A DNA stretch of 64,000 nucleotides from Allacma fusca. Taxonomy: Eukaryota > Arthropoda > Collembola > Symphypleona > Sminthuridae. This document shows, one piece after another, positions 1 to 64,000 of this stretch. The notes beneath the pieces are model-generated. The model saw nothing but the letters and a program-made list of their open reading frames with translations, did not search any database and was not told the origin of the DNA. Location of the stretch: positions 15,358,539-15,422,538 of the forward strand of contig OX359250.1 in assembly GCA_947179485.1 (NCBI GenBank), given 5' to 3'. Every line of letters begins with the position of its first letter. The stretch's first letter is position 1. A program made the position numbers and the translations under genes.

Positions 1-1406
1 CTAGATACTTAAAGCACCAAACTCGCTGCAATGGCTCATCATTGATAGATAATTTACAATCAGTGTCTATGTTACATGACTAATGATATACCACATACAT
101 TGTCTTGGCTGTGCTAATAGTGAGAGCATTTTCCGGAATCCATACATTAAGCTTATTTAGCCAGACCTGCATTTTCATGAACAGAGTATTAATACATGTA
201 TCGTATATACATAAAACGAGGTCATCAGCATAACATACGTAATCTATGGATAGCAACTTGTTGATATCTGAGAAAAACATTATGAAGAGATATGGGCCAA
301 GAATAGACCCTTGTGAAACACCATTGATATCTACATAGCATTTAGATACCGCATTGTTGACAACAATTTTGAAAGTCCTTTTATATAAATATTCAGATAA
401 GAGCATTAAGAGTCTAGGGTCACAATTGAAATTGTGGTTGAATTTTTGGAGTAAGAGAATTCTGGATACTGAGTTGAAGGCCTTCTTTAGATCCACAAAT
501 ACCGCAAACACCTTAACTGTTGGTATATTGAGATAACTACACAGTTTGTGCATGAATACGAGTACTGCAGTAAAACATGATCGGCCACGTCTGAAACCAT
601 GTTGGTTCTCATCCAGGCTTCTCTCACATTCAAATCTTAATCGATTGTAGACAATTTTCTCGAAGAGCTTATTCAAAAAAGGGAGACTATGGATAGGGCG
701 ATAAGAGTCAGAACAGTACTTACTGCCTTTACCTTTATATATAGGAGTCACAGTGGCAGTTTTGAAGTAGCTTGGAAGAGTACATGTGGAAAACATTATA
801 TTGAACAAGAGCACTATAGGGGTTACAATACTGGCTCTGGAAAACACTTCATAGTTAACAACATCATACTTATTAATTTTTCTTTTAAGTCCACGAAAGG
901 CAGTCCAAACCTTTTTGCTGTCAATATTGTTATAGTCAGAATTGCATGTTAGTGAATTTTTGAATAATAAGATATCGTTATCATTATAGTTACAATCCAC
1001 AGTAAAGGATCTTGCCAGTTCATCACAGATTTCATTATATTCAGTTATATTAGCATTATTTACATACAGCTTCTCAATGACTGTCCCACCATTCCTGGAG
1101 ATACCCATAACCTCATCTACTACATCCCACACAGCCCGTGGATTTGTCGCATTTTTATTTAACTGAAACTCAAAATATTTACGTTTCGCTTCATATATAT
1201 CTTTCTTGATCTTTGAGCGTAGTTGCTTAAACAAGTTCCAATATACAAGGGAATTATGAGTACATGCATAGGTTTTATATGTGTCACGTATCGTTATTTC
1301 CTTACGTATTTCTGGGCTAACCCAACACTTCGAGGAGGTTTTAACTCGCTTCACCTTTCACTCGGCAAGCTCATATAGACGCTCACGAATTGTTGTACTT
1401 ATAATA
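1..1406 (-). pseudogene. LINE ORF2, C-terminal half: reverse transcriptase (truncated by window)
   Basis: The longest open piece (80-1354) contains the RT fingers (PIYKGKG, YRPIHSLP), motif A with its first aspartate (FVDLKKAF), motif B (GVSQGSILGP) and motif C (CYADD). It has no ATG of its own; the open frame follows a TGA at 1358-1360 and is the frame-shifted continuation of the endonuclease half. An in-frame TAG lies near 77 and the thumb region runs out of the window. It would copy the element RNA at the nicked target if intact. It is non-functional here. Confidence 0.82.
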
Positions 1407-2492
1407 TTATACACAGTCTATACTGTACTTTTTGTTGTTAAGAAATTCCCAGTCTATTTTACAAAGCTCTGTATTGAGGGTATTCCAATCCATATGTTTG
1501 TAACTACGATACTTCCTTATTTTTACAACATTAGAGGCGGATTTCTTAAAGCTATAATCAAAGCAAATGTATTCATGGTCAGAGATACCTGTTGTGAATG
1601 TTGACCATTTAATACATAGATTTAGGGGTACATACAGATGGTCAATTAGTGTACTAGACGATCTCTTGCCCAATACTCTACGAGTCTGCACATTAATGAC
1701 TTGCTTATAATTATGCATACTTAAGCCAGAGATTAGTTTCACTGTATCTTGAGTCATACTGGATAAATCTATATTTATATCGCCAACAATCATGTAGGGA
1801 AGATTAATTTTTGACATATATTTAAAAAGCGCATGTAAAAATAAGAAAAACTTTTCCACAGAAGCTCCTGGTGGTCGATAGATAACCAGAATAATGACGG
1901 ACTGAAATTCATTTATGCCTATTTTACATGAAAGGTACTCAACCTCAGAGTTGTACATTTCAATATTCATTTCCAAGATGTTAAACCTCATTCTCTTATG
2001 TAAATATAACAAAAGTCCGCCGCCTTTCTTGTGTGTGCGGTTCTTGGTAACTATGTTGTATCCTTGGATAGAGTAAATTGGAAGAGCAGTTTCGGATGTG
2101 AAAAATGTCTCAACACCCGCAAATACATCAATTGTTTTTTTTTCGAACAACATAGTCTTTACCTCCTCAAGTTTATGAAGTACAAAATTATTAATATTGA
2201 GGAACAAGAACTTTACCAATTTACGCTGAGAGCAATGTGCACTAACAGTACCAGGTTCGTCGACAGAGGCAGATATGTTTACATCAATATTAATTAAGCT
2301 GGGGCATACATTCGTATCTCTACTCACACATGAGAAACAATGCCAGAGATCCAAGGCGATACTCCTATACACTGATAAGCTCATATTTATACATTTTCTG
2401 TGGTAAGTACAAGAGAACATAGAGCAACGGAGAGTAAGAACCAACTTTTTGATCTTAAGCTTACACACTGCACAACAAGCAATACTAGCCAT
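1407..2492 (-). pseudogene. LINE ORF2, N-terminal half: PHD-like finger + endonuclease
   Basis: A 361-codon open stretch begins at a true ATG (2490-2492). Residues about 6-55 hold a Cys/His-rich finger (CAVC, CxxxCTYHRKC, CFSC). The endonuclease follows, with a catalytic-type Glu in VETF, the YRPPG loop, VGDINID (the GDFN-type motif) and ISDHEYI (the SDH motif). In the element this enzyme nicks target DNA to prime reverse transcription. The frame stops at 1407, but the next frame continues directly as TVYNIISTTIRERLYELAE and then, after a TGA, into the RT half. This marks a one-frame shift plus a nonsense change rather than a natural gene end. Confidence 0.8.
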
Positions 2493-2828
2493 AATTACTT
2501 AGTAATAACTACAGATACCCTAATAACACTGTCAAGCCAGAATTACGCAAAAAAACGGATTGTGGGGGCTGATCAGATGCGGATGTCAGTCGAATTGCAA
2601 AGTTCCAGCGTTGCTACAGATGGGCCTTACACCACAAGTCCGTGACTTCAGGGTGTCAGGATACCCAGCAGCAATTCAGTTGGAATGAACAGGCATTCGT
2701 AGCTTTTATGGTAGCCAGGAACCTCAGCGAGAGACAGCCACACTGCTCAGCAGTCAGTGAGGGAATGAAAATGGGGGGGGGGCATGTGAACAAAATTCCT
2801 GTACCGCCCGATAATTACTACAAACAGC
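2493..2828. other. Non-coding stretch upstream of the LINE
   Basis: I see no gene here. It is less AT-rich than the surroundings and lies directly 5' of the LINE start codon, so it may be the LINE 5' UTR, but no boundary or duplication is visible. A G9 run lies at about 2772-2780. Confidence 0.3.
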
Positions 2829-3400
2829 CAAAGGTGGGCACATATCCTATATTTATGCATAAATATATGCAGATTTTTTATGCATGTTCGCACATTTTCC
2901 GAATATTTGTATGCAATATATGTAGGCTGCAAGTTTCTGCTAAAAAAATGTATGATATATGTATGCTGTGAATACTGTATGTACGAGTATGTATGTATGT
3001 ATAAAAGACCGGGAGATTTAGGTACGTATGCACCGTGTATGTTCAGCGAACTCCATCTGTATTTTCTTGGCATGGTCTGTGTCTATTGGTGTATTCGCAT
3101 TTGTAATTTCCTGCTGCAATGCAAACAATTTCTAGACGTTTTGACTGACACCTACGACACTAGAAATTAATATTTTTAAACTTAACCATCATAAATTGTA
3201 TTTACTTTTATAAAGGTTCATAACGTTCAACATACTTTTATAGGCACGTGTACATATATTTATGCATACATTTATTTATATGCTGCATATATGATGTATG
3301 ATTAAATTTCTGGACAAATTTATGTATGCAAAATATATGCTCTTTGTAAACTATAAAATGTATGTAGGATTTAGGATACGCAATTTTTTGCCCAGCTTTG
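2829..3400. mobile_element. Palindromic element with TATGCA/TATGTA arms (CAAAGGTG-type ends)
   Basis: The left end reads CAAAGGTGGGCACATATCC. The reverse complement of the right end reads CAAAGCTGGGC and later GTATCC, so the ends are imperfect inverted repeats resembling the CAAAGGTG ends of the TATAGGC family elsewhere in the window (13124, 54233, 56345). Both arms are packed with TATGCATA, ATATGCAG and TATGTATG words. No 8-bp target duplication was found. The right end abuts the GTCCC element. Confidence 0.5.
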
Positions 3401-3684
3401 GCCTAAAATCGAATGTCTTACATTCGGTGAAAGTGTTCACAGAATAGTTTACTCATGAGCATTAAAGCTGAAACGTTATCTGCGTTCTGCTATGTTTGCT
3501 CGTCCCGTCCCGTTATATACACGACCGAAAATCATGTCCCGTCCCGAATATAGTGGGGACAATTTTTTTTGTCCCCGTCCCGTCCCGAATACGACATGGG
3601 GACAATTATTTTGTCCCCGGGGACGTCCCGTCCCAGTCCGTCCAGTGTCCCGATGGGACGTTCCTGTCCCCGGCAGAAGCTCTA
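3401..3684. mobile_element. GTCCC/GGGAC oligomer-arm element, copy 1
   Basis: It begins CCTAAAATCG followed by a perfect 7-bp hairpin (CGAATGT-ctt-ACATTCG). It continues into an array of GTCCCGTCCCG that switches to the complementary GGGAC sense in the middle, and ends GCAGAAGCTCTA. The same left part and array occur at 10971-11208, which fixes it as a repeat family. The right end (TAGAGCTTCT on the other strand) resembles the TAGAGCTTCC end of the GTTCCG element. No target duplication was identified. Confidence 0.55.
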
Positions 3685-4040
3685 TTAAAATCTAAAGTTC
3701 AAAACCGACTTCAAAAAATGAGGTTTTAAAAAAACCAAAACGAAGATTACAATTGAACTGAACTTGAAGATTCTTTTATGGCTCTACAAATTGAAAAACT
3801 AGCATTTGATATGGGAGGAATTAGATAATAATGAACGAAACAAAGCATCTCCAGTATAAAAAAGCTGCAGCTACAATACCATGGGTACAAAAATAAGCCA
3901 AGGCATCCAAAAATTCCAAAGCTTCTGAAAACATCGTTTTGTCTGCACGTGATTACCCGGCAATGAATCTTAAGTATCCTACGTATGCATAATATATTAT
4001 TCGCCCACACGTAGAACCGAGATGCACAAATTAATTCATT
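3685..4040. other. AT-rich non-coding spacer
   Basis: No gene or element end is visible. It contains a short AAAACCGACTTCAAAAAATG stretch. The next satellite starts gradually near 4,040-4,090. Confidence 0.3.
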
Positions 4041-4309
4041 ATTATCTTATTCATAAAATATCAAATGCTAGTTTTTCAGTTCAGTTTTGCGGTTTAAAAA
4101 TTGCAATACCGTTTTTGCAGATTATGTTAGCAGTTTCAAAAGTGCATGTTAAGTTATGCAGTTTAAATAATGCTGTTTAAGTTTCGCAGTTTTAAATGTG
4201 CACGTTCAGTTTCACAGTCTCAAATTTGCATCTTCTGTTTCGCAATTTCAGTTTTGCACTTTCAGTTTCACAGTCTCAAATTTGCATCTTCCGTTTCGCA
4301 ATTTCAGTT

Positions 4310-5000
4310 TTGCAGTTTCAGTTTTGCAGTTTCAGTTTTGCAGTTTCAGTTTTGCAGTTTCAATTTTGCAGTTTCAGTTTTGCAGTTTCAGTTTTGCAGT
4401 TTCAATTTTGCAGTTTCAGTTTTGCAGTTTCAGTTTTGCAGTTTCAATTTTGCAGTTTCAGTTTTGCAGTTTCAGTTTTGCAGTTTCAATTTTGCAGTTT
4501 CAATTTTGCAGTTTCAGTTTTGCAGTTTCAATTTTGCAGTTTCAATTTTGCAGTTTCAGTTTTGCAGTTTCAGTTTCAGTTTTGCAGTTTCAGTTTTGCA
4601 GTTTCAGTTTTGCAGTTTCAGTTTTGCAGTTTCAGTTTTGCAGTTTCAGTTTTGCAGTTTCAGTTTTGCAGTTTCAGTTTTGCAGTTTCAGTTTTGCAGT
4701 TTCAGTTTTGCAGTTTCAGTTTTGCAGTTTCAGTTTTGCAGTTTCAGTTTTGCAGTTTCAGTTTTGCAGTTTCAGTTTTGCAGTTTCAGTTTTGCAGTTT
4801 CAGTTTTGCAGTTTCAGTTTTGCAGTTTCAGTTTTGCAGTTTCAGTTTTGCAGTTTCAGTTTTGCAGTTTCAGTTTTGCAGTTTCAGTTTTGCAGTTTCA
4901 GTTTTGCAGTTTCAGTTTCAGTTTTGCAGTTTCAGTTTCAGTTTTGCAGTTTCAGTTTTGCAGTTTCAGCTTCAGTTTTGCAGTTTCAGTTTTGCAGTTT
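4310..5000. repeat. Homogeneous 14-bp tandem block
   Basis: Around fifty near-identical copies of GTTTTGCAGTTTCA. The main variant has CAATTTTG for CAGTTTTG, and occasional short insertions restart the phase (CAGTTTCAGTTTCAG near 4,572, 4,915 and 4,935). Confidence 0.9.
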
Positions 5001-7495
5001 CGAAATTGCATTTCTGTTTTGCATTTTCAAGATTGCGTATTCCGATTTGCATTTTCAAAATTTCGTTTTCAATTTTACAGTTTAAAAATTTCATTTCTGT
5101 TTTGCGGTTTCAAAATTGCATTTTTGTTTTGCAGTTTCAACATTGCAGCTTCAGGTCTTTAATTTCAAACTATCATTTTCAGATCTGCAGTTTCAAAACG
5201 GCATTTTCAGTTATGCATAATCAAAATCGCAATGCTGTTTTGCAGTTTCAAAAATTGTATTTTCTGGTTTGCAGTTGGAAAATCTCATTTTAGTTCTGCA
5301 GTATTAAAATTTTGAATTTTACAGCCTCAAAATTACATTTCAAGTTTTGAAGTCTAAAAATTGCATTCTCAGGTTTGCATTTTCAAGATTGCATATTCCG
5401 ATTTGCATTTTCAAAATTTCATTTTCACTTTTACGAAAAAATGCACTCTCAGGTTTTCATTTTCACTTTTACAGTTTGAAAATTGTATGTTCAGTTTTGC
5501 AGTTTGAAAATTGCATTTCTGTTTTGCAGTTTGAAAATTGCATTTCTGGTTTGCAGTTTCAAAATTGCATTTCTGGTTTGCAGTTGCAAAATTGCATTTC
5601 TGTTTTGCAATTTTAAAATTGCATTTTTGTTTTGCGGTTTCAAAATTGCATATTTAGTTTAGCAGTTTGAAAATTGCATATATAGTTTAGCAGTTTGAAA
5701 ATTGCATTTCTGTTTAGCAGTTTGAAAATTGCATTTCTGTTTTGCAGTTTCAAAAATGCATTTTCGGCTATGCAGATTCAAATTGCAATTCTGATTTGCA
5801 GTTTTAAAAATGTATTTTCAGGTTTGCAGTTTCAAAAATGTATTTTCAGGTTTGCAGTTTCAAACATGTATTTTCAGGTTTGCAGTTTCAAAAATGTATT
5901 TTCAGGTTTGCAGTTTTAAAAATGTATTTTCATGTTTGCAGTTTGTAAATCTCATTTTAGTTTTACAGTATTAAAATTGTATTTTCAATTTTGCAGCCTT
6001 AGAATTGCATTTCAAGTTCTCAAGTCTAAAAATTGCATTCTCAGGTTTGGCATTTTTAAGATTGGATCTTCCGATTTGCATTTTCGAAATCGTCTGATGC
6101 AGTTTGAAAATTGCATTTTTAGTTTTGCAGTTTTAAAATTGCATTTCTGTTTTGCAGTTTTAAAATCACATTTCTGGTTTGCAGTTTCAAAATTACATTT
6201 TCAGGTCGACAGTTTGAATATGACATTTTCAGTTATGCAGATTCAAAATTACAATTCTGATTTGCAGTTTCAAAAATGTATTTTCAGGTTTGCAGTTTGA
6301 AAATCTCTATTTAGTTTTACAGTATTCAATTTGTATCTTCAATTTTGCAGCCTTAAAATTGCATTCTCAGGTTTGGCATTTTCAAGATTGCATATTCCGA
6401 TTTGCATTTTCGAAATTTCGTTTTGTCTTTTGCAGTTTGAAAATTGTATTTTCAGTTTTGCAGTTTCAAAATTGCATTTTAGGTCTGCAGTTTAAAAATG
6501 GCATTTTCAGTTATGTATAATCAAAATCGCAATACTGTTTTGCAGTTTCAAAAATGCATTTTCAGGTTTACAGTTTGAAAATCTCGTTTTAATTTTGCAG
6601 TATTAAAATTGTATTTTCAATTTTACAGCCTCAAAATTTCGTTTTCAGGTTTACAGTTTGAAAATCTCGTTTTAATTTTGCAGTATTAAAACTGTATTTT
6701 CAATTTTACAGCCTCAAAATTTCGTTTTCACTTTTACAGTTTGAAAATTGCATTTTCAGTTTTGCAGTTTGAAAATTGCATTTTCAGTTTTGCAGTTTGA
6801 AAATTGCATTTCTGTTTTGCAGTTTTAAAATTGCATTTTTTTTGTGGTTTCAAAATTGCTTTTTCAGTTCAGCAGTTTCAAAATTGCATTTCTGTTTTGC
6901 AGTTTCAAAATTGCATTTCTGTTTTGCAGTTTCAAAATTGCATTTCTGTTTTGCAGTTTCAAAATTGCATTTCTGTTTTGCAGCTTCAAAATTGCATTTT
7001 CAGGTCTGCAGCTTGAAAATGGCATTTTTAGTTATGCAGATTTAAAATTGCATTTCTGTTTTGCAGCTTCAAAATTGCATTTTCAGGTCTGCAGCTTGAA
7101 AATGGCATTTTTAGTTATGCAGATTTAAAATTGCATTTCTGTTTTGCAGTTTCAAAAAGGCATTTTCAGGTTTGTAGTTTGAAAATCTCATTTTAGTTTT
7201 TCAGTATTAAAATTGTATTTTCAATTTACAGCCAAGTTTTGAAGTCCAAAAATTGCAATTGACGGTTTGCATTTCAAGTTTGCATATTCCGATTTGCATT
7301 TTGAAAATTACGTTTTCACTTTTGCAGTTTGAAAATTGCATTTGAAGGTTTGCATTTCAAGTTTGCATATTCCGATTTGCATTTTGAAAATTACGTTTTC
7401 ACTTTTGCAGTTTGAAAATTGCATTTGAAGGTTTGCATTTCAAGTTTGCATATTCCGATTTGCATTTTGAAAATTACGTTTTCACTTTTGCAGTT

Positions 7496-7790
7496 TGAAA
7501 ATTGCATTTTCAGTTTTGCAGTTTGAAAATTGCATTTTCAGTTTTGCAGTTTGAAAATTGCATTTTCAGTTTTGCAGTTTGAAAATTGCATTTTCAGTTT
7601 TGCAGTTTGAAAATTGCATTTTCAGTTTTGCAGTTTGAAAATTGCATTTTCAGTTTTGCAGTTTGAAAATTGCATTTTCAGTTTTGCAGTTTGAAAATTG
7701 CATTTTCAGTTTTGCAGTTTGAAAATTGCATTTTCAGTTTTGCAGTTTGAAAATTGCATTTTCAGTTTTGCAGTTTGAAAATTGCATTTC
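7496..7790. repeat. 28-bp tandem block A
   Basis: About ten and a half almost perfect copies of CAGTTTGAAAATTGCATTTT plus CAGTTTTG (28 bp). This is a dimer of the 14-bp unit that has been freshly amplified. Confidence 0.9.
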
Positions 7791-7868
7791 TGCGTTGCAG
7801 TTTTAAAATTGCATTTTTTTTGCAGTTTCAACATTGCATTTTCAGATCTGCAGTTCTAAATTGCATTT

Positions 7869-8150
7869 TCAGTTAAGCAGTTTCAAAATTGCATTTTCAG
7901 TTAAGCAGTTTCAAAATTGCATTTTCAGTTAAGCAGTTTCAAAATTGCATTTTCAGTTAAGCAGTTTCAAAATTGCATTTTCAGTTAAGCAGTTTCAAAA
8001 TTGCATTTTCAGTTAAGCAGTTTCAAAATTGCATTTTCAGTTAAGCAGTTTCAAAATTGCATTTTCAGTTAAGCAGTTTCAAAATTGCATTTTCAGTTAA
8101 GCAGTTTCAAAATTGCATTTTCAGTTAAGCAGTTTCAAAATTGCATTTTC
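7869..8150. repeat. 28-bp tandem block B
   Basis: About ten almost perfect copies of CAGTTAAGCAGTTTCAAAAT plus TGCATTTT (28 bp). It differs from block A by TTAAG for TTTTG and C for G after GTTT, so it is an independent amplification. Confidence 0.9.
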
Positions 8151-8550
8151 AGGTCTGCAGTTTGAAAATGGCATTTTCAGTTAAGCAGTTTCAAAATTGC
8201 ATTTTCAGTTAAGCAGTTTCAAAATTGCATTTTCAGGTCTGCAGTTTGAAAATGGCATTTTCAGTTATGCATATTCAAAATCGCATTGCTGTTGCAGTCA
8301 GAGCTATGCAGTATTTTCAAATTCAGTATTTTAAAATACGTATTTTCAGACCACAAAGTATTTTGTATTTAAAAGTTGTAAGCAGTAAGCAAGTATTTTG
8401 TACATATTATTTTGAGAGCCAGGAAGTACAAAAGTATTTGGTATTTACTTACTTTTAATGAAATATGAAATGTAATTCAAATAAAGTATTTTGCTCAAAA
8501 TATTTTTCGCTGGTATGATTTCTGATTTTGACGCTGTATATAGCTTATAC

Positions 8551-9480
8551 CATACTTGCAGTTTTGGCCCAAAGTTCAAATTCAGTTCCATTCACATCCC
8601 CAAATTTTTCGTGCCGTTCAGTTCAGTTCAGTTCCCCTTGTCGAAAGCCTGTCGTAGTTCAGTTCAATTCACTACGTACTTTCCAGTCGTTACGTTCAGT
8701 TCAGTTCACCCTTTCAGTATGTTTTCAAAGTTCAATTCAATTCATTATTAACTTTTCGGTCGTTCAGTTCAGTTCGCTTTATCAGTCATTAGCGAGCCAA
8801 TTAGTTCAAGTCATTTATGGTAAATTTAAGTGGCATTAAGTAATATTTTTATGGCTGACTTTGAACTTTGACTCAATTTTTCGCTAAATGACTGATTAGA
8901 TAACTACTTTCAAATCTCCGGTGTTTTGAAAGCAGTATTGACTTTGAGCTTTCTGGTAAACGACCAATCTAAGAAAACCAAGCTATTCCAAGTTAATAAA
9001 TCGTATAAATATGCTATACGCTTATTGTGGGTTTTAATTCATACGATTTCGTCTAAAATGTGCCAAATATGCGTAATTAAATGTAACATACCGACTTTCT
9101 TGTAAATAACTATTTCTTGAATTTGTAATTTAATGTCATTGTAATGAATAGTCAAAAACCAGAATGCTAGTTTTTGAGATTAAAACTATAAAATATATGG
9201 CCATGCAATTTAGAGATAGATAATATTCGTGTGGTGTTCACGAATATAAAAGTTTATATTCAAACCTGGACTCTTAAGTTCAATTCAGTTCAGTTTGTGT
9301 TACTTGAACGTACGATGAACGTTCGTTCACATTCATAATAAGTTCTGCTGAGTTCAATTCAAATTCATTCAATCAAAATTTTGCATTTCACTAGTTCGTT
9401 CAAGTTCATTCAAAAACAATGAAAATATTGGCTAGTTCAGTTCAGTTCATAACTTTATGAACTGAACGACTGCAAGTATG
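8551..9480. mobile_element. TTCAG-arm hAT-like fold-back element
   Basis: The ends CATACTTGCAG and CTGCAAGTATG are perfect 11-bp inverted repeats, flanked by the exact 8-bp duplication GCTTATAC (8543-8550 and 9481-9488). The left arm is GTTCAGTTCAGTTC-type. The right arm (9280-9470) carries the same words, partly in the opposite sense. The centre is AT-rich with no coding potential. Confidence 0.85.
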
Positions 9481-9590
9481 GCTTATACGATGTGCAATGT
9501 CAGTGAAAATTCCCTTTTACACATTGGAATAACATACGTTGGAATGAATCCCTTGGCTACATCAAACATGTTCAGATTGTCGATACTGTA

Positions 9591-9670
9591 TATCGTCGTT
9601 GAAGAGGCGAAATGGTCTACGTGGGCATGGTTTTTACAGCATAGACCATTTTGCCTCTTCAGCAACAATA
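9591..9670. mobile_element. Short AAAATGGTC palindrome, copy 2
   Basis: This 80-bp hairpin runs from TATCGTCGTTGAAGAGGCGA to the near-perfect complement TGCCTCTTCAGCAACAATA. It shares its ends and the AAATGGTCTAC word with the 301-bp copy at 19750-20050. Confidence 0.7.
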
Positions 9671-10297
9671 TTTAAGATACGCCGAAGACGAACACCTACT
9701 CGATTTAATTTTCAGTTACTAGCCTTTTTTATAATAATTATTCCGAAAATACATTTATTTACTAATAAATACAAATTTCATATTAATCTGTTACTTCATT
9801 AACAGTCAAAACGACTTTAAATATAATTATAATGGACTGACCTATTCGGCAACCGTTGAACAATTTGTTACTACACATGTCTTATATGCAGCCTTTGAAG
9901 TGACTGTTTTAAAAAGTTTGTTCTAGAAATCAAAAATAGTGAGGATTAGGTGAGTATTTTAAGAAAAGTATTGTATTTAAAATACAGTATTTTGTATTTG
10001 AGTATTTTAAATTTTCTACCAAGTATTATATTTTTATTTTTATTTTAGCAATGTAGCCTGAGGATATTTACTTTGTATTTTGTATTTTACATATTTTAAT
10101 TCAGGTATTTTATTTTGTATTTTGGCATCGAAGACCAAGTATTTTGCATAGCTCTGCCTATCACTCAAGTTTCGACTCCGTTTTTAAATACTGTGTATGA
10201 TTACTTACTTCAGTTATGATTATAAATATATGTATATTTTGTCTTTATTCGGTCTAATGATAAAATCTTATAATCATAATTATACAACCATTATGAA

Positions 10298-10931
10298 TAT
10301 AGCTCCTTATCGAGTTCGAGTATACCGGCGAGTATCGAGTACGAGTTCGAGTCGAGTACGGTCAAATTTTTGTGAATACTCGATACTTGAAATGGGTTTC
10401 GAGTACGGGTAACGATTTTTCACATACTTACGAGTACGAGTATCAAACGAGTACGAGTCCAATAAAAATACTCATAAGGGTTATCGAGTTCGAGTTCGAG
10501 TACCACATGCTCAATATACGAGTACGCGTACACGTGCACACAAGTGTTGCAAACTTTTGAATTTCCAGTAAAGAGACGAAGGCGCTAATATTAAATTAAA
10601 TTAAAATGACTTATTGGATCCTAAGAGAATGTCCATGGCTGGAGAAAAATCACTGTTCAATTGTGGTCTTGTTATTATTAAATACTCGAGTATGAAGACT
10701 CGAGTCACGGCACGAGTACGAGTACGGGATTTCGGTATTTACAGTTCCGTACTCGCGAGTATGAAACAAGTTCGGGTTCTGAACTGGAACTCGGTCGCTT
10801 ATTTCAAGTATTTTCCTGAGTACTCGTATATGTGGCGAGTACGAGTACCTTGGATTGGAGTCCATACTCGATGCTTCGATTTCGAGTACGAGGTACGGTT
10901 CCGCAAGGTAGTCACTCAATAAGGAGCTATA
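10298..10931. mobile_element. GAGTAC-arm hAT-like fold-back element, copy 1 (internally deleted)
   Basis: The ends are TATAGCTCCTTAT and ATAAGGAGCTATA, flanked by the exact 8-bp duplication ATTATGAA (10290-10297 and 10932-10939). The arms are runs of CGAGTACGAG/CGAGTTCGAG. The middle shares only its edges with the 843-bp copy at 40028, so this 634-bp copy differs by an internal deletion or replacement around 10590-10650. No transposase frame is present. Confidence 0.9.
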
Positions 10932-10970
10932 ATTATGAAGTACCAGCCATTTTTTGAGCAATAAGCTCAT

Positions 10971-11208
10971 TTTCTACAACCTAAAATCGAATGTCTTACA
11001 TTCGGTGAAATAGTACTCACAGAATAGTTCACTCGTGAGCATTAAAAGCTGAAACGTTATCCTTGTTCTGCTATGCTTGCTTGTCCCGTCCCGTTATACA
11101 CGCGACCAAAAATCATGTCCCGTCCCGAATACGACATGGAGACAATTATTTTGGCCCCGGTCCGTCCAGTTTTCCGACGGGACGTCCCCGTCCCCTTTAA
11201 AAGCTATA
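10971..11208. mobile_element. GTCCC/GGGAC oligomer-arm element, copy 2
   Basis: It starts CCTAAAATCG with the same CGAATGT hairpin as copy 1, keeps the CACAGAATAGTT and GCTGAAACGTTATC segments, then the GTCCCG array, and ends near AAAGCTATA. The right flank ACTACACC and left flank TCTACAAC agree at 6 of 8 positions, a weak hint of a decayed 8-bp duplication. Confidence 0.55.
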
Positions 11209-11614
11209 GACTACACCATTGGTCACTCATGTAGGAACAAAAGAATCGGATCTACTCGGAAACCCCCAATTTTTCAGAAAATTTCAGAAAGTTGAATGTT
11301 TTGTCATACATAACGCCCGAATACATTCCTATTTTAAAATGGATTTATAATTGTCAAAGTTCAATGATGTTGTTTCCAGAAAATCGCGCAATGTGATTTT
11401 ACAAAATTTTACTTTTTGTACACTTGTCGAAACTGAGCAATTTACCTACACTGGAGCCGTGAGCAACGTATTAGAGCTAAAGCAAGACTATTTACGAAGA
11501 CATTTTGCTAGACGGGAAATCAGAAAATAAGCTCGAACAAATGTATTTAGTAACTTAATATTTGTATCTTTAATAAAAAATTATTTAATTTAAAAACAAC
11601 AATTTTGCCCTGCT
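11209..11614 (+). repeat. Diverged complex repeat: V module
   Basis: It contains the stretch ending TTGTCGAAACTGAGCAATTTACC and the V-module anchor GGAGCCGTGAGCAACGTA (near 11455). The latter recurs around 18.7, 23.05, 30.22, 40.88, 53.76, 59.12, 59.47 and 60.98 kb. The + frame through it reads TYTGAVSNVLELKQ and stops at a TAA near 11528. It ends at the target site of the next insertion. Confidence 0.6.
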
Positions 11615-11622
11615 ACCTGTAC

Positions 11623-12297
11623 CAGGGTTGGGGTTTTTTTTGGTTTTTTTCAAAAAAACCAAACAACCAGGTTTTTTTGGTTTAAACCTGGTTTAAAATT
11701 AATGGTTTAAAATTTCAGGTGTTTGGTTTATAAACCAAACACCTGAAATTTTAATATTTTCAATCCAAAATGCTTATATTTCGTCGTGCACAAAACTTGT
11801 GCAGTTACTGTGATTTTGTGCAGTCAAACTTTAGTGAAGTAAATAATACTACTAGCTTTTAGTCTTGTACATTTAGAAATTCGGAATCGTTTGTAGAATG
11901 AAAAACGCCAAACTTAAGTTTATGCTGCAAAGTTATCGTTAAAATTATATCAAAATTATTAAATATTTAACACTTTGTGATACTTACTGAGTTTGGGAAA
12001 TAAGTAAATTTGTTCAAATTCACATGTTTTTGTATATTAATGAATGTTTTGGATTGAAAATTTGTTTAAACCAAAAAAACCTGGTTTAAACCAAAAAAAC
12101 CCGGTTTAAACCAAAAAAACCTGGTTGTTTGGTTTTTTTGAAAAAAACCAAAAAAACCCCCAACCCTGGTTTAAACCATTGGTTTTTATAAAAAAACCTT
12201 TTGGTTTAAACCATTGGTTTTTATAAAAAAACCTTTTGGTTTAAACCATGGTTTAAACCATGGTTTAAATCATTTGGTTTAAACCAAACCAACCCTG
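11623..12297. mobile_element. GGTTTAAACC-arm hAT-like fold-back element
   Basis: The ends CAGGGTTGG and CCAACCCTG are of classic hAT form and are flanked by the exact 8-bp duplication ACCTGTAC (11615-11622 and 12298-12305). The arms are repeats of AAACCAGGTTT and GGTTTAAACCAAAAAAACC. The uninterrupted target survives elsewhere in the window (CTGCTACCTGTAAGAGATAA near 17,200), which confirms the insertion point. Confidence 0.92.
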
Positions 12298-12305
12298 ACC
12301 TGTAC

Positions 12306-13115
12306 GGTATAACAAAATCAATTCACTAACTATTTACAAATTGGCAAAATATCAGGAACTGAAAAAAAGTTTCGCTAACTATACTTAGGATTTATGAAGT
12401 TTCATTTTTGACCAATAACATGTGAATTAACAAAAATAGTCCTCCAAATACCTGAGAATTGAGAAACACTTTCTGTCAACTCCATTGATAGCAATCCCAT
12501 AACGTAGTTAATTCCCTTCTGGTAATATTCAGTAACTTGGCAAAACCTTAGCCTGAAATTGTGAAATTCCAGTGTTGCTTAATAACTTCTAAAGTTTCAG
12601 TTCGATTTCAATGAAACCAGTATCAATCCACTCAGAGGGTTCAGTTGGGGTTGTAGTCAACAGTAAACTACATTAATTCGCTTCGTATTAAAAATTCAGC
12701 GACTTTACAAATTGGAAAATTCCAATATTTCTTAATAACTTCTTAAGTACAAGTCTGATTTTAATAAAACCAATATTAAACGATTAAGAGGGAGGAGTTG
12801 AGGTTGCAACCTTCGAAACCTCATTATTAAGTGACCGTGCTTTTTATCACAACGTTGGAATCAATTGCTATTCAGCGTAATGTTAATTTTTTGATAAATT
12901 TCAATACTGCGCAATGTTCATTTTCAGGTAAACTCCTATACAGCACAATGTTAATTTCATGATAAATCCCTATATGACATAATTTTAGTTTTGAGCTAAA
13001 TTCGTAAACTGCAAAATTAATTTTGTGGTTAATCTTTTTTTTCTATCGTTATAAATTTTATTTTATAAGCAACAGGGATTGACAAACACTCAGTACATTC
13101 CCACCATGAGGAGCA
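12306..13115 (+). repeat. Diverged complex repeat with a 33-bp tandem stretch
   Basis: It begins with the continuation of the module cut by the previous insertion (GGTATAACAAAATCAATTCA). Between about 12,867 and 13,035 there are about five degenerate copies of a 33-35-bp unit around ACTGCGCAATGTTAATTTT. The same unit recurs near 39,700-39,820. No gene seen. Confidence 0.55.
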
Positions 13116-13147
13116 CCTTATTACAAAGGTGTCCACCTATCCTATTT

Positions 13148-14002
13148 ATAGGCCTATATATAGGATAAAAATAGGCAGGATGCAAAATCCAAGTAATTAT
13201 AAGTAGTAAAATAGGGTGCACTAATTACAGAATCCCAATGAAATGATGTCATAGGACAATTGTGACCCACTGAGGTCTATATTTTGAAAATTCCTGGAAT
13301 TTTGGACGACGAATAAAGTTAAAATATTTTTGTCATTTCTACGCAGCTGTCCGAAATTGTTTTCCAATTCTCGAATACGTGGCGGAATTCCTTCAAATGT
13401 GTCTTGTGTCATATAGGCATTTATATATTATAATATGTATTTAATAATAATAACATTGCGCAGTATAGCAATTGACCCCAAGATTGCGATAAAAAGTAAG
13501 GTCACTGAATTTTTCCTAAAGGCGGAATAATTAGGTTTATCGATGGTTTTCACTACCCTCTCGTAATCCGTTGGATTTGGTTTTATTGAAATCGGACAGG
13601 TACTTTAGAAATTATTAAGGAAATTGGAATTTTTCCAATTTAGGCTGCGGATTTGTCAATCCGCTGATTTGAATTTTGAATAGAAAGCAAATGCATGAGA
13701 TATATTCATTGTTCCGTACACAACTCTACCCCATAAGTAAGTTGGTGCCAGTGTTATTGAAATCGGGTTGGAACTTTAGGTGCTATTAAGTTATAATGGA
13801 ATTTCTCTAAATTACCCCGTCCGTACATATTTTTATAGTATTTTTGCCTTCTCCCTGTGCATGGTCTAAAGCTGAATATTTTCCGAAAATAAAAAATGTA
13901 AATACAATTTACAATTTACATAGGCCTATATATAGGATAAAAATAGGCAGGATGCAAAATCCAAGTAATTATAAGTAGTAAAATAGGGTGCACTAATTAC
14001 AG
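13148..14002. repeat. 83-bp direct repeats around a 689-bp inverted copy of sequence at 57.3-57.9 kb
   Basis: The 83 bp at 13148-13230 recur, apparently without change, at 13920-14002 (both start ATAGGCCTATATATAGGAT and end CTAATTACAG). The segment between them, 13231-13919, is the reverse complement of about 57,215-57,903, including the stretch that reads MTQDTFEGIPPRIRELENN on the + strand there. The direct repeat belongs to the TATAGGC element arm. Confidence 0.8.
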
Positions 14003-14497
14003 CTAAAATTAATCCTATATTATATGTAGGAGCTGCAAGAGTTCACTTTTTATTTAGGAACAAGGTAGGCAGTTTGCGAAGGTAAAAATAGGTATATTTA
14101 ATAATCTATTGACAAATTTGTCAAGCAATTATTTGATTTAACCTTAAAATAAATCTCAAAAATATTCTTCAAATACGTGACATTTTAGTAGTTTGATTTT
14201 TTTCATGTGTAACGATTGCACGTACATATATAGATGATTTTTAGTTAAAAAAGCCTTTATAGGCTAAAAATAGGTCTTTATAGGCTAAAATATAGGCCTT
14301 TATAGGCTAAAATATAGGCCTTTATAGGCTAAAATATAGGCCTTTATAGGCTAAAATATAGGCAGAAACATTACAGGAGTATATATGTAGGCAAATAGGT
14401 AGGCAATTTATTTTTGATAAATAATGTAGGTTAATATGTAGGGAAGGCAAAGCTGCAAAAAATATGTAGTATTTTAGGTAGGCTAAACCTTTTGGGC

Positions 14498-16401
14498 TAG
14501 TGCCCCGCATGGGTACAAAAATGTTGTACCTGGACCTGAACCTGTACCTGAATCATGGGTACATGGATTTTTTGAACCTATACCCGTACCTGTACCTGAA
14601 TACCTGGGTTCAATTTTCCTGAACCTGTACCTGTACTCAAACTAAATCAGGAGTACCTGTACCTGAAAAGTACCCGTACCCAAAAAGTACCCAAAAAAGT
14701 ACCTGTACCCGGGTATATTTTAAAAGTACCTGAACCTACCCGGGTATTTTCCATTGTACTAATTTAAAGGATTACCAAATATTTTACACGAAATAAAAAA
14801 TTTAAATATCTGCGACCAAGACATTTTGACTTAATAAATTTATTTATTAGATTACATATATTTTTATTATTTATTCTTCGAAAGAATGACTAAGTACTGG
14901 AATTATCAGTGGCTATAAATGATTACATAAAGGTTGAAAAGTATAATAGATAACAAAATCTACGATATAAATAAGTTCAATGCAACAATACAAATGCAGT
15001 GTAATATTTTCTAAACGTTCAATAATGGCGAGAAATTAAACGATTAAGAATTTGTTTTGCACCCTGCAATTGCTTTTGCAATGGAAAACATTTTTTAGAT
15101 TCAAACTCCTCAGATTTTAACTTCAGCCAAGCTTTGAAACAAAAACATTTCCTACCGTAACTCCAAACTTATATAAGCGTTTATGCGTCAGAAGTAGTGC
15201 TCCGCATGGGTACAAAAATGTTGTACCTGTACCTGAACCTGTACCTGAATCATGGGTGCATGGATTTTTTGAACCTATACCCGTACCTGTACCTGAATAC
15301 CCGGGTTCAATTTTCCTGAACCTGTACCTGTACTCAAACCAAATCAGGAGTACCTGTACCTGAAAAGTACCTGTACCCAAAAAGTACCTGTACCCAAAAA
15401 GTACCCAAAAAAGTACCTGTACCCGGGTATTTTCCATTGTACAAATTTAAAGGATTACCAAATATTTTATACGAAATAAAAAATTAAAATATCTGCGACC
15501 AAGGCATTTTGACTCAATAAATTTATTTATCAGATTAGATATATTTTGATTATTTATTCTTCTAAAGAATGACTAAGTACTGGAATTATCAGTGGCTAAA
15601 AATGATTACATAAAGGTTAAAAAGGATAATAGGTAGCAAAATCTACGACATAAATAAGTTCAATCCAACAATACAAATGCAGTGTAATATTTTCTAAACG
15701 TTCAATAATGGCGAGAAATTGAACGACTAAGAATTTGTTTTGCCCCCTGCAATTGCTTTTGCAATGGAAAACATTTTTTTAGATTCAAACTCCTCAGATT
15801 TTAACTTCAGCCAAGCTTTGAAACAAAAACATTTCCTACCGTAACTCCACTCTTATATAAGCGTTTATGTGTCAGAAGATCTGGGCCATAGGAGAAGGCT
15901 CGCTCAATCTTAGATCTCTGTTCTTTAGCAGTTCCAGGAACTGATAAAAAATCTCTGGTCATTCCAGCTAATGCTGGGTAACTAGCCACGTGTTCCTATA
16001 CGGTGGAATTAGTTTTCCTGACTGAGCTTATACGTATAAATTTTAACGTAAAATGTTTCAAGGTCAAAAATTCGGAGGAGTTTTTAAAGCTCAACAACAC
16101 CTTTACAGGCGTTACTTGGAAATTATTATTGACTGAAAAGTACCTGAAAGTTCAGGTATTTTACATTCAGGTTCAGGTACTTACCCAGTGCGTACCCGTA
16201 CCTGATGGGTTTATACCCAAAAGATTACTTTCTGTACCTGTACCCATACCTGAACCTGAACCTGAATTTTCAGGTATCTAACGACTGAACCTGAACCTGT
16301 ACCCAAATTGGATGGGTACAAGAAGTATGTACCTGATACGTACCTGTACCTGAACCTGTACCCAAATACCCGGGTAAAACCTGTACCCATGAGGGGCACT
16401 A
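14498..16401. mobile_element. GTACCTG-arm hAT-like fold-back element, self-nested
   Basis: The ends TAGTGCCCCGCATGGGTAC and the complement of GTACCCATGAGGGGCACTA match at 18 of 19 positions, flanked by the exact duplication TTTTGGGC (14490-14497 and 16402-16409). The arms are GTACCTGTACCTGAACCTG arrays. The first 697 bp (14498-15194) is repeated as 15195-15878, and the second copy starts exactly at a terminal TAGTG right after the 8-mer GTCAGAAG. The rest (15879-16401) is a single right half. Confidence 0.88.
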
Positions 16402-16424
16402 TTTTGGGCACCTTTGCCTTATTA

Positions 16425-16810
16425 ACTTAATTTCTCAATTTAAAGACTATTCTTATTTTTTTATCTGCCACAGCTTCTCATTTTAAGTAAAATCTTGGTT
16501 TTCTTGTAGAGAGTGAGAGAGGTAATTGACTTTATATTAAATATTATTTTTAGGTATTAATATTAATAAGTAATCATGAACAATGGGAAGCCAACTACGT
16601 GAGCATCGAGTCCCTCCTGTCCAACCTAAATTTTCCAATGTTAAATAATAAAACAAAATTTCTTTTTCGAAAGTCGTTTAGATGAATGACATGCATTTAT
16701 GGCATGCATTCATCATAAGTGGTTTTAGTTCAAATACTGACTACTTTTGATAATCAATGGTTTCTTGGCTTCAGGTTAAAAATTAGGTATCACAGATGTT
16801 TCCTGACTTC
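16425..16810 (+). repeat. Non-coding complex-repeat spacer
   Basis: No gene and no element ends seen. A short direct pair (GACATGCATTTATGGCATGCATTCATC) lies near 16,688. Confidence 0.35.
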
Positions 16811-17125
16811 AAATTGACCAATGTTGACCAATCTAAGGCCAACAAAATAATTGTGACTAATGTTGACCAATCTAAGGCCAAATAATTCATTGCGACCAAT
16901 GTTGAACAATCTAAGGCCGAAAAAATAATTGTGACCAATGTTGACCATTCTGAGGCCAAAAAACAACTGTGACAAATATTGACCATTCTGAGGCCAAAAA
17001 ACAACTGCGACCAATATTGACCATTCTAAGTAAAACAAATTGTGATCAATATTGACCATTCTGAGGCCAAAGAAATTGTTGTGACCAATATTGACCATTC
17101 TAAGCCAAAAAACAACTGTGACAAT
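16811..17125. repeat. 38-39-bp minisatellite, about eight copies
   Basis: The phrase TTGACCAATCTAAGGCC or TTGACCATTCTGAGGCC begins at 16824, 16863, 16902, 16941, 16979, 17017, 17052 and 17091, so the spacing is 39, 39, 39, 38, 38, 35 and 39 bp. Because 39 is a multiple of 3, open frames of a 13-residue repeat appear on the minus strand. They lack any other sign of being genes. Confidence 0.9.
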
Positions 17126-18132
17126 CAGAAAATGAGCCAAAATTGTAACTTAATATTTTTAACTTCAATAATTATTTAATTTAAAAACAATTTTGACCTG
17201 CTACCTGTAAGAGATAACAAAATGAATTTAAGAATTGGCAAAATATCAGGAACTGAAAAAACGTTTCTCTAACTATACTCAGGATTTATGAAGTTTCATT
17301 TTTTACCAATAATATGTTAATTACCAAACATATTCTTTCATTTCAATCATTTCAATTCCTAACATAATTTTATTTCAGAAAAATTGATTGAACACGTATT
17401 TAAAACACGATAGTACAGTAAATCAAACCCTACATAAGTATTCAGTAGATCCGTAAGTCCAGTAAATCAAATCTGGCTAAGCTCACAAATGACACACGTT
17501 GGGTGGAAGCCGAAAATATTTATTAATCCAATAAAATAAGCCTAGCTGAAGTTCGATATAGTTAATTTATAAAAATAGGCAAAATTTAAATTACAACCTC
17601 AAACACCCGCTTTGCCAGAAGGATTACGGTTTTTTGAAAATGCAAAATTTATTCAAACTAAAATGACTTACAATTAGCTGGGTGGTGACTTCCGGTGCAA
17701 GAGCTTCAGACGTGTCCTGTTCCTGGTCTCTGCATTTAATTCGTACGATCAACTAAACGTTTCCAACACAACACTGATTATGAGACAGTCTTTCGAAGGA
17801 ACGATCGCCAGCTACACTTTGGCTCCACATAAAAAAGTAAACTGAGACTCCACGGTTAAAACGTATCTTCGAGTAGAAAAAGTGAAAGGTTTTGGTTAAC
17901 GTTTTGGGACATATGTATCTCAAGCGTCCATGCGTTCTACTCATGCGTGACAACTGTAGCATATGCATATTCTGCAATTGAATCTGCCGGAAGCAAAAAT
18001 GATTTTTCTTGAGAGTACAGCACCCTGGACATATCCTGCCTTAGGCTTTAATGAAGGGGGTTTTTCACCTGCTTGGAGAGTGTGTATAGTCCTTTGAGCT
18101 CACAATTAGTTTGCCCTAAATTTAACTTTATG
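17126..18132 (+). repeat. Diverged complex repeat containing G module copy 1
   Basis: The first half carries CTATACTCAGGATTTATGAAG, AACACGATA and CCGTAAGTCCAGTAAATCAAA phrases shared with 23.3, 53.5, 54.0 and 59.7 kb. The G module (about 17,664-18,110) begins CTTACAATTAGCTGGGTGG and contains CTTCCGGTGCAAGAGCTTCA. It ends with a segment that reads STAPWTYPALGFNEGGFSP in one + frame. Other copies are at 20.4, 56.1 and 59.9 kb, and half copies at 43.8 and 24.15 kb. Confidence 0.6.
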
Positions 18133-18139
18133 CATTTAA

Positions 18140-18364
18140 AATAATAGAATCCATTTCTTTGGTTTACGTGGTTCATTTTATTAAACAAGCTAAATTATAT
18201 GCAAGCTTTCGACATCTAACAGACTGTCATCCTCAGGCACTAACAAGCAAGTGGTAGAAAAATTTGCAATTCGAGAAAAATACATATTTTTTAAAAATCA
18301 ATTTTCTAGGAATAAACTTTTTTAAGAATTAGTTATAATTTTCTGAATTAAAGGAAATTATATA
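18140..18364 (-). mobile_element. Small insertion carrying a hammerhead-core-like motif (Penelope/retrozyme-like?)
   Basis: It interrupts a repeat whose uninterrupted form is seen near 57,100 (AACTTTATATATTTAATTTG). The flanks share CATTTAA (18133-18139 and 18365-18371), or ten bases with one mismatch. On the minus strand, 18236 to 18207 reads CTGAGGA, a 5'-GACA/TGTC-3' closed hairpin, then GAAA, matching the CUGANGA...GAAA core arrangement of hammerhead ribozymes. A cleavage site and helix I could not be established. Confidence 0.4.
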
Positions 18365-18371
18365 CATTTAA

Positions 18372-19282
18372 TTTGCATTTTTGAATTCACGAGGCTGAAT
18401 TTGTATTTTCAGACTAAATCTTGTTCTTTTTCTGAATTTATCGCAACTATGGATGGATCGTTTGGAAGTGCAATAAATTTTATTTCCATTTTTTATTTTC
18501 GGAAAATATTCAGATTTAGACCATGTACAGGGCGAAGGCAAAAATTCTGTAAAAATATTTACGGACGGGCAAATAAGTAATTGACCAACTTTCTAATAAT
18601 TCACACAAAATTTTACCAATTATTTGTGAACTGACCAAAATATTTCTCCTGATATATGTCGCCCCGTTTAACCCTATGCTTAAGCAACTTACCTACACTG
18701 TAGCCGTGAGACGTATTGCAGCTAAAGAAAAAATATTTGAAACGCATTCTTCAAGATCGGGAAAAAGAAAACTAGTTCCAAGAAGTGTATTTAGTAACTT
18801 AATATTTTCAACTTCAATAACTATTTAATTTTTAAAAAATTTTGGCCTTCTAACTGCAGGAGATAACACAGTCAATTCGGTAACTATTTAAAAATCGCCA
18901 AAATATCAAGAACTGAAAAAAGTTTTGCCAACTTTACTCAGAAATTATGAACTTTCATTTTTGACCAATACCACATGAATTAACAAAAATATTCTTCCAA
19001 GTCCCTGAGAATTGAGAAAAACTTTCTGCCAACTCCGTTGATAGGTAAAGCTAATCTTATCACCTCGTTAGTTCCCCTTGTGGGAAAAGTCAGTGACTTG
19101 GCAAAACCTCAACCTAAAATTGCGTCATTCCGGTGTTTCTTAATAACTTCTAAAGTCGTCTGATTTTAATGAAACCAATATTAATTGATTAAGAGAGATG
19201 AGTTGAGGTGGCAAGCACCATAAACCTCATTATTCCCCTTGTGGAATAAATGCAGTGACCTTGCTCTTGATCACGTCGGGAT
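18372..19282 (+). repeat. Diverged complex repeat with V module
   Basis: It contains CCATGTACAGGGCGAAGGCAA (also near 21,160, 51,825 and 57,270). The V module follows at about 18,655-18,800 with small deletions (GTAGCCGTGAGACGTATTGC), then the AACTGAAAAAAGTTTTGCCAA series. No gene. Confidence 0.5.
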
Positions 19283-19430
19283 TAGGGGTGAGTATAACGA
19301 GACAACGAGACGAGAATCTCATTTATCTCGCTCTTTATTCATCAACGAGACAGTACGAGACATCTCGCTTTATTTAACGAGAATATCGTTTGCAATTAAA
19401 TCTTGTTGAAGCCCATATCAAACTGAAAAA
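19283..19430. mobile_element. TCTCGTT-arm element, left-end fragment
   Basis: It starts TAGGGGTGAGTATAACGAGA and follows the complete element at 55054 almost base for base to ATATCAAACTGAAAAA, then returns to background sequence. The right half and right flank are missing. Confidence 0.75.
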
Positions 19431-19749
19431 CCTCTGTGCAAACAGACGTCAATTTTCTGACCAGAAAATGTCTAACAAACACCGCATTTTCTGAGAAACA
19501 ATTTGTGTCAATAAAAAATATACGAAGCAATTAAAAGATATTAAAAACCCGGACTTTGCTTTATGTTTATGGACCCTGTGTCCTCAATAATTGACCCGAT
19601 AATTTTAGTTGTTACAAAGAAAATATTTTGTAAATCACTCCACTGTATGTGGGCTACGGCGGAACGACAAAGGATTATTAACACACTGTACCCGGTGCCT
19701 GAAAACAATTTGCTCTCCCGCTATTCCTTAGAAGGTACGATGGTAAATA
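19431..19749 (+). repeat. Diverged complex repeat
   Basis: It carries CAAACAGACGTCAATTTTCTG and ATGTGGGCTACGGCGG, which recur at 24,640-24,870. No gene. The right end is the target of the next palindrome. Confidence 0.45.
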
Positions 19750-20050
19750 TATCGTCGCTGAAGAGGCAAAATGGAATAGATGCATCAAGTTTTAAAAGCA
19801 ATATGGTCTACTTACAATTTTGTCTAAAAGCAAAATGGTCTACATACAATTTCGCTTTAAAGCAGAATTGCCATTATGAAAGTATACCCGCATGTAGACC
19901 ATTTTGCTTTTAGTGAAAACTGCAGGTAGTTCTTTTTGCTTTCAGGAAAGCTTGCAACTATTCCGTTTTGCCTTTAAGGAAAAAGGCATGTAGACCATTT
20001 TGCTTCTAGTCGAAATTGCACTTAGTCCATTTGGCCTCTTCAGCGACGAT
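19750..20050. mobile_element. AAAATGGTC palindromic element, copy 1
   Basis: The ends TATCGTCGCTGAAGAGGCAA and its near-perfect complement at the right edge are flanked by TA on both sides, compatible with a Tc1/mariner-type TA duplication. The interior repeats GCAAAATGGTCTAC in both senses at least six times. An uninterrupted relative of the target is seen near 24,935 (GGTAAATATATATTGG). No transposase. Confidence 0.7.
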
Positions 20051-23000
20051 ATACAGGATACTCAGAAAACTGTCTTCCAGTCTTTAAAGCATTTTTTACT
20101 ATCCAAGTAATTCAAAGATTTTAGATATACAGAAATCAGGGAAATGAAGTAGCGCCATTTTCGGAAAAATTTTTGAATGTTTAGGAAATTTTGCGCAAAT
20201 TTTAAAACAACAATTTAGACAATTATTTATGAATAGTCAAACCTGTAAATATAAAAATTGTACTAAAATCCTGGAATTAAAAAAAAAACAATTTGCCAAC
20301 GGCGTAGGAATTCCAAAAATTTTGAAAGTTTTTGAATTGTCGCTGAATTTCTAAAATGGTTTTCTGAAAATGCGAAATTTACTAAAAACGAATAAGACTT
20401 ACAATTAGCTGGGTGGTGACTTCCGGTGCAAGAGCTTCAGACGTGTCCTGTTCCTGGTCTCTGCATTTAATTCGTACGATCAACTATAAACGTTTCCAAC
20501 ACAACACTGAGGCAATCTTCAGAAGGAACGATCGACAGCTACACTTTGGCTCCAGATGGAAAAGTAAACAGACTCCACGGTTACCGTATCTTTGAGTGGA
20601 AAAAGTGAAACAGTACTTAAAGTTTTGGGACCAATTTAAAGCGTCCATACGTTCTACTCACGCATGACATCTGAAGCCTTAATTCATCTTCCACCTTTGA
20701 GCATTCCAGAAGCACAAGTGATTATTTTTCGAGACATATCCTGCCTTAGGCTTTAATGAAGTCGGTTTTTCAGCTGCTTGGAGGGTGTGTATTTACCATA
20801 ATAATATTTATTCATTTTTTTAAAATTCCAACTACATATACCTCAATTGAACAAATTTCGAAAATATTCAGGCAGAAAATAAGTAATTAATTTGGATGAC
20901 AGATTCATAATTAAAATGGTATAATTGTTCTCATGACTTAAAATTCACGCCATTCGGTAACAAATGGGTCTTATAACTTAAGTCTGGCCTTAATTCCAAT
21001 TTATATATTTACGTTCAATTTTTGGATTTATGAGTTTTACATTGAATTTTCTGAATACATTTTACCTTTTCCGGACTTTGTCGAAACTACTCAATGTCTT
21101 GCTTGAAAGTCAATTAATTTTATTTCCATTTCGTATTTTTGGACAATATTCAACTTTTGACCATGTGTAGGCAGAAGGCGAAAATGGTTTTAAAAATATT
21201 TACGAACTGGCAAATAAATAATTGGCCAACCTTCTAATAATTCACACAAAATTTGGCCAATAATTTGGGAACTTCCTCGAAACTGATTAAAATGTTCTGT
21301 CAAGTCTTTACGCGCAGTCAAAACATTTGGTCAGGTAGTTACGGATTAATATTTATCAGAATACGTTTATACGCTCGTAACAAATTGTATTTTTTGGGGA
21401 GATGTTTGAGTACTCTTTACGTTGAGAATGCCCGGCGGTTACCAGGAGCGAAATTCAAGAATGAGGAGCGCAAAGGAAGAAAATGTGGAGGAGACAAAGA
21501 TTTCTGATGATTTTATGTTGGAAGACAGGGCCGGGATAAAAATATTCGTGAGCACTGGGATTTCCGAAAATTTCCTTGGGATTCATTTTTAGCAAATGTC
21601 AACTCCGTCTCAAATATTCTGACTACAACATTCAAAAATATGAGAAAAGTTAGGAATTATTTCCATAGGTTGTACCTTAGCCGGTATTTACACACAGTGA
21701 AAACGTTTCGTCAGGTGATTCCGGATTAATGCTTTTAAGAATGTGCTTACACACCTGTTCCAAATTATAATTTTGGGGAGATATTTGATTTTTACGTTAA
21801 GAATACCCGGGGGGACAAGGACCATTCGATAATGTGTAGCGCAAAATCCCTCAACTTCGCTGAGTTGACCTACTATCTCAGATTGGAAACAATTTAGGCC
21901 ATGTATTTAGGATTGGAAAACAAGTTTTATACAACAACCAGCCATTGACGAAAATATTTACCAACATTTTAGGAATTGAGGAAACATTTTGGCCAACTAG
22001 CTTACATTTGAAATAAAAATATTTGAGAATAATTTACACTTTTTGTTAATAAGATTTTCAAAATTTTGAACCCCAATTTTTGAAAAACCAAAATGCCGAC
22101 TAATAAAAAATGAAAGAAGCTGTCAGAAGATTGAAAAAAATACTGGGACCAAATTGTGACAAAACTGTAGTTCGGTTTTAACCTTTTTCTGGTTACATAG
22201 TGCTTCACCATTTTGCGGTCTGTGTAAACTATTGGACGCAACGATATCATGTTCTACTCGTTTAAAAGCCCGTGAAATGGATTACAAATGAGCGTCAAAT
22301 GTTTCTTTTATTTTAAAATCTCAGTAAAGGTTCAAAGCCATTTTCAGATTTTTAAAAAAGAGGGCCAATTGAGATCATTTTCAATATCTAGCATCAATTT
22401 TAAGCACACATGCCACTGCGTCCCTCTCATTAAACTTCACAAATGAGTCACACCTTTATAAACAGAGGTCAATTTTCTGATCAGAAAATTTTAAAACATT
22501 TGTGTAATAAAATTTGGAACTTGCACAACATTTCAATGGCATTCAAAAGACCACAATAATTATTTGAGATCATTTGTTAATTTAAGTTTTTACTGTCGGT
22601 TTATAAGGTTTTTCGGTGTTAAACTTTCTCCTGTTAAATGTTTCACCCTTTTGCGGTATGTGTCTAAAACTTCAAGGACACAACGATCTCATGTTCTACT
22701 CGTTTGAAAACTCGTGAAATATCCTACAAATGAGTGTCAAATTTTTAATTTATTTTAAAATTTGAGTACACGTTCAATCCCATTTAAAATTTCAGTTTAT
22801 TCATAAAATTCCTGAAAATTTCGACAACTACAGAGGAATTGTCAAACCTGTCAATTTAAAATTGGAAAATACTCCGGGAATGAAAAAAACAATTTGCCAA
22901 CTGCTCAATAATTAAGTAACCCCGGAATCAATTCCCATTTTAAAATGCGTTTAAAATTCTCCATGTAGAATAAATTCTATAAATCTCCTGATAGATATCG

Positions 23001-24199
23001 CCCCGTTTAACCCTATATGCTGAAGTTATATATGGATACTTACGCTGGTGCCGTGAGCAACGTATTAGAGCTAAAGCAAACATGTTTAGCAAGACATTTT
23101 TCACGATGGGAATTCAGAAAACTAGTCCAAAAAATGCATTTAGTAATTTGTTATTTTGAACTTAAATTATTTAATTCAAAAACAATTTTGGCAGCTACAT
23201 TGGCCAAATAACAAAATCAATTCGGTAACTATTTACATATTGGAAAATATTAGGAACTGAAAAAAAGTTTCTCTAACCATACTCAGGATTTATCAAGTTT
23301 CATTTTTGACAAATAACATGTGAATTAACAAACACATTCTTTCATTTGAATCATTTCAATTCCTAACATAGAATCCTATTTGGCAAAAATTGATTGAACA
23401 AGTTTTTAAAATACGATAATAATTTGTATAATAATAAGTCCAGTAAATCAAGTCTGGGTGGAATTCTAAGCTCACAAATGACACGCTGAAAAAATGTTTT
23501 GCAAACTATACTCAGCAATTATGAACTTTCATTTTTGATCCCCAGTGATTGAGATATAGTTTCAGCCAACTCGCCACCATTGATAATTGATAAGTTGTTT
23601 GAAAAAAATGCGACTACAAAAATATAGTAAAGGTCGTAGATAATGCTGTAATGTTGTTCGCGTTTAGTTTGTTTGCCGATTTCGAAAACAAAAAATTAAA
23701 CGTACATTGTGGGCCAGATTAATTAATGGTTTTTCAGGGGAAACGTTTTTAGTTCATTAGTTTTTTCCCAATAACTAAGTCACTAAGGGGCGAAGCGCCA
23801 CCGGACGTAACAGCATAAACTACAAACCATACGTTCTCCTCTTAGTTTAGTAAATTACCTGAGATTTAGAAACGGCCGATAAATAAGTCCCACAAAATGC
23901 CCGGAATTGAAAAAAAACTATTAAATAACCAAAAGTACAAATATGATTCAACAAATTCCTAGCCAGTATCAAATAAATGCGAACAAATTCCAAGAAATTG
24001 ACACTGCGCTGGCGGTCCTAACCCTTTTACCCCAAAAATGTCCAAGATGTTGAGCTTAACCATAAGGGCACTTCGTAATGTTTTCCCTCGAAATTATTTC
24101 AATTTATGCGGGTGGAGGTAAAATAATTATTACATTTCCTTTGCATCGTTACGTTCTACTCACGCATGACAACTGAAGCCTTCGTGTTCAACCCTTGAG
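20051..24199 (+). repeat. Diverged complex repeat: G, S and V modules, no intact gene
   Basis: The G module lies at about 20,395-20,790 and here keeps an open 28-residue tail (GTIDSYTLAPDGKV...FEWKK). The S module lies at about 21,290-21,700 (GAGGAGACAAAGATTTCTGATGA; + frame NVEETKISDDFM...GISENFLGIHF, then stop), with a more decayed relative at 21,700-21,860. The V module lies at about 22,985-23,215 (GAVSNVLELKQTCLARHFSR). Between them are runs of GGCCAACT/GAATTGAGGAAA phrases. A CTAAGGGGCGAAGCGCCACC stretch near 23,780 is unexplained. Confidence 0.55.
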
Positions 24200-24365
24200 T
24201 AGTGCTGTAATTTGTTCGTTTCGTTTTGTTTTGTTCTCATTGTAAACGAACAAAAGTAGAACAATTTAAGTTTTGTTTTGTTCCACGAGTTTTGTTTAGT
24301 TTTGTTTTCTGAACAATACGGATTGTTCAAAAAACAATCCATTCGTTGTTCCGCGTTGTTTACGT
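24200..24365. mobile_element. TGTTTTGTTC-arm element fragment
   Basis: It starts TAGTGCTGTAATTTGTTCG, a YARNG-type hAT-like end. It continues as an array of TTTCGTTTTGTTTTGTTC that changes sense in the middle (GAACAAAAG, AAACAATCC). No matching right end or target duplication was found, so it is taken as a truncated copy. Confidence 0.45.
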
Positions 24366-27300
24366 GTGTACCCATAATTTGATCATGAACGGAGTCATAT
24401 TTGATGATATAAATTGTAAATTAAATTTCTTCCAATAAAATATTCTGCAGAACAATACTACATTTCCGGCACTAACCCAGTTACCCCGAAAAAGTTCAAG
24501 ATGTTGAACTAACCAATCAGAGTACTTCGTTTTTTCGTTGCGCTTATTTCAGTTTATGTGGGCGGATGTAAAATAATAAATTTTAAATAGTAATAATTTT
24601 GGAACACATCTCACTAAACTTCTTGATGGACCTCTGCTCAAACAGACGTCAATTTTCGGACCAGAAAAGAAACAACACCTGAAAAATAATTTGTGACAAC
24701 AAAAAATAAATAAAGTAATTGGGACATTAAAAATCCCGATTTACTTGATCTTATGAAACACGTGACCTCAATTATTGACCCAGGTCAATGAATAGAAAAC
24801 CTGGAACTAAGTTTGTTACAAATAAAATATTTTGTGGATCACTCCAATATACATGGGCTACGGCGGTACGACAAAAGATTATGGTCACACTGTACCCGGT
24901 ATCTGAAAATCCCCATATTTTCTAGAAGGGGCAATGGTAAATATATATTGGATTCACAGGAAATTTTCTTCCGGATTTAAAAAAAATATCTATCCACGTG
25001 GTTCAAAAATCTTCGATATACAGAACTCAGGGAAACGTAGAAACGTCATTTTCGGGGAAAACTAAACTTTTGAATGTTTTTACGTTTTTGCTCAAATTGT
25101 CAAATATATATACAATAAGACGTGTAACTTGTACAAAACTTCAAGGGCATTTAATATACCGCAATAACAAATCATTTATTTTTTGTATTTTTTACTTTCC
25201 GATTGACAAGGTTATTCGATTTAAACCCTTTTCTCGTTAAATGTTGCTTCATCCTGATCCAATGTATACAAGTACAATGATTTTGTTTCCAAAAAATGGC
25301 TTAATGTAATTTTACAAGTACTTTTTGTACACTTGTCGAAACTGAACAGCAGTTTACCGGAAATAAAATTTTAGCCGACATCCGACATGCGTCGGGAGAT
25401 TTTAGCCGACATTGTCGGCCAAAAAACATCTTTCTTCAAAATCCCAGGAGTTGTCATAAACAATTAACTGCCATTCGTGGCATTGAGAAAATGCTTAAAT
25501 TAACTCGTTACAAATGACGAAATCATTTCAATTTCTAACATAGGATTTTATTTAACAAAAAAATTATTTTAACTAGATTTTAACATACGCGATAATTATT
25601 CACAACGTACTTAAGTAATCAGTAAATCAAATCTGTGTGTAATTTTTAGCTCACAAGAGCCACACGTTGCCTCGAAGCCAAAATATGTATTAATCAAACA
25701 GGTCTAGCTGAGTTTCGACATAGTTAATTTATAAAACAATTTGGCCGAATTTAAGTTACAGCCTCAAACACCCACTTTACCGCAAGGGTTGCGGTTTTTC
25801 AAAATGTGAAATTGAAACACTCGTTACTACTGAACTCTATGTTGAGAATTCCCAGAGGAGACAAGAATCAAAACTCGAGAACGAGGAGCGCAATGGAAGA
25901 AAATATGGTGGAAAATGAGATTTCCGATGCTTTTGTGATGGCACACAGAAAATATTTCAAAGCATTGGCATTTGCGAAAATTTCATGGGGATTCATTTTT
26001 ATCAAATGTCAACGGTTCGTCTCAAATATCGGGGATACAACACCCAAAAATGTGAGAAACTTTATGAATTATTTTCATAGTTTGTCATCAGACACGAAAG
26101 CTCAAACTATTTTACACTGACGGAATTTTTTTAAAAAAATAAGAAATTAATATTTGAAAACCCCTCAACTTGCTTTATCCTACTACCTCAGTGGAAACAA
26201 TTTAGGTCGTGTATTCAGGAATGGAAACATATTTTATGCAACAACCAGCCATTGACAAAAATACTGACAAATTTTTGAGTAATTCAGGAAACATTTTGAG
26301 CAACTCCATTATTGACATACATTCGTGGAAGCCCCGAAAATAAAATCGAATTTGTTAAAAAGGTTGTTTAAATTTTGAATGTCAATACGTTTTAAAACTG
26401 TAAATCCTGACCTTCATGTTTTCTACGCCTGCAAAGCGCTGGTAGATTACACTAACAATAAATTTAGGTACCGTTTGTCTAATTATTGCACAAGCTCTAC
26501 CTGAAACATATTATTTTAATTCGAGAAATAATTTTTCAGGAATAATCACATTTGTTAATCTCAAAATTGTAAAAAAAATCCTACAATCTAAAAAACATTT
26601 TTTCCGAAAGGAATTAAGTTATATGAAATGACCACTATTTGACTACACCATTACAACAGACAATTACCCAAAATTTGGAAAACGCTCATGATTTTTGCCA
26701 CCGACTTTGAATTTTACTTTTCCTACATTTATCGATACCGAACAGCAATCCGACATCCCCTGATAGATTTCGCCCCGTTTAACCCTACGCTTAAGCAGTT
26801 TACTTACACTAGAGTTGGTAGCGAAATATTAGAGCTGAATCAAAAATATTTAGCAAGACATTTCTTAAGACGGGATATCAGAAATTGAGTTAAAAAATGC
26901 ATGTAATAACTTATTTTCAATTTTAATTATCTAATTTTGGCTAGCTACGTATAGGAGATAACAAAATCAAATTCGGATTTCTTTACACGGGTTTTCCAAA
27001 CTTTGACCTGTTTTTTGACATGGCATAGAAGGAATCACGTGAGACCTGCCCCTCAGGAATAATTGACTTATGAATTAAAGAGTTTTAAAATAATTTATTA
27101 AACAAGAATTAATTCGTGTTGACTGGGAATAAAAATGCTTAAAACTCCGATTTTGAGGCCCCGAAGTAATTTTAAAAAACTGGAATAATTTTGGTCTCGC
27201 AAGGCACAACTCGGTTAACATTAGCTAAATTAAAAAGGTATTAATTCCTCAAAACGTTAGTCATGATAGCAGAAATTTGGACATCGTAGTCAAATCTTTG

Positions 27301-27547
27301 ACGGGATATTCACTCATTAATTTCAATGATGTCATCAAGGAATTATTTGAGAGTTGGTCCTCCGGGCAAACTTCATTGGTGTTCAATTTGTTTTTATTGA
27401 TTTGTCTAAAAAATGCAACCACAATACATACACATACATATCAATAGTGAAATATTGCCGTGTGTAACGTGGGTCAGAGGTTGCATTGCGGCTAGCCCGT
27501 ACTTCGGAGGAAAGGAAATTCAAAAGTCAATAATGTAATATGTGTAC
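24366..27547 (+). repeat. Diverged complex repeat: S, V and T modules
   Basis: A short inverted stretch of GCCGACAT words lies at about 25,370-25,430. The S module at 25,806-26,120 holds the longest S frame in the window (104 codons, ending WGFIFIKCQRFVSNIG... and a stretch with NVRNFMNYFHS). The V module at 26,688-26,888 gives RTAIRHPLIDFAPFNPTLKQ and ends at a TGA. From about 27,040 the T module (GAATAATTGACTTATGAATTAA) runs to the next insertion and recurs at 41.9 and 63.1 kb. Confidence 0.55.
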
Positions 27548-27555
27548 ATCCCAAG

Positions 27556-28531
27556 TAGAGCTTCCAATGTGTTCAACATTTTTGTTCCGTAGGAAATTCC
27601 GTTCCGTTCCGAAACCTACAAATAATATTGGTCCCGGTTCCGTTCCGGCTGTCGGGACATCGGAACATTTGAACTGACACCGTTCGGAACAAAGGAGTAA
27701 AGTATTTTTTCCGTTACAGGTTGTGTTCCGTTCCGTATTATGCTAGTTTTTCCGTTCCGAACCCGTTCCGTTCCGAAATATCCCGGAATTGTTCACAACA
27801 TATACGTGAAATACGTGTACAAATTACTGGCAACTTAATATACAGGATATACTTTTAATAGATTGGATGCTAGGGAATGCTATTATTTAATTATATAAAA
27901 TAAGATTTAATAATAATTAGGCCATATGAAAAGAACTACTGTGCAGTATTATATAATTATTATTAATTATTTTTTAGCAATAAATATTTGTAGCGTGTGG
28001 ATTTCAATGGCCTAACAGTGTTAATTTCCTGCAAGCTTGCTTCATTGCTGGTAATAATTTCGATTTCATAATTTTCATTTCGAGAAAAATCGCCCATGTC
28101 CATGTGTATTAAACAAATTAGTTATTCTGTTGATTTTCATGGAAAACGATACTCGCATTACATATAAGCACTTGCGTAAATTAAATCTGTGTTCATCCAA
28201 TTTCGTTATTTTGGCAAAAAACTGCTTACAAGCCAGTGCGATAAGAAAGGTGTTTCCATTCTAGTTGAACGATGGCGCGACACTTCAGAAATTGTACCGG
28301 GATCGGTTCGGAACGGAACAGAACGATTCCGCTTTCCGATGACATAAATTATATGAGACATTCTTCGTACCGATGCTCTGAACAGTCCCGGTCCCAATAT
28401 TACCGGTACAAGTGCTCATGTTCCGGTTTTGTCCCGATTCAATGACGGAACCAAAAAGAATGTTCCGAAATTGTTCCGTTCCGTTTCCGAACACGGAACT
28501 TCGGGATTTCGGAAACCCGAAGGAAGCTCTA
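27556..28531. mobile_element. GTTCCG-arm hAT-like fold-back element
   Basis: Perfect 10-bp ends TAGAGCTTCC and GGAAGCTCTA are flanked by the exact duplication ATCCCAAG (27548-27555 and 28532-28539). The arms are GTTCCGTTCCG on the left and mainly CGGAACGGAAC on the right. The empty site survives twice in the window (TGTACATCCCAATTATTC near 42,308 and GGTACATCCCAAATATTC near 63,847). Open frames inside follow the repeat, not a gene. Confidence 0.93.
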
Positions 28532-28539
28532 ATCCCAAG

Positions 28540-30574
28540 TTTGTTCTTATTATATGCAATGTGGGACATTCCGCATTTAACCTTTTGGATCTCAAATCTC
28601 CGGAACCAAGAAGGTTCCAAAAATATTTTTTAGATTCGTAAATCTATCATCGCAACGACTTCTTACTAAATTTCCTAGACATCGGAACAGAGCTAGTCAA
28701 TTAAAAATTAAATGGAAACAATTATTTTTCCCATCTTATACTTACATACACGCGCATACACATCATTCGGAATTTGATCCAATAAAATATTTTGTAGGAC
28801 AATACGAACCTTCTGGCCACAACTCTGTTACCCACAAGTTTTGGAAAATAATTGGAAGAACGAATGAAAACTTTGCTGCAAGCTGACCTCGGGCTCTACA
28901 TGAGCTTCCGAGTGGTCGTGTCTCTAATCAAGCTTAAATTAATTGCTTTGGTGATGTCAACTAAACTTATCGAACGTAGCACTGAAACACGTAATCTTTA
29001 ATAGGAACGATCACTGCCAACCAATTGAACCTGGACGCACAATGTTATTTTGAACAACTACTAATAACTTTTTAATCAGTTAAGCGAATCTTGTCAAAAA
29101 TTCAGGTTTTAATTTCGAATATATGGGGATTAGATGCGTTGCACTCGCGGGCTACATAAGATTTGACGAAAAACGTTAAAATTTCCTGAATTGCCTGAAA
29201 ATGTCTTGGGCATTACGGAAAAATTGATAAATAATTCCGAGAAAATATCAAAATTGAAAAAAAGTTAATAAACATCTATGTTTACAAATATTATTCACCT
29301 GATCCCTAGAAAGTTTCAACTAAATTTATACGAATTCAAACAAATCGACAAAATATTCTCCCAATTCAAATTAGTAAAAGTTTTAAGAAAACCTTCGGAG
29401 AATTACCTGTAATAGATTATATTGTGCCCGATTCTCTTCAATTTCAAAAAACAATTATCAGGCTCAAAAATATTTAGGAAGACTATTTCAAGATGGAAAA
29501 TTAGAAAACTAGTTCCCAAAAATTTATTTAGTAAGTTCATATTTGTAACTTCAGCAGTTTAATTTAAAGACAATTTTGCCCAGCTACTTATAAGAGGTAA
29601 CAATAAATTCGGCCTACTATCTCAGTGGAAACAATTTAGGTCACGTATTTGGGAAAGGACAACATATTTTATATACCCATACATAAACCTAATAATCTTC
29701 CTTCTGGGTCACTATTGGATTTACAAAATTATCTTCCGGGTTTTAAAAGAAATTTCGACGTAGCTCAAAGAACTTTGCTACACAGAGCGTCATTTTAAGG
29801 AAAAACTAAAATTTAGAATTTCTTTGAATTTTCACTCAAATTTTAAATTCCTTGAAATATTCTACAAATGAGCGAAAAATGTTTCTTTTATTTTAAAATT
29901 TGAGTAAACGTTCAAAGTCAATTAAAATTTCAGTTCATGCAACTCCTCACAAAGCTATTTCGACAACTACACAGGAATAGTTAAACCCGCCAACCCAAAT
30001 TTATTTAAAAAATCCAGGATTAAAAAAAATAATTCTCCAACTGTTCAGAAAATAAGTTGTAATAAATATCACCGTTTTAACTACATCACTGGCCAATAAC
30101 ATCGCGCAATGTACCCCAACGAAAATTATCGTGATTTTCGCAACTGAAATCGAAGTGTACTTTTCATACATTGATCGATGGCGCCTCGTTTAACCCTATG
30201 CTTAAGCAATTTACTTAAACTGGAGCCGTGAGCAACGTATTAAAGCTCAAGAAAAAATATTTAGCAAGCCATTTTTTAAGACGAGATATCAGAAATTGAG
30301 TTCCAAAAAATGTGTTTAGTAACTTAATATTTTTAACTTTAACTCTTTAATTTAAAAACAATGTTGGACAGCTACCTATATGAGATGACAAAATCGATTC
30401 GGTAACTATTTAAAAATTGGCAAAACTTCCAGAAACTGAAAAAAAGTTTCTCTAACTATACTCAGGATATATGACGTTTCATTTTGAACATTAACATGTG
30501 AATTAACAAAAATTATTTTCCAACTCCCTGAGAACTGATAAAAAGTTGCGGCCAGCTCCATTGACAGATAGAGC
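28540..30574 (+). repeat. Diverged complex repeat: T module end, V modules
   Basis: It begins with the T module cut by the previous insertion (GTGGGACATTCCGCATTTAACC). GAACGTAGCACTGAAACACG (near 28,975) recurs near 43,765. V-type sequence occurs at about 29,480-29,600 and again at 30,180-30,300, where the + frame reads TGAVSNVLKLKKKYLASHF after an in-frame TAA. No gene. Confidence 0.5.
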
Positions 30575-31309
30575 TGAATGATGCTAACTTCAAATGGATG
30601 AAATCAAGCCCGAAGAGGAAATGTTTATATTAAATGAGAGTGATGTAATTGATTTTGGAGAAAAGTTGACGTTTTATTTAAATTAACTTTAATTGAGAAG
30701 AAAGATTTTAGGCACTTAAATGATCCTGATACTGCACTCAAAATAAAGGAAGGCAAAAATTGGGTTTGGAATAAAGTTGAAGAGTTGTACTCTCAGAGGT
30801 GTCCAAATTACGCTTGCTGTCACTGTCTGAAACACCCTCACTGTTGGCGTTGATCTGTCCTTTTTTTAGACCCAGAGAATAAACCTGGAACATGGTTCAG
30901 TAGAGAATTGCTACTTCATCAGAAATCGAGTTTGTTGGTTCATGAGAGGTCAGTCAGTCAATTCACAACATTTGAATTGGTTAATTATAATTAGCATTAA
31001 GGAAGACAGTAGGTCCACTGGACAGGCTTGAAACTACACCATTAGAAATAACGTAGGATTCAGGATGGTAGAATCAGGAATTAGGTATGAATAGGGAAAT
31101 TGAGGATTCGAGTGAAGTGAAAAACTTTAACAAAGTACCCATTATTTTGACTATCGTTACAAAGTATGAATACTTAATGGTTGTCAGAGAAGAGTTTAAA
31201 AATAAGTTCTGGTCTATGTGAAGTCTCGCTACCGCAAAAAAGCACTGACTGTACACAATGTCAAATACAATTATATACATATCTAGTCAAAGTAAGCTTA
31301 AACTTAACA
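30575..31309 (-). repeat. 3' LTR of the BEL/Pao element
   Basis: 735 bp, the same as the other LTR by eye over its full length. In element sense it starts TGTTAAGTTTAAGC and ends AGCATCATTCA. An AATAAA-type signal on the minus strand lies near 30,673-30,678. A purine-rich CCGGGGTGAAA directly precedes it (31310-31320 region) and may be the polypurine tract. Confidence 0.95.
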
Positions 31310-31396
31310 TTTCACCCCGGCTTGAAATATCTATTTCAAAAGACAGGTAACATGGCAAAGAAAAGGAAACAGTTTAATATCGTTAAAATAATAAGT

Positions 31397-34300
31397 TTAG
31401 TCCTTATTTGAAATTGGAAGAGAACATAATTTGGTAATTGGCCTCTTCATCTCTCCGTTCTTGGTCTTGACTGTGACAACTCTGACCATCCCATCCGTGC
31501 CCGCATGTACTTGAATTATACGTCCAAGAAGCCATTGTTGTGGTGGGAGACGTTCATCTTTGATCAGCACTAGATTCCCTACTTCCATATTAGGTTGATA
31601 GGATGCCCACTTCGGACGTTGCTGGAGCCGTGACAGGTACTCTGTACTCCAGCGATTCCAAAATTGCTGGGACATATGCTGAATCAGTTGCCACCTAGAC
31701 AGTGTATTTTCTTTCAAATGTGAATAACATGGTTCTGGAACTGCAACAAGAGAATCATGGATTAAGAAATGACCCGGAGTTAACACATCATAGCTATCAA
31801 TGTCACTAGACGATGCACACAGAGGCCTCGAATTCAAGCAAGCTTCTATCTTGCAGAGGAGAGTGCTCAGCTCTTCAAAATTGAGTGACCTTTCTCCCAC
31901 AACTCTGCGAAGATGGAATTTTGTAGATTTTATCCCGGCCTCCCAAAGTCCTCCCATATGTGGAGCGGAGGGGGGATTGAATTTCCACTGAATTTCTTGT
32001 AGACTCAAGGATTTGGCTATTTGGTTATTGAAGTCGCTGGATTGAGTGAGCTTAATGAATTCTTTCAATTCACGAGATGCTCCCACAAAGTTTGACCCAC
32101 AATCGCTAAAGATTTCGGATGGCAGTCCTCTGCGACTGACAAAACGGTGAAGGGCTGCAAGGAAACTTGAAGCACTCATATCACTCACTGCTTCTAAATG
32201 TATAGCACGAGTTGAGAAACATACAAACAATGCTATATAGCATTTAAAAAGTTTATTACTTCTGCCCTTCATGGGTCGTAGCATTAGAGGGCCCGCATAG
32301 TCTACACCAGAATGAAGGAAAGCTCTTGATGGTGTCACTCGAGAGGCTGGAAGGTTACCCATCAATTGTTTGGCAGTTTCTGCCCGTTGTCGAGTACATA
32401 CCATACACTTTCGTACGTAGTACTTGACATTGTTCTTGGCGCGTAACACCCAATATCTATTTTGAAGTAGATGAAGCAAAAGACTTGGTCCGGCATGAAG
32501 GTAAGTTTCATGCAAATGTCTGATTAGCAGCTTTGTTAGTCGGTGATGTCCCGGTAAAATCAAAGGATGTTTTCGTTCTTCTGGGAGGTTACTGGAATTC
32601 TGCAATCTTCCTCCAACACGAATGCATCCGTGTTGATCGATGAATGGATGCAGGGTTATAAGCTTCGATTTCTTCGGTAGAGGCATACCTAACTGAAGAG
32701 CTTGGTACTCATCGTGGAATTCCCTGCGTTGAACTAATCTTACAAGCCTGTTCATGGCAAATCGGAGTTCACAAACACTTAATACAGTTTTTATTAAGGT
32801 CTTAGTTTTCAAATACTTACAGAAGCGAACCCACCAACATACCATTCGTTGTAATTTGTTCAGTTGTGAGTACCTGCCGAAAAAATCTTCAGTCATATGG
32901 CAATGATGAACTTCAATCTTAACTTTCTTCAGTTCCTGCAGGGCCTCTTCGCTGGGTTTTAAAAATTGATGTGTTGTGAACTTCTTTTGTTGTAAAAAGG
33001 ACGGCCCGTTCCACCATAGCTTGTGAGACTGGAGGTCCTCCGGAGGTACGCCTCGACTTGCACAGTCTGCTGGATTCTCGACCCCTTTGACATGATGCCA
33101 AATTGGTTGAGGAGTGCAGCTCTGAATTTCGCTGACTCGGTTTCCGACAAAGGTCTTCCACTGGTGTGATGGGGCACGAATCCAATCTAATGTAATAGTG
33201 GAATCACACCAGGCGTGGACCTCATCAAACTTTAAATCAAAAACTTTGCATACCGCTGTAATCAATTTTGCTAACAATAATGCCCCACATAACTCCAGTC
33301 TTGGCAAAGAAATAACTTTCAGTGGAGCTACACGCGTCTTTGAAGTCAATAATTGAATGTGGACTTTACCGGATGCTGAAACTGACCGCAAATAAATTGA
33401 AGCTGCATAAGCCTTTTCACTGGCATCTGAGAAGCCATGTAGTTGCATGTTCACAGCATCTTGACCGAGAGCCCATCTTGGGATTTGAATTGTTTGAGCA
33501 GCGTATAGTTTTTCTCTATAGAAGACCCATGGTTGAGTAATAGTTTCCGACAGCAATTCATCCCAAGAAAGATCGTGTCTCCAAAGTTCCTGCAAAAACA
33601 TCTTAGGCACGATTGTAATTGGAGAAAGCCATCCTAGAGGATCGAAAAGTTTAGCAGTATCTGAAAGTATTAGTCTTTTAGTTAGTTTTTGGGTAAAATC
33701 AAATTTAGTCACTGTAAACTGAAAGCAATCAATGGATGGATGCCAGTGTAGACCCAGGGATTTGACAGAATCATCGTCACTGAAATTCATTGGAAACTGT
33801 GTTCCTCTAACTTCTTCTGGAATGATGCTCATCACCTCACCACTGTTAGATACCCATTTAGATAACTCGAAGCCAGCACACTTAGTTATTGAGTCTAATT
33901 GTGAATAAAGTTCAACTGCCCGGTTAACATTGACCTCACCTGTAGCAATATCATCTACATAAGCATCTTTAAGTAGGACTGGGGCGGCCATGGGGAATTT
34001 GCTGCCTTCATCATTAGCAAGTTGACAAAGGGTCTGAGTTGCCAGGAACGGAGCTGAGGCAGTCCCAAAAGTTACAGTCACAGATTTATACTCACCCACA
34101 GGCTCGCTGTCATTGAATCTCCATAGTACACGTTGCAAATTAGTCTGACTTGGGGAGATGAGAATTTGCCTATACATCTTAATAATATCGGCTGTTAATG
34201 CTATTCTCCATCGCCTGAATCTAATAAGAATTGTAAACAAGTCACTCTGTACCACAGGACCAACCATCATGCAGTTATTCAAAGAATATCCAGAAGTAGA

Positions 34301-34444
34301 TTTGGCGGACCCGTCGAAGACTACTCTCACTTTTGTTGAAGTACTAGCCTCTTTAAGCACAGCGTGATGAGGCAGATAGAAGACTTCCGATTCTTGCAAC
34401 TGGAGTTCATTGTCCGGCACTGGAATTATGTGACCCAGATTCAA
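31397..34444 (-). CDS. pol: BEL/Pao Pol: reverse transcriptase, RNase H, integrase
   Basis: A 1,015-codon open frame. RT: SLNNCMMVGP, motif A aspartate near residue 86 (TADIIKMYRQ) and YVDD at 162-165. RNase H: FSDAS near 340, LELCG near 384, WCDS near 414 and NPAD near 460. Integrase: an HHCC finger (HETYLH near 644-650, CMVC near 680-683), then the D,D,E set (GVDYAG near 715, FSDCGSNF near 781, GLWEAG near 835). The last 130 residues are the DUF5641-type tail (VGNLVLIKDERLPPQQW). It copies element RNA and inserts the DNA. It has no ATG at its head: the open frame begins with TTG directly after an in-frame TAA and continues the Gag-protease frame. Confidence 0.92.
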   Translation of the reverse strand: MNLGHIIPVPDNELQLQESEVFYLPHHAVLKEASTSTKVRVVFDGSAKSTSGYSLNNCMMVGPVVQSDLFTILIRFRRWRIALTADIIKMYRQILISPSQTNLQRVLWRFNDSEPVGEYKSVTVTFGTASAPFLATQTLCQLANDEGSKFPMAAPVLLKDAYVDDIATGEVNVNRAVELYSQLDSITKCAGFELSKWVSNSGEVMSIIPEEVRGTQFPMNFSDDDSVKSLGLHWHPSIDCFQFTVTKFDFTQKLTKRLILSDTAKLFDPLGWLSPITIVPKMFLQELWRHDLSWDELLSETITQPWVFYREKLYAAQTIQIPRWALGQDAVNMQLHGFSDASEKAYAASIYLRSVSASGKVHIQLLTSKTRVAPLKVISLPRLELCGALLLAKLITAVCKVFDLKFDEVHAWCDSTITLDWIRAPSHQWKTFVGNRVSEIQSCTPQPIWHHVKGVENPADCASRGVPPEDLQSHKLWWNGPSFLQQKKFTTHQFLKPSEEALQELKKVKIEVHHCHMTEDFFGRYSQLNKLQRMVCWWVRFCKYLKTKTLIKTVLSVCELRFAMNRLVRLVQRREFHDEYQALQLGMPLPKKSKLITLHPFIDQHGCIRVGGRLQNSSNLPEERKHPLILPGHHRLTKLLIRHLHETYLHAGPSLLLHLLQNRYWVLRAKNNVKYYVRKCMVCTRQRAETAKQLMGNLPASRVTPSRAFLHSGVDYAGPLMLRPMKGRSNKLFKCYIALFVCFSTRAIHLEAVSDMSASSFLAALHRFVSRRGLPSEIFSDCGSNFVGASRELKEFIKLTQSSDFNNQIAKSLSLQEIQWKFNPPSAPHMGGLWEAGIKSTKFHLRRVVGERSLNFEELSTLLCKIEACLNSRPLCASSSDIDSYDVLTPGHFLIHDSLVAVPEPCYSHLKENTLSRWQLIQHMSQQFWNRWSTEYLSRLQQRPKWASYQPNMEVGNLVLIKDERLPPQQWLLGRIIQVHAGTDGMVRVVTVKTKNGEMKRPITKLCSLPISNKD

Positions 34445-34474
34445 TTATTCTCGCATGACACTGTGGTACTGCAA

Positions 34475-36514
34475 TTAAAATTCCGGTTGACCTTCCAGTT
34501 TTCTCTCCAGCTGTGTAAATCTCCTTAGAGCAATAGATTTGGAATGTCCCAATTGTACCTTATCACGAAGAGGTAAGTATACCACAAATCTACCCTGGGA
34601 AGTTCGGCGATACGTTTTTGCATAGTAACTTAAGCAATATCTCTCTTCATTCGTGAATATTGAATAGTTAGGTATCTCTTCTATCTCCCAGAATTTGCGT
34701 ACCGAATCATCCAAGCTAATAGTAACGTGGTTTGAGGTTACCGTTTGAGATCCAGCTTCGCCTGCCCGTCCGTACACAATCCAACCTAGCTTCGATTGTT
34801 GAGCGATAGGTAAATGTTCCGGTCCTCGGCAGCAATTTTCCATAACTATGTCAGCCACGACTTCTGCTCCGAGGAGGAGATCCACATTGGAAGGAACATT
34901 CAAATTAGGGTCGGCCAGTGTAAGCCCTTGAATGTGATCCCAACTGGAAATGTCAATTTGCTTAGAAGGCATTGTGCCTGTAACCTGGGGAAGCACAAGA
35001 GCAGTAATAATTAATTTAAAGTCATGATGAAAATGAGGAGTAATTACAATGGTCACTTTGTTTCTTGCAGTAGCTACTTCAGAGGACGTTAACCCAGAGA
35101 TTCCTATGTTAACTTTCTGTAATTTCACATTTAGCCTTTTAGCACACGCTGAGGTTATAAAGTTACCTTCACTCCCCGAATCTAAGAAAGCCCGACACTG
35201 AAGAAATTTCCCAAATGCATCACCCACATGTAATTGTACTGTAGCTAATAAAACCCTTGCTGTCGAATAGTGAGATGATAATGCTGAAATCTTGGTAATC
35301 GAGAGTGTATCCTTGTGAGCTTCATGAAGAGTGGTGTGGTGTTTCTTATTGCAAACTCTGCAGCCACCTGATTTGCAATTGTTAACTGTATGACCCATAG
35401 CTAAACAATTGTAACATAAAGACCGCTTTTTTACCAAGGCTCTTCTGTCTTCTGTTGACATTTTCTGAAATGTCTCGCATTTGAATGTTGAGTGATCCCC
35501 ATCGCAGCATGGACATTTCTTGGAGCCAGTAGCTGCATGATGAGATTTGGTCTTGGACCTGTCATCCGATCCCCGTGTGTTGTACTTATGTCCATGAGAT
35601 GAACTTCTGTCCTGAGTGATCATGATGGACCCCAAAGCGTGAGCCTGTTGCTCAATAAAGATGACCAGATCATCAAAAACCGGTACCTTCTTGTCTTTCA
35701 GGGAAAGTTCCCAGGACCGTCTTGTGTTGTCGTCTAGCTTCTGGATAATTAGGTATACGAGAATGTCTGACCATTCGTCGGGTCGACGTTGTAGGGCTTC
35801 CAAAGACCTAATGCATTCTCGGGTAACATCTACCAATTGACGCAATGATGAAGCAGATTCTGATTGAATCTTAGTTTGGTTGACTAACCTTTTGATGGTG
35901 TCGAAAACTAATTCTCTCTCGTTATGATAACGATCAATTAGGCGCTTCCAAGCGGGAGCATAATTTGCATCAATAACCTGAACCGATCCTAATACTCCCT
36001 GTGCGGCACCAGTTAAATTAGCTTTTAGGTATTGTAATTTTTGTGCAGGCTTAAGTGTAGGATGTGAGTCAATTGTTGCCTTGAAAAGGTCGTGAAATGT
36101 GAGCCATTCTTTAAGGTCCCCGGAAAAAGAAGGTAGTTCTATTGTGGGTAAGCGGACAGCAGATCCTGTACTTCCAGTTGAAGCAGCAGGTTGAGGTTGT
36201 GATGTCGGATTAGGGATTGGAGTGTTAGTATTGAGAGTGGCCATAGTGTTCAAAATTTTAGCTTTAATGTCACATACCTTGCCGATGACATCCTCATAGT
36301 ATGGTGTATGAGTGTCGTACTCTTTGTCATCCTTACATAGTATAGCCACTGCGTTCCAATTGTCCCCAAGTTCAGTCTCCAACCGATTGATTCTTTGTTG
36401 GTGTGTTTGCAGTGTACCAATGTCAGGAGTTGCTGTCGCATAGCCATCTGTTTCTTTCTTTAACATGGTAATTTGGGTCTTAATAACTTTCCTCTTGTTT
36501 TTGAGGTCGTCCAT
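34475..36514 (-). CDS. gag: BEL/Pao Gag with zinc knuckle and aspartic protease
   Basis: 679 codons from a true ATG 131 bp inside the 5' LTR. Residues about 130-290 are the DUF1759-type Gag region (PSFSGDLKEWLTFHDLF). A CX2CX4HX4C knuckle lies at 367-380 (CYNC...H...C), preceded by a Cys/His-rich CPCCDGDH. A DUF1758-type aspartic protease follows with LDSGS near 444-448. It would form the particle and cleave the polyprotein. The frame ends at a TAA (34475-34477), and a second in-frame TAA lies 30 bp downstream (34445-34447). Between them lie ten open codons in the same frame as Pol. The break therefore falls in a single gag-pol frame and not at a usual Gag/Pol border. Confidence 0.9.
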   Translation of the reverse strand: MDDLKNKRKVIKTQITMLKKETDGYATATPDIGTLQTHQQRINRLETELGDNWNAVAILCKDDKEYDTHTPYYEDVIGKVCDIKAKILNTMATLNTNTPIPNPTSQPQPAASTGSTGSAVRLPTIELPSFSGDLKEWLTFHDLFKATIDSHPTLKPAQKLQYLKANLTGAAQGVLGSVQVIDANYAPAWKRLIDRYHNERELVFDTIKRLVNQTKIQSESASSLRQLVDVTRECIRSLEALQRRPDEWSDILVYLIIQKLDDNTRRSWELSLKDKKVPVFDDLVIFIEQQAHALGSIMITQDRSSSHGHKYNTRGSDDRSKTKSHHAATGSKKCPCCDGDHSTFKCETFQKMSTEDRRALVKKRSLCYNCLAMGHTVNNCKSGGCRVCNKKHHTTLHEAHKDTLSITKISALSSHYSTARVLLATVQLHVGDAFGKFLQCRAFLDSGSEGNFITSACAKRLNVKLQKVNIGISGLTSSEVATARNKVTIVITPHFHHDFKLIITALVLPQVTGTMPSKQIDISSWDHIQGLTLADPNLNVPSNVDLLLGAEVVADIVMENCCRGPEHLPIAQQSKLGWIVYGRAGEAGSQTVTSNHVTISLDDSVRKFWEIEEIPNYSIFTNEERYCLSYYAKTYRRTSQGRFVVYLPLRDKVQLGHSKSIALRRFTQLERKLEGQPEF

Positions 36515-36625
36515 CGTGAAGAATAGTCACACCGTTAAATGTTGCAAATCAACCTCCAGCACTTCACTTTTCAGAAACTTTCACTGTGGAAGTTGTCGAT
36601 GAAAACTTGACTGTTGGATCTTGAT

Positions 36626-36642
36626 CTGGCTCAGAAGGACCA
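36626..36642 (-). other. Primer-binding site of the BEL/Pao element
   Basis: Three bases inside the 5' LTR the element sense reads TGGTCCTTCTGAGCCAG. The complement ends in CCA, as the 3' end of a tRNA does. I cannot name the tRNA. Confidence 0.65.
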
Positions 36643-36645
36643 AAA

Positions 36646-37380
36646 TGAATGATGCTAACTTCAAATGGATGAAATCAAGCCCGAAGAGGAAATGTTTATA
36701 TTAAATGAGAGTGATGTAATTGATTTTGGAGAAAAGTTGACGTTTTATTTAAATTAACTTTAATTGAGAAGAAAGATTTTAGGCACTTAAATGATCCTGA
36801 TACTGCACTCAAAATAAAGGAAGGCAAAAATTGGGTTTGGAATAAAGTTGAAGAGTTGTACTCTCAGAGGTGTCCAAATTACGCTTGCTGTCACTGTCTG
36901 AAACACCCTCACTGTTGGCGTTGATCTGTCCTTTTTTTAGACCCAGAGAATAAACCTGGAACATGGTTCAGTAGAGAATTGCTACTTCATCAGAAATCGA
37001 GTTTGTTGGTTCATGAGAGGTCAGTCAGTCAATTCACAACATTTGAATTGGTTAATTATAATTAGCATTAAGGAAGACAGTAGGTCCACTGGACAGGCTT
37101 GAAACTACACCATTAGAAATAACGTAGGATTCAGGATGGTAGAATCAGGAATTAGGTATGAATAGGGAAATTGAGGATTCGAGTGAAGTGAAAAACTTTA
37201 ACAAAGTACCCATTATTTTGACTATCGTTACAAAGTATGAATACTTAATGGTTGTCAGAGAAGAGTTTAAAAATAAGTTCTGGTCTATGTGAAGTCTCGC
37301 TACCGCAAAAAAGCACTGACTGTACACAATGTCAAATACAATTATATACATATCTAGTCAAAGTAAGCTTAAACTTAACA
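36646..37380 (-). repeat. 5' LTR of the BEL/Pao element
   Basis: 735 bp, matching the 3' LTR. It carries the promoter described at 37314-37348. Confidence 0.95.
37314..37348 (-). promoter_or_regulatory. Candidate core promoter in the 5' LTR
   Basis: In element sense TATATAA (37348-37342) is followed about 30 bp later by TCAGTG (37319-37314), an arthropod-style initiator at normal TATA spacing. The same pair sits in the 3' LTR at 31243-31277. Confidence 0.5.
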
Positions 37381-37574
37381 GAGCCTTAATTATTAATTAA
37401 AACCTCATTAATTCCCTTGCAACAGCATGGGCAACATTTTTTATGCACAACCGGCCATTGACAAAAATACTGACCAACATTTTAGAAATTAAGGAAACAT
37501 TTTGGCCAACTAGCTTACATTTGAAATAAAAATATTTGAGAATAATTTTAAACGCCAATTTTTGATAAACCAAA
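37381..37574 (+). repeat. Diverged complex repeat spacer
   Basis: Background sequence between the LTR element and the next insertion. It includes GAGCCTTAATT, the continuation of the LTR target, and TTTTGGCCAACTAGCTTACA phrases shared with 21.99 and 61.31 kb. Confidence 0.45.
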
Positions 37575-37582
37575 TTCCTGAC

Positions 37583-38774
37583 CAGTGGTCGTCACGGGAA
37601 CGGGTAAAACCCGGGTACATGGGAACGGGAACGAGTACAGGAACGGGTACGGGAACAAATATTTTGTTCCCAGCCAGTTTGGGTACGGGAACGGGAACAC
37701 ACTCAAGTGGACCCAATCACCGGGAACAGGAAGAGGAGTGGGAACAGGAACAGAGATTTTCAATTTGTTCCCGTTCCCATCGGGAACGGGTACGGTCTAC
37801 GCATGATCCCGTTCCCATACCTATTGTTCCCGGGCTCGAGTGGGTACTTTTACCATCTTCTAGGAACACACTCAAAATTGATCTTGGAAGACTTAATAGT
37901 ACTTATGTAAACAATTCAATTTGTATATTCCATTGTATTCTTTTGTTCCTGCAATTTCTACACACATATCCTTGCCTTAAAGATAATGATGTTAGAACTC
38001 CTTTTTCAGTACAACTGAGGTATTTTCTAGAATAATTCTATAAATTTAAAATAATGAATATTGAAATAATTATTATTAGTTTATTCTTTTTTTTTGTAAG
38101 TTTTACTGTTAATGTTATTTCAAATAAGACTAACAAAGGGAAACTAATCCGTGCTGGCATATATTTTTCAGATATTGTGTGTATGCAGAAAATTATCTAT
38201 GGGCCAACAATGATCTTAAATATTAAGTACCGTTTTGAAATCCTCGTCAACATTCAATTTTTATTGTTGGAGAAGCAACATCACTGCTCCATTCGTTGTT
38301 GCATCCTTTCCCAGTATGGCATTTTAAAGTGTTGATATTCGTTCTACTCGGTATATAATCTCTGAAGATTTAAACAATTAGTTATTACGCTATTGTTTGC
38401 TATAGAGGTGCGTTTAACCGCCCTGCACATTGTATGTTTATAACTGCAAAAGGAATGGTTTGGTAGTTAAAAAAATTTTAATGATAATTTTTACCACATT
38501 TTGTAAGTACAGCACGACCTGGACCCGGGAACGGGACCGGGAACACTAGCTGTGGGAACGGGTACGGGTCCAGAACATTTTAAATTTCTGGGTACGGGAA
38601 CAGGAACAGGTCCGGGAAAGAATTTTTATTAAATTCATGGGAACGGGTACCTAAAATACTGTTCCCACTATCACGGGAACGGGTCCGGGTACGGGAACAC
38701 TTAAGGGGAGTACCCATTCAGTGGGAACACGAACGGGAACGGGAACAAACTTTTTGTACCCATGACGACCACTG
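37583..38774. mobile_element. GGGAACGGGTAC-arm hAT-like fold-back element
   Basis: Perfect 12-bp ends CAGTGGTCGTCA and TGACGACCACTG are flanked by the exact duplication TTCCTGAC (37575-37582 and 38775-38782). The left arm is GGGAACGGGAACGGGTAC and switches to GTTCCCGTTCCC. The right arm (38520-38770) repeats the same words. The centre is AT-rich. An empty site is visible near 61,411 (AAATCCTGACTAATAAAAAA). Confidence 0.93.
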
Positions 38775-38782
38775 TTCCTGAC

Positions 38783-40019
38783 TAATAAAAAATGAAAGTA
38801 TCAGTAAGTACAATAACTTCTGGGGAAATGTCAGAAGATTGAAAAAAAATACTGTGACCAAATTGTGATAAAACTGTAGTTCGGTTTTAACCTTTTTCTG
38901 GATAAATAGTGGTTACTATTTACGGTATGTCTAAACCATTGACTGCAACGATTTCATGTGCTACTCGTTTGAAAGTACGCAAAATGGTTTACAAATGAGC
39001 GTCAAATGTTTCTTTTATTTTAAAATCTCATTAAAGGTTCAGAACCATTTAAAATTTCAGTGTACTCATACAACTCCTGACAAAACTAATTCGCCAAACA
39101 CTCAATTCTGTCGACATAAAAATAGGAAAAAACTCCAGAAATTAAAAAAACAATTTGCCAACTGATCGGGAATTAAGTTGCACTAAATGGCCAATACTTA
39201 ACTACACCATTGGTCATCCACATAGGACGACAAAAGAATCTCAACTATCCGGAGACCCCTGATTTTTTAGAAAATTTTACGAACCAGAATGTCGAATGTT
39301 TTGTCATCTATAACGCCTGAATGCATTCTAGTGTTTAACTCCATTTATAGGCAGAGCCAACCTTGAAATTGCAATATTCTGATGTTTCGCAATAACTTCT
39401 AACGTTCAAGTACAATTTCAATAAAACCGGCATCAGCCGATTCAGCGGGTTATCTTGTAGTGGTAACGAAACATAAATCTCATGGGTTCCCGCTCTGGGG
39501 AAAATTCATCGATACGGCCTCAATAATAATCTTCAAATGTGGAGAATAGATGTTAATTTATAACCTCTAAAACTCCCCTCAGATTTCAATTGAACCAGTA
39601 CCAGTCGATTACGAGGTTCGAGGTGGTAACCACCAATAAACCTCAATATTCACCCTCTGGAAAATATTTAGTGCTCTTGTTTTCACTACAATTTTGTGAT
39701 AAAGGGGTAAACTCTTATACTGCGCAATGTCAATTTTGAGGGAAACTCCGATACAGCACACGTTAATTCTAAGGTAAACTTCTGTACATATGTATGTATA
39801 TATATGTTAATTTTCAGGCATTGAACAGAAAAAACAAAATGCCCCCAAAATTTTGGAATTTACAAAATTGAGTTACTAATTTCCTTTTATTTAATAAATA
39901 TTTTGCCATAAAATAAAATACCAGCCTCAAATACACACTGTGATTTTGCAAAATTTTGCTTTTTGTATACTTGTCGTAACTGAACAGCAATTCACTTACA
40001 CTTATACTTAAGCAATTTA
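38783..40019 (+). repeat. Diverged complex repeat leading into a V module
   Basis: It carries TAACTACACCATTGGTCATC (as at 11,210), the 33-bp TGCGCAATGTCAATTTTG series at about 39,700-39,820, and the start of a V module (CTTAAGCAATTTAC) cut by the next insertion. No gene. Confidence 0.5.
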
Positions 40020-40027
40020 CCTACAAT

Positions 40028-40870
40028 TATAGCTCCTTATCGAGTTCGAGTATACCGGCGAGTATCGAGTACGAGTACGAGTTCGAGTCGAGTACGGTCA
40101 AATTTTTGTGAATACTCGATACTTGAAATGGGTTTCGAGTACGGGTAACGATTTTTCACATACTTACGAGTACGAGTATCAAACGAGTACGAGTCCAATA
40201 AAAATACTCATAAGGGTTATCGAGTTCAAGTTCGAGTACCACATGCTCAATATACGAGTACGCGTACACGTGCACACAAGTGTTGCAAACTTTTGAATTT
40301 CCAGTAAAGCGACGAAGTCGCTAATATGAAATTGTCACAAAAAATCGTTGTATCCACCAGTCACGACTCTCTCAGGTTTCAAAGTATAATCTCTCTCCAT
40401 TTAGTACATTACTATTGAAGTTAAAACAATTAGTTAATTCTAATGGCTGAAAATATTAACACAAACTCTTCGACAAGCGTAGTTGAAGTGATTGCAAATT
40501 TACAGAGACACTTTACCAACTGCATGTTCAATTTAAAATTTTGGGGGAATTATTTGTGAGAAATGAAATGAATCTAAAAACAATCACTGTTCAATTGTGG
40601 TCTTGTTATTATTAAATACTCGAGTATGAAGACTCGAGTCACGGCACGAGTACGAGTACGGGATTTCGGTATTTACAGTTCCGTACTCGCGAGTATGAAA
40701 CAAGTTCGGGTTCTGAACTGGAACTCTGTCGCTTATTTTAAGTATTTTCCTGAGTACTCGTATATGTGGCGAGTACGAGTACTTTGGATTGGAGTCCATA
40801 CTCGATGCTTCGATTTCGAGTACGAGTTCGAGTACGGTTCCGCAAGGTAATCACTCAATAAGGAGCTATA
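40028..40870. mobile_element. GAGTAC-arm hAT-like fold-back element, copy 2 (longest)
   Basis: The ends are TATAGCTCCTTAT and ATAAGGAGCTATA, flanked by the exact duplication CCTACAAT (40020-40027 and 40871-40878). Removing the element restores the V-module phrase GCAATTTACCTACAATGGAG, seen intact near 11,445, so the insertion is confirmed by internal empty sites. The arms agree closely with copy 1. The 260-bp centre (40,325-40,585) is mostly absent from copy 1. Confidence 0.93.
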
Positions 40871-40878
40871 CCTACAAT

Positions 40879-42612
40879 GGAGCCGTGAGCAACGTACTGG
40901 AGCTAAAGCCAAAATATTTGCAGATATTTTTCAAAATGGAAATTCCAGGAATTGACAAAGAATATTTTGGCTGATTCTCTACAAACTTTAAAAACGTTCC
41001 CCTCGGAAATTCCAATACTTTTTGACCTTCCATGTAGACATTTCCGCGTTTTCAGATATTTAAAAATAAAATACGGAATTCTTTGTTAAGGATAAACAAC
41101 TCAAGTGATTTTCTGACTAAATCTTAAATTGTATTGACCAAAAGGCAAAAAAATAATTTCCACACTTCCTAGAAACTGATTAAAATACGTGAAAACGGTA
41201 ATAAATTACAGGTTAAAACGTTTGAGAACATGTTTATGTAGACGTCCGTTCCAAATTGTAATTATTATATTTTGGGGAGATATTTGAATGACATTTACGG
41301 TGAGAATGCGAGGAGAAGACAAGGAGTAAAATTCGAGAATGAGGAGAGCAACTGAAGAAAAAGTGGAGGAGACAAATATTTCTGATGACCTAGTGATGGA
41401 AAACAGGGCCATGATAAAAATATTTGAAAGCACTGGGATTTACGAACATTTCATGGGAAATCATTTTTACCAAATCTAAGCGGTCCGACTCAAATATTGG
41501 GGCTACAACATCCAATAATGTGAGAAAAGTTATGAATTATTTCTATACGTCATCAGGTACGAAAGGATTTCCTCGAAATTAAAGGAACGTAGTCAACCAA
41601 CTTGCCCAATTATTTAGTTATAGTTTTGGCCAACAAGCCACCATTGACAGGTGACTTTGATTACGAGACACAATTTAGATATTTTAATGTGTTATGGGCG
41701 AGTTATTCATGACATGAATAAATTAAATCAAATTAAATTAACAAGTGACTTCGAAAAAAATACGTCTACAATTTCTAACAACACACTTTTGGTGAAATTC
41801 CAAGCAATTGAAAATCAACCAACTTATATATTCAAACTAAATAATTTCTCGACAAAATTTCATCAATTAATCATCTGAGACTTGGCTCTCCCACATTCGA
41901 GCAATCTTCATTGGTGTTTCTAATTTCCAAAAACTACATTTTGGGAGCGATTGTGAAATTTATAGAATTAATTAATAACTATCGACTGAGATACTGAAGC
42001 ACGATCCCTCATACCTTGCTGTACAAGTTAAAATAATTTGAGAGCTATAGAGATAATTTATAAAATTTTGAGAGCGTAATCGAAATTTCTTTCGGTCACA
42101 ATTTAAATTTAAATTTGTCGAATTTTCCGATTTAACTAGGACTAAAACCTACAGCCACAAACGGCCGAAGTGAATTATTCCGTGTGTAACGTCAGACAGA
42201 GGTTGTATTCTATTAAAGGATAAGTCGGTGTAGTAAAAATTGGAAATAAAACTCGGTACTTTTGAAGGAACGAGTATTCAAAAGTCATTAATGTAACAGG
42301 AACTGACGTGTACATCCCAATTATTCATATGTACATATGTGTTCGTATTATATACAATGTGGGACACTCCGCATGTAACCTTTTGGATCTCAAAACTCCT
42401 GAACTAAGAAGGTTCCAAAAACGTTTTTTCCAGATTTGTGAATTTACCATCGCATCGCCTTCTTACTAAGATTCAAAGACATTGAAATAGAGAAAGTCAA
42501 TTAAGGAAACAATTATTTTTCCCATGTTATAATTATATACACGATTATATACATCATTCGGTATTTGATCCAATAAAATCTTTCGCAGGGAAAAACGACC
42601 CTTCCGGCCACA
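40879..42612 (+). repeat. Diverged complex repeat: rest of V, then S and T modules
   Basis: The V module resumes with GGAGCCGTGAGCAACGTACT. The S module at about 41,290-41,590 reads EEKVEETNISDDLVMENRAM in the + frame and continues KIFESTGIYEHFMGNHF to a stop. The T module runs from about 41,880 to 42,480, ending with the ATCCCAATTATTCATATGTA empty site and the GTGGGACACTCCGCATGTAACC phrase. No intact gene. Confidence 0.55.
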
Positions 42613-42620
42613 ACTCTTAC

Positions 42621-43625
42621 TAGGGAATGTCGATTGAAAATGCCCTCGTATATATGCCCGCCAAGCTGAATATGCCCAAAATGCCCGCCAACGTGCCATA
42701 TTTTTGGGCACGTTGGCACATTGGGAAAATGCCCTAAATTGGGCATTTTCGACAGGGCATATTCGGCATTTTGGGCATTTTCAGTAGGGAATATTTATTA
42801 TTTTTTGTAGACAAAACTCAGCAATATAGTCAAGTCAAAAAAGCCACTATTCACTATTAAAATGAAATATTCTAAAGAAGGCCTACATGTCAATTTTGCT
42901 CATATATTTTATTTCAAAGTATACTTCATGTGTATCATACAATCGCCTTATATTGAATTGCAGAATGCAATACTGTTGCATTTTGTATAACGTTAATCAG
43001 AATGCTCTAGTTCTTCTCGCGTGTACGGTTCTTCAATGATAAATGCGTCCTCAAAAAAATCCTCCCCATCAGAACTTTTATTTGTGTAACTTTCAACCTC
43101 TGCAGCCGTTGCTCAGCCTTCGGCTGAAATAATATCGGCATAAATAAAATTTCTCATATCAACTTTTTCTAACAAGTGCTTCGAGGTTGCAGAGTTTATT
43201 GCATTCCAAAATGTGAGTTATGTTTGACTACTAAATTAAAAATAATTCGGGAACAATTTCAATGTTGAACTGTGAAACCACCCGTCAATTAGCAACAATG
43301 CAATGGTTAGAAGTTTCAAAACTTTTACAATTGTCTACTGACCAGATTTATTTACCTGTATGTTAAAACGGCGAGTAATCGTTTTTAGTTATAACAATGT
43401 GTGCTGGGCAGTTTAACGTCTGGAAAAGGTAATCGGCCGGAAAATTGGAGTTGAATATGCCCAAAATGCCAAATATGCCCAGGAATGAAAATGCCCAAAA
43501 TGCCCGTGCCGAATGTGCCCAAAATCTACGTATTTGCCCAAAGTTGAAAATGCCCAAAATGCCCTGGCATTTTGGGCAGGCATGATGCCCAATATGCCAT
43601 GGCATTTTCAAATCGACAATCCCTA
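42621..43625. mobile_element. GGGCATTTT-arm hAT-like fold-back element
   Basis: The ends TAGGGAATGTCGATTGAAAA and the complement TAGGGATTGTCGATTTGAAA are flanked by the exact duplication ACTCTTAC (42613-42620 and 43626-43633). The arms repeat TGCCCAAAATGCCC and GGGCATTTTGGGCAT. The empty-site form is near 28,820 (CCACAACTCTGTTACCC). Confidence 0.93.
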
Positions 43626-43633
43626 ACTCTTAC

Positions 43634-44035
43634 ACAGAAGTGGTTCCGGAAAAGAACTGGAAGAACGAATAAAAACTTGTAGCAAGATGACTTCGGGCTG
43701 TGCAAGTGGTTCTGTCTCTAATCAAGTCATGTCATTGCTTTGGTGGCGTCAATTAAACTTATCGAACGTAGCACTGAATTACGTAATCTTTAATAGGAAC
43801 GATCAACAGCTGTACAAATTGCTCCAGATGAAAAAGTAAACGGAGACTTGGACGATCCAAGGTAAATAAATATTACGAGGAAAAACTGAAAGGGAACTTA
43901 ATTTTTTGGGACACTTCTAAAACGCCCATGGGTTCTAATCACACATGGCACCAGCAAGCTTCACGACGTACACTTCATAATGTGGCATAGTCCTATGAGC
44001 TCCGTTTGCCCTAAATTTAACTATTTAATTACATA
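43634..44035 (+). repeat. Diverged complex repeat: second half of G module
   Basis: It begins CAGAAGTGGTTCCGG, carries TTATCGAACGTAGCACTGAATT (as near 28,970), then the later half of the G module from GGAACGATCAACAGCTG to TGAGCTCCGTTTGCCCTAAA. It ends at the target site TATCTGTA. Confidence 0.55.
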
Positions 44036-44099
44036 TATCTGTATAGTGCGCCCACTGTTTCAGTTCGTTTCAGAAAATTTGTTTCGTTTCAGTTTGGAC

Positions 44100-45022
44100 T
44101 ACAGCTCCTCACGAGTAAGAGTAGATACTCGAGTTTCGAGTTCGAGTACGAGTACGGGTCGAGTACGGTATCAACTTAAATTGGTACTTGTACTCGTCGG
44201 TCCAGTATCCGTTTTCGTACTCGTCGGTCCAGTATCCGTTTTCGTACTCGAACTTGAGTATATTTCTAACGAGTATCAGAGCGAGTACGAGTACGTTCAA
44301 AGTACTTGAACCAAAGTACGAGTTCGGGACATAAATTCAAAAGTACTTGAACCCGTACTTGGATTTACATTTGATACTCGAGTAATTTCCTCCAGCACAA
44401 AGTCCACATCCATATTTCCTTGATTACAAAAAAAAGTTGTTGTTATTCCGAAGCAAAAAAGGAAAAGCGGTTAAATTCAAAATTACTCCGAATAGCATGA
44501 AACGTTACACCTACAGCGTAAGTTACAGTATTATTTACTGTATTGTTACACCTCTGCATTGAGTACTACTGTAGTTACTAATTGTAAGTATTTACCTATC
44601 GCCGTAAAATATAATGGAACAGGAGAATAGGGCAGAATTAATGAAGGTTAGAATGACATTGACCTGACTGAAGAGAATCCAGTCGATTTGACTGGCAGAA
44701 TCAAATCTTGATCTATTGTTCATCGGCATTTTAATCTCGTTGGAGAAAATTTTCATTGCAAACACTGTTCGTAAGTTGCAGTTACAAATTCTTCTTAGTT
44801 GAATCTACTATTTGTTTTCTGTCTATATCTGTTTAACAAAAAAAACATCTAAAAAATTTCTTTTCGGTGTACTTGATACTCGAGTACGGTTCGAGTACGA
44901 GTTCAAGTACGGGTCGGTCGGTATATACGTTTTATACTCGTAAGTAATTTGACCCGACAATTCGAGTACGGTTCCAAGTACGAGTACGGTATGGATAACT
45001 ACTCGACCCGTAAGGAGCTATA
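44100..45022. mobile_element. GAGTAC-arm hAT-like fold-back element, copy 3 (diverged subfamily)
   Basis: The ends TACAGCTCCTCACGAG and TAAGGAGCTATA are flanked by the exact duplication GTTTGGAC (44092-44099 and 45023-45030). The left arm matches the fragment at 58738-58912 much better than copies 1 and 2. A 33-bp stretch (TACTCGTCGGTCCAGTATCC...) is repeated directly in the left arm. Confidence 0.9.
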
Positions 45023-45030
45023 GTTTGGAC

Positions 45031-45430
45031 GCTGAAATGAACCGAATTTATGGTTTCGTTTCAGTTCACAAAACAGTGTTTCAGTTGGTTTCAGTTTGCT
45101 CGGTGAACTGAAATGAAACGCAAAACGATCGTTTCAGGCGCGAAAATTTAAAATGCTTGACATTAAATACTTTATGACCCGGTATTTCCTGCCTAGGTTT
45201 ACTATGACGTCAGGCATACTTCTAAATGTAAATCTAGCCTTGGGTGGCTCGTGTAACTCCAATCATTTTCCATGTTCAAAGCAGGATCCAACATGACCCA
45301 CAAAGTATGTCGTTAACCCCGTGGTGGTAAGTTAAGTTATAATTTTCACTTCCAAAACTTCAACATTCAAGACGTAATGAAATTACACCTAGTGATTTTA
45401 CGTAAATTATACAGATTTAGATATATTATA
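45031..45430. other. Interior of the GTTTCAG element
   Basis: GTTTCAGTTCACAAAACAG-type arm sequence to about 45,140, then AT-rich non-coding DNA. No gene. Confidence 0.5.
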
Positions 45431-45448
45431 TCACTAAATATTAATTAG

Positions 45449-46044
45449 ATAGATAGATAGATAGATTTATTAAAGGTCGATTTGGCCTTAGCCCTTACAA
45501 CCCGCTTATTATCGCATTAATTACAAAAAATCGAATAGTTTTAATTAGAGTAAATGAATTGTGAATTGTTTAAGGTAATAGAATAAATTGAAAAACATTA
45601 CTAAGTGTTGTGGTGTAGGTGAAAAAGGTTCCCTGCTATAACAAGGGCCGTCAAAAACCTACACGTCTTTCTCCATTACACTTCATTATTGTACTACTTA
45701 TTCATCAAGTACCAGATAAGACATTGTTGATAATTATTTATAGATTACGGGTATATCAGATGTATTAGCTGCGAGAGAATATACAAGTACATTAAATTGG
45801 TTTACAAATATATTAGTGCCTCCAGGTCGTGAGTTACTGTTATACGTGTTTCAGCCCGCCAACAGCCCCAGCCTTACGACATCCCTGCTTATTTGTCTGG
45901 TACCCGCCCATGAGGTTGGTACCATTTGTCGAAGGCTATTGATGGGCTGCTACCCGTACACTTCCTTTCGGCTTACATGTTTTGTACCAATCTCATGGGT
46001 GGGTGCAACTGTACTTCGAAAGTGTTTCTAATACCTTCCCAGCT
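45449..46044 (-). other. LINE 3' UTR with GATA tail
   Basis: Non-coding, about 600 bp. Two similar GGTACC...CATGAGG and GTACC...CATGGG blocks (45,899-46,000) form an imperfect inverted pair. It ends in four to five GATA units. Confidence 0.6.
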
Positions 46045-49000
46045 TCAAGTACCATTTCTTATTTTTATTGCGTCCTTCCAGAATAGATAGGCTCGTTTTG
46101 TTCGGCTCTGGTCATCTTCTGTTTGTAGGAAATATTGGATAAAGTCGTGTTGTCTTAGCTTATCGGCTTCAGGGATGTGCTTTGCTCTGATGTCTTCGTA
46201 AACTTCACATTCGCACATTATATGGTAGCGGTCTTCTGCATTTTTAAGGCACGCACATAATGCGTCGATCGGTCCGCTTTTTGGTTTCCAACGGTAGGTC
46301 ATAGCTTTTAGATTAATGTTTCTGCATTGAACATTTATTCTTGGTTTGTCTAGTCTGAGATTTTGTATGAATTTCGTAAGCGCCCAGCTGTGTCCCTTTC
46401 CGTAAAAGTCTTCCCTCCAAACGTGGGTTTTTAATCCGATGTACCGGCTGCTCTCAGTTTTCAACATATCTTCTACATCTGTGTTTGTAGAGTGGAGATC
46501 TATCTTTCTCCATAAACTGTCGCAGTTTTTTTTCAAGTATTCCCTTGTGAATTTGTTGAAATCCTCTTCAAGTTTAATTGATTTAAATAATGTCCTCCAC
46601 TGAGATCTGTTATTCGTGTCTCCCTCGATTGCTTCCAGCAACCTGTAGCACTTTGAAGCCATAGCAGTTGCATTTTCTGAGAAGATAGAGTTGTACATTG
46701 TTGTTATAATGCTTTTCGCGATTAATGCTCGCATTGATTTACTTCCAGTCTCCAGACGCAGGACGTATCCAGGAGTGAGATTGCAGGCTCCAGTAATTCT
46801 TCGTAAAAATTTAGTCTGTATCTTTTCCATTTCATCTAAAAACTCCATTCCCCAAATTGGGAATCCGTAGAGTGGGATTGTTGTTACTAGAGAGTTGAAG
46901 AGTCTCATAATGATTTCTATATCGTTCAGTTTTGTTGACCTAGTAGTGTTTAAAAGTAACTCGACTGCAGCGTTTGTCTTCAAAAGGGTTTGTTTGAGGT
47001 GGTAGTGGAATTTTCCGTTTCGATGAAACTCTACTCCTAAATATTTGTAGCTACTCGCTATTTCTATGACATTTCCATTGTAGTAGAATTCCATTGGCAT
47101 AACTTTGTTTTTCTTTGTTGGTACTGGTCCTTTTCCAAAAATTACCACCTTGGTTTTTTCCAGGTTTATGTTGAGATCGTTTCTGCTGAAGAATCTGCTG
47201 AGAATTCCGATCTGGGTTTGGAGGTCTGCGGGAGAGTCTGCTGTTAATACGATGTCGTCCGCGTAAAGTAGGATGGTAACTTCAGTGGTAAGCAGTTTCG
47301 CCCCTCGTACTTTGGATTTGACAAGCAATTCTGTGATTTCATCAATATATATAGAGAATAACGTCGGACTCAGTGTTTCACCCTGCAGTACTCCATTAAG
47401 TACGTCCATGAAATTTGTATATCCCCCTGATGTTTGGATTTTTGCCTTTGCTTGACTGTATATTTCTTGTATCTTTTGAAGAATGTAGGCAGGTACTCCC
47501 AGCGTTTCTAACCTATCCCATAGACGTTTCCTCTTAATGGAATCAAATGCCTTTGACAGATCTACGAATAAGCAGTACAACTTCTTCTGGTTTGCCAGCG
47601 CATTCTGTATTAGAGTGTTTAATACAAACAAGTGGTCTGAACAGCTTCTATGCTTTCTGTATGCTGCTTGGGATTCTGATAGCACCTTATGTTTTTCGAT
47701 CCATGTGTGCAGTCGCATTGACAGGAGCATCGTAAATAGCTTTACTATTGTGTTGACTAAAGAAATTGGTCTGTAGTTACAAGGTGAGTTTTTGTCGCCC
47801 TTCTTATATATTGGAGCTATGATTATTTCCCCCCACGTATCAGGGATGGGATTTGCAAGGCATTTATTCAGGCATTCTAATAGACATGGCCGGAATTCCA
47901 GTGGTAAGTATTTCCAGATTTCGTTAGGAATGCCGTCTGTACCTGAGCTCTTATTGTTTGATAATTTCCTTAGTGCCTGATTCAGTTCATGAAGATGAAA
48001 TGGTTGGTGTGCCGTCTGTTTCTGTCGGTAAGGCGTACTGTCCGCTCCATCGAATAGGTTTCTGTAGTGATTTTCCCATGCTTCATTTGAAATTAAATTT
48101 GTAGTTTCGCATCTTCTTTTATTGCATCTGAAAATGTTCAGACTTTTCCAGAAGTCTGTCGAGTTCTTTGAGGATATGATGGTATTTCTTAAAGACGTGT
48201 AGTATTCTAGCTTGGAGTTAGAGGTGTGTTTCTTGTATTGGTTTCTTGCGTTTATGTATTCTGTTGTCAGTTGTTGGTTTCCTGGGTTTTGCCGTAATAC
48301 TTTTAGTCTTTCGTTGCATTTTTTCTTTAGCTTTCGACATCCTTGGTTGAACCATTTGGGTGCATTATGTCGAATTTCTCCTATCCTTCTGGTTGTTTTC
48401 ATTCCAGTTTGGTTTGCATATGTGTACATCTCCTTCGATAATTGTTGGATATCTCCATTTACACGGGTTCTGATTTCTTCACGTTCAATATAGATTTGGC
48501 GAGTGAATGCCTTTTTGAGGTCCTTGTTCCAATTTATTCTATTTATAGAGGACTCATTTGATCCAAAGGTTTGCTCTTCTTGTCTGAGTAGAAGAATAGG
48601 CATGTGATCCGATTCATGTGCTTCTATCACCTTTAAGTCGAGTATGCCATTCATCGCTTCGTTATCAGCTAAACACAGATCAATCATAGAGTTCCCACTC
48701 TGAGATACGTAGGTGTAGTTTCCTGTTTCGTCCCCTTTTGTCCTACCATTCAATATTGTAAGTCCCTGGTTTTCAAGTTGCCTTTTCATTTTCTTTCCTC
48801 TTCGGTTTGTTATTTTATCTTCTGAATTTCGATGGTCTGTTATTTTCATATTATTCGTTGATGTGTTATCTGGAGTTGTTGCGCTTATTCTTGCGTTGAA
48901 GTCTCCCATTAGAATGACGTTTGAGGTTGTTATGTTGCTTAAGAATTCTTCTACTAACTCATCAAATTCTTCGGGCGGGGGAAAGTAAGTGAAGTATACA

Positions 49001-49341
49001 CGGAGTTTGTTTCCTTCGTCAATTGTTAATTCTAAATAGTTTTCATTTTTAAAAGTTATTTTCGTAGGTTTTAATATTTCTGTCTTAACGCCGACTAGCG
49101 TGCCTCCGCTTGGTCTACCCCCTTTTGCATTTGTTGTTGCACTAATTGTGGTGCACTTGTAGTTGGGTAGGAGCTTTTCAGCGATTACATTTTCCTTCGT
49201 CCAAGTTTCAGCTAGGCAGAATATGTTAGGTTTGATATTGTTTAAAAAATTAGTTATTAGTGATAGTTTTCTTTTAATTCCGTTCACGTTCCAAAATAAA
49301 ATACTTGTTGCAATTTTAGCGGGTTGCGGGCGGCCGGCTTT
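46045..49341 (-). CDS. LINE ORF2: endonuclease, reverse transcriptase, zinc finger
   Basis: The frame is open for about 1,098 codons from directly behind the ORF1 stop. Numbering from the GTG at 49287, the EEP endonuclease shows FWNVNGIK just before and at residue 1, CLAETW near 24-29, MGDFN near 127-131 and SDHMP later. The RT has PIYKKGD and YRPISL, motif A (FVDLSKAFDS), motif B (GVLQGETLSPTLF) and motif C (LLYADD). A C-terminal CxC...H...CxC finger closes it. It nicks the target and primes cDNA there. The first in-frame ATG lies only at the GDFN motif, inside the nuclease. A complete protein therefore needs readthrough of the ORF1 TGA, reinitiation or a non-AUG start. Confidence 0.92.
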   Translation of the reverse strand, partial: KAGRPQPAKIATSILFWNVNGIKRKLSLITNFLNNIKPNIFCLAETWTKENVIAEKLLPNYKCTTISATTNAKGGRPSGGTLVGVKTEILKPTKITFKNENYLELTIDEGNKLRVYFTYFPPPEEFDELVEEFLSNITTSNVILMGDFNARISATTPDNTSTNNMKITDHRNSEDKITNRRGKKMKRQLENQGLTILNGRTKGDETGNYTYVSQSGNSMIDLCLADNEAMNGILDLKVIEAHESDHMPILLLRQEEQTFGSNESSINRINWNKDLKKAFTRQIYIEREEIRTRVNGDIQQLSKEMYTYANQTGMKTTRRIGEIRHNAPKWFNQGCRKLKKKCNERLKVLRQNPGNQQLTTEYINARNQYKKHTSNSKLEYYTSLRNTIISSKNSTDFWKSLNIFRCNKRRCETTNLISNEAWENHYRNLFDGADSTPYRQKQTAHQPFHLHELNQALRKLSNNKSSGTDGIPNEIWKYLPLEFRPCLLECLNKCLANPIPDTWGEIIIAPIYKKGDKNSPCNYRPISLVNTIVKLFTMLLSMRLHTWIEKHKVLSESQAAYRKHRSCSDHLFVLNTLIQNALANQKKLYCLFVDLSKAFDSIKRKRLWDRLETLGVPAYILQKIQEIYSQAKAKIQTSGGYTNFMDVLNGVLQGETLSPTLFSIYIDEITELLVKSKVRGAKLLTTEVTILLYADDIVLTADSPADLQTQIGILSRFFSRNDLNINLEKTKVVIFGKGPVPTKKNKVMPMEFYYNGNVIEIASSYKYLGVEFHRNGKFHYHLKQTLLKTNAAVELLLNTTRSTKLNDIEIIMRLFNSLVTTIPLYGFPIWGMEFLDEMEKIQTKFLRRITGACNLTPGYVLRLETGSKSMRALIAKSIITTMYNSIFSENATAMASKCYRLLEAIEGDTNNRSQWRTLFKSIKLEEDFNKFTREYLKKNCDSLWRKIDLHSTNTDVEDMLKTESSRYIGLKTHVWREDFYGKGHSWALTKFIQNLRLDKPRINVQCRNINLKAMTYRWKPKSGPIDALCACLKNAEDRYHIMCECEVYEDIRAKHIPEADKLRQHDFIQYFLQTEDDQSRTKRAYLFWKDAIKIRNGT

Positions 49342-50364
49342 TCAGAAGTTTCGATCTCCTGTCGATGGTTGTGTTTCATCCGGCTTCCCATCTCGGTAAA
49401 GGATTCCTCCTTTGGCTTCCAGCTTGATGCCCTGGATTGTCACTGTACTTGTTTTCCAGTTTTCTACCAATGCTCCTGCTCGTTTTGCTGCAGTTGTTTC
49501 CTTTCTAATCAAGTACCGGTTGGTGCCTTCGATTGCCGAGACGTCTTCGTTCACGTATATTCTTGCTCTTCGCAGTGGTCCGTCTTTCTCATGGCTTTTA
49601 GACAGTATCTCATCCGCTTGGGATTGGTAGATGAAACGAACTTTAATTGGTCTGGACTTGCCTATCTGATATTTTCCAACACGGAACGCCACATCAATAT
49701 TTGCTGGAGCTGGAGTCACTGCATAGTTCTTGAGAATATCATTGATTTTCTTTGGCAGATCTGCAGATGTCTCACAATTTAGGTCTTCTGGTATGCCAGA
49801 GAATAGAAGGTTGTTGCGTCTGATCATTTTGTGAAGGATTTCATTTTCTCTCTCCAGTACTGTTACCTTCTTCTCCAGTGTTGCTGTTTTCTTTTGGAGA
49901 TCTTTCACTTCCGGAATGACTTGTCCCTCCAGCCTGTTTAGCTTTTGCGTCACGATTTCAAGGGATGCGTTGATTTGTCCCTGTCCTTCGTCGTATTTCG
50001 TTTGGTGTTCTTGTAGTAGGCTTTTGAAGAACATCTTGGTTTCATCATCTAGCCCCATCTTTGTATCTGGTCTGGTTTCTTGCTCTTGTTTTTCGTCCTT
50101 CTTTCGTATAATTCGAGGTATAGTGTCTTCGTGTTCTAGTTTACGTTTTTTGTTTTCTATTTTTTTTTTCTGCTCAGTCTCGTCTTCTGAATGTAGCTTT
50201 CCTGTCTCTACCCTCTTCTCGTTTAGAAGGGGAGAATGTGTTTGGCTAGTTGATGGATTGGATTTTGATGGCGATGTTTTAATCAAGATGGATCGACGGA
50301 AGATTACTTCACGTTCCTGCTTTGGGGTGAAGAACTGTGCGGAATCAAGGTTGGCAGGATTCAT
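49342..50364 (-). CDS. LINE ORF1: nucleic-acid-binding protein (coiled coil + RRM)
   Basis: 340 codons from a true ATG to a TGA. Residues 1-120 are charged and low-complexity, about 130-182 form a leucine/glutamate-rich coiled coil, and about 183-275 resemble an RRM fold (NNLLFSGIPE, then AFRVGKYQIGKSRPIKVRF). A basic tail follows. Such proteins coat LINE RNA and act as nucleic-acid chaperones. It ends GDRNF-TGA, and the next codons are in frame with ORF2. Confidence 0.85.
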   Translation of the reverse strand: MNPANLDSAQFFTPKQEREVIFRRSILIKTSPSKSNPSTSQTHSPLLNEKRVETGKLHSEDETEQKKKIENKKRKLEHEDTIPRIIRKKDEKQEQETRPDTKMGLDDETKMFFKSLLQEHQTKYDEGQGQINASLEIVTQKLNRLEGQVIPEVKDLQKKTATLEKKVTVLERENEILHKMIRRNNLLFSGIPEDLNCETSADLPKKINDILKNYAVTPAPANIDVAFRVGKYQIGKSRPIKVRFIYQSQADEILSKSHEKDGPLRRARIYVNEDVSAIEGTNRYLIRKETTAAKRAGALVENWKTSTVTIQGIKLEAKGGILYRDGKPDETQPSTGDRNF

Positions 50365-51320
50365 GTGTTGGTCTAGTTTGCCTTGTGTATAAGTTGGTGT
50401 GATGTCCTTCGGAATTGTGGTTCTTCTTCTTGGTGTATCGTTGGGCTTTGGTGTTCCTGCATTAGAGTTTTGCGATTGGGATTTGGGAGAGTACTCTTAC
50501 TAATTCAGCCACGGGTACCCCTTAGCGTCCTAGTTGCAAGGGGCGCGTTCTACACAATCCCGGGCTTTTATTAGTTTGGGATGTTGCTACTCCCGTTGAG
50601 ATTCTCGGGTACCTCTAGCTTCAGTTACCAGAGGCACGTTTTTCACAATCCCGAGCTTTTACAAGGGTTGGTGTACGGGGTCCAAATTCCTGGTTACAGC
50701 GCGACCCGTACACTTTTATGGGAATTGCTCTGATTGTTTTTAGTTTGCGATATTCTTCGGATTAGCTTTTTAAAGAGTACTTTGACTAGTACTGCCTGGT
50801 GAAGGGCCTATCTTGGTCTTTGGTTGTTGGTTGTCGGTCAGTTGTGTTCTCAAGTGTCGGTTATCGTCCTAGTGGTATCTCCTGTTTGTCTCCCCCGGGT
50901 AGTCGGTCAGTTTTGATGCCACGTGCTGGTTGTCGGCTATTTACTGTTGCTAAGGGTAAGCTGTCTTTGTTGTCAAGTGCTTGTTGTCGGCTCAGCTGAC
51001 ACTATCCTTAATCTCCGCCCAGTTTTGGTCACGTGACTGTAAAAACTTTGCTCAGAGTTTGTGTGGGTATAGGTAGTAGTATGCACTTGCATGGCACAGT
51101 CTCTCTCCACTTGTGATATACACTTTTACACTATATCGGTTCACGTATGTCTTATATTCAGTCTTTGGGAGGGAAAAACCTTCGCTCTTCCTTTGTTTAT
51201 AGGGCTGTGGTGATACTGTTTTATTGAGATTTTCTCATGTGTTTAATCTGCACATGTGTGTGTTTGATTGATCTTGAGCACTATATATTTGCACACTGTA
51301 CGTTTATCTATTCACTGTAT
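50365..51320 (-). promoter_or_regulatory. LINE 5' UTR / internal promoter region
   Basis: About 950 bp, richer in G and T on + than the surroundings. Two related ~75-100-bp blocks (ACAATCCCGGGCTTTTATTA and ACAATCCCGAGCTTTTACAA, near 50,555 and 50,646) and several TTGTCGGTCAGTT/GTCGGCT phrases (50,820-51,000) recur. Non-coding. A promoter role is inferred from its position. Confidence 0.5.
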
Positions 51321-51675
51321 TCACTAAATATTAATTAGTTATTTTTTAATTCAGGATTCAATGGTTTCCATAAACTGCCCAAAGACGATTTCACCGCTGT
51401 ATTCTATAATATATAGTCCACATGGCCAAGAAATATAAGCATGCAGCAGTAAAATTTTCATGACACGTGCATTTTTCCCGCACAATTATATTGCATTTGA
51501 AACGTTTGAAACGCGTTTCAGTGAGACTGTTTCGTTTTGTTTCAGTCTCAACTGAAACGTTCGTTTCAGCTAAATTTGAAACTGAACAGAAATTTATATG
51601 AAACGAACTGACACAAACTGAAACGAAACGGAAATTTTTGGTCAGGAACGAAACACTGGGCGTCCTATATCTGTA

Positions 51676-54224
51676 CGTATTTAATTTCAACTTTTGGGTT
51701 GATGAAGCTGATTTTGTATTTTCTGACTAAATATTGCTCTTTTCCGGCTTTGACTAAACAACTCAATACAGGGCTCGTTTGGAAGTCCAATAAAATAAAT
51801 TTCAATTTTTGCAAAATATTCAGCTTTTGACCAGTACAGGGAGAAGGCAAAAATGCAAATATTTACGGAATGGCAAGAAAATAATTGGCCAACTTTCCAA
51901 TAATTCACCCAAAACGTGGCCAATTATTTGGGAACTGACCAAATATTTTGCCAACTTCCTTGAAATTGTAAAAAATAGTTTCGATATCAAAATACCGAAT
52001 TATTTCCCAAACTATCGTATAATTGGGCAAACGGTTTGGCAAAAGTGCAAAATATGAGAAAAAGTTATAGAAAATTTTCACGCATAGTGAAAATGTTCAT
52101 TTTCAAGATTTGTCATCAGGAAAGAAAGGTTTTCCTCGAAATTAAAGAAACGTAGTCAACCATCGAACAAGTCCCATAAAAGCTCCTATAGAATACTTCG
52201 TACTAACGAAATTTAGAAATAATAATTAATAATTAATTAGAATTAATAATAAGAAACTAACATTCAAAACTCTCAACTTCGCTTCTTTTGGCCTGGAACC
52301 TCAGAGTGGAAGCAATTTAAGCCATTTGTTTATGAATGGACAACATGTTTTATCCAATACCCAATACAAAAATACTGAAAACGTTTCAGGAATTGAGGAA
52401 ATATTTTGGCCAAGTACCTTCTTTTAGATACATTTTTGTGATAATTCTTTCAAAGATTTAAATCCTGACTTTTATTTGCCCTATACGCCTGCTAAGCGCT
52501 TCGCTAGATCACATTAATATTTGATAACGTTGGTAAATTGCACAAGCTCTAGCTGAAGCGTTTTATTCTGATCCGGAAAATAACAAGCTCTGGTTCAATA
52601 CTCAGGACAAATCACGTGTGATGAAATTTTCAAATAAATAAATCAAAATACTGGCCAATTTTCAGGATCTGAGGAAACGTTTTCGCCAACTAGCTTAAAT
52701 TTGACATACAAAAAATTCGAGAACGCGGAGAAAAAATCGAATTTGTTAAAAAGATTTTCAAAAGTTTGACCGCCAATTTTAAAACAACTAAAATCCCGAC
52801 TAATAAAACGATCTGTAGGAAAAATAACTTTTGGCGAAATGTCAGAGGGTTTAAAAAAATAATATTCCGAAAACAACCAGCAAATGTGATCACATTTTCG
52901 ACCAACTTCAACGGGACTGCATTTGACTTTATATCTGGGAATGGAAAAAACATCAAGTTGAAATAAAGTACGTTTGGTACTTCAGGTTTGGCTAAATCTT
53001 TAAACATTTCCAAAAAATATTTTATTTTTTGAAGTATTATCGGAAATTTTTTGAAACTTCCCTGGTCAATGTCTGGAATTTTCCAAAATCATTTGGTAAC
53101 CTACAATGAGTAGACAAAAATGTCCATCTCTTGCCCCAAATCCGAGCAAGAAATAATGAGTCCATCATGTCGAGTTGAGTTTTATTGAGTCGTCAACGCG
53201 GGTGATATATTTTAATTCGGGGCCACATAGCGTAGTTCGGGAAGTTCTCTTTTGGGCCACATCGTAGTACAACCACAATGTATTTAGTAAATTAATATTT
53301 TTAACTTCAATGATTTAATTTAAAAACCATTTTGACCTGCTAACTGCAGGAGATAACAAAATCAATTCACTAACTATTTAAAAATTGGCAAAATATCAGC
53401 AACTGAAAAAAAGTTTCGCTAACTACACTCTGGATTTATCATGTTTCATTTTTGACCAATAACATGTGAATTAACCAACACATTCTTTCATTTGAATCAT
53501 TTCAATTCCTAACATATAATCCTATTTGCCAAAAATTGATTGAACAAGTTTTTAAAATACGATAATAATTCAAAACTTAAATAAGTAGTGAGTAAATCCG
53601 TAAGTCGAGAGTTCCGTTATCCAAATTGTATACAAAATTGGAAGTATTGTTGGAAATCTTTGCAACCTACACTGGAATCCCAAAATATTTGGGGTATTTT
53701 TGTATATTTGGTCTTTTTGTATGCTTCTCGTAACTGAACACCAATTCACTTACACCGGAGCCGTTAGCAACGTATTAGAGCTAAAGCAAAAATATTTCAA
53801 AATGGGAAATCAGAAAATGAGCCAAAAGTGTAACTTAATATTTTTAACTTTAATAATCATTTAATTTAAAAACAATTTTGACCTGCTAATTGTAAGAGAT
53901 AACAAAATCAATTCGTTAAATATTTAAGAATTGACACAATATCAGGAACTGAAAAAAAGGTTTCGCTAACTAAACTCAGGATCAAGTTTCATTTTTGACC
54001 AATAACATGTTAATTACCAAACATATTCTTTCATTTGAACCATTTCAATTTCTAACATAGAATTTTATTTGACAAAAAATGATTGAACAAGTTTTTTAAA
54101 ACACGATAACAATTCATAAACCTAAATAAGTAGTCAGTTAATCCAGTCAATCAAATCTGGGTGGAATTCTAAGCTCACAGACGACACACAATACAAAAAT
54201 ATTCATATATATATATAATATATA
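51676..54224 (+). repeat. Diverged complex repeat, many GGCCAACT phrases, V module
   Basis: It starts with the TTCAGCTTTTGACCAGTACAGG series, then AAATAATTGGCCAACTTTCC and related phrases about every 35 bp to 52,060. TGCTAAGCGCTTCGCTAGATC lies near 52,490. V-type tails occur at 53,280-53,600 and a V module at about 53,750-53,830 (CGGAGCCGTTAGCAACGTAT). It ends in a TATATA stretch at the next target. No gene. Confidence 0.5.
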
Positions 54225-54232
54225 GTATCAAA

Positions 54233-55937
54233 CAAAGATGCACATATGTGTCCGCATTCCTATAACCTTCCTACAAATGGGAACGGGAACTAAGAATACA
54301 TCCTACATATCCTATTTAAAGTAATGGAATGGAAAACTCTCGATCCCCCTATATATAGATATAGGATTGTCAAGCCTGCTCAAGCTGCCTACCTATTTCC
54401 TATATAGGATACAATAGCAGCATACATGCCTATTCCTATCCTATAAATTTCATTCTGTGTATGAACAGCGATCCTTTTGCGTCCGCACATTACTTATGTA
54501 TACTCCTTAAATCAGTTCAAAAATCCAACTATCTCAGGAAGGTAATTACAATGTGTTAAAGTGTAAGTAACATATTAATAATAATTGGTAATTTCCGCAT
54601 TTTAATCAAAATTATTACCAAGCAATAAGTTTATCAATTAATTTGTTCATTCATCTTTTAACCACCTCCGACTCGACATAATAGTCTGTATGGAAAATTA
54701 AACATTGCTCAATCATATCAAAATGAAAAAACTAAGCAGCAATCAGAAAAAGAAAATTAAATATTTTAAAGCTGTTGAGAAGAATGAACCGCAACAATAC
54801 TAATGAATACTCATTCTGAAACCGCAGAAACCACACTGAATTTACAACGTTGAAAGAGCCTGAAAATACTCCAGAATCGCCCAAAAATTGTGCATGTCTT
54901 GTTAGTAAATTATGTATTACCCACGGCTCCTCCAGCGAAAATCGTATCGCAATGGTTTCCACCTAACAAAGGTAAGACATTCATAATTTTTGGGCTATTC
55001 TGGAGTGCGCTCAGTCTTGCTGACGTCATCATCATGGGTGGGCCCGTCACTACTAGGGGTGAGTATAACGAGACAACGAGACGAGAATCTCGTTTATCTC
55101 GCTCTTTATTCATCAACGAGACAGTACGATACATCTCGCTTTATTTAACGAGAATATCGTTTGCAATTAAATCTTATTGAAGCCCATATCAAACTAAAAA
55201 ATGGGGTGGTTTGTTATACCATTTTGTAAATTAAGACATTTTGCAGTTCTTGGTGCTAGCTTTTATTGCGCTGGGTCTTCATTAATTCTTTTCAAGGCTT
55301 CCCTGTTTTCACATTTTATGGTCCAAACCCAAAAATAAATATTTTTCGCCTTGGGATTATTCCGATTTGTGAAATTAAATAAATGTGTATGTTCTTTCAT
55401 CAAAATTTGTGCAGGCAACTATTAAAGTGCATATATTTCAACACAAAAACCATATTTTTGCCCTGTCTCGTTTGTCTCGTGCGTTGCTTATTCTCGCTAC
55501 TCTCGTTCTCAAAATATCTCGTTCTCGTATTTTTTTCAGAAACGAGAACGAGACAAACGAGAATTTTAAAACCAGCGAGATACTCATCCCTAGTCACTAC
55601 ACTATTTGATGACAGGAGGTGATGGCGTTATGAGGGTGTCTTCTTAAAACATACAAAATTTTGATGACATCATTAATGGACGCTCCCTTATCCGACATAC
55701 ATATACACTAAATCCGAGGATTCCTTCCTATATTTTAGGCAACATTTATATGAAACCAAGTCCTGCCTATATTCCTTTATACTTGCAGTACAAAACGTTG
55801 CCTATCCTATTCCTATTTTTGCACGCTGAATATTTCGATTACTATCCTATCCTACCTACATAAGAAGCTCGATTTTAATGCCTATCCTATTTATATGCCT
55901 ATAAGTCCTATCCTTCTAGGAAGGATGTGCACCTTTG
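54233..55937. mobile_element. TATAGGC-arm hAT-like element, copy 3 (diverged, with nested element)
   Basis: The left end CAAAGATGCACAT and the complement of the right end CAAAGGTGCACAT match at 12 of 13 positions, flanked by the exact duplication GTATCAAA (54225-54232 and 55938-55945). The arms carry CCTATTTAAAG, TATATAGATATAGGA, TTCCTATCCTAT and ATGCCTATAAGTCCTATCC. The TCTCGTT element lies inside. The rest is AT-rich without a gene. Confidence 0.85.
55054..55592. mobile_element. TCTCGTT-arm hAT-like fold-back element
   Basis: The ends TAGGGGTGAGTAT and the complement TAGGGATGAGTAT are flanked by the exact duplication GTCACTAC (55046-55053 and 55593-55600). The left arm is ACGAGACAACGAGACGAGA. 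The right arm (55,460-55,590) has GTCTCGTTTGTCTCG then ACGAGAACGAGAC. A left-end fragment of the same family is at 19283. Confidence 0.92.
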
Positions 55938-55945
55938 GTATCAAA

Positions 55946-56336
55946 TAAAATAAGCCTAGCTGAATTTCGATATAGTTAAATTATAAAAATAGCCAACATT
56001 TAAATTACAGCCTCAAACACCCACTTTGCCAGAAGGCTTATGGTTTTTTGAAATTGCGAAATTTATTCGAACTAAAGACTTACAATTAGTTGGGTGGTGA
56101 CTTCCGGTGCAAGAGTTTCAGACGGGTCCTGTTCCTGGTCTCTGCATTTCCTTGGTACGGTCAACTAAACTTTTCCAACACAATACTAAAACTGTCTTTA
56201 GAAGGAACGATCGCCAACTACACTTTGGCTCGACATAAAAAAGTAAACTGAGACTCCACAGTTAAACCTTATCTTCGAGTGAAAAAAGTGAAAGGGTACT
56301 TAAAGTTTTGGGAAGTTTTGGGGTCTTTCAGAAACA
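55946..56336 (+). repeat. G module, first half
   Basis: It starts TAAAATAAGCCTAGCTGAAT and includes GACTTCCGGTGCAAGAGTTT. It is interrupted at GAAATGAT by the next element. Confidence 0.55.
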
Positions 56337-56344
56337 GAAATGAT

Positions 56345-56976
56345 CAAAGGTTTCCAAAAGGTTTAGCCTACCTAAAATACTACATATTTTTTGCAGCTTT
56401 GCCTTCCCTACATATTAACCTACATTATTTATCAAAAATAAATTGCCTACCTATTTGCCTACATATATACTCCTGTAATGTTTCTGCCTATATTTTAGCC
56501 TATAAAGGCCTATATTTTAGCCTATAAAGGCCTGTATTTTAGCCTATAAAGGCCTATATTTTAGCCTATAAAGGCCTATTTTTTAGCCTATAAAGGCCTA
56601 TTTTTTAGCCTATAAAGGCTTTTTTAACTAAAAATCATCTATATATGTACGTGCAATCGTTACACATGAAAAAAATCAAACTACTAAAATGTCACGTATT
56701 TGAAGAATATTTTTGAGATTTATTTTAAGGTTAAATCAAATAATTGCTTGACAAATTTGTCAATAGATTATTAAATATGCCTATTTTTACCTTCGCAAAC
56801 TGCCTACCTTGTTCCTAAATAAAAAGTGAACTCTTGCAGCTCCTACATATAATATAGGATTAATTTTAGCTGTAATTAGTGCACCCTATTTTACTACCTA
56901 TAATTACTTGGATTTTGCATCCTGCCTATTTTTATCCTATATATAGGCCTATAAATAGGATAGGTGGACACCTTTG
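56345..56976. mobile_element. TATAGGC-arm hAT-like fold-back element, copy 2 (complete, 632 bp)
   Basis: The ends CAAAGGTTTCCAAAAGG and the complement CAAAGGTGTCCACC are flanked by the exact duplication GAAATGAT (56337-56344 and 56977-56984). It is the inverted counterpart of the uninterrupted parts of copy 1 (13124-14497) and is nearly identical over its length, including the GCCTATAAAGGCCTATATTTTA run. The empty site is seen near 17,995 and 60,245 (AAGCAAAAATGATTTTTCTT). Confidence 0.93.
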
Positions 56977-56984
56977 GAAATGAT

Positions 56985-58450
56985 TTTTTCACGAGAGTAG
57001 AGCACCCTGGACATATCCTGCCTTAGGCTTTAATGAAGGCGGATTTTCACCTGCTTGGAGTGTGTTTAGTCCTTTGAGCTCACTATCAGTTTGTCCTAAA
57101 TTTAACTTTATATATTTAATTTGCATATTTGAATTGATGAGGCTGAATTTGTATTTTCTGAGTAAATCTTGCTCTTTTCCGGAAGTTGTCGCAACTATGG
57201 ACGGGTCGTTTGGAAGTGCAATAAATTGTATTTACATTTTTTATTTTCGGAAAATATTCAGCTTTAGACCATGCACAGGGAGAAGGCAAAAATACTATAA
57301 AAATATGTACGGACGGGGTAATTTAGAGAAATTCCATTATAACTTAATAGCACCTAAAGCTCCAACCCGATTTCAATAACACTGGCACCAACTTACTTAT
57401 GGGGTAGAGTTGTGTACGGAACAATGAATATATCTCATGCATTTGCTTTCTATTCAAAATTCAAATCAGCGGATTGACAAATCCGCAGCCTAAATTGGAA
57501 AAATTCCAATTTCCTTAATAATTTCTAAAGTACCTGTCCGATTTCAATAAAACCAAATCCAACGGATTACGAGAGGGTAGTGAAAACCATCGATAAACCT
57601 AATTATTCCGCCTTTAGGAAAAATTCAGTGACCTTACTTTTTATCGCAATCTTGGGGTCAATTGCTATACTGCGCAATGTTATTATTATTAAATACATAT
57701 TATAATATATAAATGCCTATATGACACAAGACACATTTGAAGGAATTCCGCCACGTATTCGAGAATTGGAAAACAATTTCGGACAGCTGCGTAGAAATGA
57801 CAAAAATATTTTAACTTTATTCGTCGTCCAAAATTCCAGGAATTTTCAAAATATAGACCTCAGTGGGTCACAATTGTCCTATGACATCATTTCATTGGGA
57901 TTCATTTTTATCAAATGTCAACCGTCTGTCTCAAATATTGGGGCTACAACATCCAATAATGTGAGAAGCGTTATGAATTATTTCCATGGGTTTTTTTCAG
58001 GAAAGAAAGGTTTTCCTGGAAATTAAAGGAACGTAGTCAACCATCGAACAATTCTGAAATAAGAAATTAATATTCAAAAGCCCCTCAACTTCTCTGCTTT
58101 TGGTCTACAACCTCAGAGTGGAAACAGTTGAGGTCTAGGAATGGACAACATATTTTATTGAATACACAGCCATTGACAAAAATATTGACCTACGTTTCAG
58201 GAACTGATGAAAGATTTTGGCAAACTAGCTTACACTTGAGATAAAGAACATTCGAGTACAGGAAATTTCTTCCAACAAAATATTCTGCAGAACAGCGCTG
58301 CACTTCCGGTTCTTTTTTGAAGCAACTACCTTCTTGACATACCTATCAAAAATCGAATTTGTTACAAACGTTTTTTAAATTTTGACCATCAAGTCTTTTT
58401 AAAACTTTAAATATTGACATTTATTTTCCGTCCACCTGCTAAGCGCTTCG
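56985..58450 (+). repeat. Diverged complex repeat: G module end, source-like segment, S module tail
   Basis: The G module resumes (TTTCACGAGAGTAGAGCACC). From about 57,215 to 57,903 lies the segment found inverted inside the element at 13231-13919, including a 60-codon open stretch (MTQDTFEGIPPRIRELENN...). It continues into the S-module tail (GGATTCATTTTTATCAAATG, AATGTGAGAAGCGTTATGAA). TGCTAAGCGCTTCGG marks the next boundary. No complete gene. Confidence 0.5.
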
Positions 58451-58736
58451 GCGGGTCTAGAAAAGTTCCAAACACCAGACTAAAAAAAATTGGGACTTCC
58501 CCGACTCAAACAAGAAATTTCCCGACTACCATTTTTCCGACTGCGTCGATTTTTCCCGGCGACCCCGCCAGGGAAAATTCTAAAAAATTTCCGACTTCGC
58601 CGCGTTTTCCTGACGACCCCGCCAGCCAAACTTACAAACATTTGCCTACTTCCCCGGTATCTAAAATCCTCGACTATGACGGGTCACTTCCCCGACTAAC
58701 AGGGTTCGGAGGTTAGGGAACTTTTTCCAGACCCGC
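58451..58736. mobile_element. TTCCCGACT-arm palindromic element
   Basis: The ends GCGGGTCTAGAAAAGTTCC and the complement GCGGGTCTGGAAAAAGTTCC are inverted repeats. The interior repeats ACTTCCCCGACT, TTTCCCGACT and TTTCCGACTGCG. The flanks do not match, so the target duplication is lost or the copy is rearranged with the neighbouring GAGTAC fragment. Confidence 0.55.
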
Positions 58737-58737
58737 T

Positions 58738-58912
58738 TTGAACGTACTCGTACTCGCTCAGATACTCATTAGAAATTACACTCAAGTTCGAGTACGAAAA
58801 CGGAAACTCGACCGACGAGTACAAGTACCAATTTAAGTTGATACCGTACTCGACCCGTACTCGTACTCGAACTCGAAACTCGAGTATCTACTCGTACTCG
58901 TGAGGAGCTATT
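58738..58912. mobile_element. GAGTAC-arm element, one-arm fragment
   Basis: The reverse complement of this piece follows the left arm of copy 3 (44100) from TAGCTCCTCACGAGTACGAG to GTACGTTCAAAG, where the neighbouring element starts. Only one terminus is present, so the copy is truncated. Confidence 0.75.
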
Positions 58913-61900
58913 CTTCAGAGAGTTGAATGTCTTGTCATACATAAAATGCATTTAAATTCGTCAAAAAACAATGTTTTGTTTTTAAAAAATCGCGCAATGT
59001 GGTTGTACCAAATTTGTGTACTTATATTTGTCGATACTGGACAGAAACCCGACATCTCGTAGTAGATGTCGCCCCGTTTAACCCTGCGCTTAAGCAATTT
59101 ACTTACTAGCACTGGAACCGTGAGCAACGTATTAGAACTAAAGCAAAACTATTTAGGAAAACATTTTTTAGACTGAGTTCCACAAATTGTATTTAGTTAC
59201 TTAATACATTAATTTTATTAATTATTTAATTCCAAAATTCCAACCTGATTTCAATAAAACCGGCACCAACCAACTCAGGGGGTAGAGTTGTGTAGGAAAC
59301 CATCCATAAACATAATGAATTCGCTGTGTATTAAAAATTCAGTGACGCGACAAATCCTCATTCTAAAATGGGAAAATTTCAATATTATTATATCACTTCT
59401 GCATTTTACAAAATTTTATTTTTTGTATACTTGTTGAAACTCAACAGCAATTTATTTACACTGGGGCCGTGAGCAACCGATTAGAGCTAAAGCAAAAATA
59501 TTTACGAAGACATTTTTCAAGATGGGAAATCAGAAAATGATCTCCAAAAAATGTATTTAGTAACTTAATATTTTTAACTTCAATTATTTAATTTCAAAAC
59601 AATTTTGGCTACAATCAGGATTTATCAAGCTTCATTTTATCAATAACATGTGAATTACCAAACATATTCTTCCAATTGAATCATTTCAATAGAATTTTAT
59701 TTGACAAAAATTGATTGAGTTTTTAAAACACGATAACAATTCAAACCCTAAATAAGTAGTGAGTAAATCCGTAAGTCCAGTAAATCAAATATGGGTTGAA
59801 TTCCAAGCTCACAAATGACACACGTTGGTTCCAAGCCGAAAATATTTACTAATCCAATAAAATGAGCCTAATTACATGCCAGAAGGCTTACGGTTTTTTG
59901 AAATTGCGAAATTTACTCGAACTAAAAAGACTTACAATTAGTTGGGTGGTGACTTCCGGTGCAAGAGCTTCAGACGGGTCCTGTTCCTGGTCTCTGCATT
60001 TCCTCGGTACGGTCAACTAAACGTTTCCAACACAACACTAAAACAGTCTTTAGAAGGAACGATCGACAGCTACACTTTGGCTCCACATAAAAAAGTAAAC
60101 TGAGACTCCACGGTTAAACCGTATCTTCGAGTGAAAAAAGTGAAAGGGTACTTAAAGTTTTGGGACACATCTCAAGCGTCCATGCGTTCTACTCACGCAT
60201 GGCAACTGAAGCCTTCATCCTAGAATTGAATCTGCCAGAAGCAGCAATGATTTTTCTTGAGAGTACAGCACCCTGGACATACCCTGCTTTCCCTTTAATG
60301 AAGGCGGTTTTACAGTACTCTAAAAATATTTACGGACGGGCAAATAAGTAACTGACCAACATTTCAATAATTCACACAAAATTTTGCCAACTATTTGGGA
60401 ACTGACCAAAATATTTGACCAACTTACTTGAAATTGATTAAAATATTTTCGACACCAGAATACCAAATTATTTCGCAAGCTACCGCATAATTGGGCGAAA
60501 GGTTTGGCCAAAGTGCAAAGTTTGAGAAAAGATTACGCAAAGTCTTCATGCGTAGTGAAAACGTTTATTGTTCCCATAGTTTGTCATCCGTGACGAAAGG
60601 TTTTCCTCGAAATTAAAGGAACGGTGTCAACCATCGAACAACTCCCATAATAGCTCCTACAGAATGCTTCGTACTAACGAAAGTTAGAAAAAATAATTAA
60701 TTGACATCCGAAACCCCACCAACTTCGCTTCTTTTGGCCAACAACCTCAGAGTGGGGACAATTTAAGCCATGTATTTTGAATGGACGTGCTTTATCCAAT
60801 TCCCAGCCATTGACAAAAATATTGACAACTTTTCACGACTTGAGGAAATATTTTGGCCAACTACTTTACCCTTCACACACATATTTAGTATCATTCTTTT
60901 TAAAACTAAATGCTGGACAGCAATCCGACATATATGTCGCCCGCCTCTGCTTAAGCAACTTACCTACATATGTACACTGGAGCCGTGAGCACCATATTAT
61001 AGCTAAAGCAAAAATATTTTAAAGGCATTCTTCAAGATCGGGAATCAGAAAATTAGTTCCAAAAAGTGTATTTAATAACTTAATATTTTTAACTTTAATA
61101 ATTATTATTTAATTTAAAAACAATTGCCTACACCTGCTAAGCGCTTTGGTAAATTGCACTAAATGTAGGCACTGTTTGGCCAAACCTCTACCTGAAGCGT
61201 ATTATTTTAATCCGAAAAATAACGAGCTCGGGCACCACACTCTGACGTCTGATTAAGTTTTCAAATAAATAAATAAATTATTAGCCAACTATAAGGATTG
61301 AGGAAACATTTTGGCCAACTAGCTTACACTTGAGCTAAAAACATTTCAGAATAATCTTAATTTGTTAATAAGATTTTCAATACTTTGATGGCCAATTTTT
61401 GAAAAACTAAAATCCTGACTAATAAAAAATGAAAGTATCTGTAGGAAAAATAACTTTTGGGGAAATGTCAAAGGAATTAAAAAAATGATATTCTTCCCAA
61501 ATTGTGGTAACAATTGAAAAAATCCAGGAATGATAAATAAAGAATTTGCCAACTGCTCAGGAATTAATTTGAACTAAATAGCCACTATTTAACTCCACTA
61601 ATGGCCTCCCACATAGCAATTGACAAAAATATTGATGGCCATAAAATGTGTTTGGGGTATTTGTGAACCTAAAAACAGATGCAAAAAAAGAACAAACGTA
61701 AAAGAATCCCCACTTTCCGGAAACCCTTGATCTCTGAAAAAATTTCAGAAAGTTGAATGTTTTGTCATTCAGTATAAAATGCATTCCCAATTTAAAATTC
61801 ATTTAAAATTCTCAATGTAGAATAACTTTGTTTCGGGAAAGTTCCACCATGTGATTGTAATTAATGCACTCCCATCCAAACGCTCAGGAATTTTACCACT

Positions 61901-62444
61901 GAAACCGAATTTTGCTTTTCCTAAAAACAGAAGCCCGACATAACAAACACATCCATAATTTCTTGGGAATTGAGAAACACGTTTGGGAAATTGAAAATCA
62001 ACAACTTTCTAGAAAATAGAAAAATTATGCCGCAAATTACCTTCATATTATTGCAAAGTTCATGTAATCTAATACACTGGAAATTCCCGAAAAACCCTGT
62101 GAATTCAAAGCTCGAGTTTGAAATTGCTTACTTCCAAAGTTTTGTTCTCTTACAAAATATTCAACGGTAGAATACAAGGTATATTGGGTGCAATAACATT
62201 TAGTTTTACAGATACTTTAACTTTTTCTCCCAATCCTCGTGTACACGACCTGAACTTGTGACGCTTCAAAGTAATGCAAGACCCTGGAATCATTTCTCTA
62301 TTTCTCTACAATTTCCAGAAGAAACGCAAAACTCAATGTAACTCGGGAATCATTAAGTACAGAACCAATCGGAACAGTTCTTTCGAACCGTCGTGTTAAC
62401 CCAAAATTAAATCATGATTTTCCTACACGGGTCTTCGAAAATTT
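58913..62444 (+). repeat. Diverged complex repeat: three V modules and a G module
   Basis: V modules lie at about 59,040-59,170 (frame RHLVVDVAPFNPALKQFT, then stop), 59,450-59,530 and 60,950-61,050. The G module runs from about 59,929 to 60,310 (frame LNLPEAAMIFLESTAPWTYP). From there to 61,550 the text is mostly GGCCAACT/TTGACCAAC phrases. 61,900-62,440 shows no clear match inside the window. No intact gene. Confidence 0.5.
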
Positions 62445-62453
62445 TATGTTTTT

Positions 62454-63081
62454 TATAATATAATATTCGCCCAAACAGGGGCACATTTTATTCTTGCATT
62501 TAACCATAAGTCATCATGCCATACACAATTTTGAGAACTTGTGAAGTTACAAGTGAGAAGCTTATACCGGCTCTCTTCGGTTGAAAGTTGGGTGGAAACC
62601 TTGCGAACTGGGTATCGTACGCAAGGTACCGGCACTAAGTATAAGCATAGAGCTAGACGAGTGGGACAAATACCCATCAGTCCATTCCTCTCACAGAGAG
62701 TATATCACAAGTCTTTGCTCCAGCTAGGAAATGCAGAGTAGGAGGTAATTGGGAGGGAGAGGAGATTTGGGTTAGGAAGAGGTTTATCGGACGCTCATTA
62801 TACTGGAATGTCTAGCGAACCATGCAGATTGGCAGCTTCTCCTAGTTTCCCTCCATCTAAGGAATGTCCACTGATAGTCCCCCTGTGCATCCAGGCCATG
62901 GTTCCAGTCTTCAGAGTGCAAGCCCCTTTTACGCCCTTCTCCTCACCTCACACAAAGCTATAGTAGAAGATAGAAAGAGCAGTGGTAATTATTAAAGTAT
63001 CAGAGCTTTACTGGAATCGAAAATCGACCCCAGCCGCAACGAATGGGACGCTCTGACCACTCAGCCACCACTGCGAGGCTT
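62454..63081 (-). mobile_element. tRNA-headed SINE-like insertion
   Basis: On the minus strand the head (about 63,080 to 63,010) contains TGGCTGAGTGG (63067-63057), matching an RNA polymerase III A box, and TTTTCGATTCC (63023-63013), close to a B box at tRNA-like spacing. The body is unlike the AT-rich surroundings. The other end is TTATATTATAAAAAAC. The flanks share TATGTTTTT (62445-62453 and 63082-63090), and an uninterrupted relative lies near 27,010. At about 630 bp it is long for a SINE, so the outer limits are approximate. Confidence 0.5.
63010..63078 (-). ncRNA. tRNA-Ser-like sequence (SINE head or tRNA pseudogene)
   Basis: GCAGTGGTGGCTGAGTGGTCAG at the start resembles the D-arm side of a serine tRNA, followed by a B-box-like TTTTCGATTCC. 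I cannot fold a complete cloverleaf, so this is not called a functional tRNA. Confidence 0.4.
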
Positions 63082-63090
63082 ATATGTTTT

Positions 63091-64000
63091 TGCAATGACA
63101 TTATTTTCGCCTAGGACTCACAAGAGACCAAACCACCTCAGGAATAATTGACTTATGAATTAAAGTTTTTAAATATTTTTAAAAAATTCGTGTTGACTGT
63201 GAATCAAAAGTAATAAAACACCGATTTTGAGGTCTCGAAGTAATTTCAAAAAACTGGATTAGCTTTGGTCTCTAAAGATACAACTCGGTTAATATTAGCT
63301 CATTGAAAAGATATTTAACTCCTGTAAAAGTTAAGGTCATGTCAGCCGAAATTTGGACATCCAAGTCAAATCTTTGATGGGACATTCAAATTCATTAATT
63401 TTTCGACCAAAATGTCAACAAGCAATCATCTAAGCCTTGACCCTCCCACTTCCGGGCAATTTTTATTGGTGTTTCTAAGAAAAACTACATTTTTGGAGCG
63501 ATTGTGAAATTGATTGAATTAATTAATAACTATCGATTGAGAAACTGAAACCTCATTTGAAAGATGCTTATGTGCTCTAAAAGTTAAGATAATACCAGTC
63601 AAAATTTTGCGAGCGTAATCGAAATTTCTTTCAAACATAATTTAAAATTAAGTTTGTCGAATTTTCCAATTCAGCTTGGACTAAAAACTGTAGCCACAAA
63701 CAGCCAAAGTAAATTATTCCGTGTGGAACGTGAGACAGAGGTTGTATTCTATTAAAGGATAAGTCGATGTAGTAAAAAGTGGAAATGAAACTCGGTACTT
63801 TCGAAGAAACGAGAGTTCAAAAGTCATTAATGTAACAGGAACTGACGGTACATCCCAAATATTCATGTGTACATATGTGTTCGTATTATATTCAATGTGG
63901 GACGCTCCGCATGTAACCTTTTGCATCTCAAATCTCCTGAACTAACAATAAGAAGTAGTGGTCCCGATCTTTCAATTCTGAATCAAAAAAACTCGATTCG
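63091..64000 (+). repeat. T module, third copy
   Basis: From CAGGAATAATTGACTTATGA it parallels 27,050-27,555 and 41,880-42,480 through CGATTTTGAGGTCTCGAAGT, TATCGATTGAGAAACTGAAA and the uninterrupted ATCCCAAATATTCATGTGTA site. It continues to the right edge. No gene. Confidence 0.55.

Follow-up and report, generated by a model that had tools for sequence, protein, structure and literature searches.

The window, that is, the whole 64-kb stretch of DNA analyzed here, was scanned for elements whose tips are inverted copies of each other and which are flanked by a perfect 8-bp target duplication. Of the 15 hits, two (2862-3260, within the TATGCA-rich element, and 8365-9985, within the TATTTTG-rich region) were set aside as local low-complexity products. 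The remaining thirteen complete elements (Table 1) confirm the count of thirteen complete copies in the first-pass annotation, and ten first-order Markov windows used as a control gave 0-2 hits each. The presence of the 8-bp duplication in 13/13 listed elements is true by construction of the scan. Nine word families have at least one complete, duplication-bounded copy, and GAGTAC, TATAGGC, and TCTCGTT have additional copies or fragments inside the window. The elements measure 539-1904 bp (about 0.5-1.9 kb) without inserts and are longer with inserts, and no intact transposase frame was noticed in them.

Table 1. Elements, fragments, and word-rich stretches in the window
Feature	Position	Strand	Remarks
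TTCAG-family element	8551..9480		TSD GCTTATAC, tip CATACTTGCAG, without the hAT G at position 5
GAGTAC-family element a	10298..10931		TSD ATTATGAA, tip TATAGCTCCT
GGTTTAAACC-family element	11623..12297		TSD ACCTGTAC, tip CAGGGTTGG; strong palindrome; empty paralogous sites
TATAGGC-family element a	13124..16416		TSD CCTTATTA, tip CAAAGGTG; nested GTACCTG element and 0.7-kb insert inside
GTACCTG-family element	14498..16401		TSD TTTTGGGC, tip TAGTGCCCC; 27 exact words; internal tandem duplication
Probable hAT transposase C-terminal dimerisation-domain remnant	15810..15995	-	PF05699, E 0.01, 16.1 bits vs cutoff 21.4
GTTCCG-family element	27556..28531		TSD ATCCCAAG, tip TAGAGCTTCC
GGGAACGGGTAC-family element	37583..38774		TSD TTCCTGAC, tip CAGTGGTCGTCA; empty paralogous sites
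GAGTAC-family element b	40028..40870		TSD CCTACAAT; empty paralogous site
GGGCATTTT-family element	42621..43625		TSD ACTCTTAC, tip TAGGGAATGTCGAT; empty paralogous site, imperfect
GAGTAC-family element c	44100..45022		TSD GTTTGGAC; surrounded by GTTTCAG words
TATAGGC-family element b	54233..55937		TSD GTATCAAA; word closer to CCTATCC; host of TCTCGTT element; imperfect empty site
TCTCGTT-family element	55054..55592		TSD GTCACTAC, tip TAGGG[GA]TGAGTAT; word strand opposite between arms
TATAGGC-family element c	56345..56976		TSD GAAATGAT, tip CAAAGGTG
GAGTAC-family fragment, one-ended	58736..58912	-	83% identity to left end of element c
TCTCGTT-family fragment, one-ended	19283..19430	+	97% identity to 55054-55201
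TATTTTG-rich element	8299..10156		12-bp tips CAGAGCTATGCA at both ends; no matching TSD; host of TTCAG element
Probable TATGCA element	2829..3400		Tips CAAAGGTGGGCA / CAAAGCTGGGCA; TSD not found
GTCCC-word fragment	3402..3684		Single hAT-like tip TAGAGCTTC
Second GTCCC-word fragment	10980..11208		Tip TATAGCTTT
GTTTCAG words flanking GAGTAC-c	44044..45140		Left hAT-like tip TAGTGCGCCCACTG; right end by eye; TSD not found
Second GTTTCAG-word stretch	51480..51667		Right-end hAT-like tip TAGGACGCCCAGTG; left end by eye; TSD not found

The tips of hAT elements start with C or T and have A at position 2 and G at position 5. This pattern, [CT]A..G, was found in 12 of the 13 elements, the exception being the TTCAG element. 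The duplications had A at position 7 in 11/13 cases (p about 1e-4), and pooling showed T2 plus A7 at 18/26 positions (p about 1e-4), which is the nTnnnnAn target pattern given for the hAT element Hermes in the available text of its reports (PMC2803484, PMC10368747). Related (paralogous) empty sites were found for 5/13 elements, some of them imperfect. The hAT origin proposed in the first-pass annotation is thus well supported by the 8-bp duplications, the [CT]A..G tips, and the nTnnnnAn preference, and a transposase remnant adds weak support.

The remnant is a probable one inside the GTACCTG element, the one sub-threshold Dimer_Tnp_hAT match obtained with 19 hand-chosen window peptides, a subset of the frames. 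Its E value of 0.01 is to be read beside values of 0.03 reached in the same scans by other peptides with unrelated families, to which all the remaining weak matches (E 0.03-0.3) belong; read through the frame break, the remnant scored E 0.016. For none of the families did these 19 peptides reveal a transposase gene or a BED domain. The remnant gave no homologue in a protein database search that did not reach full-length proteins, and NCBIfam gave none either. A comparison with Rfam yielded no match. Two matches of the remnant to a ribosomal protein among solved structures were at chance level (E 1.5) and were discarded. In viral contigs there were zero exact matches to two end patterns, and none of 13 stretches fitting remnant patterns was confirmed.

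We compared the word content of the elements with that of shuffled sequences. The family word occurs in 5-27 exact copies per element, whereas the highest count among 300 dinucleotide shuffles per element was 1-3 (12/13 elements; TATAGGC-a was left out of this test and of the coverage and core tests). At ≤1 mismatch, words covered 0.28-0.53 of the outer 179-250 bp in the 12 elements, with the three exceptions of TATAGGC-b (0.08/0.18), TATAGGC-c (0.11/0.13), and the left arm of the GGTTTAAACC element (0.04), while core coverage was 0.00-0.07 in 10/12 and higher in GAGTAC-a (0.17) and TATAGGC-c (0.11). When, as a cruder test, the commonest 6-mer was compared with 100 shuffles, the GGTTTAAACC element failed (27, with up to 36 in the shuffles), the GGGCATTTT element tied (16 against 16), and TATAGGC-a passed with an AT-rich 6-mer only, its family 6-mers reaching 16 against 17. 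Exact words numbered 172 in elements of their own family and 12 over the 72 other cells of a 9 × 9 table, whose diagonal is partly circular because the words were picked from the same elements. These counts bear out, for nine families, the earlier statement that each family has a different word. Words were rare in the first 11 bp (3/22 ends, 14.3 expected), and a fixed phase of the first word was rejected, since it lay at 12-16 in 10/22 ends where the null gives 8.3 (P = 0.28); both tests took 11 elements, with GAGTAC-a and TATAGGC-a left out. Words that lie near the ends, are family-exclusive, and are rare in the tip are as expected if different domains read tip and word.

The words had also been described as inverted between or within arms, and inversion between arms was not confirmed. 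At ≤1 mismatch, the same majority strand was found in both arms in six of the eight non-palindromic families, namely TTCAG, GAGTAC (3/3 copies), GTACCTG, GTTCCG (with a slim right-arm majority, 6:5), GGGAAC, and TATAGGC (b and c); the left arm of the GGGCATTTT element was tied, and TCTCGTT was the sole opposite family. Counting exact words, the arms were on the same strand in four families (TTCAG, GAGTAC, GTACCTG, and GGGAAC), one arm was tied in GTTCCG and in TATAGGC-c, and the arms were opposite in TCTCGTT and also, though from small numbers (1:2 vs 5:0), in GGGCATTTT. Inside the arms of GAGTAC-a the strand switched between 10/21 neighbouring words. Among the longest 25 of 597 inverted pairs, a large palindrome across the arms was present only in the GGTTTAAACC element (74 nt, 97%), and the GGGCATTTT element had a 29-nt pair spanning its arms. 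Because the words keep largely to a single strand across the two arms, the term fold-back in its classical sense suits GGTTTAAACC only, and as a general architecture it was not supported.

Copies of the same family were aligned. In GAGTAC, elements b and c share their first 71 bp and, outside these, no more than short word-bearing pieces, and the left-end match of a and c covers 34 bp. Past bp 71 the left arms of a and c keep 7 and 8 exact CGAGTA words; their gap-rich alignment there has 163 columns at 0.80 identity, compared with 0.70-0.78 in six random pairs, so the loss of homology past bp 71 is not clear-cut. The idea that words are better conserved than spacers was not supported by the changed columns of close copies (words vs spacers: a/b, 0/147 vs 9/440; c/d, 2/71 vs 4/102; GTCCC, 6/54 vs 9/72; arms of the GTACCTG duplication, 4/107 vs 6/122). 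For TATAGGC a/c, changes were more frequent in word columns (4/110) than in spacer columns (0/466).

The window is likely to contain at least nine nonautonomous families of the hAT superfamily, with tips of about 10-12 bp and family-specific arrays read by each family's own transposase. The sequence shows that next to such a tip, in most cases at either end of the element, lies a dense and irregular array of a 6-10-bp word particular to the family. The catalytic core of the transposase would grip the tip, and the word would be a putative site for the BED-type zinc finger of the same enzyme, which an autonomous relative would encode at another locus. Many weak word sites could let a multimeric transposase find and pair the right ends, in the manner of Ac, Hermes, and Herves, and the word would prevent co-resident families from being mobilised by one another's enzymes. 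The arrays probably grew by local word duplication, which would account for the mainly one-strand orientation. The proposed role of the words as transposase-binding sites is consistent with their subterminal position, their family specificity, and published hAT biology. Counting against this array model are the same-strand words in both arms, unlike what a symmetric synaptic complex predicts, the TTCAG tip without G5, and the absence of a fixed first-word phase, where the left end of Hermes is reported to be strictly phased.

Rather unlikely, in our estimate, is the explanation that the words are by-products of short-period slippage or unequal exchange beside the tip, most copies having no role in binding and only one or two proximal words mattering. 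The commonest same-strand word spacing of 5-6 bp in TTCAG, GAGTAC, GTACCTG, GTTCCG, and GGGAAC would fit it, as would the local tandem runs in some arms, the mainly one-strand arms, and word columns not clearly better kept than spacers. The Hermes authors likewise consider auxiliary internal transposase binding unlikely to support transposition, although the requirement in cells is for about 220 terminal bp. On the other side, TRF coverage was zero in both arms for 6/11 elements, the strand switches within arms, as in GAGTAC-a, and the words cluster at the ends, largely keep out of the core, and remain family-exclusive. We regard as improbable the proposal that over-amplification of the arrays evolved as a tether or decoy, with which nonautonomous copies titrate transposase and outcompete the autonomous element: up to 27 exact copies per element (partly through internal duplication) contrast with the three required 5' AAACGG hexamers given for Ac in the text available, but the autonomous partner may bear equally long arrays, because the remnant beside the array in the GTACCTG element suggests so.

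That the arms are hairpins or host-protein sites for silencing or chromatin, and not transposase sites, seems very improbable. Of 10 elements tested, 9 folded more strongly as single strands than did their 12 shuffles (z -4.4 to -23), with 16 background stretches at z -3.2 to +3.2; against hairpins, the arm-spanning pairs are confined to GGTTTAAACC and GGGCATTTT among the longest 25 of 597, and a host protein does not readily explain a different word per transposon family. P and Merlin are other superfamilies with 8-bp duplications, and there is a small chance that some of the families belong to one of them. The TTCAG tip CATACTTGCAG violates [CT]A..G, and the P-superfamily element Galileo has repetitive arms according to the text available; against this, 12/13 elements have the hAT tip and the Hermes target pattern emerges when the duplications are pooled. 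Galileo, in the P superfamily, has a 7-bp duplication and a P-type transposase. The window elements have duplications of 8 bp, not 7, and no THAP domain was found among the 19 scanned peptides (a subset of frames).

That hAT transposases bind arrays of words is already established for Ac, Herves, and Hermes, and the comparisons that follow draw on the accessible parts of the reports cited. In Ac, AAACGG hexamers bind transposase cooperatively (PMC3260210). Like the window elements, Ac/Ds has 11-bp tips and many such 6-bp words within the terminal 200 bp, and many nonautonomous derivatives retain both (PMC3260210). Unlike them, Ac/Ds has a single word in a single family, and the word is dispensable for the movement of some Ds1 elements, whereas the window combines nine or more words in one 64-kb stretch, their arrays extending very roughly 150-300 bp in each arm. 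Herves transposase binds a probe with four CGATTCAT copies, and its authors note that such sequences vary among hATs. Herves and Hermes share with the window a transposase-bound, family-specific subterminal motif (CG/AATTCAT; AAGT plus AT-rich) (PMC3143072, PMC10368747); they have few sites near the tip, strictly phased at the Hermes left end, whereas the window arrays are dense, irregular, and without fixed phase. Galileo/Foldback has long, internally repetitive arms with several THAP transposase-binding sites and a proposed role in specificity (PMC3688188), but it is a P-superfamily element with inverted arms of more than 1 kb, in contrast to the hAT-type ends and mainly direct words of the window. 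The ends of the Atlantic cod elements gadMor-hAT-1784/8043, which are hAT-derived nonautonomous MITEs, are tandem repeats (PMC12368964); these have a 167-169-bp unit and inverted ends of about 600 bp, with no short words in the text available. In Kat1, a domesticated hAT, the hexamer TGAATT occurs 6 times between two inverted ends (PMC4763223), but its polarity differs between the ends, and the window words have mostly the same polarity. A coral MITE (PMC2872659) was set aside because its report, as far as accessible, describes piggyBac-like elements.

The first-pass annotation knew of no description of such arrays as a system. The principle is in print for Ac, Herves, Hermes, Kat1, and the fold-back element Galileo, but no account of many co-resident families with such arms appeared among the best-ranked open-access literature matches, in the text available. 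What is unusual here is that nonautonomous hAT elements have long, diverse subterminal arrays, with so many words side by side. It is possible, though doubtful, that a hAT family radiation took place in one genome, in which tips stay alike (e.g. TATAGCTCC and TAGAGCTTC) while the finger-read word is repeatedly replaced; the result would be a natural finger-word library kept apart by specificity, with long arrays as multivalent surfaces for transposase capture. If each word is the site of its family's BED finger, this genome would offer many matched finger-word pairs within one machine type, and it would become testable how transposases switch DNA specificity, why co-resident families avoid cross-mobilisation, and whether longer arrays serve to raise affinity or to titrate the transposase.

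At least eleven families had been counted originally. Nine families stand with a complete, duplication-bounded copy; a relaxed local search of the regions with GTTTCAG, TATTTTG, GTCCC, TATGCA, TTCCCGACT, and TGTTTTGTTC words added no further element with a duplication, returning one match of the set-aside 2862 kind and two elements already listed. The 103 relaxed-search candidates in 4000-8600, of which 12 were listed, were rejected as a 4.1-kb tandem array matching itself. By eye, hAT-like tips can be seen at the TATTTTG, GTCCC, TATGCA, and GTTTCAG arrays.

The window was scanned for perfect 8-bp direct repeats around inverted 10-bp tips (at most one mismatch, 60-6000 bp spacing). This duplication and tip scan gave 15 matches, compared with 0-2 per window in ten first-order Markov windows. 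Two matches, one within a TATGCA-rich element and one within a TATTTTG-rich region, were set aside as local low complexity. The remaining 13 elements, the same number of complete copies as in the first-pass annotation, represent nine families, named here by their arm words: GAGTAC and TATAGGC have three copies each (suffixes a to c), and TTCAG, GGTTTAAACC, GTACCTG, GTTCCG, GGGAACGGGTAC, GGGCATTTT and TCTCGTT one complete copy each. Four of the 13 (TTCAG, GTACCTG, GAGTAC-c and TCTCGTT) are nested in other word-array elements or arrays.

Positions of elements and associated features in the window
Feature	Position	Detail
TATAGGC-a	13124-16416	
TATAGGC-b	54233-55937	
TATAGGC-c	56345-56976	
GTACCTG element	14498-16401	
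GTACCTG tandem copies	14498-15194 / 15195-15878	91.9% identical
hAT-domain stretch	15810-15995	minus strand
GGTTTAAACC element	11623-12297	
Palindrome in GGTTTAAACC element	11623-12168	
Matches set aside	2862-3260; 8365-9985	TATGCA-rich; TATTTTG-rich
Host sites of nested elements	8299-10156; 13124-16416; 44044-45140; 54233-55937	
Retroelement	30575-37380	735-bp terminal repeats
Pao-type frame	34478-36523	minus strand
Old diverged repeats	10000-31000; 37000-44000; 51000-63500	
682-bp segment	13230-13911	in region 13148-14002
Inverted counterpart of segment	57222-57903	99.85% identical
4.1-kb array	4152-8287	periods 14, 28, 83 bp
Palindromic stretches	9587-9673; 19748-20053	
39-bp unit	16815-17122	8 copies

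For the 12 elements counted (all but TATAGGC-a), the chosen word was present in 5-27 exact copies per element; across 300 dinucleotide shuffles of each, the highest count was 1-3. A blunter test using the commonest 6-mer failed in GGTTTAAACC and gave a tie in GGGCATTTT, and TATAGGC-a passed it only through an AT-rich 6-mer. With at most one mismatch, words covered 0.28-0.53 of the outer 179-250 bp on both sides of nine elements; coverage was lower in TATAGGC-b, TATAGGC-c and the GGTTTAAACC left arm. The cores showed coverage of 0.00-0.07 in 10 of 12 elements, the exceptions being GAGTAC-a (0.17) and TATAGGC-c (0.11). The arm words are family-exclusive: 172 exact words lay in own-family elements versus 12 across the other 72 cells of a family by word table, in which some words were cut by one to three bases or register-shifted relative to the word-count test. 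In 6 of 11 elements, TRF repeats left both arms wholly uncovered, and their highest cover was in the GGTTTAAACC right arm (0.61), followed by the TATAGGC-c left arm (0.45).

The tips of hAT elements fit [CT]A..G, and so did 12 of the 13 tips here. Position 7 of the pooled duplications was A in 11 of 13 (p ~1e-4), T2 and A7 occupied 18 of 26 positions (p ~1e-4), and G1/C8 was likewise enriched (12/26, p 0.0008, among 16 comparisons of this kind). The pooled duplications show the target pattern nTnnnnAn described for Hermes in the portions of the reports cited (PMC2803484, PMC10368747). A 62-residue stretch in the GTACCTG element had the hAT dimerisation domain as its only Pfam match (E 0.01, falling short of the curated cutoff), and read-through of a frame break brought no gain in Pfam (E 0.016). 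Other peptides in the same scans reached E 0.03 with unrelated families, yet hAT was the one family predicted beforehand, so this putative domain was given moderate weight.

Empty sites were sought by fusing the flanks with a single duplication copy and comparing them against the rest of the window. This comparison was workable because old, diverged repeats occur in the background; for 38% of the window, a further copy on the same strand lies elsewhere in it, a figure that includes retroelement terminal repeats and the element copies themselves. Related uninterrupted sites were found in the window for 5 of the 13 elements (GGTTTAAACC, GGGAACGGGTAC, GAGTAC-b, GGGCATTTT and TATAGGC-b), some carrying gaps or mismatches inside the duplication. 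The diverged repeats (~71-95% identity, offsets from hundreds of bases up to tens of kb) make up much of three stretches of background into which elements are inserted, and within-window comparison gave no evident single clear period. The retroelement, which we take to be of BEL/Pao type, has identical terminal repeats and two long open frames (683 and 1015 codons) and is apparently a young insertion. Its presumed Pao-type frame had one high-identity match (91% over 19% of the query), to a protein of Allacma fusca, a springtail; among 8000 candidates scored, the other 30 matches were 26-38% identical, the named ones being from insects, a scorpion and a fluke. As a lead, this points to that springtail or a relative as the probable source of the window.

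The words had been described as inverted between or within arms. Between arms this mostly did not hold: with at most one mismatch, the same strand was in the majority in both arms of TTCAG, GAGTAC, GTACCTG, GTTCCG (right arm 6:5), GGGAAC and TATAGGC (b, c), the GGGCATTTT left arm was tied, and TCTCGTT was the sole family with opposite arms. With exact words, GGGCATTTT also had opposite arms, on few counts, GTTCCG and TATAGGC-c were each tied in one arm, and the whole GTACCTG element had 26 plus versus 1 minus. Among the 25 longest of 597 inverted pairs, the only large arm-spanning pair in any of the 13 elements was in GGTTTAAACC, and a 29-nt pair joined the GGGCATTTT arms. There are nevertheless enough inverted pairs for folding, and hence 9 of 10 elements folded better than their shuffled versions (z -4.4 to -23; 12 shuffles each; GTACCTG, TATAGGC-a and TATAGGC-b left out); TATAGGC-c gave z -1.7, and 16 background stretches -3.2 to +3.2. 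A near-perfect palindrome in the GGTTTAAACC element is closed by a second tip-like sequence (CAGGGTTGGGGG, reading from 12168), and the 8-bp duplication matches only the outer end, 12297.

The working principle, word arrays bound by transposase, is already known. That at least nine hAT families reside together, each having long arms built of a word of its own, was not seen described among the top-listed papers of an open-access library with few subscription papers. As far as the cited texts go, Ac transposase binds cooperatively to AAACGG hexamers in the terminal 200 bp, three 5'-end copies being reported as required, and some Ds1 elements are mobile without them (PMC3260210). Herves transposase binds CG/AATTCAT, as well as a four-copy motif probe, and its authors state that such differing sequences ensure specificity (PMC3143072). 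Galileo arms hold several THAP sites, and specificity was proposed to come from multiple sites in internally repetitive arms (PMC3688188). The BED finger of Hermes recognises motifs of the AAGT type; at the left end, the first two fall in bp 11-27 (PMC10368747).

The elements here fit a scheme of repeated transposase sites in the arms. Of 22 ends (those of GAGTAC-a and TATAGGC-a excluded), 3 had a word inside the initial 11 bp, where 14.3 were expected, and words started shortly past this point, as they would if different domains read the tip and the arm word. A strict Hermes-like reading is disfavoured, since a fixed phase of the first word was not supported (first word at 12-16 in 10 of 22 ends, P 0.28) and, between close copies, words showed no clear gain in conservation over spacers, TATAGGC a/c showing the reverse. 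GAGTAC-b and GAGTAC-c matched along their first 71 bp, and outside that stretch they shared just short word-bearing pieces; past bp 71 of the left arm, GAGTAC-a had 7 and GAGTAC-c 8 CGAGTA words. These arms may have lost homology while the words stayed, which is suggestive only, because gapped alignment of a and c past bp 71 still gave 0.80 identity versus 0.70-0.78 for six random pairs. Distal words may be used, or they may be by-products of slippage.

Further features were also observed in the window. The left end and core of GTACCTG are duplicated in tandem, the second copy beginning at a tip-like sequence, which resembles a product of aberrant transposition or repair. The 682-bp segment in TATAGGC-a, an inverted copy of DNA that starts 246 bp outside TATAGGC-c, has an exact direct duplication of 83 bp at its flanks, which suggests either repair from a template or a recent rearrangement. 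The 4.1-kb array (AGTTTTGCAGTTTC; GCATTTTCAGTTTTGCAGTTTCAAAATT), most uniform by eye in its left part, adjoins the TATTTTG element; growth out of transposon arms is a possible origin, for which Tetris, in the part of the report cited, is named for comparison (PMC4079207). Two further stretches are palindromic and have TATCGTCGCTGAAGAGGCAAAATGG-like ends next to TA; they bear GCAAAATGGTCTAC in their arms by eye and are possibly a further, non-hAT-like word-array element. The 39-bp unit begins TGACCAATATTGACCATTCTAAGGCC.
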